Source: Nereocystis luetkeana
Taxonomy: Eukaryota; Sar; Phaeophyceae; Laminariales; Laminariaceae
Assembly (NCBI GenBank): GCA_031213475.1
Contig: JARUPZ010000009.1
Span: forward strand, 5,737,601 to 5,801,600
Reading direction: 5' to 3'
Length of the DNA: 64,000 nt
Made by a program: the position numbers and the translations under genes. The notes beneath the pieces are model-generated. The model searched no databases and was not told where the DNA came from. It worked only from the letters and a program-made list of their open reading frames with translations. This document shows, piece after piece, positions 1 through 64,000 of the stretch (the stretch's first letter is position 1; every line of letters begins with the position of its first letter).

Positions 1-1025
1 TATCGGCCGTACAGAGGAGAAAGTATCTGCCTTCTTGCTCTCAGTGTAGCTATTGCACCTTATGCACCCCCCCCCCTGCATCCATACTTCTACCCGTGTC
101 ACTACTGCTATTTCACGTAGCACTGACCCGACCAACTCCCAACGGAAGGGCCCAGTGCTCCAATACAAACACTATCGAGGAATCGTCTACCAAAACCCTG
201 CCCTCCATGAAAATGGCTGGTTTAGAACTGCTACGCGCCTTTTTCAACGCGCTGAATATCATGCCATGTACCTTGACTAAAGCGCTATCGGGGATACCTA
301 GGAGAGATATACTGCTGTTTCGGTCTATCGGGGATTCTCCCACTTTCCTTCTAGACCTTCCTTCCCGACGTACTACCGCACCTACCATAGTTATACCAAC
401 TTGTATTTATGACCCTTAAACCTCCTACCTCGGGGGCCGAGTCTTCCTACCCTAGCGATGACGAAAACGCATTAATGTCTTGTTTGCATCTGAACGACTG
501 ATTCAAACCTGCTTCGCGCATGTTTCAACGCGTAGAAGAACGTGCGGTGTTGCATGTTAACACCGCTAACGGTAGTAGTTCAGAGAGAGCGCCGGCCGTC
601 TAGCTCTCTCTGTCGCTTTCCAACCTTCTCCAAGAACCAGACTCCAACGTACTACCAACGCCTTCCCTTCCCGTACTCCGGAATCTTTCACCTGCCACGG
701 CAAGAGCCAAGACGTCGTTGCTAAGCACTCCCAAGGTATATTCTACGAAACCCTGCTGTCCATTTAAAGGGATGATCTGAACTTGCCACGCGCATGGGCA
801 AACGCGCAGAAGGTCGTGCCGTGTTGCCCGTCTACACTGCTCTTGGTAGGACCTAGGAGAACGTCACTGCTGTCTCGCTCTTTCTGTACATCCTCAACCT
901 TGTCCAACCTGTCCACCCACGTACTACCACTACTTCTTCTTATCGTTCCCATTTCCCTGCCACCTTCAACTCCAAGGGCCCAGTCCTCCACTGGCAAACA
1001 CCCTCGAAGACGCACCTACCAGTAG
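1..1025. repeat. ~275-bp satellite array A
   Basis: Degenerate tandem repeat with about four units. The landmark is a block reading roughly GCTGGTTT-ACTGCTACGCGC followed by TTTCAACGCG, seen near 214, 497 and 773, so the spacing is about 276-283 bp. A second landmark, AAGGGCCCAGT, occurs near 146 and 974. The same unit forms array B at 53956-55290. Open frames inside are short, and differ between units, so I do not regard it as coding. The array runs off the left edge of the window and stops just before the retroelement fragment at 1369-2830. Confidence 0.8.
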
Positions 1026-1368
1026 CCCGCTGTCCATCGAAATTACCTGTTTATTACTGCTGACGCACTGGGGTCGTGTCTTTAGTCGGGTCGGGGTTGT
1101 ACAAGTGCCAGAGTGCGATGAAACCGTCCAACTGCAAGGGTGTAAAACTCTGTAACACGTCATTCTCAGTTCGCCATCCTGTCTCTACTCCCTCTCTCGA
1201 TCTCCCCTTGTATTCCCATCTAGTGGTGCCGGAGGCAGTGGTCGATCTGCGGCAGCTCACGAGCGAGTCTGACACTGGCGAATTGACTCCTTCAACTGGC
1301 AGTTTGAAATCCGCGCCCCGCGCATACTGTGCAAACTCGTCTGCTATCGAGTGTCTTAGTGTCAGAGG
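1026..1368. other. spacer between satellite A and integrase fragment
   Basis: No gene recognised. On the minus strand this is the sequence downstream of the integrase stop codon, and may be 3' retroelement sequence, but no LTR end or polypurine tract could be identified. Confidence 0.4.
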
Positions 1369-1890
1369 TCAGAGGTGGTACGGCTTCACATCTGCGGTGG
1401 ATACATTTCGGGTACGTTGTTTTCTGCCTCGCATCGTTACTTGTACGCTTAGGCCTGTCTGTAATACTTCCGTGACCCTCCAAGGGCCTGTGTAGTGGTC
1501 GTGCTGCAGATTCTTCCCTCTGCTGTCGCGGTGTTTGCTGCTATCGGACTCGCGCACCAGCACGAGGCTACCCTTCTCAGCGATAACTCCGGCTGATGGT
1601 CTCGAGATGGCAGCGTTGGCTCGGGCCCGCGCCGTTACTCTTTGGCTGTCGCGCTTCTCGAGCGCCAGGCGGACTTCTCGGAGGTTCTGTCTGCGGCGCT
1701 CCACGAAGTTGTCCAGGCCGCCGCTCTGATCTGTCTCTTCTGACAGGGGTACCAAAGAGTCTAAAGACGTGCGAGGCTTACGACCGAACAACAACTCGAA
1801 AGGTGTCATGTTAGAAGGCAGTGACAGGTCTGGTAGAGTGCGTTTGATCCATATTGCCGGTGATACGTACTCGTCCCACCTCTCGGGCCA
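1369..1890 (-). pseudogene. integrase C-terminal region
   Basis: After the frameshift near 1890 the frame reads WPERWDEYVSPAIWIK, then NMTPFELLFGRKPRTSLD and a basic linker. It ends with YTGPWRVTEVLQTGLSVQV, a GPY/F-like module, and stops at 1369. This part follows the catalytic core in gypsy-like integrases. It belongs with the two upstream fragments on the same strand. Confidence 0.75.
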
Positions 1891-1894
1891 CGAT

Positions 1895-2323
1895 CTACAT
1901 AGCTCTGCATAGCTCCTGCAACCAACCTTCTAGTCTCTCTACAGAGCCCTGTCCTCGCGGGTGGTCGGCTGGGCCGAACATTATGTCCGCATTCATCCAA
2001 CGGCAAAAGTGTGTCACTACTTCTGCTCTGAACTCTCTGCCGCCGTCGCAACGTACTGTCTTGGGTACACCGAACGTTAGGCACAGCTTGGTAAGCGCTC
2101 GTGCTACGCCTATTGCTTGCTTAGTTTCTAGAGGGATACCGAAAGGGAACTTGGAGGCTCGATCTACTACCAGCAGAACGTACTTGTTACCTGAAAGGGA
2201 AGGCGTGTCTATTTTCGGGATATCCATCTGTAGTTCATCCCACGGTTCTAGTGCGCGTCCGGGAAACATTGCGACGCGTCTGCTGTTGGGTCGTTTACGT
2301 CTCCTGCACCCGCATGACAACAC
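1895..2323 (-). pseudogene. integrase catalytic core (DDE)
   Basis: The 142-residue frame shows the RNase-H-like integrase fold signature: WDELQMDIPKID (first Asp), YVLLVVDRASKFPFGIPL, VRCDGGREFRAEVV (second Asp) and GQGSVERLEGWLQEL (Glu). Integrases insert retroelement cDNA into the chromosome. All three catalytic residues remain, but the frame terminates at 1895 just before the C-terminal part, which resumes in a different frame. The fragment is therefore non-functional, although its core has decayed little. Confidence 0.85.
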
Positions 2324-2830
2324 GTATTGTCACGTGTCGCGAATGATTGAAGGCCAGTGAAAGTGCTCTTAAGACTACCGCTAACGTGGCTCCTACTCCA
2401 GAGTGACCATGCAGAGTGTGTACCAACGCGAGTACATCGGCAACCATGGATTCGGGTATGGCTGGCAGGTTCCTACCTTTTCCGTCGGCAAACCTGATTA
2501 CATCGTTCTCGTCTAGACTATACCCAGTCTCATCTACTTCCGCGGCGTTCGCATTGCTGTCCTCCCGCAGACGCTTGCTAACCTGACCCAGATGAGCGTC
2601 GTTTCGTTGCCTTCTCGCGAGGGATGCCGGATTGGTGAGTACCTCGACCGCCCGATGGATGACCGGCGTCCTCCTACCCGACGACAGCGGAACCTGCCCC
2701 CCTGCTGAAAGCACCTCTTTCAACAGCTCCATATAGCGGCTGGTCGACTCCTGCAAGATCTGGTCGTTGGGCAGTACGATCAAGACATCGGGGCGATAGA
2801 GCAGAGCACGCACACGGCTTCCGAGCGAGC
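2295..2830 (-). pseudogene. integrase N-terminal zinc-binding region, frameshifted
   Basis: The frame ending at 2295 contains ALVHTLHGHSGVGATL, which resembles the His pair of the retroviral HHCC integrase finger. The expected continuation, FHWPSIIRDT then QYVLSCGCRRRKR with the Cys pair, lies in another frame. It is separated from the first part by a frameshift near 2360 and from itself by an in-frame TGA. Upstream (about 2500-2800 on the minus strand) is an acidic/polar linker with no recognised domain. The finger normally helps bind retroelement DNA ends. This copy cannot be translated as one protein. Confidence 0.6.
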
Positions 2831-3030
2831 AAACGACGGACGAGCAAGACGCCGGAGCGAGGAAATGCACGGCGTCGTAGCGGGGGAACGACACCGCGGG
2901 CGGCAGGCGAACAAGACACTGGAACGGGCTAACGCACATCGTCGGAGCGAGGGAACGCACCGCGTCGGAGCAAGGGAGCGGTGCAGCAAGCTGTGGACGA
3001 GCAAGACACCGGGACATGGGCGATGTCATG
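2831..3030. repeat. GC-rich degenerate tandem repeat
   Basis: Repeated GACGAGCAAGACGCCGG-like blocks near 2838, 2906 and 2997, with GGAGCGAGGGAACGCACCGCGTCGG between them. The translated frames are compositionally biased and I do not consider them coding. Confidence 0.55.
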
Positions 3031-3480
3031 CCGTCGCAGGCTTCCGACGAACGCGTCGCCCTCCCCCCGTCGACGAGAATGGAAGCGAAAAACGAGGCGA
3101 AGGGGAGGAAGAGAACTGGAGAGCCTAACAGTCAAGCAAAGGCAAAAAGACACATACATGTCAGTGCAAGATCCTCCTTGATGTGTCCTTTTCACGGCCA
3201 ACATTTAAAGAGAAAACAACAAAGCGGTAAGAACAAAAAAACCACAATGAACACGAACATACACAGCGAACACGGGACGCAGGTAAACTGCTGGACACAT
3301 GCGACAGAGTACGGGTGTCAGTAAAGGTCATAGCCAGCGCAGTCGGGTGCCCGGGCATGCGGGTTTGCAACAAACACACCAGCAAACAAACGACCGAACT
3401 ATCCACTTTAGCGAACAGAATAAACAACAAGATCAAACATGACAGCCACAAAACGGACGAACGACAAAGAACTAAATAAA
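3031..3480. other. no recognised feature
   Basis: A-rich on the plus strand with many AACAAAC-type runs. No gene, RNA or mobile-element end recognised. Confidence 0.4.
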
Positions 3481-5060
3481 AACAGGCAGCAAGCCCCGTG
3501 GCAAGGCTCGGACCTAGAGGGGCCTGGTTGCTGTCTCCTTTCAGCATGGGCGACAGCAACAAAGGTCCCAATAGGTACAGACCCGACCATTCTGTTCATT
3601 CACCCTGTCTAAATAAACAAACAACGAGCAGACAAACAAAAAAAGGCGGATAAAAAGAAACCAAAAGAAAAGAAAACAGGTATAAGCCCCGTGGCTAAGG
3701 CACAGGCCTAGAGGGGCCTGGTTGCCGTCTCCCTTCAGCATGGGAGGCAGCGACAACGGTCCCAATAGGCGCAGACCCAACCAATCTGGGCATCCACTCT
3801 CTATCCGAGAAATGAAGCGAACACAACGAACACAAAACATACAACAATATGTGCTGCGTTCCCAGCGACGCAGAGCAAAGCGTCGCGGGTTTGACGAGCG
3901 GCGTACGGCGAGGGCAGCCTATACGCAGACTGGCAAATGATAAGCGAATGTCAAGATAATATATAGGACGAGTACAGCAGCAGTGGAACACGGGACGTCA
4001 GCAGAATAGCAGCCGGTAAGCACATATATACATGTACGCGGTATACGAGAGTGTGTTAATCTCCTGCTGCCCGCACAGCGTGTTGAAATCGGCGGTACAG
4101 ATCAGCCGAACATATTAGTATTCCAGAGAGACCTCGTTGTTATCTCTCTGCCGGATGGAGACGGCAACAATGGTCCTCTCAGGCTCAGACAAACCCATAT
4201 ATATACGTTATGCATGCGCCAACAAGGCGAGATAGGAAAATCATAATGCATCCGGCCGTTCCTGTCTCCCGCTCGCCCTTCGTTGCAGGAACATGTTGCG
4301 ATGACGGAGTATAGAAAATAGTATAAATATCAACTCCAATAAAAGCGGGAAAATCAGTACAACCAGCAGCAGAGCAGCATAATGAGATAAGCGCAGATAT
4401 CAGCACCGATACAAGCGTGAAAATCAGTATAACCAACTGAAGCAGAGTAAGATGTTGAGCGCGACTCACACCTGTAATGAATAAGCGGATCGACAACGAA
4501 TTGTATTCCAGGTGGCAAGTGCATACACTGGATACGCTCAGCAGCTGTACGCCCCCAAAATAAACGAAGTAAAATTGTAGACAGCATACTAACAGACCGT
4601 GTCGGTAGGACAGGCACAGACCTCGTGGAACTTCGTCTCTGTCTTCCACGACGGGTGAAGAGACAACACCGCTCCCACGAGGCACATATCTATCTCTTCT
4701 ATACTATATTTGACAAATACAGGTAGGGGGGGCACAGACCCTATGGAGGCTCGGATCAGAGACCGTAACCACGTCCCCACAAGGCACAGACCCATCTCCA
4801 ATAAAACAGAACGCATGCTAGGTAGTAGGTAGGATATGGGCAGACCTTGTGGAGGCTCGGTTCAAGACCATAACGGCACAGCAGTACCGTAATGCATCCA
4901 GGAAAGGCGCAGACTCAAAAGACGTGGTCGTCCTTCGACCGCAGACCCATCCGGTTATTACGACAGTGGCGTAAAATCACGGCACAGTAGTACAGTAATG
5001 TAACCAGGACAGGCGCAGACTCAATAGACTTGGATGTCGTTCAAGTGCAGACCCATTTAT
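3481..5060. repeat. dispersed hairpin-forming repeat family with G(C/T)RCAGACC motif
   Basis: Two close copies lie at about 3490-3590 and 3685-3790. Each reads GAGGGGCCTGGTTGC, then a loop ATCAGCATGGG-like segment, then the complementary arm GACAGCAAC...GGTCCC. In the first copy GTTGCTGTC and GACAGCAAC pair perfectly. Related units occur near 4108-4190, 4615-4690, 4730-4800, 4837-4890, 4906-4955 and 5012-5060. Almost all contain GCACAGACC, GCGCAGACC or a close variant. The last two units form a 106-bp tandem duplication. No function can be assigned. A structured RNA or the ends of small foldback elements are both possible. Confidence 0.65.
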
Positions 5061-5640
5061 TACGACAACAGTGAGAAAATTAGAATAGGATCAGCGAGAA
5101 ATCTCCGCATAACCGTACTACCGTGGCGTGAAATCACGGCACAGTAGTACAGTGGCGAAAAATCAAAAGTAAAAATATAATGAAACTAAATAAAAATAAT
5201 AATGATCAGAGTAGAAAAATAACAACAGCGGCAAAACGTGCAGAAGACGAAAGAACATACCGTTAACAGACACACCGCAGTACAGCAGTACAGGAAATTA
5301 GCATAGGATCAGCGAGAAAACCACGCATAACCGTACTTAGGCAGTGGCGCGAAATCACGGCACAGAAGTAGTCAGACGGGCGGTAGAAAAATCGCAGTAC
5401 AGCAGCAAAATCGCAGTACAGCAGCGCACACGGTTTTGTTAAGACATGAAAATAAATAGCAAAAGTGAACAAAAATATCTAATGATCAGAGTAAAAAAAA
5501 ATAACAACGGCGGCAAACGAAAAAGCAAAATCGCAGTACAGCAGCAAAATCGCAGTACAGCAGCGGTTGTGGTGGCCAAAACGCAGTACAGCAGTAACAT
5601 CACAGTACAACAGCGGTAGGCCGGTACCGTGAACCTACTG
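5061..5640. repeat. CGCAGTACAGCAG minisatellite
   Basis: CGCAGTACAGCAG or a close variant recurs near 5277, 5394, 5411, 5536, 5553, 5580 and 5599. It is embedded in longer duplications sharing AGGATCAGCGAGAAA and AATGATCAGAGTA, so the array has nested repeat orders. No coding potential recognised. Confidence 0.7.
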
Positions 5641-8600
5641 AAGAGAGAGATAGAGAGGTCGACATGCAATAACACAGTGTATACTCGTACGTACGCAATT
5701 TTGCCTACTGTATTCTATTAAAAATGATCTGACTCACAGTTATAACGTTATTACCAAGACACATGAAAATGAAAAACGTGGCTTGCAGGGTTTGCAGGGA
5801 TGCTTATCGACCTCTAACTTGCCAGAACAATAACTAAGAAAGGGGGATGGAAAAGGACGTGCCTTAAATTAGTATGTTGCGTTAGCCGTGAGGCATTTTT
5901 ATTTCACAGATAACAGCAGCAACGAAACGTGGCGAAGCGGCGATGGCAGCGGCAACATACACGCACGTGGTAAGGGAAGCACACAAGCACGTGACGGCAA
6001 GCGACGGCAGTAACGACGTACGTGACAGCAGCTGGCTTGTGGAACACGAGCCTGAGAGTCTCAGTGAGCGCACTTGGACACTCGCGCTCTCAAACCCCGC
6101 ATCATCGTCAGGCTTAGGCTTATTTTTCATTCATTCTTTATTTTGGCTGCTGTGTGGAAGAGGTGATGGGGGTCTGACAAGTGCGCTGCCAGCTCCCACC
6201 TGCGCCATTTGTTCAATACACGTCGAGCCAAGCACGCAAACTCAGGGTACCAGAGTGAGAATCAACGATGTGGACACGCGCCAGGGAGCAAGTCGCTTCC
6301 TGGTTGTGTCATGCATCATGAATTATACCAGGTACTCAGGCATTCCCCACCGAAATAAAATAATTAATTGAGTACAGACCCCCTAAATAATGAGCACCCG
6401 TTCAGAGTCATGGGTGTTATCGTACGCGCGGGACGCGCAGTACTGCTGCTGCTGTATCCGTGATACAGCCTACCCCGTAGTAGGTACCAGTGGGGTTGAG
6501 TTTCCACGTGGTCCATGGTCGCATGTGGTCAGCGGTGGGTCAGAGTCGCTTGCATGAAGAGCGCTATCAGCGCGTGTACCCCCCGTAGAGGCAAAGGAAA
6601 GGCCAGGTGCAACACACAAAAAAAAACCCAATAAAACGCTGCCACCCGCAGCTACCAAAAAAGTTACTCGAAATAAAAAATAAAATCGAAAGGAACAGGT
6701 TGGAGGCGCGAAGGCCGCCGCTCGTTCCGGCACGGGAAATGCAAACCCGTGCAGTAAGCGCGCAGCATGTACAGGGACTGAACACCATGAAACGGATGCT
6801 GGCTGCCTGATCTGAGGTCTTAAGTCATTGTCACAAGGCAACACATGTAGGGTTCTGCAATAGTTGGTAGGAGTGGCAGCTGGGGACCCCAGGTTACCAC
6901 TCAGAGGTGCATAACCCAAAAGGAGAACACAAAGACGAGACATGAATGACCAACCTCAGTGACAGAGCAGAGCTAGAGTCCGACCGAGTCGAGAGGTGCG
7001 CTCCTAGGTCTCCAGGAGAGTAGGGCGAGTTTGAGGTTCTTCTGTGAAGAGGCTCCAACTGGAGATGGCTAGATGGTAAGTGATTGCTTGTTCCGTGACC
7101 GTGGCGATGGTCGCGGGAACTGAGTGAGACGGAAGGGGGATGAAACCTTCCGTCTGGAACGGAGCTACAATATGAAAACGCCTCTATGTCATCATAACTC
7201 CTGAAACGGTCAACCGAACCGTAACAAAAACACAAAAAAGCAAAATCACCGGGATATGCAACGATATGGTTCCAAGAACGGTGCGATACCCCGAGAAGGC
7301 GCGTGTAGTCTTCCGGCGAACAGACAGGGGCAAGGGAAGGCAACCACCGAGAAATGCAGGACCGAGGGGTTCGAACAGGCCGATGGCGGTAGCCCGCAAA
7401 GAAGGGCAGTCGGTAAAAGCGGTAACATCAGCAAGACCGAGATATCGAACCTCGGAGAGACAAAACCTACCACTACTACTGTAAGATGAAGCCTTACACA
7501 AGAAGCTCTTCGCGGAGAAACAATACGTCCAAAACAAAATTCCAGGACCGCAGAAAATTGAACGTCCGTGTCTCCTTTTCCCAGCATATATCCCTCACGT
7601 CCGTGGTCGCCGCGCTCGTCGGCTTCTCGAGACCCCGAGACAGTCGCACGGGAGAACCCCCGTCAGAGGCCGGCTCGTGCGACCCACGAGGAAAGCGGTC
7701 GAAAAAGAAAGCACGAATGCAGGGAAGCGAAAGCGTCCGGAGTCGCACACAAATTTCAAGATAAATTCGGAAATTTAAGCTTTCTGTCACAGCGGCCATA
7801 AAGCAGGAGAAGAAAAATACAAATATTTATAAATGGTACAAGTAATATCGTCTCGTCCACCCTGGTAGCATTCAGGGGAGTCACCGGCCAGTAGTCAATC
7901 GCTAGGGAAATAAATAATGAAACACGCGCGATCGGTTTTCGCAGCTTGCAAAGTTGAGTATCAATCGATCTGTCGATCGGTGGAACTCACAGCTGACGTA
8001 CTCTTTTAGTTTCTTATAACAAATATATATATACCAGGTATATATATCTATATATATATACGCCGAAAAAATAAATAGGTAGTGCTCAGGGTAAAACTTA
8101 AAGGTTTCACAGATAAATGCTCGGGAACAAATCGTGGTCCGAGTAATGAGAGCATTGGAGTACTGGCGGCCAACATTTTGCGAGTACTGAGAAGGCCCAA
8201 ATACTAAGATAAGAGTAATCAGAATATTAGCGTTACCGAATCTCGAAAGCACAGGCAAGTAGCATGTACCCGCAGTATCGAAACACTATTCCTGGCAGTG
8301 CATATAGTAACCTCAAAATGCTGTCATTGCTCTAAGTACTCGAGTTGTCCGCGGCGAAAGTAATTTGCTTCAACTCTCACTCGTGGTACAATATGGGAGT
8401 GTTCTGTGCCGAACAAATGGGCCAGAGAAATTGTCGACACGGTGCACAGACGGTCAAGGTATAGGTCATACTCAAAGTATATGCTGGGCATATTGAAGGT
8501 ATTTCGGAATATACTGCGAGCACACGCAGAAGCAGTAATACGAACGCTACCAACGAGCGAAATACCGCTACTAATAATACAAGACTATATAGTACTCACA

Positions 8601-9440
8601 GTACAAGTGGTACAGAACCCCGAATTACTTGAAGCACAAGAGGCAGTACGACTGACTGCGTCTAAAGCAGTACTGCTGTAAAATGGCATGTGGTCGGATA
8701 CCTGTACGATAGCAAAGAAGGTACGCGTGCTACGACAAAGGAACGTACGTGTACCGACCCCCTTCAAGCTGGCTCTAGTGTCAATCGGCCAACACTGCTG
8801 TAGGGCACGCTGCAGTCACTAACCACTCCTGTCAGTATGTTTTGTACGAACGCTGCTGTATGTACACACGATACTGTACGAACGATTAGTTTTTGTTGTA
8901 CTCGAGTCGACGAACATATCGGGGATGATCGGTGAAGAGATAAAATTGCCAGTCACACGATGCGAAGGTACGCGTGCATAGGCCAGTGCTGCAGGCAACA
9001 ACAACGAACACTACCGTAGTACTGAGTGCACAGCGCGGATCTTCCACATACGCATAATACCCAGCCTGCCGCTGTTGCGGTTGTCGCACTGTGATGAGCA
9101 CAGCTGGAGCGGTGTGTGGCAAATGGAATGTTGGATCATGCACAACCATATGCGCAGTACAAGCATCGATACGCGCAAGGTTTTCCCACTCACTGCTGTT
9201 GCTGCTGGGCGGCAGGGTTGTGGATCTGGAGGAAGCTTGAGGTAGGCACGCTCTGTCGACTGCTGTGTTGCTATTGTTGTCTGGGCGGTAGTCCGTGCTG
9301 CGTGAAACAACACAAACAAATGTACAGGGATGTACGTCAGACTGGGTACATATGCATGAAAACAATCTGGCAGACGGTGGAATAAATATTTCGACACACA
9401 CAACAAATCACAGCAACCCTGCGCGCATAGGTGTGTCGCA
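5641..9440. other. long stretch without recognised genes
   Basis: Several open frames of 60-150 codons exist on both strands (for example 5943-6371 plus and 6894-7343 minus). None shows a family motif, a convincing splice structure or codon bias against its alternative frames. A (TA)-rich tract lies at 8022-8062. TACCAGGTA sites occur at 6326-6334 and 8032-8040, the second in the middle of the TA tract. An open segment at 8406-8681 (plus) is unrecognised. Confidence 0.5.
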
Positions 9441-9444
9441 CACG

Positions 9445-9575
9445 CACAGCATGTGGCCGGCAGCGTTCAAACGATGGGGTCTGTGCATGCGTGTGGGCGG
9501 CAGCGTTGGAACGATGAGATATTTTCATGCTTGTTGGCGGCAGCGTTGGATGAATCGGATCGGTGTATGTAGTCT
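9445..9575. repeat. three-unit ~45-bp tandem repeat
   Basis: GGCGGCAGCGTTGGAACGAT-like cores near 9460, 9500 and 9540, each preceded by GCATG(C/T)GTG-type sequence. No other function apparent. Confidence 0.65.
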
Positions 9576-12500
9576 GTTATGTATCTCGTATATGTCTGAG
9601 CTGTGTGCTCACAGTCCATTAGAGCCTAGCGAATAAAACAGAAAACATTTATTTACCGATACGTACGTACCAGGGACAAAATATGGCCTCTCGTACGGAA
9701 ACCACTGAAATCGTCCTATCCTCTCCCGCGGGGGGAAACACTTTGAGCGCCGGCCACGAGCTCCAGAGGGCACTGATGGTGCCGAGACCTGGATAATTGT
9801 TTCCGGCTGGGCTCCATGTGTCCGCGTTGTTACGGTTTTGCCGAAACGTGCTCGTGCGAAGAGAAAAGTTGACAAAAGTACAAAAATTTGACAAGCATAT
9901 TTGAGAACAGCATGTATATTGTCGTTCACACTGCTGCTGCGATACACTACAACAGTACCACGGACACGAGTATATCGCCATTTGAGATAGATTCGTTTCG
10001 ACCAACAATATTGCAGGTGCTGAGCAGTACAGAGTGGGTACTGTATCTCGTACAAGTACCTACATCGTCACATTATCATCCCAAAACAGATTCTCGATAT
10101 ATTCATTTTGTTGTCCGGCACTATTGTCGGAGCCATGGTGATAGTCATTAACCGCACCATCAAGAGTTACTCCGTGGTTTCACGTTAGTTAAGTGCCGTA
10201 AAAAATCTGCCTGACCCAACGCTGCACTACCGAGGGGCCACCACTCTCTACAGGGATTCCGTTAACATTTCAAGAGGGTGTCCACGACCGTGCCTAGTCA
10301 CGTATGCCAAAAAATAAAGAACAGAAAACAGTAATACCCCGAGACAACCAGGTGCTTGATCAGGAAGTGTCGGTGCAAATAATTTTCTGTGCGCCACGAT
10401 TGATGTTCACATAGCAAGTGCGTTCCCGGTTCCCGGTTTTAAATCATCAAAAACTCGTCGGCATTTTTTCGAGTCCTCTCCCAACCCAGTACGTACAACA
10501 GGTGAGAAATGTCATATAATTTTCTACGAAGCACTCGAATCCGGGACGATCTCCTGTCGCCCGAGCACGGTGCGGAATTCGTTTTGATGAATCCCCCACG
10601 GCAGGGTAGAACGAACCGCGGGGACGCACATCTGTACCTCCCTGTAAATTTGAATAATCTGTTGGGATAATCGAGTCAATACGATCGTAGTTTTCGGCAA
10701 CAAAATGTCGTCCAGACCACCCAAACACGGATATATATATATGGCGTTCGTTGTGAGTCCTTCCACGGCTTGGGTTCTACGTTGTGTAGCTCAGCACGTT
10801 CAGACCGCTTGTGTTCTCAACAAAGGTACAGTAGTAGTAACAACCGGTTAGGGTGAATATTATCTAATAATGTAAAGCTTGCTCTGGTCGGCCAACGTCG
10901 AAGTCATGCCTTTAGGTGCAATGTCAACATTGACCCGACAACGTGGGGAGCTCAGAAAAATGGGCACCATGCCTTGCGTTGGATTCCCCTTCTGGGTAAT
11001 CGAAACTAATCCTCCAACTGTGCGAATACTTTTGACCATCTTTGCCCTGTTGCTGTTGTTGTTCTCACATTAACTCTCTGACGAAGGAGTGTGCTGAGCC
11101 CTAGGAAGATCCGAAAAAAAAACGAATTTCGGCTGCCTCAAAATACACGAGACGAAGAAAGCGCACTCGAGCTAAAACAAATGTGCAATTTGAACTATCA
11201 TGGCCCCGACTATATCCTCTCAACTATAACATTAAGTACCCCCGTTCCCACCACTAATCAACTAGTGGCTTCTGACTACAGCGGACGCTGTCGTAAGTGC
11301 CGCCTGCACCGTACGAAACGCACGGTAGTCGTGAAAACGAAAGAGGAACACACCTGCCTGCTATCTGGAGTGCTGTCAGAGTGAACACTCGCGGATATGC
11401 ATTGAAAAAAAGGAGCAATCGAACCTTACTACCACACGAATATTATATCAACGATCGCCATCTATCTCTTCCTGAACTGTCTGACACAAAAAGGTGCAGC
11501 ACAGCAGGTATGATACCACGTCCCTGACAATTGCGTAGGTTATTCCCCATGATGGGTATACAACTCGTTAAACTACAAAGACCAGTGACGAGTACCGGTA
11601 GATAGATACTATTCTGCCTCGTGAAAAACAATCCCAGCAAAAAAACAAACTATGACTGCTTCTCTCGTGATGATAGTGTCCTCGCAGATCACGGGTCTCC
11701 GTGCACCGTCGTCTTGCCGCTCTTCATGGCCGCCTCATCGCCTTGGCCCAATCCATCCCCTCCTTTGCGCGTGCACTCGTTCACATTCCCTCCCAGTCGA
11801 TTCCCTTTCTCCGTTAACCTGGAAAAACAAAATGCACCTCGCGATAGCGGTTCTGATCTGAAAAAAATATATATCGCGCAGGGGGAGGTCAATCCGTCTT
11901 TTCCCCGCACGTCGACGCTCAGTCTCCCTCCTCCCTCGTCGTCGAATCCAGCCTTCGACCGGCGCAATAGACTGTGCCCTGTACCTGGGCGCGACACTTG
12001 CTGCGATGCAAAATGAACGATGTATACATGAACAAGTCAGGACATGACACCTCGTTTCAGCGCCTTACTCGGCATATCAATTAACACAGTGGAGTCATGT
12101 ATGGTCCCCGCAGAACAATTTCACCATTCACTTATTAGTGTATACCAAGTATATTTCTGAAATATAATACCTGCAAGGGAAACACGAATGGTCGTGTCGG
12201 CGGCCGCAGGCTACGTCCAAATTCGCGGAGTTTTGTTTAGCAACATTCTCCTCAATAAAACACAAAAGAAATAAATTTACCCTCAAATTCCCCCAAATTC
12301 CCCGGAGTGGGCGCTAGATGCACCCGTACACACTTTATATATAAATATGTGTTTGTCTTTCATGTGTTCTTTCAGTTTCCTGTTTGCGATGTTCTTTTCG
12401 TGTTTGTTTTTTTATTCGGGCGTCAAAACCATACGATGGATATGTTCCTGGCCTTATCTGGTTACAAGTGATGTGTGGGATGGCATACTGCAGGTCGTTA

Positions 12501-12684
12501 GTACCGCTGCCCTCATGGACTGGTAGCATACTGCCATGCCCACCAGGTTGTTTCGTATTTGTTTGTTTTCCGTTTTCTATATGCGTTTTCTAAAAGCCTT
12601 TTATTAAGCATAGTTAGGCAAAATTATCAGGCAGGGGAGTTAATGCGCTAATATCATCAACACACAGCATGTTCACAGGTTCCT
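9576..12684. other. stretch without recognised genes
   Basis: Open frames such as 9609-10055 (minus) and 11621-12016 (plus) carry no recognisable motif. There is a short TA tract at 10730-10742, an AT-rich block near 12280-12350, and a possible mariner-type terminus at 10347-10362 (separate entry). Otherwise I see nothing. Confidence 0.5.
10347..10362 (+). repeat. possible isolated mariner-like terminus
   Basis: CCAGGTGCTTGATCAG differs at one or two bases from the inner end of the mariner-like element at 23445-23884, whose reverse-complement terminus reads CCAGGTGTTTGATCAC. The expected flanking TA is absent (AA instead), and no partner end was found, so this may be a truncated copy or chance. 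Confidence 0.35.
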
Positions 12685-13745
12685 GCATTATGAACGGTAT
12701 CGGCTATTCGCCATCTATCTATCTATCTGGGGCGCCGCCATATTCGGAAGCAAAATTCGGAATTTTTCCAGCCAAGGTCCCAATTGACTCGGAAATCACC
12801 GTTGGCAAAATATTGCCACCCACTCAGCACGTGCTACTAAGTGCGCTCTAGAAAGCGCGCAATGGCGCCCCATGCTTTCCAAACTGTAGCGTGGACCCCC
12901 CCCGAGGTATGCGCGCAGAAATGAACTCAATCGTCCACGAGCAGCGCTCGCACGAAGCGTGTAAAAAATGTGTTTTTTTCTGGCCTCCGAAGAAGCCACA
13001 GAGGGTCCTTATTCTGCAAGATGAACGCCGTTTGGACGGGATTTTGGGCTTAACTCCAAGTCCTAGTACACGCGACGGAGAACCACTTCTGCACGAAGTA
13101 GGGAGAGCACACGACAGCGCCACACGCAAAATAAAAAAAACACCTCTTTGCACACCGTGCTGCTGGCGTGAAGATGGGCTTGATCGGCCACGAGCAGCGC
13201 TCACACGACGCTTGTCAAAAAGTGTACCAGGTATATTTTTTCTAGCCACGCAAAAGTGTCGAAATTTTGTTTTTGAGCTCAACCCCAAGTGCTCGAACAC
13301 GCGACGGAGAAGAATTGCCGCACGAAGTAGGGAGAGCACGCGACAGCACCGCACGCATGCTTCAAAAATGCCTTTGTGCACACCCTGCTGTTGGCGTGAT
13401 GATGGGCTTGATCGGCCACGAGTAGCGCTCACACGACGCTTGTTGTCAAAAAGTGTATATTTTTCCTGGGCACGCAAAAAAAGTAAGTGTCAAAATTCTG
13501 TTTTTGAGCTCAACCCCAAGTCCTCGTACACCCGACGGAGAACAACTGCTGCTCGAAGTAGTGGGAATGCGCGACAGCACCGCACGCATACCAAAGGGTG
13601 GGATGTGTGCACACCGTGCCGTTGGCGCAAAGACGGGCTTGATCGGCCGCAAGCAGCGCTCACACTAAGCTTTTTTGAAAAAAGTACCACCGTGAGGCTC
13701 ACCGAGGACCGCAAGTCGACGATAGAGCGGATTTGCATTGTTTGA
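12685..13745. repeat. left outer arm: end domain plus ~235-bp tandem units
   Basis: Begins with an end domain shared in reverse with 27600-27826: ATTCGCCAT, a GGGGC block, a 'GCTCGGAAGC'-like block, then GCGCTCTAGAAAGCGCGC. Tandem units follow, marked by GAGCAGCGCTCACACGACGC near 12940, 13190, 13420 and 13655 (spacing about 230-250). Each unit also carries TTTTTGAGCTCAACCCCAAGT and CGACGGAGAA. Frames through it are repeat translations and not a gene. An (ATCT)n stretch is at 12711-12727. Confidence 0.8.
13225..13233. repeat. TACCAGGTA insertion inside one tandem unit
   Basis: This unit reads AAAAAGTGTACCAGGTATATTTTT. The next unit, near 13450, reads AAAAAGTGTATATTTTT. The difference is exactly seven bases flanked by TA, as expected of a TA-targeting transposon footprint. 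It is the cleanest empty/filled pair in the window. Confidence 0.75.
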
Positions 13746-14549
13746 TTATTATTCTAGATATGAATAGTAGTGCTGCCTACTGCTGTATAACAGGCACCTG
13801 GTATATAATAACAAACCATCTTTGCATTCGAGCATATACTTCGTAGTATAAATACGTAATACGAGAGCGTATTGATCAGTTTCATCAGAGTAACGTCCTG
13901 CTCTTTGTGTAGGATGTGTATAAAAAATATGAATATCTTGTTGTGAATAGTGAGGTTGGGATGTGGCAGGAACACAAAAGAAAGCGTGCCCCGTCGAGTA
14001 CCCTGCTGGGAGGGTGCAGTAGGCCCGCGACCCTTCGCGAAGGGGGCATGCATGTGTTCATATCCCTTTTCTCTCGCACAAAGACGCAGCGCCTGCCTGC
14101 CTGCCTGATGCACCTTGTTGTTGTGGTTTGTTCTTCGTCTTCCGCCCAAACCAAACATGGGCAAATTCAAGAGAAAAATGTACAAGACCCTAAAGAGAAC
14201 CTTCTTTTAGGCGTACGTACCCCGAACACGGTCGTCATATTGGTACCAGGACTCACGCAGCATCTTTCCTGCGAGAAGGGAGAAGACCGAGACGGCCCAG
14301 ATGACACTGTCCGCCTCCTGCTGCCGCCCAGCTTATCAGGAAAGCTGCGTTTTTTATGACACCACTCGCTATATTTTCATCAAAAAGAGAGTCATACCTT
14401 GCACAGTACATACCACCGTTTCGGGGGTGCAGACGCTTGCGTTTCTTTGTGTTGAGAGGGTATAAAATATACTGGTACCGTGTGTTTTTACTGGTACCAC
14501 CGCAGCCATCTCCTTATACTACTTACATATATTTGGTACTTACAAGTTT
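13746..14549. repeat. left arm, middle segment
   Basis: Aligns in reverse complement with 22715-23444 plus 23885-23930. Both arms contain CGTACGTACCCCGAACACGG/CGTACGTACGCC-type and GTTGAGAGGGTATA-type blocks. A tiny frame at 14156 (MGKFKRKMYKTLKRTFF, stop) has a counterpart in the right arm (MGKFKRRRYKTLKRIFF). At 13784-13799, where the right arm carries a whole mariner-like element, this arm has only TAACAGGCACCTGGTA, which looks like a mutated double excision footprint. Confidence 0.75.
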
Positions 14550-14983
14550 TCCCTTCGGAGTGGCATGAGCGTAGCGTGTAAGAAGACTCTTGCCGAAATA
14601 CGTATTCGGTGGGTTGGTATGAACTATTCCACCAATAATAATAATAATAGCAGTTGTATGTGCTGCAGTTAGGGCAATAGCTCAAATGTACACCTGTTAA
14701 ACACCAATTATGTATGAATATAAGGAAAATACTAGTGGAACATGCAGATAGATGACGGTGACGCAAGAGAGCAGTTATAATGACCGAAAAAGCAGGTAGT
14801 AATTATGTATTACAGCTGTTATGAGATATGAAGGCGACATGATATTCAACTTCGACAGTAAACACTTGCTCAACGAATCCCAGCGCCAGCCGACACATGT
14901 CCTGCGACACCTAACGGTTCGACAACGAACGAAACCTTTGGCGGACGCCCAAACCAACTACGACAGGAATTCCTCAAGAAAAA

Positions 14984-15680
14984 ATGTCTTCAACGAAGCG
15001 TAGCAGTGGGCCCGGGGCCGGCGTGAAACGCAAAGAAGTCGAAGCGACGGGAGTAAGTAGTTTGTAGTAGCAAAAATTCTATCGCAAACAAACGCGAATG
15101 TCGCTAATAACAACGGAATCAGCACCCTGGCAAACACCCAAGGTAGATTGAAAAAAACATGATATTTCGTTGTCCACGGCACCCAAAGAGGATGCAAAAA
15201 AGTCAGTTAGACCTTGGCACTCGCCAAGGGACTAGCGTGATGGAGTCGATGCAAAAGCTGACACTCTTCTTAGGTGATGAAACCCCCACCGAAAAAACAT
15301 CAACCAGTCCACTTCCCACGCTTGAACTCAAAGTACCCCCTGGCAGACTTGCAAGTACACGCACAACGGATGTTTGCTGAAAGTATTGTAATATTTTAGA
15401 CGCAGGCGTACGCTGCAATGACACGCCCGCGAAAACCCCTATATTCGGACCCCAGGTGCAGACCAAAAGCAGATCAACTGTGTATGGTGCTGTACCGGAA
15501 GATCATGATAGACACGAGAACATACTCTTAAAGTACGAAGATCTATTCCGAGCCCGAACCGAGGAGATCGACCGACACAGCCTTCCCTCTTGGCGGTGCT
15601 TTTCTCCAGTTCCACCCGAGCCCATTCACCGAAGTTCGCGTGGCGTTCGTCCTGAACTTGCTCGTCGTGGGCGATGAAGA
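14984..15680 (+). CDS. possible multi-exon gene, product unknown
   Basis: An ATG at 14984 opens a 69-nt frame beginning MSSTKRSSGPGAGVKRKE, which ends exactly at a strong 5' splice site (GTAAGT, 15053). A frame around 15185-15375 reads MQKSQLDLGTRQG then MQKLTLFLGDETPTE. It could join through a small exon near 15122-15141 with AG/GT borders. Another open stretch, 15456-15680, contains YGAVPEDHDRHENILLKYED. The family is not recognised. The exon chain is my inference, the introns would be very short, and the last stretch overlaps an opposite-strand exon that has better codon bias. A chance assembly of open frames cannot be excluded. Confidence 0.3.
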
Positions 15681-15796
15681 GCTCCCTGGAGTGCTTGGAG
15701 CCCGAGAAGTGCAGGGGGGGGTTGCCCAGGCCGACCAAGATGCCGTTGTCCTTGATACCTGGTAGTTCCTTTGCAGTAGACACAATCCTTACGGAC
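15570..15796 (-). CDS. exon-like segment, product unknown
   Basis: On the minus strand a TTTGCAG acceptor (15797-15803) precedes a GC3-rich open segment. Near its middle it reads GILVGLGNPPLHFSGSKHS, then ELFIAHDEQVQDERHANFGE and WARVELEKSTAK. Third positions are nearly all G or C, unlike the other frames and the flanks. I do not recognise the family. Just inside the acceptor another frame reads VRKDCVYCKG. A TACCWGGTA site at 15756-15764 lies exactly where the two frames would change, so a 7-base insertion may have broken this exon. No convincing partner exons were found. Confidence 0.4.
15756..15764. repeat. TACCTGGTA site inside an exon-like segment
   Basis: Copy of the window-wide 9-mer. 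It falls in the exon-like segment 15570-15796. Removing seven bases here would place the upstream Cys-containing frame in phase with the GC3-rich downstream frame, as a footprint explanation predicts. There is no sister copy in the window to prove it. Confidence 0.45.
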
Positions 15797-15914
15797 CTGC
15801 AAACATAGATTATAGAGAACCAACCGACAGCACAAAGGAGACATGTAAGACGTGTTGAATACAAACATATAACTTGGTATGAGTTTAGTTGACGAAGACT
15901 TTTAAAAGGGCAAA

Positions 15915-16790
15915 TGCCAAAATCAGTTATACCTGATCCGTTTGAGCCAAAATCAGGTGTAGACTAAAACCAAGTAAAAAACGCGCGCCGCGAGCGGTGT
16001 TCTGTCCATGAAAGTCGGGTAAATAAAGAAGCGTTCCATATATGGCCTCCAAAATCTAAGTCGTTTAGTTTTCTTTAGGGTGTAGATACCACGGGCTTCA
16101 CTTGGACCTGCAGAGAATCACTGTTAATAGGCTTCGTTTGTTCTGCGACGGCGGGGGCGCCAAGAAGAGTACTTAATCTGGCGCACCCCCACCGTTGACA
16201 GCTTAAATCTTCTTGACCGTCCTCGCGGAACTGCCAGCTCGGCACGAAATTATCTTGCCGTACCAAACCTGAGACAAACTCGACGCGGGGTGGTGCAGAT
16301 TAAGACCATGGTGATGTATGGACCGATGTGACCATAGAAAACAACAAAGCAGCGGCAGTAGGACACAACAAATATTCAATAACGGAAGCACGTCGCACAT
16401 ATGTCATCCCAAAGAAGAAAAAAAGCGAAACCAGCATACTCTTGTATGCATATTTATGTAAAAACGTGCTTTGACGTACAACGTGTACGTGCGAGTACAG
16501 AGTTTATACGTTGCGTAATGCAGAAGAATTTCAACCGAGGGAGGGCAGACGCATACCGAAAGAAACAACAGTGTACATATGTGGCCCCTCTGATTGGTTC
16601 AAAGTTGTCCAAAATAAGTTGAAAGCTAGAAAGAGTAGAAAAGAAACTGGTATAAGTTGGCTTTTTTTAGCCAAAATCAGTTAGGATGTCAGCCTGGACA
16701 ATAGCAGCGCTCCTGGGGTGCGTTTGGTACTTGTTTTTAGAATGTAACTGATTTTGGCCGAAAAGCGGCCAGATATACCTGATTTTGGCA
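15915..16790. mobile_element. inverted-repeat-flanked ~0.9-kb segment
   Basis: The left end (15915-15958) reads TGCCAAAATCAGTTATACCT, then CCAAAATCAGGT. The right end (16744-16790), in reverse complement, reads TGCCAAAATCAGGTATATCT, then CCAAAATCAGTTAC. The ~45-bp ends align with a few mismatches. A further CCAAAATCAGTTA lies at 16668. This suggests a small non-autonomous DNA element or an inverted duplication. No transposase frame was seen and no target duplication was identified. It encloses the exon-like segment 16203-16268. Confidence 0.5.
16203..16268 (-). CDS. terminal-exon-like segment, product unknown
   Basis: On the minus strand TTTGTCTCAG (acceptor, ending 16269) is followed by 22 codons reading VWYGKIISCRAGSSARTVKK plus Ile and then TAA. 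The acceptor is pyrimidine-rich and codons are GC3-rich. It could be the last exon of a gene whose upstream exons lie at higher coordinates, such as 17787-17923, but phase and linkage cannot be established. Product unknown. Confidence 0.3.
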   Translation of the reverse strand, partial: VWYGKIISCRAGSSARTVKKI

Positions 16791-16879
16791 AAAACACCTT
16801 GAATAACAGGTTCGAAAATACGCGTTGGCGTGCGCTGTATGAAAACCAGGTAAATATGAATGATATGCGATGAATGATG

Positions 16880-17780
16880 TTGGCAAACCCTTACGTCTTT
16901 GTTCGCGGCAGAGACGGCGACGGCAGAGTCGGCAGCAGCATAAAACATGGAAATGTGTTAGTGTACTCAACGCCTGTCTGTTCTCGTATCAACAACAACA
17001 GCAGCAGCGGCGGTAGACAACTGTCTCGGAGTGGAAAGAAACGCAGGCTGCAAACAACAACGACAACTGTTCGGAAAGAAAAGCTGGTTATAGTAGTGTG
17101 CAAAACAAAAACAACGCCAGCAGCAGCGCATATATATACAAAATGTCAGTACGCGTACTATACCCCTGTCTCGGTGTGAGCTCGTATCAAGTAAAACAAA
17201 TCGGACATTTTTTTTTGGTTATACGTACTGCTGTAGTAGTGTGCAAGCCAAAACTCGAAATTACTGTAGTACCTGGTATGTATTTGTGTCTTGTATTTAG
17301 TACTGAAGGTCGACAACATGCGGTAACAGCAACAACCCAAACAACAGCTGCAGCAGCAGCGGCGGTAGACACCAACTCAAAGCTGCGTACAACAGCAACA
17401 ACGCGAACGACGCCTGCGTACACAGTAAATCAGCATCAGGGACGATAGGCGCGCGGGGTTACAGCAGCAGGAAAAGAAGCAGCAGCATAAACAACAACAG
17501 CAGCAGCGGCGGTAGACACTGTTGGGGAAACGAACGCAGGCTGTAAACGACAACGGCAGTAGCAGCGGCAGCAGCAGCACAAAAGCAAAAGACAGTAGGC
17601 GCAGTAGCGCATAAACAAATGACATTATTAGTACCAGGTGCGTTTTTTGTCTTGGATTTAGTGCTAAAGGTCGACAAACAACAACAACAACAACAACAGC
17701 AGCAAACGCGGCGGTATAAATAGGTAGCAAACAACAACACCACCAACAACAACAGCAACAACAGAGAAGCACAGAACACA
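16880..17780. repeat. CAG/CAA-rich ~170- and ~360-bp degenerate repeats
   Basis: Blocks of AACAACAACAGCAGCAGCGG followed by CGGTAGACA recur near 16989, 17335, 17490 and 17685. TTGTCTTG(G/T)ATTTAGT plus GGTCGACAA recur near 17285 and 17645. TACCTGGTA is at 17270-17278 and a near copy (TACCAGGTG) at 17632. Long Cys/Leu/Val-rich minus-strand frames are simple translations of the trinucleotides. Confidence 0.7.
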
Positions 17781-17786
17781 ACTCAC

Positions 17787-17923
17787 CGCCACCTCCAGTC
17801 TCGAGCATGAAGGACACCGTGCGGACGTCGATAGGCCCGGCGCACAATTCACAGTCTTTGGGCCACTTCAAAATTATTCCGCTGCCAGGGCAGGTGTCGT
17901 GGTCGCAGGTCGCAAACTCGACC
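17787..17923 (-). CDS. exon-like segment with Cys pairs, product unknown
   Basis: Minus-strand segment bounded by a CAG acceptor (17924-17926) and a GTGAGT donor (17781-17786). The frame reads VEFATCDHDTCPGSGIILKW, then PKDCELCAGPIDVRTVSFML. The paired cysteines (CDHDTC and CELC) suggest a small zinc-binding module, but no family is recognised. Codons are GC3-rich, in contrast to the CAG repeat just downstream. It could belong to the same broken minus-strand gene as 16203-16268. Confidence is limited because no full transcript model can be built. Confidence 0.4.
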
Positions 17924-18149
17924 CTGCCTCCAAAGATATGTCTCCATCATATAGCTGGGCGATGCTGCGGTTGCACTTTACAGTGGGATTGCACTGACTT
18001 GGACAGGGGGGTTCTGTTCGAAATGGACTTCCAAGATCCGTCAGAAGAGGGCGAGGCAGAGGTGTCTTGAAAGCAGCACCTTTAAGATCGGCAGCAGGAA
18101 AAAGTGCAGTCCACTCTGTAGAAGCAGCACCACCAGGAGCGAAGATGCC

Positions 18150-18315
18150 ATATACCAGGCAGGAGCAGCACCAGCGGGAGGAGCACCCTGTACCAACAGA
18201 AGAAGGAAAAGCAAAGCAGCACCAGCAGGAGCGGCACCAGAAGGAGCGGCACGAGCACGAGCGGCCCGAGCAGGAGCGGCACGAGCAGGAGCAACGCCAG
18301 CGGGAGGCCAACTGG
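18150..18315. repeat. 15-bp minisatellite (GGAGCGGCACGAGCA)
   Basis: Tandem 15-bp units vary around CAGGAGCGGCACGAG. The plus frame is a run of Glu, Arg, Gln and His, and the minus frame is Ala/Pro/Cys-rich. I treat it as non-coding. A near match to the 9-mer, TACCAGGCA, is close to its start. Confidence 0.75.
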
Positions 18316-18671
18316 CCAAGCGGTATGGTATACGAAGAGGCAGCAACAGCGTGACGCGCGTCGTATGCTGTCCACGCTAAATGTGCCCACGCACGCAAAT
18401 AATCCAATGACCCGTAGTCCTCTTGAAACCATTCCGGAACAAAATAGAAAAATAATCGGTCTACTACTATCGTATGTATGCCGTCTTATAGCCGGTCTCT
18501 TCGGGCCAAAGCAGCTGAGATCAACGGCAGTCCTTTTGAATCTGTTCCCGAAAAGTCCCTCCACTCGCGAATAGAACAAAGCTCTCGCGAATCAGGGTTG
18601 ACGATCTTGCGAAAGGCCACCGAAACGCCTCCACGGCGACCGACCAGAGAAAACAAATTTATAGTTTCGTA

Positions 18672-20607
18672 AATTTAGGATCCCAATACTAGTAATTGGT
18701 GGTAATGAGGCGCGACCTCGGTAATACCTGCAGTAGTCATATCTGCGATGCATCATGCTGGGCGGATACGGATTATTTTGTATTGTGCTGAACGAACGAA
18801 CACGAAGGAATATCTACCACGTACGGACTACTGTACTACTGTACGCCGTCGTGGGTGCATCTCAATAATTTTCGTAAATGTTCTTGGCCTCTCCTGGCTC
18901 TTGATATGAACAAGTACTGGATTTGGTCGTGTGTATCCTGATTTCCACCTCGAAATCCGGCATAATAATTTGAAAACGAAATCTGCACGGCTGTAAAAAA
19001 TATAATACATAACTTGTATCTCTCACAGGGATTGAGGAATCGGCACGGACACTGCTGTGGTGCTGGATGTCGATGGGTAGAAAGAGTCAAGAACACACAA
19101 CACTCGACATAGTTTGTCCAGCAGAGTGTTTTCTGGTTGAAATTCAGCACAAAAATCATCTCCATCTCACATGTTTTGTCCTACGGAAAGAGCTTCTTTT
19201 TCGCAGCATTTGTTACAGGTGTCACCACAACTGTACTTGGACTGATGTACGACATCTACAGCAGCAGTGCGCCTCCCGCACCATAACAGCAGCAGCAGCA
19301 GCAGCAGCAGCAGTAGCAGTAGGACACACGAGGCCAGGGTCAGCGTCGCCGTACGCTCGGCTTGTCGGTCTCACCCTTGCACCCTTTGTACGCGTACATA
19401 TACACATACGTACTGTAGTACGTACCCTGCACTCGGTATTTTTTTATGTTTCCTGCTTCCCACCCCGAGAGTCGGCATAATATTTTTGAGACGACAACAC
19501 GAACATGGCATGCCCAAAAGAGCTTCTCGTAGAAGGTGCCACAACCACTGCAGCTGTGCCACATCTACATCAGAGCTTCTCCAGCAGCAGCAAAACAGCA
19601 GCAGGGGTAGCAGTAGGATCCACGAGGCCAGGGTCAGCGTCGCAGTACGCTCGGCTTGTGCCCTTTGTACGCCGTACTCGATGTTGTGTGTATGGTTCCT
19701 GATTCCACCCTCATAATTTGAAGACGAAATATCTACAACCTCTGATATGACATACATGTATCCAACAGAGGTTCTCGTAGCAGGTGCCACCACTACTACT
19801 GACTGCTGTACAACTACAGCAGATCTCCTCCTGTTTCTCCGTCCCCTCGTCAGTAGGAGGGTAGGCCTGACAATATCACCTGCAGCACATGGCCCGAACG
19901 TAGGTGTGGACAGACAGGCGAAGTCTGCCTATATTATGACTACTCGTAGTTGGGTTTCGTTAGCTATTACGTAGGTAGAAAAAAGCTATAAAAACAAAGC
20001 CGTCTGCCTGCTGTGGACAGGCCCAGTCTGCCTGCTGTTGAGTGCTGCGGACAGGCTCAATCTTCCTGCTGTGGATAGGCCCAGTCTTCCTGCTGTGGAC
20101 AGGCCCAGTCTGCCTGCTGTGGACAAGCATAGTCTGCCTGCTGTGGGCAGGCACAGTGTGCATGCTGTGGACATGCACAGTCTGCCTGCTGTCTGCCAGC
20201 TGTTGGCACAGGCACAAAAACCGGTATGATTTTGTATTTTGAACACGGCCCAGCACGGACATGTGCCTACACACGTTGCCGCACCTAGCTCGACGAACTG
20301 TGAACGATTTTCCACCCCACTAGGACGAGGACGTGTCTTGCGTGTGTGTGCGTGCACAGAGCCCGCCGGGACTGGGTTTGGTGGCGTGTGCGTCGAGCGC
20401 GGTGGTGAAAGGTGGACCAAAAAATGTTGAATCCACACACCAACTGACACACACACACACACACATACAGAAAAAATCAAAACAGGCACCCTACCCTCAT
20501 AACCGAGCCGTTATGAAGAGGCTTTTTTTTTTCCTTGGTTAAAAACCAAAGAAAAAAAGGCTCGCTTCGCTCGCTCGCCTCATTATAATGATTAATGATC
20601 GTCCACC
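18672..20607. repeat. left inner arm of the palindrome
   Basis: Pairs with 20656-22693. It contains three degenerate internal units, each beginning with a CATAATATTTTGA-like block (about 18958, 19472 and 19709) and including AGAGCTTCT and AGGCCAGGGTCAGCGTCGC. A (CAG)n run lies at 19288-19312, a 24-bp minisatellite at 20009-20215 and an (AC)n run at 20446-20466. The inner end is GCTTCGCTCGCTCGCCTC then CATTATAATGATTAATGATC. No protein-coding gene recognised. Confidence 0.85.
20009..20215. repeat. 24-bp minisatellite, left arm version
   Basis: About eight units around CTGCCTGCTGTGGACAGGCC then CAGT. The mirror copy at 21075-21205 has only about five units, so the arms differ in repeat number. 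Confidence 0.8.
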
Positions 20608-20655
20608 GGCCGGGAACGACGCACCGGGTAATTTGGGGTGTGCTGCTTGCTGGTG
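20608..20655. other. palindrome centre (48-bp unique spacer)
   Basis: Lies between GATCGTCCACC (left) and GGTGGACGATC (right). The flanking 50 bp on each side pair almost perfectly and could form a cruciform with this loop. Confidence 0.8.
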
Positions 20656-21074
20656 GGTGGACGATCTTTAATCATTATAATGAGCGAGCGAGCGAAGCGA
20701 GAGTATTTTTTATTGGTTTTTAACCTACTTACTAGGAAAAAAAAAACTCTTCATAACGGCTCGGGTACGAGGTTAGGGTGCCTCGTTTTGAATGTGTGTG
20801 TGTGTCTGTGTGTGTGTTTGTGTTTGTGTGTGTGAGTTGGTGTGTGTAGTTCAACATTTTTTTGGTCCACCTTTCACCACCGCGCTCGACGCACACGTCA
20901 CAAAATCCAGTACCCGCGGGCTCTGTGCACGCACACACACGTAACACACTTTCTCATCCTGGTGGGGTGGGAAATCGTTCACAGTTCGTCGAGCTAGGTG
21001 CGGCAACGTGTGTAGGCACATGTCTGTGCTGGGATGTGTTCAAAACAAAAAATCAGAACGTTTTTTTTGTGCCG

Positions 21075-21205
21075 GTGCCAACAGCAGGCTGACTGGGCCT
21101 GTCCACAGCAGGAAGACTGGGCCTATCCACAGGAGGCAGATTGAGCCTGTCCGCAGCACTCCACAGCAGGCAGACTGGGCCTGTCCACAGCAGGCAGATG
21201 GTTTT
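21075..21205. repeat. 24-bp minisatellite, right arm version
   Basis: About five units reading GGGCCTGTCCACAGCAGGCA on the plus strand, the reverse of the left-arm array. Confidence 0.75.
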
Positions 21206-21460
21206 GTTTTTTTAGCTTTTTCTTCTACCTACGTAAAAACTAACGAAACCCAACTACGAGTAGTCATAGGCAGACTTCGCCTGTCTGTCCACACCTACGT
21301 TCGGGCCATGTGCTGCAGGTGATATTGTCAGGCCTACCCTCCTACTGACGAGGGGACGGTGAAACAGGAGAAGACCTGCTGTAGATGTTGTACAGCAGTC
21401 AGTAGTAGTGGTGGCACCTGCTACGAGAACCTCTGTTGGATACATGTATGTCATATCAGG

Positions 21461-21475
21461 TACCAGTACCAGGTA
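21461..21475. repeat. TACCAGTACCAGGTA insertion, right arm only
   Basis: The right arm reads CATATCAGGTACCAGTACCA followed by GGTACTAGATATTTCG. The left arm (19730-19750, reversed) goes from TCATATCAGAG almost directly to TAGATATTTCG. The extra bases are a TACC(A)GGTA-type motif, so the arm without them acts as an empty site. Confidence 0.6.
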
Positions 21476-22460
21476 CTAGATATTTCGTCTTCAAATTATG
21501 GGGTGGAATCAGGAACCACAGAAACAACATCGAGTACGGTGTACAAAGGGCTCAAGGGTTAAGCCGACACAAGCCGAGCGTACTGCGACGCTGACCCTGG
21601 CCTCGTGGATCCTACTACTACTGCTTCTTCTGCTGTTTTGCAGCTGGAGAAGCTCTGATGTAGATGTTGCACAGCAGGGGTAGTTGTGGCCCCTGCTACG
21701 AGAAACTCTTCTTGGGCATGCCATGTTCGTGTTGTCGTCTCGAAAATATAATGCCGACTTTCGAGGTGTAAAGCAGGAAACATATTGAAGAACGAGTGCA
21801 GGGTACGTACTACAGTACGTATGTGTATATGCACGCGTACAAAGGGTGCAAGGGTTAGACCGACAAGCCGAGCGTACGGGGACGCTAACCCTGGCCGCGT
21901 GTGTCCTACTGCTACTGCTGCTGCTGCTGCTGCTGCTGTTATGGTGCGGGAGGCGCACTGCTGCTGTAGATGTCGTACATCGGTCCAAGTATAGTTGTGG
22001 TGGCACCTGCTACGAAAAATAGGCTCTCTTTGTTGGACAAAACATGTGAGATGCAGATTCAATTTGTGCTGAATTCCAACCAGAAAACACTCTGCTGGAC
22101 AAAACATGTCGAGTGTTGTGTGTTCTTTACTCCTTCTACCCGTCGACATCCAGCACCATAGCAGTGTCCGTGCCGATTCCTCAATCCCTAGAGAGATGCA
22201 AGTTCTGTGGTCACAGCAGTGCAGATTTTGTTTTCAAATTATTATGCCGGATTTCGATGTGGAAACCAGGATACACACGACCAAATCAAGTACTTTTTCA
22301 TATATCAAGAGCCAGGAGAGGCCAAGAACATTTATTTATGAAAATTATTGAGATGCACCCACGACGGCGTACTGTTTTACTTGAGGTATTACTTCCACTC
22401 CAGAGGTATTGGAGCCTGTCCTGCGACCACGGACTGCATTGTACTGTGATTTAATGTGAT

Positions 22461-22506
<46 letters not shown>
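22461..22506. repeat. (CAA)n microsatellite
   Basis: About fifteen AAC/CAA units in the right arm only. The flanking ~100 bp is also extra relative to the left arm. Confidence 0.85.
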
Positions 22507-22693
22507 GTTGTACAAAGCAGTATTAATAGTACGCCCGTGGTAGATATTCCTTCGAGTTCGTTCGTCCAGCACAATAATATCTGGTGCAAAAGAAATCCGT
22601 ATGCGCCCATCATGATGCATCCCAGATATGACTACTGCAGGTATTACCGAGGTCGCGCCTCATTTCCACCAACTACTAGCAGTATTGGGATCC

Positions 22694-23444
22694 AAAATAA
22701 GTACAAAAGATTTGGACCATAGGATGATGGTTGTGGTGGTACGAGTATTAGAATCACCCGGTAGCTGCAGAGTATATACCCTCTCAACACAAAAACACGT
22801 AATCATCTGCAACCCCGAAGGGGTGGTATTTACTGTGCAAGTTAGGTCCCTCTTTGTGTTGCAAATATAGCTCGTGGTGTCAAGAAAAACCCGCTTTTCC
22901 AAAGAACTAGGGTGCAGCATGGCGCGGGCAGTGTCATCTGGGCCGTCTCGGCCATGTCCCTCTCGGAGGGAAGATGCTGCGTGGGTCCTGGTACAAATAT
23001 GATGACCGTGTCGGGCGTACGTACGCCTAAAAGAAGATTCTCTTTAGGGTCTTGTACCTTCTTCTCTTGAATTTGCCCATTTTTGGTTTGGGCGGAAGAC
23101 GAAGAACAAACCACAACAACAAGGTGCATCGGGCAGGCAGGCGCTGCGTCTTTGTGCGGGAGAAAAGGGATATGAACACATGCATGCCCCCTTCGCAATG
23201 AGTCGCGGGCCTACTGCACCCTCCCAGCAGGGTACTCGACGCGGGACGCTTTTTTTTGGTGTTCGTGCCACATCCCAAGCTCACTATTCACAACAAGATA
23301 TTCATATTATTTCAACACATCCTACACAAAGAGCAGTACGTTATTCTGATGAAAATGATCAATACGCTCTCATATTACGTATTTATACTACGAACGTATG
23401 TATATGCTCGAATGCAAAGGTGGTTTGTTATTAAATACCAGGTA
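22694..23444. repeat. right arm, middle segment
   Basis: Reverse-complement partner of 13800-14549. The longest minus-strand frame (22842-23198) aligns with the left-arm plus frame 13916-14359 over a block containing KENLLLGVRTP. Other frames are about equally conserved, so this does not prove coding. It ends at TACCAGGTA (23436-23444), which serves as the left TA flank of the mariner-like element. Confidence 0.75.
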
Positions 23445-23884
23445 CCTGGTGTTTGTGGTATGCGGTAGCTTGATACGGGTCTGCGGATATTGGGGGTTTC
23501 ATATTTAGCATATTTCATACCATGTATGTTGTTGGGTTTCGTATTTTGTATCGGGGCATTGTTTAGTATGCCTCGTGGATGGAGAGATAGAGCTGCTCCT
23601 CCGGGAGCAGACGATGATGTTAATGATACGGCCCAGGCATTGATGGCAATGATACTGCCTGTCTATATGTGAGTGGTGCAGCCGTTGACAATCTTGGTGC
23701 GGCTTACCTCCTGTGTGTGGTTTATGTGGTGGGGTCTCTGACAGGAAGGTATTGATCCACCCGGTGTGTGTTTTGTGTGGCTTATTGTAACTGGTATTTT
23801 GTTTGTTCTTCCTCAACCATCATGGTGTAGACCACGCGTGTATCACGTGCACGCGTCCGACAGCTCCTGTGATCAAACACCTGG
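23445..23884. mobile_element. 440-bp mariner-like non-autonomous element (MITE)
   Basis: Terminal inverted repeats are CCTGGTGTTTG (left) and CAAACACCTGG (right), with TA on each side (23443-23444 and 23885-23886). The mirror position in the left arm lacks it. TA target duplication and ends beginning CC(A/T)GGTG are typical of Tc1/mariner elements; the Drosophila Mos1 end also contains CCAGGTG. No transposase is encoded. The longest frame (23490-23672) would give a 60-residue protein with one hydrophobic stretch (MLLGFVFCIGALFSM), probably fortuitous. Mobilisation would need a transposase supplied elsewhere. Confidence 0.75.
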
Positions 23885-24078
23885 TATACAGCGGTAGGCA
23901 GAACTACTGTTCATATCCATAATAATAATCAAACAATGAAATTCCGCTCCATCGCCCACTTGTGCTCCTTGGTCAGCCTCACGATGGTATTTATTTTTAT
24001 TAATAGAAGCTTCGTGTGAGCGCTGCTCGCGGCCGGTCAAGCCCGTCTTTGCGCCAACGGTACGGTGTACACACACCC
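23885..24078. repeat. right arm: junction and first tandem unit
   Basis: Continues the palindrome (partner about 13620-13800), starting with a mirror of CAAACAATG and then the GCTTCGTGTGAGCGCTGCTC unit. It is interrupted at 24078/24079 by the copia LTR. The unit resumes at about 26396. Confidence 0.75.
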
Positions 24079-24647
24079 TGTTCGTAGAGTCCAAACCTGG
24101 ATGCCCTGACCACCACGTGGTCTGATGAGATTCTTTATTCTCGTTGTATTAGAGGACAGAGGAGGAGAGAGAGAGCGGAGCCTAGCTCGTAGCTGGGAGC
24201 GGAGAACGGAGAGCGGAGAACGGAGTGCTTGAACTGTCCTCATGAACACACGGCAAAGTTCGCAATAACGCCTGCGAAGATAAACGCTACCCTCTACAAC
24301 TTGTAACCGTCGCTACAGGAACGATCCAAACGAACACCCTCCCTGGCTCTTCACAGCAGTGACGAGACCGAAGAGACATTCAAGATTTGCTAGAACCTAA
24401 GAACAGCCAACGACAGTCCCGCAGGAGGAAACGCGGCCACCGGGTAAAAAACCCCTGTATAACACATATACTCCAAACCATTGCAATTGAACAACGGCCG
24501 CATTCCAAACGATGACCATGGCCAGAAAATAAAATGCCAAGCTGTGCCCTACTCCCCCATGCCCCTCAAAGTAGCGCAGGGTTGGCGACCTGACAAATTA
24601 TTCCTTGCATTACTCAAACATGGTACTCATCGAACAATGCCCATACA
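24079..24647 (-). mobile_element. copia 3' LTR
   Basis: Read on the minus strand it starts TGTATGGGCATTG and ends CTACGAACA, with the usual TG...CA ends. It is directly preceded by a polypurine tract (AATAAGGGGG) just after the pol stop codon, and contains an AATAAA signal near its end (GAGAATAAAGAATC). Small GGAGCGGAGAACGGAGAGCG repeats are inside. No second LTR exists in the window, so this boundary call rests on termini and position. The far edge abuts a broken satellite unit (ACACACCC). Confidence 0.65.
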
Positions 24648-24654
24648 TACCCCC

Positions 24655-25956
24655 TTATTCGCCGTCCAAGGGCAGATTCAACAAGAACCTACGATGGGAC
24701 TTAAAAGGGGTCGCAGCAAGGGATTTCGTCCAAATATCCGCGTGCTGCTCTTCCGAAGCTACGAACTGAATGTGGATCTTCTTAGCACGAAGTAGCTCTC
24801 TGACAAAATGAAAACGCACGTCAATATGCTTACTCCGCGCAGAACTAAGAGGGTTCTCAGCCAACGCTATGGCCCTCTGGTTATCCTCGAAAACCCGAAC
24901 ACATGATCCGCTTAGCTCTGGACAAAAAGACGACAACACCGCGCCCGTAGACAAAGCTTCCTTCACCCCTTCATCCAGGGCGACATACTCTGCTTCTGCT
25001 GTCGACAACGTAGCACACCTCTGCGTGCTACTTGCCCAACTGACGGCCGCACCCCCTAGGGTAATTCCAGTCCCCGATACAGAGCCCCTATCGTTCGACT
25101 TACCAGCATAATCAGCATCACTATACGCTGTCAAATCCAATCCCGAACCCCGCACAAAAGTCAATCCCATAAACCTGGTCCCATGGAGGTAAGCCATAAT
25201 CTTGAAAACTGTCTTCCAGTGCCTCTCCGTTGGGTTGTGGGAGTGGCGCGCCACAACACGCACAGCGTTCGAGATGTCCGGCCTCGTCATTGTCGACAGC
25301 CACATCAAGCTGACCACAGCCTCCCTGTACGGACAGTCTCCTCCAATTTCGCCCTCCTCTCTTGGACCTAGTTCCACACCGGGGGTCGCGGGGATGTCAG
25401 AGGATGAGTCAACACCAAAACGATTCAGCATGCTCTCTATAAACGCCTTCTGCTTAATCTCCAATGTCCCCAACTCCCAGTCGCGTTTGAAAGCACAACC
25501 AGTATACCAAGTCAGTTCGCCGAGGTTATTTGTGGGGAATTTCGTAACTAGCGCGGCATGGAAATCTCTACATGTCTCGTCCGATCCTGCGATCACGATG
25601 TCATCTACATGGACGGCCATGATCAGTTCTACCTTGCCGTCCACAACCATGCGAAAAACACACGGATCAGACCTACACTGCTCCATACCGTACTCTACCA
25701 CGGCTTCCACCAATATTCCGGCCCACTGCCGTCCGCTCTGCTTTAGACCATACAGTGATCTGTTCAAGCGGACGATCCTTCCTGACATGTCACCAAACCC
25801 ACCAGGTAGTTTCAAGTATATCTCGGCGTCGAGTTTCGCGCGAACAAAAGCTTGCGCGACGTCTAGATGAAAAATCTTCAGACCATATTCGTTGGCAACA
25901 GTCGCCAGGATTTTAACTGACGCTGACGAAGGAGTTGGTGCAAACGTTTGAGTCAG
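24655..25956 (-). CDS. Ty1/copia reverse transcriptase-RNase H, 5'-truncated, intact frame
   Basis: About 433 codons remain open with no stop. The beginning, LTQTFAPTPSSASVKILA, corresponds to the start of the copia RT domain. Next come FHLDVAQAFVRAKLDAEIYL (first catalytic Asp), LNRSLYGLKQSGRQW, and MAVHVDDIVIAG (the Asp pair). RNase H follows with LTAYSDADYAGK, LSTAEAEYVALDEG, VFEDNQRAIALAE and SKHIDVRFHFVRE, ending ADIWTKSL. RT copies element RNA and RNase H degrades it. Gag, protease and integrase are missing: at 25956 the frame passes straight into a tRNA-like inverted repeat. Its intactness suggests recent insertion compared with the decayed gypsy element. There is no true start codon because the 5' part is lost. 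Confidence 0.92.
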   Translation of the reverse strand: MTQTFAPTPSSASVKILATVANEYGLKIFHLDVAQAFVRAKLDAEIYLKLPGGFGDMSGRIVRLNRSLYGLKQSGRQWAGILVEAVVEYGMEQCRSDPCVFRMVVDGKVELIMAVHVDDIVIAGSDETCRDFHAALVTKFPTNNLGELTWYTGCAFKRDWELGTLEIKQKAFIESMLNRFGVDSSSDIPATPGVELGPREEGEIGGDCPYREAVVSLMWLSTMTRPDISNAVRVVARHSHNPTERHWKTVFKIMAYLHGTRFMGLTFVRGSGLDLTAYSDADYAGKSNDRGSVSGTGITLGGAAVSWASSTQRCATLSTAEAEYVALDEGVKEALSTGAVLSSFCPELSGSCVRVFEDNQRAIALAENPLSSARSKHIDVRFHFVRELLRAKKIHIQFVASEEQHADIWTKSLAATPFKSHRRFLLNLPLDGE

Positions 25957-26310
25957 CGCTGACTGAGTAGCTCAGTGGTCTATCCTTTATAATCGAACAA
26001 AATATGCTCGGGGTTCGAGTCCGGCCTGACGTCGTATTTCCGCTTTTTCTGCTGTGGGCAGAAAAAGGGAAATCAGGTGGAGAGAACCACGATGAAAGAA
26101 CACTCGACCAGAGAGTCGGAAGTGGAGTGAACCAGTTGAGTAAAAGAACTCACGACTATGGAGGGGGACAATATTATGAAGGAAAAACTAGGCGCTGATT
26201 ATGGGCTTGATCAACCTCGGAGGATGTTATCGGCGGGAGGCCGTATCGAGCCCAAAGGTACTTCTTTTGTTCGATTATAAAGGATAGACCACTGAGCTAC
26301 TCAGTCAGCG
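25957..26310. mobile_element. tRNA-like element with 42-bp perfect inverted ends
   Basis: Ends 25957-25998 and 26269-26310 are perfect reverse complements beginning CGCTGACTGAGTAGCTCAGT. The left half carries an A box (TAGCTCAGTGGT, 25968-25979) and a B box (GGTTCGAGTCC, 26012-26022) at tRNA spacing, so it has a Pol III promoter. The acceptor and T stems do not pair well, so this is a tRNA-derived repeat and not a tRNA gene. The right inverted copy has only the A-box half. The middle has no gene. Read as a SINE it is odd in ending with an inverted copy of its own 5' end. Confidence 0.7.
25968..26022 (+). promoter_or_regulatory. Pol III internal promoter (A and B boxes)
   Basis: TAGCTCAGTGGT fits the A-box consensus and GGTTCGAGTCC fits the B box exactly, about 32 bases apart. 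No obvious T-run terminator lies immediately downstream. Confidence 0.7.
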
Positions 26311-26313
26311 CAA

Positions 26314-26395
26314 GACTGAGTAGCTCAGTGGTCTATCCTTTATAAATCGAACATGCTGACTGAGTAGCTCAGTGGTCTATCCTTTATAATCGAAC
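26314..26395 (+). repeat. two further tRNA-like 5' halves in tandem
   Basis: Direct copies at 26314-26352 and 26355-26395 each contain GAGTAGCTCAGTGGTCTATC and CTTTATAATCGAAC (the first with one extra A). The second ends exactly where the satellite unit resumes (ACACACCCTACCC). They have the A-box half only. Confidence 0.8.
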
Positions 26396-27600
26396 ACACC
26401 CTACCCTTCCGTATGCGTGCGGTGGTGTCGCGCATTCCCGCTATCTCGAGCTGCAGTTTTTCTCCGTCGCGGGTGCGAGGACTTGGGGTTGAACTCAAAA
26501 ACCTGTCCAAACAACGTTCATCTTGCCGAGTTTGGACCTTGTTGCGTGCCCAGAAAAAACATGCACTTTTTGACAAGCTTCGTGTGAGCGCTGCTCGCGG
26601 CCGATGACGCCCGTCTTTGCGCCAGCGGCACGGTGGGCTCACATGCTGTACTTTAGTATGCGTGCTGTGCTGTCGCATGCTCTCCCTACTACTTGCAGCA
26701 GTTCTTCTCCGCCCCGTGTCCGAGTAGTTGGAGTTGAGCTCAAATCCGTCGAAACGGCCTTCATCTCGCAGTATGAATCTACCGTGTTTTTCAATTTTCC
26801 CCAATTTTCGGTGGCTACAAGCCAAAATATACACTACTTTACAGCCTTCGTGTAGGCGCGGCACACGGCCGATCAAGCCCCTCTTTGCGCCACCATCACA
26901 TTGCGCACACATCCTACACTTTGGTAAGTGTGCCGCACTGTCGCTTGCTCTCCCTACTTCGTGTAACAGTCGTTTTCCGTCGCGTGTACGAGGACTTGGA
27001 GTTGAGCTCGAAAACCCGTCCAAACAACATTCATTTTGCAGGATTTCGACACTTTTGCGTGCCCAAGAAAAATATACACTTTTTGACTATTAATAGCTTG
27101 GTGTGAGCGCTACTCGCTGCCGATCAAGCCCGTCTTTGCGCCAACGGCACGGTGTGCACACACCCTACCCTTTTTGGTATGCGTGCGGTGTTGTCGCGCA
27201 TTCTCACTACTTGGAGCAGCAGTTCTGGTCCGTCGCGTGTACGAGGACGTGGGGGTTGAACTCAAAAACCCGTCCAAACTACGTCCATCTTGCAGAATTT
27301 CGACACTTTTGCGTGCCCAGAAAAAAGATGCACTTTTCGACATGCTTCGTGTGAGCGCTGCTCGCGGCCTATCAAGCCCGTCTTCGCGCCAGTAGCCCGG
27401 TATGCGCACAGGCTATACTTTGGTATGTGTGCGTCGCTGTCGCGTCTTCTCACTGCCTGCTGCAGTTCTTTTCCGTCCCGTGTCCGAGGAGTTCCATTTG
27501 AGCTCAAATCCGTCGAACCGAGATTCAGCTAGGAGAATTGTGACCCTCTGAGCTATTTTCGGAGGCCAGAAAAAAGACACATTTTTTAGACGCTTCGTGC
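26396..27600. repeat. right outer arm: ~245-260-bp tandem units
   Basis: Units marked by GTGTGAGCGCTGCTCGCGGCC near 26589, 26852, 27108, 27352 and 27600 (spacing 244-263), in opposite orientation to 12900-13745. With the unit at 24017, the right arm has about six unit marks against four on the left. Repetitive frames such as 26340-27023 (minus) are translations of the unit. Confidence 0.8.
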
Positions 27601-27826
27601 GAGCGCTGCACGCATATCTCGGGGTGAGTCCATGCTAAAGTTTGGAATGCATGGGACGCCGTCGCGCGCTCTCTAGGGCGCGCTAGCATGTGTTAGGTGG
27701 GTGGCACTGCTTGCAAATCTGATTTTTGGGACAATTCAACAACTTTTTCCGATTAATTCCAATTCATGCTTCCGAGCATGGCCGTGCCCCAAATAAATGG
27801 CGAATCGCCCAGACCGTCCATACTGC
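27601..27826. repeat. right outer end domain of the palindrome
   Basis: Mirror of 12685-12900: GCGCGCTCTCTAGGGCGCGC, a GCTTCCGAGCATGG block, CCCCAAATAAATGGCGAAT, then similarity fades after CCGTCCATACTGC. No obvious target duplication flanks the two outer ends. Confidence 0.75.
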
Positions 27827-29200
27827 TGCTCGGCGCTATGACAACCAATCAATGGACAGTTATTTATACGTGCGTTCATTAAACCTACAACGCGATACAG
27901 ACATACAAGGTCCCCTTTCAGGATGTAGGTGACAGAAAATCCCGTTGGCGTTCCAACGAGTAAAGTCAGTCACAAGTGACACACGAATATAGCTGTTCTT
28001 GGCGGGAACGTGAGCCACGGGTGAGGGTTTTCGTCAAAGGGTTATTACACGAAGTCATCTCTTCTAGGATTGGAGAATCGGCACGGACACTGGTTGCGCT
28101 GGATATCGACGGGTAGAAAGAACCGTTTAATGTGAAGAACACACACACAGTCAGGAGGAACTGAGTTTTATTGTTTCCGTGATGTATACAATATACCTCT
28201 TCTTTCGGGAAAGTTTTGAGTGATCCATGTTGAAGATCATGCTGCACATTGTCTGATGGCAAGAGTAAAAATGATATACACTACAACCTGCACACGGTAT
28301 CCCAGGTTTACTAAAATATTACTGCTACAATACACCACTCTATAATACCACTACTAGCAGACAAATCGGAAAAATGGGAACGAAACCAAAAACGAGAAAG
28401 GGACGTTTTTTTTTAGAAAGCAAACCATTTTTGTACAACTAGTTACTACAAGAAAAAAGGTTGACAGTCCTGTGGGGCTGTACAGCAGCCTAAGAATGAG
28501 CTGTCGCTCAGGCTGGAAGTCCTCGGCATCACCGCGGTAGCCAGCATCTAGAGAAATCACAATAGAGCCAGCATATATCGCTTTTTGCGCCCTAACCCGA
28601 AGGCACGAGATGGAGCATGACCGTTCTGAGGAGCTCCTCTCACAGGGCTGGCCAAGGGGTTTCGAAGGATCATTTTGGTTCTCTGATATTCCACAAGGTT
28701 TTGGAGATACGGCTTGGTTCTCATTTTAGGCTTCGTTTCCATTTTTCCGATTTGCCAGTAACTACGCAGATGTAATATAGGCACTTATTTATATAAGCGG
28801 CATGCATTCGACAAAAAAAACTCCCTGGAACACTATATTTACACTACTACGACGACAATAATACTACCAAGTCGTACGAGTACACACCACCACAATCCCT
28901 CATGCAATACAGACAACCCCAATATAGGTAAACAGGGCTGTCAAATAACCACGCCATCCCACGGGTTAGAGCATGACTACTACCTATTTGCATGCTCTTG
29001 ATATAAACCGACAACAAACAGTAACAATGAGAAGATAGATGCAGTACGTGTAGAAGCAACATCAACACATGACCACACCCTTCACAAATCCGTTTTTGTA
29101 CAGTCAATTGTGTGACTATGCAATTGCCTTAAGGCTTAGGAGACTACGTGTTGACTGGATTCATCTGTCTTGGCAATACCTGATTTCAGCGGTTTCCCAT
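27827..29200. other. no gene; one fragment of a palindrome segment
   Basis: 28063-28150 (GATTGGAGAATCGGCACGGA, then GGGTAGAAAGA) is a third, partial copy of the palindrome segment at 19028-19100 / 22105-22190. The rest (A/T-rich, 28350-29200) contains no recognised feature. Confidence 0.5.
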
Positions 29201-29204
29201 TAGT

Positions 29205-29555
29205 TCCGGGATGTTCCAGACAATGTTTTCGGCGATTTTCAAGGTAAATTAAACGTTTCCGGACAAATTATTTACTTAGACCACGTATTACTACTTAGAA
29301 TTGTGTCAGCAATTGGTTCCAAGTTTTGTGCATTACGTTAAATATGTTTTCTCAACAATTGATTGCGGAGACTGCTCAATACTTATATTTAACCATCTGA
29401 TTGTTTGGGGGTGCTGGTCCAATAATAATCCGAATTTCCAGACAATTGTTTCCGGGCGGTGTCTTAAGACTTATTTTTCAAGACAATTGATTTCGGGAGG
29501 TGCTTAAGAAAAGAATTTGTCTGGACAATGGATTTCAGGTGCTGTAAAATACGTG
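29205..29555. repeat. degenerate GACAATTGATTTCGGG repeat
   Basis: Blocks near 29212, 29255, 29350, 29440, 29481 and 29523 vary around AGACAATTGATTTCGGGAGG with GTGCTTAAGA following. Looser matches occur at 30015 and 30890. No function seen. Confidence 0.5.
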
Positions 29556-31015
29556 GAGGAGTCAGAACGGACTTCAGCTATTATTGCAAATTGGTTAGAA
29601 TTATCCGCGAAATGCCGCCCGATAAACACGAAACTCGAAAATGTCGTTTGGCCTTGTGTATCGATTTTTTAGAATGTGACAGAAATTCCCCATTGAACTG
29701 ATATTACCCGTACTTTCCTACAATAAACCAACTTGCTAATGATTGGGTATATAGGAATTCCTACTCTCGTTCGTTGTTGAAGTAATACTGACGATCAAAT
29801 TTAACCGTAACCCTAAGTCAACTGAACTGTTGTTGTTGTAGTAGTTCTAGCGGTGGCTGCCATCTTAAGAAAAAAAGAGTCTTATTAGCCCCTTTGGAAC
29901 CGCATTTCCGTATTGGGAACGAATTTGGAGGGGTTTGTCCCCAAAACGGGACTGACTTCGGTTAGCAAAAAATATTGATGATGTTTCCAGTTATCAGACC
30001 GCTTCCGATACCATTTCTCCGGACAATTCCAATTAGTATAGGACGGCCTCCCAAAGCAGTTGCCCCGACAAGTCCAATGCGTGTAAATGGCCCTAAATCA
30101 TATGTTAAAGCAATCTCGACATTTAAATAGCAGACAGTCTGCAAAACTATTACAGTCAGTACGATTTCAAAATCAGTAGGCAGTCTCCGAGATAAATATC
30201 TGGAAATTTCCAAATTAAATGTATAACGGCAGAAAGCACACTTTGTGCAGACAGTTTCAACTACAGTACTACTGCAAAGTCTTTGAGATCGATTGTAAGT
30301 CAGGGCAAAATCGAAGACCTTTAACAATCTGGGAGAAGGGATCTTTAGGTTGGTAGGGTGTTCGGATGTTTTGGTTGCTGTTGGGATCAAGGCACGGGCG
30401 AAGACCCAACCCAACCCCTGACTCTAACCCTAACCCTAACCCTGACCCCAAACCACAGCCGAAACGGGGCAAAACTCGCCATAAACGAGGCTACGCCGAG
30501 TTTGCATCGAACCAGGAAATTTCTCAGAATCTAGATGCCGACGACGATTGATTCCGAAGGGCAGACCACGCTACACATTTTTCAAGTAAAAAACATCGCT
30601 AGAAATCCCTTCTCCCAGACTGCTAAACCTGCTCGCAAAATCAACTGGATAAATATTCTAAAAATATTGGATGGGACCATTCTAATCGTTCGGCCGTACA
30701 AAACATAAATCGTTCAACGCTTTTCAATTATTTCAAGAAAGTGCCCGAGATCGATTTTCCAAACAATTTTAACAGGGTAGTTGCTTTTAATTAACAGTGG
30801 TTGACATCACTTGCCGGTGCAATTCCAATTAATACATAACTTCAGGAGTCTGGTGTGAGGGCAATATTCTATTGATTGGACAATTTTGTCCAACGCATAT
30901 ACTCGTAGGCAAAAAAAGGCGGGACACCTCAATTCTCGATACGCTGTATATATTATCCATACGTAGGACGCTTTAATACGCCTATGAAATATATCTGCAT
31001 GCGTTCTTATATATA
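29556..31015. other. no gene recognised
   Basis: Apart from the telomere-type stretch at 30418-30450, nothing is recognised. Frames such as 29962-30414 (minus) lack motifs. Confidence 0.4.
30418..30450. repeat. interstitial telomere-type repeat (CCCTAA)n
   Basis: CTCTAACCCTAACCCTAACC then CTGACCCC: about three perfect units with degenerate edges. Similar short stretches lie at 29809 and 57195. Confidence 0.75.
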
Positions 31016-32345
31016 CAGGGCGCTTCGCTCCGCGGGCGGCCTACGCCGCCCGCTATATGCTCGCTCAGGAAGGAAAAAAGTACATCAAATTTGGCGAAGC
31101 GAACAGAGGTCCACGATTAAATTTAGAATTTCGTTTTATGAATCGTCGTAATCTTTTTTTTTATTGAAATCATGAACAACTACGTCCGCTATAAGTTCGA
31201 CTGAATTCTTATTGCTGCGTAATATGTCTCGTCTGAATCCCATTTTTACTGAATTTACAATTTTTTGTTGTAAGCCGTTCGCGCGTATTCTATACCAGAT
31301 ATGCGTTACCTTGTCGAGGATATTATAGGCCAGTGGCCCCCCTGAATGCTGGCCGGGTCAACAGGACAATTTTCATATTCATTCTGCGCACTGATACTAT
31401 ATACCATAAACCGGATAAGGAAGGGCATTATGACTTTGCAACATACATGTTGAAATCTTTACGTTGGACATGTATTGATTAACATGTTGAATTTTGGTAT
31501 GGGATGGTTCTTTCTGCGAGTAATTTTCGCTGTCGTCGATGCTGCCGCTGTGATGCTCGGAATTTATATGATCTGGCTCGAGGTGGCCCCTAAATCAGGC
31601 ATCGGTACTCCCGAAATTATATGGTGATTTACTATTTATTTGTTGAATTACAACTTAGTAGTGGTAAAGCAGACATTGATCTACTTATTAACAGTATGGT
31701 TTGGTCTTGAACTTGTACTTGCAGTTATTATCGAATCTACTTCACATCGATAGTGTATACGAGTACCATGTATGATTAATACCAATCTATCTGCAAACCA
31801 GCGACTTTATGATGCCAAGAGTCCCGCCGCCAGGATTCAGGAAAAAACAACTCGGACGCCAGCTCGGACGCCTAATACGCTTCGCGTTGCGGATATCATA
31901 CGTACGTAGATACCCCAGATAGGGAACTACTTCTTTTCTTCTTTTGATACGCTCTTATGCCTGTACTCGTATGTAGTACGAAGAAAGGGAAACCACAGAA
32001 CGGCACAGCCAGCAGCACAGCAGTCGGCAAAAACAATGAAAAAAAAACGAATATTCGGAAAGATGACATAATGCCCGTCCCCTCTCGTGTAATCATTATC
32101 TGCCGAATTGGAACACCTTACACCCGGTCAAAAAAAGTCAAAAAGAAGGAATGAAAAAAAACGAACAGAAGAGCTCTCTCTCAGCCTCGTACGCCGCCCG
32201 CCCCTATCGCGATCACCTCGCTACGTATTCAGTCCGGGTAAAGCTTTTATCACTCTCGGCCACAATCTGCCCCGTCGCCCCTGCCTCGTGTGAAGCCCGG
32301 TGCTCACAGTTCCCGTCGTTCGCCGGCCCGATTAATTTGGTGTTT
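31016..32345. repeat. tandem duplication, copy 1 (with ~650-bp extra segment)
   Basis: Similar to 32806-33500. It opens with a perfect hairpin (GCGGGCGGC-CTAC-GCCGCCCGC, 31032-31053) and continues from about 31795 with CCCGCCGCCA, CTCGTACGCCGCCCGCCCCT-like and GTCCGGGTAAA blocks also found in copy 2. About 650 bp (31140-31790) is absent from copy 2. No coding gene recognised except the doubtful frame at 31482. Confidence 0.7.
31482..31628 (+). CDS. doubtful small membrane-type ORF
   Basis: A 48-codon frame beginning MLNFGMGWFFLRVIFAVV contains one hydrophobic stretch followed by IWLEVAPKSG. It lies in the copy-1-specific segment. No promoter, homologue or splice signal supports it, so it may be chance. 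Confidence 0.15.
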
Positions 32346-32805
32346 ATACTGAACAGCTCCCTCTTTCCACGTTAGCGTGCTGGCAAAAAAAAACACCGCT
32401 TGAATATTATCTTGCGATCCCGAACGACCCTTATAGCTCGGACATACTCATATCAAAAATCATAAGTGAGGCCAGACAAAGGCCGTTCATGCATCCCTCG
32501 TGTCTCGAGGCACACACAACGCCAAGGCACGAAAGCAGCGACCACGCTCCGTGCAACCCCCCCACTACTACCCGCAAGCACCCGCTGACACCCCTGACGG
32601 CGCCGGGCTCTCCGGTGGTGCCGTACTTGGAGAACGGGCACGCACACCAAACGGAAGGAAGGACCGAGAGAGTGCCAAGAGAATTGGAGAACACAAAGAA
32701 CTGCTGGAGAGGGCCGGCAAGTACGATGTCACAGAAAGGAGGCGATTTCGAAGAGGGAATTCTGAGAAGCCAGGGATGTACCCACCGATCACTCTCACGA
32801 TCGAG
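32346..32805. other. spacer between the two duplicated copies
   Basis: Overlapping frames on both strands (32489-32893 plus, 32431-32694 minus) have no recognised motif. Nothing else seen. Confidence 0.35.
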
Positions 32806-33500
32806 ACGCTTCGCTCCACGGGCGGCCTACGCCGCCTGCTATGCGCTCGCTCAGGAAGGGAAAATACACCTTTTTATTAAGCAAAGCCGATAGAAGCCCG
32901 TGATTGAATGTGGTTTTTTCATGATCGATCGGATAACAGCTTCAAGCTGGCGACTTGATAATAATGTCAAGTGTCCCGCCGCCATGCTTTAAGATAAAAC
33001 AGCTCGGATGCCATATACTCTTCACTTTGCGGGCGGCTGCCGGACGTACGTGGCCCTCGACGCTCGCTCACTTACATGCCGTACGTGCGTACATACCCGA
33101 GGTAGGGTAATCCTTTTCCTCTTCTGACATGCTTACCGTACGTACTTCTGTACGACACACAGCATTTTCATCTTTGATATGGAATCAGGAAGCACAGCAC
33201 GGCACAGCAGCGCCGCAAACAAAATGAGAGCGAAACCGAAATAAATTGAAGAAAACATATCCCCGTCCCCTCATGAAATAATTTTCTGTCTAGTGAAACA
33301 CCTTGCGCCAGTCAAAAAACAAACAAACGTACAGCAGAGCTTCTCTCTCAGCCTCGTACGGTGCCGCCCCTCTCGCGACCACCTCGCCACCGATTCGGTC
33401 CGGGCAAATCTGTCCTTACTCTCTGCCAGAGTGAGCCCCGTCGACCGCTTGGCGTTTAGCCCGGTGCTCATCGTGGCCGTCGATCGCCAGGTCGACAAGG
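32806..33500. repeat. tandem duplication, copy 2
   Basis: Begins with the same hairpin block in weaker form (GGGCGGC-CTAC-GCCGCCT, 32820-32837). Continues with GTCCCGCCGCCA, ACATACCCGAGGTAGGGTAA, CCCCGTCCCCTC, CTCTCTCAGCCTCGTACG and GATTCGGTCCGGGCAAA, all mirrored in copy 1. Confidence 0.7.
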
Positions 33501-34028
33501 TTGCTAGTCAGACTCGGCAGCTTCCTCTATGAATTGAAACGTTGTCTCAAAATAAGGGTCGATCTTAACGACACATATAATATATATGGTATTTCGTTGT
33601 TTCCTGAAATTTTGGCATTTCACCAAACTCAGCGGGGGTTGAATCGTGTCGAGTTAGTGCCTCAGTTGGCTCTGGAAATAATCGTCCACCCGGCACAGAA
33701 CCGTCTCTACAGCAGCTGCGCTAGCGGAACCCATGGGTGGGGTGGCCCCACAGTAATCGCCCTGACTCGTAGGCAGGTGTCGGTGCCTTTGGGAGTGAAA
33801 TCCATTACCAACTCGTCACGCAAGGACGCCCAACGCTTTCCGAAAGCGACAAAGTCTCAGCTAATGCCGTCCCCGAGCTCAGTCGGTCGGCCACCTCGGT
33901 GCGTTCACCTTGCGAACTCGGCCACGAGATCCCAGAAAGCTATTGCGCCTTCTGCGTTCGGCCATGACTACCGAATGACCTTAAGAACGACCCCTGTCAG
34001 CTTTGTGCGCTCGCAAGTGGTCGCATAG
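33501..34028 (+). pseudogene. unknown repeated module, plus-strand copy
   Basis: The 175-codon frame ends with NSATRSQKAIAPSAFGHDYR, then SFVRSQVVA. A minus-strand copy at 50517-50741 reads KSATRAQTAIAPSVFGHELK, then VGHVRSRKVAQ. Nucleotide similarity spans about 33880-34060 against 50540-50720, so this is a dispersed repeat whose frame is kept in both copies. The APSxFGH string superficially recalls MCM helicases, but nothing around it fits. Product unknown. Confidence 0.35.
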
Positions 34029-34309
34029 CTCAAGCGGTGGGGTTGCCCGATCCTCTGCGGACTTGTATATAAATTTCCTGAAAAACCCTAAAACCTTTGA
34101 GGCGACTTTTCGGGGGGATGAAGTTTCTCGGCTTTTCCCTAAAATATTTCGGGAACATTCTGAAATTTCGGGAAATTACCGAAAAAAAATGAAAAACACT
34201 CGTCGTTAAGATCGATCCTAAGCACCGCATAAATATCATGTTGCAACATCGAGCGACCCTTATACTTCTTTGGACCAAATTGCCGTTTTTCTGGAAAAGA
34301 GCACTTTGC

Positions 34310-35420
34310 TCGTTTGCCCGCGAGTAATTTGTCGTGGTTCCTGTGGCGGGGCCCGCAGGAGGGCGATGTGGACTGTACGGTGCAAGCATTGGATCCGGCC
34401 GGGCTCCGTGGCCCATGCTCTACACGGTCAAAGTCACGTGACTCAGCAAGCCACTCAGGGGATGGTGTCACACTTACTTCCGAAAAGAAATCCAGGGGAT
34501 TGAACACTTACCGGGATCTTCGTATTTTTAGCTACAAATATCTTGTTTTTCTCGCTTCATGCTGCAACTAAAACAACAGCACACAGGGCTGCTCTAGTTC
34601 GTGCTGCTCGAGGTCGTGCTGCTCGCGCTCATCATGCTCGAGCAGTAGGCAGAAGTAAATCAGCAGCAACAGCAGCAGTGCTGCTTGAGTCGAGTATTGC
34701 TCGAGTGGTGCTGAGTGTTGCTGCTGCTGCTGCTGAGTGCTCGTGTGCTGGTGACTGCTTGACCACCATATATGAGAACACGGTGTATCCACCACGTGGA
34801 TTTGTTTGATGTATCTCGGTGCGATTCATCATTTTTTCGGATTTTTGTACAAGATATTGCGTTGCCTACAATAATACTGTCGAGCTCATCAAGCTCGAGG
34901 AGTACGCAGCAGAAAAACAACAGCATACAGCTCGAGTCGAGTGTTGTTCGAGTGCCGCCGGGTGCTGCTGCTGCTGCTGCTGCTGTTGAGTACTCGTGTG
35001 CCCGTGACTGCTTGGCCACGCCGTGCTCGGTTTTGTCTCGTGCACGTTGCGCTTCAGCAATCGAGTGATCGTGGCCCCGTGTCTGTTTTTTTTGCGGTGC
35101 AATAAGCCATGCTTGGAATGTTAACGTACTCATGCTCATGCGTGCGAGTGCTGCTCGAGCAGTACGTAGCTGTACAAGAACAGCCACAACAAGCGTAAGA
35201 GTGCTGCTCGAGTGCTGCTGAGTGTTGCTGCCGCTGCTGATAGTGCTCGTGTGCTCGTGACTGCTTGGCCACAAGACATGAGAAAACGCTGTATCCACCA
35301 CCTACTATACCTGGTAGAGTGTTTTTAGTATCTCGGTGCGATTCATCTTTCATTTATCAGAACTTCGTACGCCGTAGAATAGTGGTGCGTGTAATGCTGT
35401 AGTAGCCGAGTTTTCACCAC
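34310..35420. repeat. direct repeat with CTG-rich ~240-bp units, copy 1
   Basis: Aligns with 36950-38115. It starts with GGGGCCCGCAGG...TCCGGCCGGGCTCCGTGGCC, then CTG-rich units near 34600-34800, 34890-35060 and 35120-35330. Each unit ends in a TGTATCCACCAC and GTATCTCGGTGCGATTCATC block. TACCTGGTA (35308-35316) sits between these blocks in the third unit but not in the first. Confidence 0.75.
35308..35316. repeat. TACCTGGTA site within a CTG-repeat unit
   Basis: This unit and the one at 37612-37620 carry TACCTGGTA between CCACCAC and GTATCTCGG. The unit at 34790-34830 lacks it, with fewer bases in between. The pair of filled units and one shorter unit fits a footprint inherited by duplication. 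Confidence 0.5.
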
Positions 35421-35639
35421 CCTTTCTACAATGTGCCCGTGTCACGCGGTTGGTTTATCATTCTGCTACTCTTGTTGTTGCTGCAACTACTGCTACTACT
35501 ACACACAATCCCTGTGTAGCTGCTACTCCTGCTGTTGCTGGCACTGGTTGCTGTTCTTGCGGCTAACTTTAATATGTTTTTAACCGTGCCATACGGTTGC
35601 TTATCTTGCTGCTCCTGTTGTTGCCAAGCATGCTGAAAC

Positions 35640-36650
35640 AAGTGCGAAGTAACCAGCTTTTACAGACCCTCCAGATCATTCATACGGAACTCCTGCAGAT
35701 CATACAGATCCTGCAAATCGCATCCTTGTTAAGATGTACAGATCATCCAGATCATACAAATTCCACGCAGGTAGATCATACATATTATCCTGCAAATCAT
35801 ACAGATCCAACCCGGTAGAGATGTACATATTACACAGATTCCACTCAGGTACATGCGTGTGAAATATCCACCTCATACAGACCCGCCCCGGCTAAACAAG
35901 ATAGAAACAAGTGTGAAGTATCCATTTATCCAGATCCTCCAGATCTTCAAAAAGTCCCGCAGATCATACAGATCCTCAGGTGATAAAGATCATGCAGATC
36001 GATGACACAGGCCGATAAACATCTGCAGATTATGCAGATCGTACAGACCCTATATCGCTATAGATGTATAGATCGGTAGACCGCACAGACCCAACCCCGG
36101 TCAAACCGTACTGATTGCACAGATCACACTGATTCTACTCAGCAGGTACACATCCTCGAGAATTGTAACAAAACGGATCCCCTTCCGGCAAAAAAAAATG
36201 AAATGCCATTAAAATCAACCAGATCCAACCTGGCCCACAAGTGGAAATGATACGAACCATACCTGTCTCTCCAGGCAAACTAGTTATAGTTTGTAGATAA
36301 TCGATTCTTCGACTCATTCATGCAGATCCTCCATATCATGCACACATGGCGTGCAGATCATCCCACCTGGCACGCAAGCGCAACCATAAACACCAAGCAG
36401 ATATCACCGCCAAAAAAAGTGTGATACACGTACATTATACAGACCGTGCAGATCGTACAAATCATTCGGATCACGCGGACCGACCCACGTAGAACTATTC
36501 ATCAGTTAATCACGGCACGTGCATAATCGATTAACATGTATGCGTATTTCATGCAGATCGTGCAGACCCCACCCAGTAGAGGTGTTCATATCATCAAGAA
36601 TAACGTCTATCGATGATACAGATCCCACCCATGCAATACAATACCTGGAT
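35640..36650. repeat. CAGATC-type minisatellite
   Basis: Short units around CATACAGATCCTGCAGATC repeat for about 1 kb with decreasing regularity. TACCAGGTA lies just beyond at 36721-36729. No genes seen. Confidence 0.75.
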
Positions 36651-36949
36651 GATACGAGCACCGTCAATTTCGTTCTTAGTGCTACGCTTTCCTTTGAGCG
36701 TTAAAGCAGTCCATCTCTCCTACCAGGTATACGCCAGGACATGCGAGAGCATCGAAGACGAGACTACTACTCTTCGCATTTTGCAGCAGACCACAGTAGC
36801 CCATAACTCAGTTTACTCCGAGTTAATTTTTACTCAATCAAAAATATGCAAGTGTTTTACATACGTCTCCCTTTTCAACTTGCGACACCCCCCGGATTTC
36901 ATGCCACCCACATCCCGAAGGGGAAACTTGTATTACTTTGTACCAAATG

Positions 36950-38115
36950 GCCGTGGGTCTTTTTTCGTGCTTCCTGCTGCGGGGCCCGCAGGGGGGCGGC
37001 GTGGATAGTACGATGCAAGCGTTGGCTCCGGCCGGGCTCCGTGGCCCATTCTCTAGGTGGTGAAAGTCGCGTGACTCAGCAAGAAAATCAGGGGATGTGT
37101 TCCCATTGTCGAAAAGCCATCCAGAGGCTAAAACACAACCCCGGGTCTTCGTATTTTCAGCTGCCAAGTGTTTGTTTTCTCGCCTTTTGCTGCAACTGCA
37201 GCAACATCAAACAACAGTGCTGCTCGAGTTAGGCAACAGCAACAACAGGCGGATGAGTGCTGCTGAAGTCGAGTGTTGCTCCAGTGCCGCTGCGTGCTGC
37301 TGCTGACGGCCTGGCCTCGCCGTACTCGTCTTTGATTCGAACTCGTTGCGCTTGAGCAGTCGAATGATCGTGGTCCCGGGTCATTTGGTTTTCAGGTGCG
37401 ATAGACTTGAAAACCTTCTCATGCTCGTGCGCTCGAGTGCTCCTCGAGCAGTACGCAACAGTACGCAACAGAAACAACAGGCGTACGAGTGCTGCTCGAA
37501 TCGAGGGTTGCTCGAGTGCTGGTGAGGGTTGCTGCTGCTGCTGCTGAGTGCTCGTGTGCCCGTGACGGGTTGGCCACAAGACATGACAACACGCTGTATC
37601 CACCACGTACATACCTGGTAGTTTGTTTTTAGTATCTCGGTGCGATTCATCATATATCGGATCGTTGTATTAATACCACGTATTGCGTTGCGTGAAACAA
37701 TGTCGAGCTCTACGCAAGCAGTACGCAGAAGCAAAACAAGAGCAATAACAGACGTAGGAGTGCTACTCGAGTCGCGTTTTGCTGCAGTGCTGCTGGGTGC
37801 TGTTGCCGCTGCTGCTGCTGAGTGCTCGTGTGCCCGTGACTGCTTGGCCACGCCGTGGTCGTGTTTGTCTCGTGCTCGTTGCGCTTGTGCAATCGAGTGA
37901 TCGTGGTCACGTGTCATTTTTTTGGCGATGCGTTAGGCTGGAAACTTGCTCATGTTCGTGTGCTCGAGTCCTGCTCGAGCAGTACGTAGCATTACAAGAA
38001 CAGCAACAACAGACGTACGATTGCTGCTCGAATCGAGTCTTGCTCGAGTGCTGCTGAATGTTGCTGCTGCTGCTGCTGCTGAGTGCTCGTGTGCTCTGCT
38101 TGGCCACAAGCCATA
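36950..38115. repeat. direct repeat with CTG-rich ~240-bp units, copy 2
   Basis: Second copy of 34310-35420, starting GCGGGGCCCGCAGGGGGGCG. Units lie near 37200-37310, 37400-37620, 37690-37880 and 37930-38110. Minus-strand frames rich in His, Ser and Gln are repeat translations. Confidence 0.75.
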
Positions 38116-39135
38116 AGAGGCGACCACTCTGCGACCTACTTGTCCATGAGGTGCCTTTACCCGTGGTGTCTAACGCCTGGCACGGTTCCCCTGCTGCACA
38201 TGACATCGCCAGTGTTGATATGGTTATACAGTACTGCTCGGCAGATGAGGGTATGATCAATCATAGAAGGAGTACTGCCGTTTCGTAGGTACAGGTGTTG
38301 CTGTATCCTGTCCTATCCTTAGTGAGCTCCTGTAGTGACATGGAGCCATGCACGGACCCACCATTGCCGGACGAAATCATACAGCGATTTGCACCCCACT
38401 AGAGCGGGAGTCCACACAAATTTGAGCCGCACTCTTATGATCACTGTCAAACAGTCCCTTGTCGACGGAGTACGGAATAAGCTGAGTGTTTTCTGTTTCC
38501 TCCGCCGGTGTGTTATCGAACCAACGGTGTAGCAACCAAAATGGTCAGAGGTTCCTCACTCGAAAGGAGTGCCTGCGCTCTATACCTAGCGCTTAAGTCC
38601 CAAATCGCGGGCGCTCCTATCACACAGCCGTGTATGTCCTGTTTTATAAACGACGTGACACACCACAATACAGTGAATCGGTTTGCAACCCATGTATGCT
38701 CTGCCATTGTACCTACCTAGTGCATTGATTGCCGTTTGTACTCATCATGTTTTGCTCTTCTCCTAAGCGTTTGGAATGCATATTCAATGTTTTTACCTCG
38801 CGATCACCCGATGCCCCACATGAGGGAGAGTATGATTTAACGTTGAATTCCTATTCACCTACAGATGCCATCCTACCAGATCGAGCGCACTGTGCAGGAC
38901 TGCTGATTGGAAGACGACCGGCTGTCTTCAGCAGTGAATCCGTAAGCGTGTCTTTGTAATTGTTCTACACACCGACACAGTTTCGTTAGCTGGATTTTTT
39001 CAAGTCTCTGCCACACACCCTGTGGGGACTCACTGCGGATTTTCTTGTGTTTCCCCCTTTTCCTTTTTACTGATTACATTTGTTTCCGTTTTTGTTGATT
39101 TTGTTTAGTTGTCTTTCTAGCATTTTCTCTCTTTT
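38116..39135. other. no gene recognised
   Basis: Short frames only, no motif. Confidence 0.4.
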
Positions 39136-40015
39136 TTAAAGTGATGGCTGTTGGTACGGGTAACGGCTAGGGGACGTAGGTGTATCTGGCAGCTCGAAAG
39201 CTGGGCTTCGCTTCTTGTGATTGAGATCTTCTTCATTGTAGGCGAGAACAGACGAAATTAATAGTTAAACTAGGTGGACATATAGGTTTTTGCGTGTACC
39301 ATGGGTCGTCTTTTCTATGGCCCCCCGTAAGCGTAGAAAAGTGAGAGGTAGGGGGGAAGCACTCGACACCAATATGTACTCGGCTAACCCCAAGACAAAG
39401 GTTATCCCCTCTCATCTGACGTACTACTACCGAAGTTTCCAATGGTTACCGATGGTTCTTCTTCTACTATACGAACTACTCCTTTCGCGGCTTCATCTCC
39501 ATTAATGAGCATTGCTCTCCTATAACGGGCTATCCGCCCTGAAAAAGACTCCTCAAACAACCATATTCGCGACAAACAGAATATCTGCCCGGTAATTGAA
39601 CTATTTGGAGTGTTCTCGTACCCCTGAAACTTCAAACTTCATACCAGGTCCAATGTTTCCTGTATATTTGTATATTGAGTATTTCCCTAGTATGACCTTA
39701 GCCCACTCTGAATACTCGCAAACGAATACCACGCGATATGCTATAGATGATCGCGACGTTCACCCGAAAAAACCAATAATAGGAGGTCGAGGATGCGGCA
39801 ATTCAAAACAAAGCAAAGGACGCCATACATTCCCCCACACCTCGCGACAAGATCTGAACACCACGAAGGGGGGAGTGTTCGTTGAGAACAACAAATAAAA
39901 AAAAAGTGAATCGACGCCAGATGTCAAGGGATGGCCGTTGGTAAGGGTACGAGTAAGGGGCACAAGTGTATCTGGCAGCTGAGATGCAGTGCTTCGCTTT
40001 TCCCGAATCCGATTA
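39136..40015. repeat. direct repeat pair upstream of the gypsy element
   Basis: 39139-39235 and 39919-40010 share GATGGC(T/C)GTTGGTA, GTGTATCTGGCAGCT and GCTTCGCTT. They could be remnants of LTR/leader sequence of the element that follows. A purine-rich GAAGGGGGGAG followed by TGTTCG near 39866 resembles a polypurine-tract/LTR junction, but no matching LTR was confirmed. Confidence 0.4.
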
Positions 40016-40110
40016 TAGTACAGGATGCCCAACCGGTGTATCTTCACTTGATCATGGGACTTCTAAAGTTACCCTCTTCCAGGAAAGCTTAAACCATTCT
40101 ATCAGTCACA

Positions 40111-43100
40111 ATGCAACCTCGTGACCAACCACTTATTGCAACCTCGTTACCGACCACTGATTCTGTGACCGTACCTCGACGTTTCCCTCCCCCATGCCTG
40201 CGGCTGCGCCTTCTCGTTCGCTCTCGACCCTCTAGACATCGACTCCTGTTCCAATATTTATACGACTCTGCCTCACCCCAAAGACGTCGAGGTGCATTAC
40301 GAATGATCCGGCGACGACGCGACGGCTTATCACGTTAGCCACTTCACCGACCAGGACCTCCCGACTCGTTCTGGTACTGCTGAGAAACTCACGGCAGACC
40401 CGGCCGAGAAGCTTGCCAGCCCGGTTTTTGCAGTCTACTCGGCAGCAATACCACCCACTCAATGGGCGACGCTACAGCCGATGCTAAGCAGGGACATGGC
40501 CATGAAGGCCCTAGTGACGGACAGAAGAAAGTGCTCGGGATATTAATGGAAGCACCGTACTTTTCATGAAGCCACCAGTGCGGCCACGTCCCGTTGCGCC
40601 TAGAACCGGGTGAGGATGCTGTCGCTGGAAGCATCCAACGCCCAGCTCCACCAGCAGCTGGTGGCCGCCGACCAAGGCTTGTCGCGAGCTCTCTCCTGCA
40701 CAGAGTCTTCGGTCCGCGCATTGGTAGATGCCGAGCAATCGGTACGGTCATTCACGGCCAGCCGTCGCCTACACCGGCATGATTGCCCGGGCCCTCGTCA
40801 AGATACCTCGCCGTCCTCCCTTGAATGCGATTTCTCTTGTGTCTCGCCTCGTTCCGTTCGTCATGTCCGCAGTTTGTTTAAGTGCCGCCCCGTCGATTCC
40901 TGGTTGATCGGCGTTCGCTTCGTCGAATTCACCTCCTCCGAGCATCACGACCTCCTCGCCACGTGCGTTTCCGACATCAGAACCATTGCGCGGGCCTTGC
41001 TGAGCACCTTCAAGTTTTTTTCGCGGAAAAACTTCCGAATTGGTGGTCCACCACAGTGACACGGTGCCCCGCGTCACCTAAGCTGGACTCAGCAGTCCAC
41101 GCCCTGCTGGACATTCCGAGGAAAGTCTATACCGGTTCCGGCGGCTGCGTGGCGTGGCTAGGTTTCTCCACCCTCGGCGCCGCCGCCGTCTCGTACAGAC
41201 CGCGCAGACAACACGGCGTATCCTCCCTTCACCACGGTCGCCGCGACAATGGCCGACAAGACCGCTCGAACGATTGGCGCAGGAGCAATTCCACAGACAG
41301 CGGGCGGTGCAGAAGAACTGGCGGCATGCTTGGAGCCGCAGTGGTAGCAGCAGCAGCGCCGTGGCTTGGCGGACAAATTCGGATAAGGAGTAACCTGAAG
41401 ACCAGGAGGACATCACGGAATTGAAAACCCCCAGGCAAGTGACGACTTCATTGATGGATATGCCGTCCAGGGAAAAGTTGTACTCGCTTTTCCGTAGCGA
41501 ATTCGCCACTGACCGCGATCTCCTATTGTCCTCGCCGATAGCCCACGTTCGACAAGTGGTCAAAGCTTCCATTAGACCTGCAAGACACCAGTATATCACT
41601 ATCGACTTGCGCAAAGTCGACCGTGTTGTCTCCCCTTTTTTTCGGCTCTGCAATAGCTAGAAAGGAAGCCATGCAACAACTCATTCAAGGTATCAGACGT
41701 GCCCTGGTAGACATTGTACATTTCTGCAATGCCCAATGTATCCAAGGCCTCGCGGGCAACGTATGGCTCCGAGGTTGAGAATGACCCCTCCAACAAGTGA
41801 TTGTGAAAGCAATCGTCTCTGACCGCCCCTTTTCCTCTGACGTCATGTCCGTGTTCGACAATTTTTAGCACTGGTGAGCAAAGTCTTTGATAAATACGCC
41901 ACCGAACCAGAGGCCTTCAACCAGTTCCTTTGCCTTCACTGCAGCCACTGCTGTGACGACGGCAACGGTACTGTCGTATTCCAGCGGTTGCATGCATTTA
42001 GAATTGCGTATGGGACCCCGCTCGATTAGTATTTTCGATCTTTCAGAGTGGATATTTCTAGCGTTACGGGTTTCGAGAACCATTGGGCTCCGAATCTGTA
42101 GACAGATTTCTAACTGGTCCAGCGTAGCGTAAGAAATCAGTGCCTCGGACGCATGCCCACGTTTAATCCGGGTTCTTTGGGCACTGCTCCCACCCCGTTT
42201 TTTTCGATCGATGGCAAGTGGTTGTTTTCCAGACCATGGCGACTATCAGGACTCCCGCCATGAACGGCGATTGGTTTTTGCTTTGCCCCGTTTGGTGGGC
42301 CTTTATTTGCAACCGTATGCAGGATATCGCCCTCGTAGTAGACCTGCCGCCTCGTCGTCCCGCTCGGGACACGTGAACTACTTTCGCAAGCCTGTTATGA
42401 TGAGCGTCGTATATGCCGACCATTGTGATTCTGATTCGTATATCCATAACCACGACCACTGGACGACTAACCTTTCCTGCTGGGAAATAATTTTCCAAGT
42501 CTCCGAATTGTTTCAAAGCAATGAAACCAGGTTATGGACGCCGCTTATTACACCCGAAGAACGCACGCCATTGTACCGCGGCAACGAAGGTCGCTGGTTA
42601 AACAGCCCGGAACTGATCAGCCTCTTTACCACTGCGCTAATGCTCTCTTGTTATCGTTTTTTTCGTTCCTGCCTGAACCCCCAGCTAGGTCAACTAGGCG
42701 AGAATGGCGACACATAGAGTCATTGGCAGCAGTGTATGGCCTCCCACCGTCGCCGTGACCACTCTGTACGTGGCAAACACACACGCTCGGCGTCTACCTC
42801 TGACCATTGTAGAACTTCTTCCAGAGCCAATGACAACTGTTCACGGGGGCAACCCCCATGCGCCTTCGCAAACATATGAACCCAACAATTGACAAATTGA
42901 CTACCAACACGTTTGGGAGGCTTCACAAGAACCCTCCCAAACCAAAGGAACTGCGCCTTAGTCTCTGGTGGAGTACAAACCTAAAACATGCAACACTTCC
43001 GGCCCGCGCCTGGGGCGGTGGGACCCCCAGCACGCACCACGGTGGCTAGAACAATGGCAACCCCAATAAAAGCCATCCGGGGCGTTTCGCTTCGGGTGAC

Positions 43101-43350
43101 CGCCCAACATCGGTGCTTCCCAGGTCCTACTCCCGCCTGAACGACTGGAAGACAATACACGGACCTTTTCAAGCGGAAGGTTTCCATCCCAATAGAAACC
43201 GTGTTATTAAGCATGTCATGCAGCATGATAATGGCACTCACGACGCTCCCCCCCCTCGCGTAGACGAACACCAACGTCCCACAATATCCCCCCCCCCCCC
43301 CCCCCGAGAAATTTTACCACAGGGTCAGATCGCCTACTACGCTTGATAAC
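40111..43350 (+). pseudogene. gag-like region
   Basis: Starts with MQPRDQPLIATSLPTTDS at 40111. A second frame (about 40290-40750, with stops) includes FTDQDLPTRSGTAEKL and a coiled-coil-like SLEASNAQLHQQLVAADQGL. Further open stretches are 41421-41660 (REKLYSLFRSEFATDRDLLL) and 42211-42717, the longest (168 codons). No zinc knuckle was found. Assignment rests on position upstream of pol and on the coiled coil. Gag would form the particle. Confidence 0.5.
43288..43304. repeat. poly-C tract
   Basis: Seventeen C in a row inside the decayed gag region. Confidence 0.8.
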
Positions 43351-44100
43351 CCATGTACAAACGACAGAAATATAGGTCGTTCGCTTGCGTCTCCCAACTC
43401 ACTACCACAGTCCAACCAACACATCTGGAGTTTTCTACCCGAAGGGGAACGTCGCCTGGAGAGGTGCCTACCGGAGTCCCCGGCGGCGGATTTCCTTTTC
43501 GGCGCTCCGCTCTGCGTCTGTGGGAAGGACTCGTCGTGAACCCACGCTTTGCACCATTGACGAAAAATAAATCGAGCTTGCTCCTCTCGATGCTCCTTCT
43601 TATCAGAGTAGGGCAAAGGGGTAGTCCCCGGCCTACGGCTCAACGCCGGCGGCAAGCCAGCCAGTAGGGGGCGCATTTCCAGCACAGGGTGAAACCGCAG
43701 CTACACCCTTCTCGGAAAAACCCAACACCTTTGTTCCAGACGGGGGCCGACGTGTCATCCGGGAGGGACATATCCCAACTGTCCCGCGGACAGTATTAAC
43801 AACTTCTGTTTTTGTTCATCCACTTACATCGCCCTCCACACAGGCGACGGACGACTCGATGACCTTGCATAGGAACGTCGATCTGGATTCCTCTGTCGAT
43901 CCCCAATGAATGTTACGAGACAAATATACAACCCACCTAGGCGAAAGCGTACTCACCTTGTGCCTAAAAATGAGAACCCTGGAGGGACCAGTAACCCATC
44001 GGCCACAGTTCCCGAAAAGCGGATTTTCCAGCTATCAGAACATCCTGAAGCCATGCTCACCACTGGCTCACGCCGCGAATACCGGCCTTGCGTTTTTGTT
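43351..44100 (+). other. decayed interdomain region
   Basis: Fragmentary frames (43353-43667, 43910-44254) in the expected gag/protease connection. No domain recognised until the NADAR-like segment. Confidence 0.35.
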
Positions 44101-44600
44101 GCATCTCGGCAATACTGCGCCCCACAGCTGTGTTGTTCAGGCAACCTCCCTCTTGCCTCTCGCAATGGACCCCTTCCAGATTTACCATAGACGGTGCTTC
44201 CTAATTGTTCGGGGAACAGTGTTTCGACGCAGAAATTCGCCGCTCTGTCGGTGACCACCCCGCGTCTCATCTGATTTTACTTGTGCCGACCGAAAGCTGC
44301 GCAAACAGGATGGACGCGAAGTACAAGGTTGTGATGCTACGGTGTGGGAACACGGACAGGAAAAAAAGGTTCTCGGTGGCTCACACGCGAATTTCGCCCA
44401 AACGGCAGCCATACGACAGCACCTAGTGCATACCGGCGACCGGCTGCTTTCACGAGCTAGCACTTACGATACCATACGGGGGATAGGCTACGGAGCAGGC
44501 TACCAAAACGCCCATTTCCCCTTTTGGCCACACCTTGTTACGAAACGCCCTGCAGTTTGTGTGCCACCTCCTTGGCGACCGCGTCCCATCACCGGCGCAC
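44100..44600 (+). pseudogene. NADAR-like (DUF1768) domain, frameshifted
   Basis: The first frame reads LSQWTPSRFTIDGAS, a stop at 44202, then FGEQCFDAEIRRSVGD and MDAKYKVVMLRCGN. This matches the NADAR pattern SN-F-x-IDG-x-x-Y-x-x-x-EQ-x-x-x-A. The next frame (from 44342) reads AAIRQHLVHTGDRLLSRAST and YDTIRGIGYG, matching the C-terminal TGD-LL-A-P-D-WGIG block. A third frame continues TLLRNALQFVCHLLGDR. NADAR enzymes are N-glycosidases: YbiA acts on riboflavin intermediates, and others remove ADP-ribose from guanine in DNA. It lies between gag and protease. Two frameshifts and a stop make this copy dead. Confidence 0.7.
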
Positions 44601-44839
44601 TGTCGTTGTACTTCTCCCCCGTGAAGCGATTATTTCACGCAGGGTCGATTATGGTTTGATGAGTTCGACACCTCGTCTCAATAGCGGCCTTCGACCTGTG
44701 GTTTGGCCACCGCCTACTTTGGCTATTTGACCTTCGTGCCAAACTCTCTATGGGATCATGGTGGCAGCATCTCCTAGGTGACCCAGCGCAGAAGGCATCC
44801 CCCCAAGTATCCAACCCGTCACTGAGCAGGGACCGTGCG

Positions 44840-45110
44840 TCGTCTTTGGTATGGTTACTATGTGCCACGTTTCGTTTACGACGAACGTCACGCTGCACGG
44901 CGGCCACGCCTCCTCTTAATGTGGATGCGTCGACAGTTTGGATACAGGTTGCCCAAAGTCATTCCTACCTCTCAAATCCCGGGAGCACATGGTGCGATCT
45001 AGTTCAGAATCAACAATCTGCGAGACGCGCCCCCCCCTCACGATTCTGGGTGTAATTCGGAAGCCCATTTCGATGCAGACCTCTACAACAGTCCGCTTGA
45101 TCAAATAATT
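44840..45110 (+). pseudogene. retropepsin-type aspartic protease
   Basis: One open frame contains CVDSLDTGCPKSFLPLK with the catalytic DTG at 44941-44949, and TRPPLTILGVIRKP with the ILG flap-side motif at 45043-45051, then TTVRLIK and a stop. Retropepsins cut the Gag-Pol polyprotein. The frame is lost just before TACCAGGTA at 45115. Confidence 0.65.
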
Positions 45111-45114
45111 CTTG

Positions 45115-45123
45115 TACCAGGTA
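45115..45123. repeat. TACCAGGTA site in the decayed pol region
   Basis: Copy of the 9-mer directly after the protease motif block, at a point where the frame is lost (FLYQV then stop). No sister copy is available to show an empty site. Confidence 0.4.
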
Positions 45124-45523
45124 TGAGGATAAACCGACGCCGTTCGCGGTCTGAGTTTAAATAGTCCCCCCCGAGACCATTAAACACGTTGTCGCCCACG
45201 GCCGTGAGTGTTGGATGTGGTTCAGCGAGCACTCTTACCGCACCTTGACCCCGCGCCCAGGCAATAACCTCGTGTTCGTTGAAATCATAGTATCTCATGA
45301 AACCCCACCTGGCACCGTGACCTTTGTCTCTGATTTGTTTACCCCAACGGGTGGCTGTCACCTGCGTGACGCCGGTGACCCAGGTATATTACGTTCGCAC
45401 GAACACGAGCTTGCCCAAGTTTCTATGGCTGGCAATGACGGATCACCAGTTTGAACCGACTGCTCTATCTGATGGACAAGCTGCGAGGTTCGAACATTTT
45501 TTTCCCGTCGACACAAGCTTTTT

Positions 45524-46514
45524 TTGAATTTGGCTTTCAATAGATTCCGTTGGTCGGCTCTGCGGAATTGGAGCTCGGCGACTTTCCACGGCCCAAGTTG
45601 GAACCCCCACGTCATTATCGAGGCAGGAGACACTCTCACCGAGTTCGCCGATATTTTGTACACGTCCTCTACCGACGTTTGTTCGTGTTCCCTCCTGCCG
45701 TTCGAAACTTCGGTTCCGCCTGGCAGTCCACCAGTTACCAGTTACCACTCGCCCCTATCTCGTTAATCCCATCGTGGCTCAACAAATGGAAGCGATTGTT
45801 AACGAGTATCTTGCGGCTTACCTCATAGAGCACTTCACCTCGCCCTACGCGAGCCCTGTATTCGCCCTACCCAAGATATTTGTTGGGATTCGTCTCGCTA
45901 TGAACTACAAGAAGTCGAAGAACATCAGTATCATCGGACAGGTCACCATACCCAGGGTCGACGACGTCCAGGATAAGTTCGGCCGTGGTCCCATTTTCTC
46001 CCTCTTATATTTGGTATCTTCGTACCATCAAATTTCGATACACAAAGACACAATCTCTCTCACTGCGTTGTGCAAGCCCACGCGCCTCCGTGAGTGGCTT
46101 GTCATACCGCAAGGGAGCAGTGCAGCACCTGCATGGTTCGTCAAGGTCATCAACGAGGTCATCAAAGGCCTAGCCAACGTGGCCGCCTACTTCGGTGACG
46201 TCATCGGTTTCGATCCGGATCCCGCTGCTCACGTCCTCAACATCAAGGAATGTTTGAAGCAGCTACGAAAACACGATCTCAAGCTCTCGCGGTCGAAGGC
46301 GACGATCGGTGCCACCGAAGCGGATGTTCTCGGCCACACTAATTCCCCCGCGGGAATACGGCCGAGCGCCTCCAAGGTCGCTGCCGTCAAACTCATGCCG
46401 ATGCCCGAGGATCTCAAACAACTCAAGTCTCTCCTTGGGGTTTTATCCTACTACAGGAACTTCCTAGCCGGAAGGGCCAAAAAGATTCGGCTCATCACCT
46501 TTCTCCTGAGGTAA
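45524..46514 (+). pseudogene. Ty3/gypsy reverse transcriptase, catalytic Asp lost
   Basis: 45524-45766 carries the connecting region (FHGPSWNPHVIIEAGDTL and LLPFETSVPPGSPPVTSY). After a frameshift near 45770 the RT frame (45774-46514, 246 codons) shows LIEHFTSPYASPVFALPK, LAMNYKKSKN, FSLLYLVSSYHQISIHKD, EWLVIPQGSSAAPAWFVKVI, NVAAYFGDVIGFD and DLKQLKSLLGVLSYYRNFL. In this family the palm motifs are normally F-LDL and Y-DD. Here residue 79 is Tyr and residue 141 is Gly in place of the two catalytic Asp, so polymerase activity is not expected. Confidence 0.9.
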
Positions 46515-47170
46515 GGGGTGAAATACCTTTTCACACCGGCTATGGAGGTCATCGTCTGAAACCGCTTCGAGGAACGGTCTGCGCCTTCACTGTTGGTCTA
46601 TCCGGATTGAGACGCGGTCGCCCACAGGTCCCGTCCTTTCCTCCTTTACTGTGATGCTAGCATCGACGCTTTTGGGTTCACGCCCGAGAAGAAACCTTAA
46701 GACGGTTCAATCTAGCCTATTGGTTTCGTCAGTCGTGCCACCCTCCAGTCTGAGCGCAACTGGACGCGGCTCGATTTTGAGGCTGGCAGCATCGTCTGGA
46801 GCATTCAACGACTCCATGGATACATGTGGTGTACCTCCTTTCGCATTGGTTTGGGCCACAAGGCGCTCGAAAGCCTAACTAAGGTTGCGGAATACAACTC
46901 CCCGAGTCTATAGATGGCTCCAAGTTCTCACGGCGTACCGATATATCCTGGAATAGAGCAAAGGCAACGCCAACGGTAACACAGACTTTCTCTCTTGGAT
47001 ACCGCTACCTAGGGCCGAGAACGAGCGCAGCAGACGCAGCAGTCCGGCGACATCCGAGGAAGAACGGATCTACCTCATGAGTTCGACAGGCCTCTCTTCG
47101 CACCTGCCAGCCATAGCGTCGGTTTGGGTGGGCTTTCACTCTCTCAAACCGATTCTCGTGATTTTCGCGA
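46515..47170 (+). pseudogene. gypsy RNase H, with stops and a frameshift
   Basis: RPFLLYCDASIDAFGFTPEK (first acidic residues) is followed by two stops, then PIGFVSRATLQSERNWTRLD and FEAGSIVWSIQRLHGYMWCT, then FRIGLGHKALE where the usual D of the DHKALE motif is Gly. After a frameshift near 46912 comes YRWLQVLTAYRYILE, a stop, and SKGNANGNTDFLSW. It would degrade the RNA strand during reverse transcription. Clearly inactive. Confidence 0.8.
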
Positions 47171-47183
47171 ACACACGCCATGA

Positions 47184-48240
47184 ATGAGGACTGACGCCCT
47201 CAACGTTCTGTATGGAGAATTTGTCGCTCGTGCACGAAACCTCCGTCTGTCCATGAGGTGTCAACCGGACTCTCACTCCTGGCATACACGAGGTTTCGAT
47301 CTTACCGATCCCGCGTTACTTGCGACCGCAGTACCTCCCACGGCTCCCGCCGGCGCCGGTCAGATATATTTTCTCTGCGCCCGGCCAGCGCCGTGCACAA
47401 CGTTGTGCACCGAGGGGCTGGATATTACTTCAACCGCTCCCATTTGGCATAGCTGTTCGATTGGTGTGGGCACCGACAATGTTCCAGAAACGATCTCCAG
47501 CCCAGCGCCAATTGACCGCGGCGATATCGGGCACCTCCGTCTTCAGGCATCTCTTGCTCAGCTTCACACAGCTTCTCGAAGGGCCGAGGCCAACCGTGCG
47601 TCCCGCTCGCTTGGGCCCCCGATCCACCTCAGCAATCTTGAGCTTCTCAGGCTCGCCCGCCTTCCCTCGTTCCGTTTGATATTATCTCGATATGAGCGCG
47701 CCGGCGTCGCGCCCTGGCCGCTGGACCCCGAAGCCCGCCGACAATCATGGTTCCAGCTCTCCGGCCTCCACCCCGTCACCGACTGCAAAACCACCAGCCG
47801 TCATGCGACGTCCTTCTAAGTTGTCGGTGCCCTCGCCCCCCAATGAACTGTCTGACAGAACCTTTGTTTCATCCCCTGCCGTGACCACTCAGTGAGCTAT
47901 CCTCGCGGCTGAACCTGGTCCACCTCCCCTTGGTGCTAAAAGCTCGGAAGCCAGACCCCGACTCCCCTTCTCGAAGCACCATCCTCTGAGGACCTCGAAT
48001 ATCGCCAGTACGTCGAGCGGTATTACCACGCGGATTGGGCGCAGAATCCACGCGCCGAACCAGCCTGCGACTCGGGCATTCGGTATCTCCTCCTCGGGAG
48101 GCCTCCTGCCCTCCACTCAAAATGTTTTTACGCCTTCCATCACACAAACACCATCACCTGTCCGGAATCCGTTATTTGGCTGGAGAAGGACGTCTCCACG
48201 GAGATGATGACGGAACCCTTCTCTTGGTGTAGAAACCAAC
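47184..48240 (+). pseudogene. variable linker between RNase H and integrase
   Basis: A 211-codon Pro/Ala/Ser-rich frame (47184-47819) is followed by EYRQYVERYYHADWAQNPRA and IRYLLLGRPPAL (about 47995-48105), then LSGIRYLAGEGRLHGDDDGT in another frame. This is the spacer and tether before the integrase zinc finger. No enzymatic motif. Confidence 0.6.
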
Positions 48241-48289
48241 TCCTGCGCTGACAGCCTGTCCTAACGTACCCAGCGGGCGCGGCGCCCGT

Positions 48290-49100
48290 CTTCTTAACGA
48301 GGAGACGGCTAGAATTTCCTACCTCTACTGATGCGGCCGTGGATTTCTCAAGACTGGTACGCCAACACCTCCTGTCACCCTAGAATCGCTCGCACGCGTT
48401 CTATGTTCGAGTGCTTTAAATCGTGGATCGGCATGAACGAGAAGTCATAGTGGTGGTGTCGACATTGCCTACAGTGTCAGAGCACGCAGAACGTCCAGAA
48501 AAACGTAGCCTCGCCCGTCCTGCCACTATCGTTCGCCTCTGGCCCTGACATCGCGGTCAACTTCGATTACTTCGGCCTCCTCCATGTTGGGCCAAAGGCA
48601 AACTCCTACATCCTCCTTTTCACCGCCCTTTTCAGCCGGTGTGCAGATAGGTACGCCATATCCGCTGCCTAGTTTACAGCCGTAGGTACAGCAGAAGTTT
48701 GTGGTGAAAACGAACATCCCTCTTTGGGGATGTTCCGTTAGTTTCCACTCCGACAACATCCTTCAATTTTCCTCCAAGCTGTCGCACGCTATGTACCAGC
48801 TCCAAGCCCTGCATAATCCATCTGCATGCTCGTGTCATCCTAACGGCAACGGCGGCGTAAAGCGCGTCAACTATACCATGGCTGAGAAGTTCGATATGAT
48901 CGTCAATGAACAATAAAATGACTGGGATGCTCATTTGCCGCACGTTAAATTTGCATACAACAATTATGTCAGAGCCACCACTGGACCGGCCCCCAACAAG
49001 GTGCAGGTGAACTGCTTCGCAAGCCAACTTCTCACTGTGGTCGTAGACACTAAATCCTCGCTCGGGACCAGCTCGAGTATGTCGGCCTGACCGCCACCGA
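48290..49100 (+). pseudogene. gypsy integrase, catalytic Glu lost
   Basis: CRHCLQCQSTQ is the Cys pair of the zinc finger. The core starts VNFDYFGLLHVGPKANSYIL (first Asp), followed by stops. Frame 48701-48916 reads WGCSVSFHSDNILQFSSKLS (second Asp) and SCHPNGNGGVKRVNYTM, where Lys54 occupies the Glu position exactly 35 residues after the Asp (DD35E spacing). Then WDAHLPHVKFAYNNYVRATT and GPAPNK after another stop. Integration activity is lost. Confidence 0.85.
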
Positions 49101-49187
49101 CAGGGACGCTCGTTTTTCCCCGTTCGCAAACAACACGCCCTGAACATCGCCCGGGTTGAGCGCCGCAATTCTGCGCTGTCCGACCGG

Positions 49188-49646
49188 CTAAAACAACTCC
49201 CCACCCACACCGTCGGTGGTTGGGTATGGAGTTGCAAGACCGCCGCTACCATGTATGAAGGGCCCCAAGCCGGCACGGACGCTAAGGTCGTTAGAGTGAA
49301 GATTTCGCTCAACTGGACAGGGCCTTTCAATATTCAAGCGGCCGGATCCGGCCGTACGGAATCGTCGCCTCTCGGTTTCCCTCTGATCGACGAACTCCTT
49401 TACCTGAACCTTCCCAACGACATGCGGGGCGGGGACGGGCCTTGCCAAGTGTCAGCGGTTCGCTGCATACCTTGCGCGAATCTCCATGACAGCTCCGACC
49501 TTCGGCGGGTTCTCCCCGCGGGACTATCACCGTATGTCCTCAACAACAACTACAACTGGAATTTCACTCCTTATCACGTCATCAAGGACGACGTTACCGC
49601 GTACATCGACCCCCAGGGAGTCGAGACATTCACCAGCCACCGGTAG
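49188..49646 (+). pseudogene. integrase C-terminal region
   Basis: An open 131-codon frame from 49251 contains GTDAKVVRVKISLNWTGPFN, a GPF-like module, then LLYLNLPNDMRGGD, VRCIPCANLHDSSDL and PYHVIKDDVTAYIDPQGVE. This connects the core to the chromodomain-like tail. Confidence 0.7.
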
Positions 49647-50210
49647 TTACGTTGTCGGGGCGGCGTCGTCGCCGTCCTCTACGAAACCCACTGGAAAGGC
49701 CTACTGCAGTCCTCATGGGAGCGAACGATGGACCTCCAGCGCTTCGGGCAGCACGATCTTCGTCACTGAGCAGCCACACCACTTCAACCCCAACACGCAA
49801 ATCGGTTGTATCGCCGCATGCGCGTCGATGCTGCCAACGAGAACCCTCGCGAGATCAGTGCGCCCGATGTTTGTCTCCGGGCTACAGCCTCCTCACGCAC
49901 CAAGACTGAACCAATCGTTTCAGCAGCACCATCGTCCCCGTCGGTGCCTAAGTCTGGTACAAGCCCGCGACCATCACTTGTGACTCGACTCCGGCCAAAC
50001 CACTACAACCGCCATCTACATCCGTAGTTTATAGGACGATACGGGACCAGTCAAGATCAAGCTCTCTTCTTCCCTGCACACTACAGCTATATGGGCGGGG
50101 TGCAACTCCTGTTGCCTCCAAACTCGTCAAGGTTGAGCTCTTCAGCATGGATTTTCACGCAACGTCGACGAGTCTCGCGGCGTCGAATCTGAAAACTCCG
50201 CAGTGACCAA
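49640..50210 (+). pseudogene. chromodomain-like tail of gypsy pol
   Basis: One frame reads RGGVVAVLYETHWKGLLQSS, then WERTMDLQRFGQHDL and a stop. The Y-ETHWKG-x-x-x-x-x-WE arrangement is that of a chromodomain (Y-V-K-W-x-G ... W-E). Such tails target gypsy integration to chromatin marks. Further down, NRLYRRMRVDAANENPREIS and, near 50165, VDESRGVESEN may be the end of the polyprotein. Broken by stops. Confidence 0.6.
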
Positions 50211-50516
50211 CTGTTTTTGCCTGATTTTGGTTAGCAGTGTTTCTCTTGTTTTCGTTTTCTTATTTGTCTCCTTAAAAATGCTGCTCGAAGGTATGCGCAT
50301 GCCGCTCGCGCAAATCGGGCGAGGCCCATACACCACGACGACAACCAGAACCACAAAAATGCTCTCTACCGATATATGCTCTCGCCATGCCCATACGGAA
50401 TGTTCATTGTTATTCAGTATCGCCCCGAACGTTCCGTATTTTCCGGTGTGGTTTTTCTAAAATAGATGAAAAGCTCCGACCTCGGAAAATTACATCGAGA
50501 AGCGTTTGAGTTGTTT
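50211..50516. other. 3' flank of the gypsy element
   Basis: T-rich start, no LTR pair confirmed with 39100-40090. Nothing else recognised. Confidence 0.35.
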
Positions 50517-50741
50517 TTAAGAAGTTGAGGAACAAGGCTGTAAAGGATCAGCCCAACCTCGCTGCTCGATCTGTGCCACTTTTCGCGAGCGCACATGGCC
50601 GACAATTGTCGTTCCGGAGGGAAGTTCAATTTTCAACTCATGGCCGAACACAGAAGGCGCGATAGCTGTCTGGGCTCTCGTGGCCGACTTCGCAAAGTGA
50701 CCGTACCGAAATAGCCGACAGACGGATCTTAGTGACGGCAA
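50517..50741 (-). pseudogene. unknown repeated module, minus-strand copy
   Basis: Partner of 33880-34060: KSATRAQTAIAPSVFGHELK, then VGHVRSRKVAQ. Lies just outside the gypsy element. Function unknown. Confidence 0.35.
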
Positions 50742-50758
50742 TCGCTGAGAACTTTGTC

Positions 50759-50905
50759 ACCTTCAATGTAGCGTGACGAGTTGATGGTCGATTTCACACT
50801 CCAAGCCACTGGCTCCTCCCTACAGGTTTGGCACCTTGTTCAATGTAGCGTGACGAGTTAATGGTCGATTTGACACTCCAAGCCAACGGCTCCTACCTGC
50901 ATGTC
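50759..50905. repeat. ~74-bp tandem duplication
   Basis: CAATGTAGCGTGACGAGTT, GGTCGATTT and CACTCCAAGCCA recur at about 50765 and 50839 with few differences. Confidence 0.85.
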
Positions 50906-53900
50906 GGGACGACGACAGTGGAACCACCGCACAGATGGGTTACTCGAGCGCGGCTCCTGTAGTGACGGTTCCGTGCCGGGTGTGGAAACCTATTTTGAGT
51001 CCCAACGGAGGCAGACATTCGAACATATCCAACTCTCGATGAATTACAGTGAAGTGTCGAAGTTTCAGCACAAAACTAAATGTAATGCGTGTCGTTAAGA
51101 TCGAATCGTACTCTGAAATACCTGACCCGAAGGTGGAAGTATACTCAATTCCTGGGACCGGGTCACACATCTCAGCAATAACATGATACTTTTGTGACGC
51201 GAAATTCCAACATCGCCCGGTGTACTTCCTAAGTTCTGTAAAGACTTATTATGCGTACACAGATATAATGTTGATCGACTAGGCTCTCTTAAAACCTGAA
51301 CAATTGAAGTTACCTCCAGGGTACCTCCCGGCGCACACTTGGTGCGTAGGGTTTCTGGCGTATTTGGTTCAAGGCAACACGCAATGTTGATACCCCTCCC
51401 CCCGCCTCCGGAAGTTTCCCTGAACCCTTTCAGGGGTGGCAGAAATTGGCGCTTGGAATGACGAGTTTTAAAACAGACAACACAAACCCTTGTAATTTTT
51501 CGTGCATTTTTACAATACAATTCTCTCGCTACTTGCCGGGTTTGTTTATTGCGCAGGCCTTTCTTTTAACGCGTTTCAGACTCGGAATCTCCCTTCAAAT
51601 GTCTGAACTGGATGAAACGCAATCAATCGTGACCGCATAACTAGCATCTCACCTCCCCCTTGATTTCGTCGCTCATGAGGTTGTGTCCGACCAACCTTCA
51701 CTCGCGATGGATCGCCCGAAACGAAACAAACATACATGCCGACGATGTTTTGATTGCCGGGAAGGAATCCGGGTCGTCACAGGGTTTCTCTATTTAGGTC
51801 TACTCCATCTTTTAGCGCTCATACAAAAAATAACATCGCCGCATTTGTGTCTTTTGTTTCCAATCTCGAAACGTCATACGGATGTGTTCGATCGGGAAGA
51901 TTATAATTCTTGTACGTATTTAACAGATCGGAAAAGGCTTTCGATTTGAATCGTTGTTACAACCCCGTTGGTTTTGATTATTTCGACGGAAACTCCGCAT
52001 ACGACGAAGAACTCTGCAGAATCAGCGAATAAGCGAGGGTACGTTCGTTTGAAAATAACACGGGTAGTTTTGGTGGAATCGAAAACGATGCCCGCTCGTT
52101 AACAATCATCCAATTACCGTCGCTATCGAGCCTTACCTATAAATGCCGTAATTCAGCGTATGCCACCTTCGGCTACAACTAATATTTGTCGGCCAATCAA
52201 CGGTTTGGCGTGGTTTTCGCAGAAGTGTGTGCACTTGGACAGTATTGTCAGCTCAGTTGTCGTGAGTGTTATTGTCCGACCGATATTTTTTTTTATGTGG
52301 TGCTGTTCCCCTCCAGTGTGATTGGAGCCCGCAATTATTCAATTTCGAAGTAATATGTAACCACAACCGGACTGCGATACTAAAACGGTTAACAGAGAAA
52401 CACATACGTATACATTACGCGTCGACGGCACATATGCAGGCGCGTTAGGTAGATTGCAAAGTTGAGTATAAACTGCAGTATTATTTTATCCACGACGTGC
52501 GTCGACGTCGACTTGCGCAGCAGCGATAGTAGTATACCTGGTACGCTTTTACCGCCGATGGTGCCTGGACAGCCATCAAAGCAGCATGCGCCTCTCGCGC
52601 AGCATTCCCCGCATTTGGCCGGGCTTCCGGAGACCTGATCTCATTGCACATCCCGAACTCCTAAGTAGTCTGCATCACACCTTTGACTTGCCGCTATGCC
52701 TCTTCTTCACTGTGCTATCACGTGTAGGTTGCGATTGAGTTTCCGGCGTCATGTCATGGGTTCCAGTGAAAAAGCGAGAACAAAACACCCCACCCACAGA
52801 GATCGGAATTGAAAACCGGTGCAACCGTTATGATCTCATGATGAAATAAGGACATGGGAAAAGAGTGATCAGTATTTTCATGTTTCGACTTTGTTTTTCA
52901 AACTACACGCGCCTCTTATCACGTAGTGCTCAGGGTAAGACACCCAAGAGGTAGTTACATAGGTTCTCATCCCTGTCTCTGGAAGTTTCTACATCGGAAA
53001 TCAAGTGTACTTATTGCGGCTGTCATCCATATGGAATTGCGCTTCACGAGCGGTTCGTAGTAGGATGGAGTCTACCTTTCATGAGACCGGCCGGACACCA
53101 CACGGCGCTTCGCGCTTGGAGCAAGCAATATCTGCCTTTTTCGGTGAAAACCCGACATGTTCTGTCCTGAAAATGTAGAGGTGCGAGGGTATATGGTCAT
53201 ACGACTATAGCCGTGCATGAGATCGAGTACGTCTCTTACGTCTCTCCTATCGAGTGCACTCCCGCACGCCCCCTCGTCTAGCGAAAACAAAATATGTGAC
53301 GATTCAATTGTTTTTTTTGCGGCCTCTCTAGGTCGAATTGTTTCTTCTCACTTGAAACTAAATTATACCAGGTAGTAAGTTTTCCGCTGGTCGCGGATGC
53401 ACGATTGCTGCTGGCATGGCACCTTTAGGACTGCAGTCCCAGTTTGCGGACAAACCAGTTAAATTGTAATACTTGGTCCTTAAACGAATGCACGTAACAG
53501 AGGCTACGCTGCAACGATCACCACTCCTACAAATATACCAATGGTCCGCACCTATCGATCATGTGTATGGTACATACATATATGATGTATACACGTCATT
53601 TGTACTGTTCTTTTGAATCCGTTAAAGCATATCAGGTATCAGGTACTATAGTTCAAGCGTAACCTTGTAGGCCCCAGGTACATATGTATACAGAAGATAT
53701 TGGCAGGCGGGGGATTCCATGCCTCGAGTGAGGGTCCGCCGGCCCGAAATCTGCAGATCTGTTCGCGGCAAAACGTTAAGATACGTGTATAATTATTTCG
53801 CTTGGCGTTCGCCAGTGTGAAGTGTTGTCCTAGAAATGACTGAGAACCAGAAAAACAAGAACATCTGGCAGGTCAAATCACATGTGATGTACATGAAGAC

Positions 53901-53955
53901 TACCACAACCAACATCCCTCCATCTCGTCCTCTAAACCACGACCACTCCCTACCC
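50906..53955. other. no gene recognised
   Basis: Frames up to ~140 codons on either strand (51095-51520 minus, 51446-51640 plus) lack motifs. TACCTGGTA at 52535-52543 and TACCAGGTA at 53366-53374. TATCAGGTATCAGGTA near 53629 is a degenerate relative. Confidence 0.5.
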
Positions 53956-55290
53956 GAAGCACCCGCTGAGAAGAAACTACCAACACCCCGCTGCCCATCA
54001 AAACGGATACCTGGTAGGTTTCAACAGCTGTGCGCATGTTTCGACGGTCAGAAGGTGGTGCGGTCTTGCTGCTTTATATTGCCATCGGTAGTACCTGGGA
54101 GAGAGTACCTGCAGTCTTCCTCTCTTGTGGTTCTTCTACCCCTCCCCCCACGAACTACTTCTTCTGTTACTTCCAGCCCCCCTGCCTCTGCTACCTCCAG
54201 CCGCAAGGGTCCAGACTCCCCCCCAAGCACCCCCAAAAGAGCACCTGCCAGAACCTTGATGCCCTCAAAAATCACTGGTTTGTCACTGCTACGCGCAAGT
54301 TTAAACGCAGAAAGGTCGGTGCGGTGTCGCTGCTCGACAGTGAACTCGGCAGTACTTTGGAGATCATTCGTGCGGCTTGCTCTCACTGTAGTAGATCTTG
54401 TTCCTTCTTCCACCCCCCCCCCCTCGATTATACTCCAACGACCACTTCTTGTACTTCGCGCATCCCTCACCCTGCCACTTCCAACCGCAAGGGCTCAGTT
54501 CATCTTTAAATATACTCCCGATGAACATTTACGAAAACCCACTGCCCGTCACAATGGCTGGTTGAAAACTGCTACGCACATTCTTAAACGCGCTGAATGT
54601 CGTGGGTGGTTGCTGGTTTACAATGCTATCGGTTGTACGTATGAATAATTTCTGCTGTCTCGACATACTCGTTAGGTCTTCCACCCTCTCGACCCTCAAT
54701 CCCACACGTGCAACCACTGCCTTTCCTCCCGGTACCCCTGACCCTGACACCGCCGACCGCAAGAGGCCGTTCTTGTTCCCAAGCCATCTGGGAAACCAAT
54801 TACCCAAAACTCGCTGCCAATCAAAAAGGTTGGTTTCCCACTGTTCCGCACATGTTTTAACGCGCAGAAGGTCGTGCGGTGTCTCTGGTTTACACAGCTA
54901 TCGGTAGTACTGAAGAGAACCCCATTTCCGTGTCGTTCTCTTTGCAGCTCTTTCACCTTGTTTACCAACCTATTCAGCCACGTAAAATCCTTGCCTTTAT
55001 TTCCCGTACCCCTGACCCTGCGACCTCCGACCTCAAGGGCTCAATCCACCTTCCCAAGCACTCCCGAAGAAGCATCTAACGAAAACCCGCTGTCTTTTGA
55101 TACGGCTGGTTTTTCACTGTTACGTGCACCGTTCTGCGCACGTTGGGTTGCGTGGTGTTGCTGGTCTAAACTGCATTACATCGTGTTTAGGAGAGAGTTC
55201 CTGCCGTGTCGCTATCTTTGTAACCATACCTCCTCCTCGATTACCTCCGTCCTCCAGGAAGCATTTTTTTCTAGGCCACGAAACCCATTG
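53956..55290. repeat. ~275-bp satellite array B
   Basis: About five units of the same satellite as 1-1025. The GGTTT-ACTGCTACGCGCA block occurs near 54018, 54280, 54560, 54830 and 55108. Units also share CTGACCCTGCGACCTCCGAC-like and AAGGGCTCAGT blocks. The 270-codon frame (53836-54648) crosses several units and is probably repeat-derived. Confidence 0.8.
54008..54016. repeat. TACCTGGTA insertion in one satellite unit
   Basis: This unit reads AAACGGATACCTGGTAGGTT where sister units read AAATGGCTGGTTT or ATACGGCTGGTTT. The extra bases are the 9-mer, so the sister units act as empty sites. Confidence 0.6.
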
Positions 55291-56562
55291 TTTTTACTGT
55301 GATTCATGTTGTGATCACATGAAGTAAGAGGGGACGTGCAGGCTTCGTTCATAATACTCCGTACAAATATGTACTTGCCGGTGTTACGTACTGCTAATGT
55401 GAACGAGTAAAATATGAAATAAAGCTTGCATATCCCGAACACAGACAGCAGTACATACACAGTTGTCGAAACAACCTTCGTCAAACGTTGTCCCGCACAG
55501 AAAATGTGAACGGAGGTGGACTGCCCCAGCACTCAGCACACGACTTTCCTCCGTAGTTGTGCCAACATTGGTACCAGGTCCAATCAAATCAGGCAGTGTT
55601 GCGGAGCAACACTCTTCCAAAATTTCAAGGCAGGGGGCTATTGACAGATACCCGGTACCTATTAGTTTTTACTTTTTTCGACATCCATTTTGAAACTTTT
55701 TTTTTTCTTCGGTGGTTGCCTTCCGCCTCGTGCACCGGATTACAACACTAGGACGACAGCCGGAGCAGTCGGTGTGCACAGGAAGGGTTTTGTGATCACA
55801 ACCAGCACAGAAGATCGCATTGATACATCAACACCCGCCACAAAGGAGGATGAGGAGCAGAGTAAAGCAATAATACTCTAGCCGTCGAGTTTAAGGAGAT
55901 GGGTGAGCCACCCGACCTCTCGATAAAACTGCTGCAAAAACGAACCGAGGGGTGAACCTGCGTCCGCGGTAGGCAAAGGCAAAACCTTCAACAACTCTTG
56001 TCGTACGTCTGTATGAGTTCCGCGAACATACTTACCACTTAGCACTCTCACTCGTTCGTCCTCTTTCTTCTTCGTCAGTGAACTTGGGCAAGCCAGTCCT
56101 CCTTCCCTCCCGCTTCTCTTAACACTATCGAACCGGTCCCACACGCCCTATCCACCCTCGCGTCCCACACCTACCTGTCCCACGTACGCGTCGCTCCTTG
56201 CCGTGAATGCTACTCCTCCTGGCACGCGTACACCTGTCTGTTTCTCCCCCGCTCATATTTTTATGATTGCTTTAGATCCCAACAAGCCTCGCGGCCTGGT
56301 GCAGAGAGGCACTATCGAGTGCTCACGTCGGGGCCGGGTGCCTGACCCCGCACGATGTGCATGATCCTTTGGTGCTTTCGTTGCCTTTCCTCTGCCCTAC
56401 GCGCTTTCTCTGCCCCTCTTTTTGCTTAACCAGCGCACGTACGTACGAAATGAATGAAAATAACTCTCACTTTGATTATTTCTTGTCCTTCCTCGAAGGC
56501 CGCCGTGGACTGAAGTTCCGACGGGGGCACGTGCCTTGACGACACGCGTCCACGCCACCCCG
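55291..56562. other. no gene established
   Basis: A minus-strand open segment, 55878-56144, reads VRVLSGKYVRGTHTDVRQEL, then LPTADAGSPLGSFLQQFYRE. It has a protein-like look but no ATG, no recognised family and no convincing splice sites. Near matches to the 9-mer at 55571 (TACCAGGTC) and 55649 (TACCCGGTA). Confidence 0.35.
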
Positions 56563-56566
56563 CTCG

Positions 56567-56618
<52 letters not shown>

Positions 56619-56750
56619 CTTTTTCTTCTTCTTCTTTTCCTTCTTCTTCTTCTTCTTCTTCTTCTTCTTCTTCTTCTTCTTCTTCTTCTTCTTCTTGTTT
56701 TCGTTGTTGGTGGTGGTGTTGTTGGTGGTGGTGTTGGTGTTGTCGCTGTT
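56563..56750. repeat. (GTT)n, (CTT)n and GTTGGTGGT microsatellites
   Basis: About 50 bp of GTT is followed by about 80 bp of CTT/TTC and then GTTGGTGGTG runs. The poly-Leu, poly-Phe, poly-Asn and poly-Lys frames across it are translations of the repeat. Confidence 0.9.
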
Positions 56751-57295
56751 GGAATTGTGGTTGGGCCTTCCTGCCCCCACTATAGTATAGCTGCTGCTTG
56801 CCGGATACGTATATTGTTGTGAGTTCACAAACCAAGACAGGTTCGAATACCATAGTGGGCTGCTATTCAGTCGAACCAACAGTGGACGTAAGAAAGTTTC
56901 CAAGTTAATGTTTGTAATGGTTTACGTAGAGAGCCAGTTGTGGCCGTTTCCGGGAGATGGAAACACATACGAACGTGTAATTACGTGCAATCAGCAATTT
57001 AAACTACCGACGGCAACTACCGAATAAACAGGCCAATATCCTATGTTGTCTGAGCCACGAGCGACCTCCACGAGGACGCGCTCTAGCATGCCACAACTGT
57101 CGTTGGTGTGTAGTGTGCTGTGCTGTTTGCTATGTGTTATGGTTGTGTGCGGATGCTGTGTGCTGGGTGCTGAGTGCGGGGGCTTCCACTATTGATAACA
57201 GGGTGAGGGTTAGGGTTACCCGTAGATTGGGCTGAACTATTGCGGCGAACAATACTTATCGACGGCTCAGTCTGCTTACGGGAAGTTACGTGTAC
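56751..57295. other. no gene; short telomere-type stretch
   Basis: GGTGAGGGTTAGGGTTACCC (57201-57220) contains two TTAGGG-like units. A GTGTGCTGTGCTG-type repeat lies near 57110-57175. Nothing else seen. Confidence 0.5.
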
Positions 57296-58265
57296 TGCCG
57301 TATCTTATAGTATAGGGATATAGAGGGGGTGTAGATCGCTGACTACCGGATAACGAAGGGGGCAATAATGGGCAGGCCCGACTACTGTAATGCCGGTCGG
57401 CCTAGACCTGTATACTTATTCACGGGCATTGATGTCATATCTTGATGATTCACACTGTCCTGGGTCAGAGAGTTATGAGAACATGAGGGTTTTATATGTA
57501 TTATTTGCGTGGCGCACCTCATCAGAACCACGCCTCTTCCACAATAGAGGGAAACGGGATCATGAATACCATGACACACGCCCATCATGAGGGGCCGTAT
57601 ATGCAAGTTCATAGAAATCCGGAGGGGACCAAATCCATCCAGAAACGTCTGAAAAATGGATATAAGTTACGGCGCTTCACCACCCATTCCCACACCTCTA
57701 TGACTCGCAAGGCGAAAGCCGATTAAAACAACAAAAATCTGCAATCCTACGGCAGTAAGCACGTTTGTCCTGAAAGAGACGCGAGGGTTGTAAAGCTACG
57801 CGGCGTTTTAGGTGGCAAAAATAAAGGCCGCGAAACAAATAACAGTGAAAACATAACGGCTCGAATTCGAGTGGCCTAATAAGTAAGTGCTAGCACGTAT
57901 GAACTCCGACATACCATAGAGGGGGAGACACACAAAAAAACGAGAATGCCGATGACGCCGTGTCTGATAGTATAGGGATATAGGGAGGGTATATATCGCT
58001 GACTACCGGGTGATAAAATGGTGCAGTATGGGGCAGGTCCGACTACTGTAATGCCGGTCGGCCTAGACGTGTATACGTTTTCACAAAGATTGATGTCATA
58101 TCTTGATCAACCCCACATTCCTGGCTCAGAGAGTTCTTAGAACAGGGGGGTTTACGTACCTTTTTTGTGTGGCGCGTTTCATCAGAAACACGACTCCTCG
58201 ACAATTATAATAGAGAGAAACGGGATCATGAATACGATGACACGTAACTGCCATCACTGTTTAGG
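57296..58265. repeat. direct duplication, ~310-bp copies 660 bp apart
   Basis: 57296-57605 and 57955-58265 share ATAGTATAGGGATATAG, CGCTGACTACCGG, CGACTACTGTAATGCCGGTC, TTGATGTCATATCTTGAT and GAAACGGGATCATGAATAC. No shared frame is maintained, so probably non-coding. Confidence 0.85.
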
Positions 58266-58397
58266 TCCGCACTATCGTGTTGGAGGTCAGAGTGCCTATG
58301 AGGTAGCAGGATGGAGGGGTGTTGGGAAGGGACTAGGAGACACGGAAACAGGAAGGGTGGAACAGAGGCAGCGACAAGGGATGTATTAGAAGGTGGG

Positions 58398-58782
58398 AAA
58401 TCGTCCACGAGAACTTTGGCCTGAAGCGTGCGGCATGGGCGTAGTCGTTTCGAATGGAATGGTCCTCAGGTAATTATTCTCGTTGCAGTGCCGCTCATCG
58501 CTTGCAGCACAACAGTACAAAAGTTGTTTTTACCCAATGTTCCACTTGAAAAAAGACTTGGCGAACTGTATGTTCACTGGCCTCGGGGAGCGATTGCTGC
58601 TGCTCGAGCCGTCACTCGCGTTGGGATGCTGGGAGTCAACTGCTATAATTCCACACGCAAAATACTCGACGAGATGTGGTTTGGACCAAAATGATCGCCT
58701 CCACGAGGGCTTCAACCTGAGGCGTGTTGCATGGGCGCAGTCGTTTCTAAACACTTTTTGTCCGCAGGTAACAACTGCGTGA
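58398..58782. repeat. direct duplication, ~85-bp copies ~290 bp apart
   Basis: 58398-58480 and 58692-58782 share TCCACGAG, CTGA(A/G)GCGTG, GCATGGGCG and AGTCGTTTC blocks, ending in CAGGTAA. The intervening frames (58428-58694) are unrecognised. Confidence 0.65.
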
Positions 58783-59099
58783 CCTTGATCCGACAAACTA
58801 CTCTTCTGAATCCGTTTCAGAGGCCACAAGTGTACCACGTGTGGAAAAAGTGGGATAATGTGTCATTCGTCCCTGAGATCTTGCTTCTGGTTCATTTTTG
58901 CTAAATTACCCTTAGACCTATGCCAATGGTACAGCGAAGTTGCAAAAAAGAGTTTGAATTTCAAAGATACCCGCCAAACCAATTCGGAACTCGCTTCCAA
59001 TGGGCCACCTAAAAATTCAAAAAAAGTTCCAAACTTTTGGGAAAGCCCGGAAAAAGCAAATCTGGGGCCGTTGTCGGGCGACATCGGCTTGAGAGAAGC

Positions 59100-59804
59100 T
59101 CAGGCCGATCTTTGGTTCGAAGCGGGGAGATTCCGAGTCCTCGACATACATCGATCAACAAAACCATCGATTGCGTCATGAATTCTGAACGGAGTGCGCT
59201 CGTTAGGGGCTCTGACCCACCCTAGGGTCACCGTCTTCACACCATGGTCGGTGTCATGAGGCGGGAGCTGACCAGGCGTGTGATAAAAAAACATTTGGCC
59301 GCTGGTTTGCACAAAACTGAAGACAAAACTTCTCCATCCGTCTCGAATGGCAAAAAAAAGACTTTTTTTCATGTTTGGGAGGATACCGTAGGACGCCGCC
59401 GGCAAGCTCTCGCCCCCTAGACCATGGATCCGCCTGATATCTTCGAGGCCGTCATCTATACTCGTTGGGCTTGCCAGATACCGAGTGGGTTGGCCGTCGG
59501 CTGAGTCTATGTCGAGATCGAGCGTCGATCGTCGCACGAGCTGGTTTCGATCACCGTGTTGACAACTTGCGACCAGAAAAACACAAATTGCGCCGCCTGC
59601 AGCCGTTGGGGTAAAAAATAAAAAATAAAAAAACTTCTTCTCTTTTTTTTTCCCACAGCGGCGGTACGAGAAAAATTTCGGCTGTTTTTTTAAAGCCATA
59701 TATTTGAAATAAAAACTTTTCAACTTCGCGTTTCCATTGGCATAATAGGTCTTAGCCGAGTATGTTTTCATATCCTTTACTCCCCGTATAAACACCTTTT
59801 TCAT
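59100..59804 (-). CDS. unrecognised 234-codon ORF
   Basis: A long minus-strand frame. The first ~90 residues are Lys/Phe-rich because of T-rich DNA and are unlikely to be protein. The rest contains STLDLDIDSADGQPTRYLAS, DDGLEDIRRIHGLGGES and WRSFVFSFVQTSGQMFFYHT. No domain recognised. It overlaps a plus-strand frame (58858-59181). I keep it only as a candidate because of its length. Confidence 0.25.
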   Translation of the reverse strand: MKKVFIRGVKDMKTYSAKTYYANGNAKLKSFYFKYMALKKQPKFFSYRRCGKKKEKKFFYFLFFTPTAAGGAICVFLVASCQHGDRNQLVRRSTLDLDIDSADGQPTRYLASPTSIDDGLEDIRRIHGLGGESLPAASYGILPNMKKSLFFAIRDGWRSFVFSFVQTSGQMFFYHTPGQLPPHDTDHGVKTVTLGWVRAPNERTPFRIHDAIDGFVDRCMSRTRNLPASNQRSA

Positions 59805-62800
59805 ATCTAATACTAACCGTATGAAAATCGGATCGCATTTCGAAAGTGGAATTCATGGAGCCCGGGATCTCTCTCTAAAGGCACGGTATTTTAAAATTAA
59901 ACTAAGTGGGAGTCATTTATTGTATATGTCCTCGGAGTAGTGACATGGCGTGTACAATCCTGTGTTTAAGCCAATTTCATAGTATTTTTTCACCCCATAC
60001 CACTAACTGCACAGCAGTATTATTGCTCCCTCCTTTCTCTCGTTCATTGACGGAACCAATATCGGAAATACACAGCAGTAGGTGGCCTCATTGCTTAACT
60101 CCGACGTTCTATTCACTCGTCGACTCACGTTGAGTTGGATTTATTCAACATGGGCACTCTCGGCGGCCCGTTTTTTTCGACGGGGCCCTTTGTACGAAAA
60201 CATAAGGAAGTGCTTTCAAGTCCCAATAATTAGTATTTTTTCTCGGGTGCGTTCATTAGAGCCATTATTCTAACCCGGCCGAGGTTGGGTCGGATGTACG
60301 AGTGCGGTTCGCCGCACTGAACGTAGGGAGTTAGCTAAACAGTGGTGGTAGTACGGTGTACGTACGTAGAGACTACGGTCGATCCTGCGGAACGGGCAAT
60401 GGTGTGCCCGATCTAGTCACACAGAGCGTACGTTGGGTTTACATGTCATAGGGACGTGTTCCCCGGGTATTGTACTCGGTGGGAAACAGTTTAGGCTTAT
60501 ACTTCAAAAAACCGGTTAGACGCATATGTCTGTCCAGCGCGTTTAGATAACCTCATTAAAAGGAAGCGAATATAAGTCTTAATTCACATCAAATATTTAA
60601 ATTGTACCCACCTATATTTTATCCGCGCTAGTAAACAACGCATGCCTTAGTGGCGTTAAACATGTATACCTGTGACAGTGTCCATAGACTCCATAGACTT
60701 CGGGGGGTGGCAACTACTAGATGAATAGCTAAATGCACGAGGGCAGCTACCTTACCTAGACCAACCACCCTGTACGACATCAGACGGACAACTATTGGAA
60801 GATAAACACTCACCTCCTCCCTTATTGTGAACGCTACTTGCCGAGCTCCCCTTCCCCCCGTTCACAGACTTGCAAATATATTTTCCCGTGACATAGTTAC
60901 GATAAGCGCCTTATGTGGACTACAGAACATACGAATCATCGCTCGTGAAGGACCTAGGGAGCAAAGTCGAAACACTGTTTCCACTTTCACAGACTGGAGC
61001 AGCAGCCCCGTCCTCGCCAACCGCCTGAGGCACCAACCCACTACGGCCCGTATCTAGCGCAAACGCACTTTCGGTGTACTTCGTGTCTCGAAAACTCTTC
61101 ATGGACGCCGTTGGGCAGTGATAAACATGACTGAATGACGAAGGAGATGCTACCATGTGCAACCAACATGGTCACGTCTTTAAGCGTGTTATAGCGCTTG
61201 CAGCTGAGTACTGGAGAACGAGAACGCAGAAATTTCATCAACACACACCTAAGACGTTCATGCAAATGCACCCAGATGTCTCGACGACTAGTCACCGGTT
61301 GTGGTGTAGAATTTCTTTGTAGAAATCCAGGGCCGAACTGCATCGTGCGCACGTTCAGCAACTGTCTCACGCTTTCTCCATAAGGGCACGGCGTTCTGGT
61401 AGATACCAAGCTACAAACAACGTCGTGTGACCGGCGAAATGGCAAACGTATTCAAGCCCAAATACTGTCCTTGCCTGACTGAGCGTTTACCTAAACAGAC
61501 TCAAATGTGTGCTGATCCGGTGGCCGCACGCCCGCACCCTGCGTCCAACATATACGCACGGCTCATCGGGTATATAAATAAATTATGCCACCGATTAGTA
61601 CGTGCGATTGACGTATCAACACACACGTAATACAAATGAGTATCGACGAAATCCACTATCTTACACCTGTCGTCTTCACGTTTGCCTATGAAAATGTATC
61701 ATGCAATTTCTACGCTTTAGAGATATCCAACTTGAATTCACTTTTTTGTGTGCCCTGCCTTCTGCATATTATTGCAGTCTAGCCTGCCAGTATCAGTGGA
61801 ACTAAGCAGCCGAGGTGTTATGTTAGAAGCGGCGCTCGGCGGCACTGCTCTTCCTCGTTGGGCAACGCCCCGACAAAAATCATGCAACTTGTCGACGTTA
61901 ACTAACCTGCTGTACTCGACTCCACATTCTCCCCTGCAGCAAAAACAACAAGCCCTACGGTCGATTGCAATGTAACTCCAAGCCGATAAGAAAACATTGT
62001 GTGGCCACACACTCTGCATGTAGTTGTCACAGTGGAACATTCCCAACCCATACACCCGATGCTACCTCACTGCTGGTTGTTCAGAATGTAATCGGCGTTC
62101 TCCCAATGGCGTCATGCTACTGGTTAGGGGCATGGCATCGCCGCATATGCTTCCATGGCATCCGTAAACCATTGGCCTCCGTGTTATAGACGCAGTGGCT
62201 TCGGAGGCTCCTCTTGTTACCGGTTTACAAGATACAAACGCAAAATGAGTAAGTTGGTGGGGAAGGCATGGTTAAAACATTAGGACATTTGGGGTGAGAT
62301 AATTTTTCTAAATATTTCGAAATCGTGCATATTCGGGAAGGCACTATCGACGGGTCATCTCACTCGTGTATCGCCCTTTTTCTACTGACAAGAAATGTTC
62401 GACCAATATTGGCTCAAATTTTAGGCAACACGTGTAAACAAGAAAAGTACCAATTACCTCTTGAGAAGGTCTTTATATATCACATAAAACGAAGCACGTT
62501 GCTGCACGCAGTAAGCGTGTGTTGAGCCTGCCGTGCCCACGCTCTTCAGGAGTGTTTGGTCCCACAAGCACCAAGCGTCACGGTGCTAGGAGTATCTATT
62601 GCGGGGCCTGTTTTCGTGTGTAATTCGAACATACGTTGTTTTCCACATATAGTCGCAGTAGGCAATGAATTCTCCGACGATGACTGAGGTCGCACACCGC
62701 GTGCCCCGTAGCCCGTACGTCCCACACCAGCTTCCGGTATACAATTGTACGCTCGGTGGCATCCATATACACCGGTAATGCCATGACAGATAAAATGGAA

Positions 62801-64000
62801 ATACCGGGGTGGAGGACGGCGCCTTAGCTCGTACAACCTTCTGTGTAGTATGCCAAGGACAACCACTAGGGGTGTTCCTCGTTTCAAACCACACAGAACG
62901 TATAAGCGTAGTACTAATGGTACCGAAGCTCATTAAAGGGCCACAAGATTGTAAGGTTCCCTTTTCATTTACAACGATGGAGAGAGTATCCGATGAGTTA
63001 TATCGCACGTGCGGGTGGGTGCCAAAGCAAGGGTGTTTTGACGTTGGAACATTTTCAATGGCGTGCCAAGGAAGCAGTTAGAATATGCATGTGGTAAAAC
63101 GAATTCAAGATATCCCACGGCGTAGTTATACCTCGGACTCCTAAGTCAAAAGCAATCGGTACGTCTGCAGCAACAAAAAGGAGATGGGCTTTCGCTTATG
63201 CATTTCACTCCTTCGAATTCTAGCGCGTGTGTCCATTGAACAACTATAAACAGGCGAAGCAAGCGATGCTTGCTGCAAACACATGTTGGCGACAGCCGCC
63301 ACCGTGGAAAGTTGCATATGTACAGAATAGAGATCACGCAGCACTGTGTGGGTATACAAGGATCGACTTCCGTAGTGTAGGGCACCTTGTAGAAAACAAG
63401 CGTTAGCTTCTTGATCGGCCGCGTCGGTTATTAACGAAGTTCACAGATTGTTCCATGTCACATACCCTTCAACGTCGAAAAGTACTGCTTAGGTACACAC
63501 CCCGTTTTACGTATCACACCTATCGAACCACTCTGATTTCGTGAGTCGTAGCGGACGTCTGTATGTGAATGATTCGCTGATTTTACTACGACATCAAGTG
63601 CAGCATACCACTTACCACAGTAAATGCGGAGGTGTTCTTCTACTCGCATATTTCGCCGAGTCTGCACTCTGTCGCAGACGTTATGAGTAAGAAAAGACGG
63701 GAAAGCAGTGTTAGAGCTATGAGTCTATTGGAGATGCGTTTTTGCTTTTAAGCATTACTGTATACCTAAGCAAGTGCAGGTAGCTAAACCGTACGCTCGT
63801 CGTTGAGCAACATTACGCAGTAGACATTGACATATATACAATACACCTCGTGCATATTTTGGGCGTCTGTTTGCATCGTTAGTCGGTCCCTACGTGTCAT
63901 ATGAGCACAGATACCTGTAGTGATTCTGAAGATAACGGTCGACTCTTTCAACCAGGCGTCACGCGAATAGTGGCCCCTGTGGCTATTATGGAGCAGTGTT
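59805..64000. other. no gene recognised to window end
   Basis: Frames up to 140 codons (61041-61445 and 62586-63008 minus; 62809-63081 plus) show no motif, and no repeats stand out. It may be unique intergenic DNA. Confidence 0.45.

Follow-up and report, generated by a model that had tools for sequence, protein, structure and literature searches.

The word TACCWGGTA (W, A or T) occurs 182,395 times in the whole genome (465 Mb) of the kelp Nereocystis luetkeana, which its Copia relatives also place among the brown algae. The word is very probably a footprint left on excision by a TA-targeting cut-and-paste DNA transposon, a putative element whose ends, read from sequence patterns, would be 5′-CCAGG...CCTGG-3′. 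The initial annotation had suggested such a footprint, and the suggestion is supported by insertions of exactly 7 bp that duplicate the TA, by the empty and filled alleles of a MITE insertion site, by the target preference and by the polar grammar of the length variants.

The 14 sites previously counted in the window (the whole 64,000-nucleotide stretch of DNA that was analysed) are correct in every coordinate, and comprise 8 copies of TACCAGGTA and 6 of TACCTGGTA. Their over-representation is also genuine: in 100 dinucleotide-preserving shuffles of the window, the mean was 0.36 sites and the maximum 2, and none of the 100 reached at least 14. The footprints, and the repeats that supply sister copies, are as follows, with no strand assigned.

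6326..6334, TACCAGGTA footprint (exact match, shuffles)
8032..8040, TACCAGGTA footprint within a TA repeat (exact match, shuffles)
13042..13686, host tandem repeat of period 231, which supplies an empty sister copy for 13225 (repeat alignment)
13225..13233, TACCAGGTA footprint, target score 6 of 6 (exact match, sister repeats)
15756..15764, TACCTGGTA footprint (exact match, shuffles)
17270..17278, TACCTGGTA footprint (exact match, shuffles)
21461..21475, TACCAGTACCAGGTA, the CCAG length variant followed by a full CCAGG footprint, with the motif at 21467 (sister alignment)
23436..23444, TACCAGGTA footprint with a trailing CCTGG, perhaps a decayed tandem (exact match)
26866..27490, related tandem repeat of period 254, which supplies more empty sister copies (repeat alignment)
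35308..35316, TACCTGGTA footprint, also in the paralogue at 37612 (exact match, alignment)
36721..36729, TACCAGGTA footprint, absent from one relative (L009) with an unclean gap (exact match, alignment)
37612..37620, TACCTGGTA footprint, also in the paralogue at 35308 (exact match, alignment)
45115..45123, TACCAGGTA footprint (exact match, shuffles)
52535..52543, TACCTGGTA footprint (exact match, shuffles)
53366..53374, TACCAGGTA footprint (exact match, shuffles)
54008..54016, TACCTGGTA footprint, whose sole sister copy is strongly diverged (exact match, alignment)

A lack of genome-wide enrichment had been named beforehand as a result that would refute the footprint, and the genome strongly contradicts it: the reversed control of the motif occurs only 1,744 times. 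The genome mean of 392 sites per Mb even exceeds the density in the window (219 per Mb). The form with C or G at the centre is found 10,882 times (control, 1,899). No other non-simple 9-mer is as frequent as the motif in a 279-kb genome sample, where 98 sites stand against an expectation of 2.6 under an order-3 Markov model. Of these 98 sites, the 64-kb window contributes 14, stretches from fixed positions totalling 200 kb contribute 77, and five short loci picked by motif search add 7; L005, L006 and L008 were excluded because they overlap with other loci. Words with one mismatch are also in excess in the sample (140 against 59 expected, beside the 98 exact copies), as if sites were decaying. 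Among the matches listed in literature searches on footprints and TA targets, iterated palindromes, brown algal and stramenopile transposons, and brown algal genomes, the motif was absent, and the exact word TACCAGGTA had zero matches in the full text searched.

How does the motif arise at a given site? The initial annotation had held that sister copies of the repeats at 13225, 21467 and 54008 lack the motif, and this proved clean only at 13225. There, all five sister copies lack 7 nt, three of them keeping the TA and two reading CA. The site at 21467 is complex, as both of its sister copies are shorter by 11 nt, not 7. At 54008, the sole sister is 71% identical over 120 columns, and it lacks 7 nt, spread over split gaps, with no TA there. 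The sites at 35308 and 37612 lie in paralogues that both carry the motif, and two more relatives are without it, with unclean gaps. Relatives were sought within the sample, and a site was considered alignable when a relative's alignment spans it, which holds for 14 of the 98 sites. A clean 7-bp gap leaving TA was found at 4 of these 14; the other 10 have no clean empty allele, which counts against the footprint reading. The strongest evidence of insertion is outside the window, in a MITE family and at L026:7056, where the motif is missing in 11 of 12 related copies, 6 of the 11 reading exactly flank-TA-flank.

One TA of the MITE, which is about 110 bp long, is empty in 112 copies and carries an insert in 27. 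The inserts span 3–13 nt, within a search pattern that permitted up to 30, and 20 of the 27 are the exact footprint, 11 as CCAGG and 9 as CCTGG in a single orientation. The 6-nt variants at this TA (n = 9) are 8 CCAGGG, 1 CCTGGA and no CCTGGG. The search excluded L005, L006 and L008 (overlapping) as well as L058 and L059 (identical to L057). On a tree of 44 of the 49 hits, made after dropping those in reverse orientation or without the expected core, the filled and empty states need 7 changes, as compared to 12.7 after shuffling, and none of 500 shuffles was as low. The states thus cluster on the tree, and part of the filled copies were inherited. This clustering, the site common to 35308 and 37612, and a 528-bp array that carries one of the variants would suit a motif that merely travels with amplified repeats, a small number of ancestral copies having multiplied along with transposable elements. 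We consider this extremely improbable, since an alignable relative exists within the sample for no more than 14 of its 98 sites, and the A, T and length variants coexist at one MITE site, where all states together need 17 changes.

The same alleles bear on the idea that the motif is a highly iterated palindrome with a function, kept by selection for binding or modification, as has been considered for cyanobacterial HIP1. Extreme abundance and palindromy speak for it, and CCWGG is the classical Dcm/EcoRII site. We nevertheless judge it very unlikely: some sites were demonstrably born by 7-bp insertion with TA duplication, different MITE copies carry footprints at different TAs, and the excess of one-mismatch words has the appearance of decay. 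HIP1, described in a passage of PMC4390886 as a short palindrome of high genome-wide frequency, shares these two features, whereas the kelp motif, where testable, arises by 7-bp insertion and target duplication; the clean insertion alleles speak against a HIP1-like palindrome not created by insertion. The initial annotation had offered introners instead, with CCAG|GTA as splice sites. In sequence, the junction does look like a splice junction, and nothing else favours this reading, whose probability is almost vanishing: the insert has just 7 bp, A and T forms each occur often, MITEs and other repeats harbour the scars, and no intron-sized insertion appears at the tested MITE site, where inserts measure 3–13 nt and the half-sites read hold nothing longer.

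The TA targets of the footprints have a preference of their own. The flanks symmetrically prefer W at −7, A at −6, T at −2 and R at −1 on both sides, and background TAs show no such preference. In the 165 half-flanks that remain once near-tandem ones are dropped, the frequencies are 0.81 for W−7 (p 2e-13), 0.45 for A−6 (p 1e-7) and 0.81 for R−1 (p 6e-9), with p-values that treat the halves as independent. The W−7/A−6 preference is not a mere artefact of tandem footprints, as it persists after the removal of 31 near-tandem halves of 196. Although the numbers are small, the same logo surrounds CCGG (12 sites), CCAG (27) and CCAGGG (8), and is missing around CCSGG (12 sites), CWG and CC. TACWGTA and TATTAATA, with 100 and 56 copies in the sample, were rejected as sister footprints, since neither has the target logo. 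Overlapping pairs of footprints at 7-bp spacing occur 5 times in the 98-site sample. The target and the scar also speak against two transposon classes: piggyBac, with its TTAA target and footprint-free excision, because the duplicated target is TA and the sites retain a scar; and PIF/Harbinger, with its 3-bp TNA/ANT duplication, because the duplication is the 2-bp TA, mostly with R before and Y after.

The length variants follow a polar grammar. The main footprint is 5 nt and the 4-nt forms CCAG and CCGG are minor; CCGG, CCAG/CTGG, CCAGGG/CCCTGG and CCAGGGG are enriched, and polar where tested. Genome-wide, TACCAGGGTA occurs 11,422 times (control, 409), as compared to 1,578 (control, 362) for its A/T swap, TACCTGGGTA. 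The footprint model predicts TACCATGGTA to be clearly commoner than TACCTAGGTA, which stays at background level with 175 occurrences (control, 182). The variants read as the start of CCAGG plus the end of CCTGG, which fits the rejoined ends CCAGG...CCTGG. The strict grammar does not predict the excess of TACCTGGGTA over its own control, about fourfold, and mutation or other joins are suggested. Small indels catalogued between repeats were too few to classify other scars.

The element itself did not emerge from our searches. The 113 half-sites in 279 kb share no common extension by eye, save in repeats that are similar also across the outer flank, and the only inverted pair in a search of the sample for terminal inverted repeats lies in a repeat whose similarity likewise covers the outer flank. 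Nine half-sites at the MITE TA contain no intact element, and no longer insert shows at the half-sites read there. One pair of half-sites, 15 nt apart in L007, is about the chance level by estimate. In genome profile searches, the Tc1-type DDE_3 (PF13358) had 0 matches, with its control detected; PF01359 had 0 matches, and its control likewise matched nowhere; DDE_1 (PF03184) had 28 matches, and none of the 13 inspected, within limited flanks, has CCAGG-ended repeats. These results would also suit a scar without a resident transposon, in which repair adds CCWGG after a TA-specific nuclease or a domesticated transposase has cut at TA, or in which an abortive one-ended insertion leaves the scar; a TA-targeting enzyme alone suffices for the TA duplication and the target preference. 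We regard this as unlikely, because CCAGGG is far above CCTGGG and CCTAGG is at background. Such polarity points to the joining of two defined end sequences, and untemplated addition would not produce it. For the transposon footprint, a tentative reading, which we hold at slightly below even, is an undescribed family with CCAGG ends and a stagger of about 5 nt that swept through the lineage with such efficiency that it left about 180,000 footprints and few or no resident copies. Alternatively, any surviving copies may be confined to another life stage, sex or strain.

We propose the following course of events. The element inserted at TA, as the TA duplication and symmetric target preference show. 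On excision, each end would leave about 5 nt behind in the flanking DNA, and two CCAGG overhangs would anneal via CC/GG around an A·A mismatch, to be resolved to A or T; the mismatch is proposed because the centre is W and both alleles are mixed at one oriented site. Imprecise joining would yield the enriched length variants, and reuse of the duplicated TAs as targets would place overlapping footprints 7 bp apart. Some 182,000 footprints probably built up over a long time, in which intact copies would have become rare or lost.

According to passages of the respective papers, the excision footprint of Sleeping Beauty and Frog Prince (Tc1/mariner) is C(A/T)GTA (PMC3878927), Sleeping Beauty has 3-nt overhangs (PMC7827188), and Tc1/mariner elements have the palindromic target ATATATAT and a footprint stated as 2–4 bp (PMC7913693). 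On these descriptions, the kelp scar shares the TA duplication, the palindromic insert with an A/T centre explained by transposon-end overhangs, and the palindromic target preference. In contrast, it is 5 nt instead of 3, its logo (W−7, A−6, R−1) is not identical to ATATATAT, and about 182,000 copies stand in one genome, with the element not found in the searches made. Of the Tc1/mariner traits, the kelp sites thus display the TA duplication (flank-TA-flank against flank-TACCWGGTA-flank) and the palindromic preference, and their main scar of 5 nt exceeds the 2–4 bp footprint. Stowaway, a plant Tc1/mariner MITE, left TA-bounded 1–4 bp terminal-repeat remnants with several variants per site in Triticeae, as excerpted from PMC1925063. 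The likeness lies in the TA-bounded remnants and the several variants at one site, while that excerpt concerns single gene introns with elements still in some lineages and the kelp has a uniform 5-nt scar saturating the genome. Among brown algae, Ectocarpus has 17 Mariner-Tc1 families of about 12,000 copies, according to passages of PMC12477816; the words “footprint” and “excision” do not occur in that paper's main text.

One uniform, readable scar genome-wide makes target preference, repair outcome and transposon history measurable from sequence alone, including the mismatch choice, microhomology and length errors of repair. As a rule, studies of excision footprints cover only a few loci. The kelp scars would demonstrate that a genome can be reshaped by cut-and-paste elements mainly via the remnants they leave behind, and brown algal phylogeny would gain a dense 7-bp presence/absence marker. 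The scar load is about one footprint per 2.5 kb, or about 1.3 Mb of 7-bp scars.

The nonamer TACCWGGTA (W = A or T), hereafter called the footprint, with its forms named by the insert between the two TAs, is very strongly over-represented, and the signal is real. All 14 window sites listed by the initial annotation are present, while shuffles of the window gave a mean of 0.36 sites and a maximum of 2. The enrichment is genome-wide: the 465-Mb genome, in which the window occupies G000:C9:5737601-5801600, contains 182,395 sites, as compared to 1,744 for its reversed control. C or G at the motif centre in the same frame occurs at 10,882 genome sites (control, 1,899). In a 279-kb sample of the genome, consisting of the window, twenty 10-kb stretches and five short loci, the footprint is the commonest non-simple 9-mer, with 98 sites where an order-3 Markov model predicts 2.6. 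The five short loci were found through the motif, so they are biased, and they contain 7 of the 98 sites.

How is the footprint acquired? Each of the sites was aligned against the sample together with about 200 bp of flank to its left and right, and a relative could be aligned across the site in 14 of 98 cases. At four of these 14, at least one relative is exactly 7 nt shorter and reads flank-TA-flank.

Sites with a clean 7-nt-shorter relative, from alignment within the sample (L, sample locus)
window 13225
L009:5266
L012:3808
L026:7056

At window 13225, all five sister copies are 7 nt shorter, with TA in three and CA in two. The motif at L026:7056 is absent from 11 of 12 related copies, six of which are exactly flank-TA-flank; the twelfth, in L014, carries a CCTGG form, one end of which is mutated. 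The remaining ten alignable sites are unclean, owing to split or larger gaps, a motif in common (window 35308/37612) or diverged relatives. Insertion had been claimed at window 13225, 21467 and 54008; it holds at the first, and the other two are among the unclean sites. The event is a 7-bp insertion at TA with duplication of the TA.

The repeat at L026, a MITE, allows one site to be followed through many copies.

Repeat family carrying footprints
L029-L048, L062-L069: MITE of ~110 bp, terminal repeats TTACGGGGGACCATAG, several TAs bearing footprints

At one TA with fixed flanks (the MITE TA), 112 copies are empty and 27 carry an insert of 3-13 nt, the search pattern having admitted 3-30 nt. 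Exact footprints constitute 20 of the 27 inserts, 11 CCAGG and 9 CCTGG in MITE orientation; six of these (A in two, T in four) come from small contigs and may duplicate other loci, and leaving out the small-contig copies gives nine A and five T. The other seven inserts are CCCTGG (two), CCAGGG, CGGAG, a 3-nt CCA, a CCAG+CCTGG tandem and one shifted case. Some copies bear footprints at other TAs (L034, L041, L063 and L067). A tree was built from 44 copies, of which 15 are empty and 29 filled. On it, the filled/empty state requires 7 changes versus 12.7 with shuffled labels, none of 500 shuffles being as low as 7, and all insert states require 17; these figures are rough, as empty and filled copies were sampled differently. 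Therefore, some footprints were inherited with the MITE, yet several originated separately.

The target sequence is also distinctive. To the left and right of the 98 sites alike, position -7 is preferentially A/T, -6 is A, -2 is T and -1 is A/G; among 15,084 background TAs there is no more than a weak R at -1. Of the 196 half-flanks, 31 look like a second footprint, and the preference persists after their removal (W-7 0.81, A-6 0.45, T-2 0.48, R-1 0.81). In the sample, small numbers of CCGG (12 sites), CCAG (27) and CCAGGG (8) bear the same preference, and it is absent around CCSGG (12) and CWG (100), also small numbers. The footprint's own outer TA satisfies the preference, and its reuse as a target can explain the overlapping footprints 7 bp apart (five pairs in the sample, and eight among the first 100 places listed in the genome).

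Excision of an element with the ends 5'-CCAGG...CCTGG-3', followed by rejoining of its flanks, would leave a scar that combines a start of CCAGG with an end of CCTGG. The 5-nt overhangs CCAGG and CCAGG, either 3' or 5', would pair at CC/GG around an A·A mismatch, which repair would convert to A or T; removal of the unpaired base would yield CCGG, and slipped joining CCAG or CCAGGG. Words specific to this rule are mostly in excess in the sample, which does not hold for the mirror words, for CCTGG ends.

Length variants in the 279-kb sample, observed versus expected
CCAGG rule, CCA: 44 vs 34.9
CCAGG rule, CCAG: 27 vs 12.3
CCAGG rule, CCAGGG: 8 vs 0.7
CCAGG rule, CCATGG: 2 vs 0.4
CCAGG rule, CCAGGGG: 2 vs 0.2
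CCAGG rule, CCACTGG: 1 vs 0.2
CCAGG rule, longer words: none
Mirror, AGG: 15 vs 17.6
Mirror, CAGG: 13 vs 8.9
Mirror, CCCAGG, CCTAGG, CCTCAGG: 0 each
Mirror, CCCCAGG: 1
Both rules, CCGG: 12 vs 4

The length variants are polar, and the centre is W. Across the genome, TACCAGGGTA has 11,422 matches (control, 409) versus 1,578 for TACCTGGGTA (control, 362), and TACCTAGGTA has 175 (control, 182). TACCTGGGTA still reaches about four times its control, an excess that a strict joining rule does not predict and that could derive from mutated other forms. With slightly wider flanks, the MITE TA holds nine half-sites (TACCWGG without TA next): eight CCAGGG, in part possibly of common ancestry, no CCTGGG and one CCTGGA. 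None of the nine contains a longer insert; all are footprints or decayed footprints.

The TA duplication at the 7-bp insertions, the target preference, the W centre and the polar variants support the initial proposal of a transposon footprint, and TACCWGGTA is best read as the genome-wide excision footprints of a putative TA-targeting transposon. The Sleeping Beauty footprint is given as C(A/T)GTA in a passage of PMC3878927, and a passage of PMC7827188 derives it from 3-nt 3'-overhangs, the same logic as that proposed for the CCAGG ends. Scar formation would resemble Tc1/mariner excision in its working, which is not a family assignment: the range stated in a passage of PMC7913693 is 2-4 bp, and the 5-nt scar therefore falls outside it.

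One-mismatch neighbours of the motif exceed expectation by 81 in the sample, versus an excess of about 95 exact sites. C/G centres account for 20 of the 81, and the others correspond to a mean divergence of roughly 8% per site. This value is crude, but it suggests that the footprints accumulated over a long time and not in a recent burst.

Where is the element itself? The 113 half-sites in the sample share no extension by eye, except for repeats that are also alike beyond the supposed end. The sole inverted pair found, window 14244/22993, was rejected as element ends, since its similarity extends outside the supposed end. The transposase profile PF13358 had no genome matches, with its control search responding in 3 of 14, and PF01359 had none, with its control responding nowhere. 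PF03184 had 28 matches; no CCAGG-ended repeats were found at the 13 inspected (eight loci, five regions), where the flanks may end before the element does. Intact copies are therefore rare, extinct, of a transposase type outside those searched, or limited to a different strain or stage.

Several other features were recorded. Stretches of 6.4-6.5 kb surrounding a DDE_1 gene, whose reading frame is interrupted by three TAG codons, are 100% identical on three contigs (G000:C2:7917700-7924200 of the assembly, C809 and C1378), reflecting either recent duplication or duplicate assembly; two more contigs give the same DDE_1 score. On another contig (G000:C1:1305185-1308362), seven TACCAGGGTA matches at exact 528-bp spacing suggest that a footprint variant was captured by a satellite. 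Among short words in the sample, TATTAATA exceeds its expected count about tenfold (56 vs 5.7; e.g. L012:3784 and L012:5074), is seen as a 6-bp insertion (GCTATTAATAGC vs GCTAGC), lacks the CCWGG target logo and may be another short scar. Enrichment is also seen for TACWGTA (100 vs 42 expected), which lacks the target logo, and for TACGAGTA (35 vs 11.9, both strands counted). The window itself contains the following features.

18722-22646: large inverted repeat, two ~1.5-kb arms, ~0.7-kb spacer
24655-25968 (-): Copia reverse transcriptase
30404-30454: telomere-like ACCCTAACCCAAACCCTA repeats, contig-internal

The host is probably a brown alga other than Ectocarpus, judging by the relatives of the reverse transcriptase: among the 120 listed of its 1,011 matches, the named ones are in Ectocarpus (best, 55% identity) and Ascophyllum, and others reach 91% identity.
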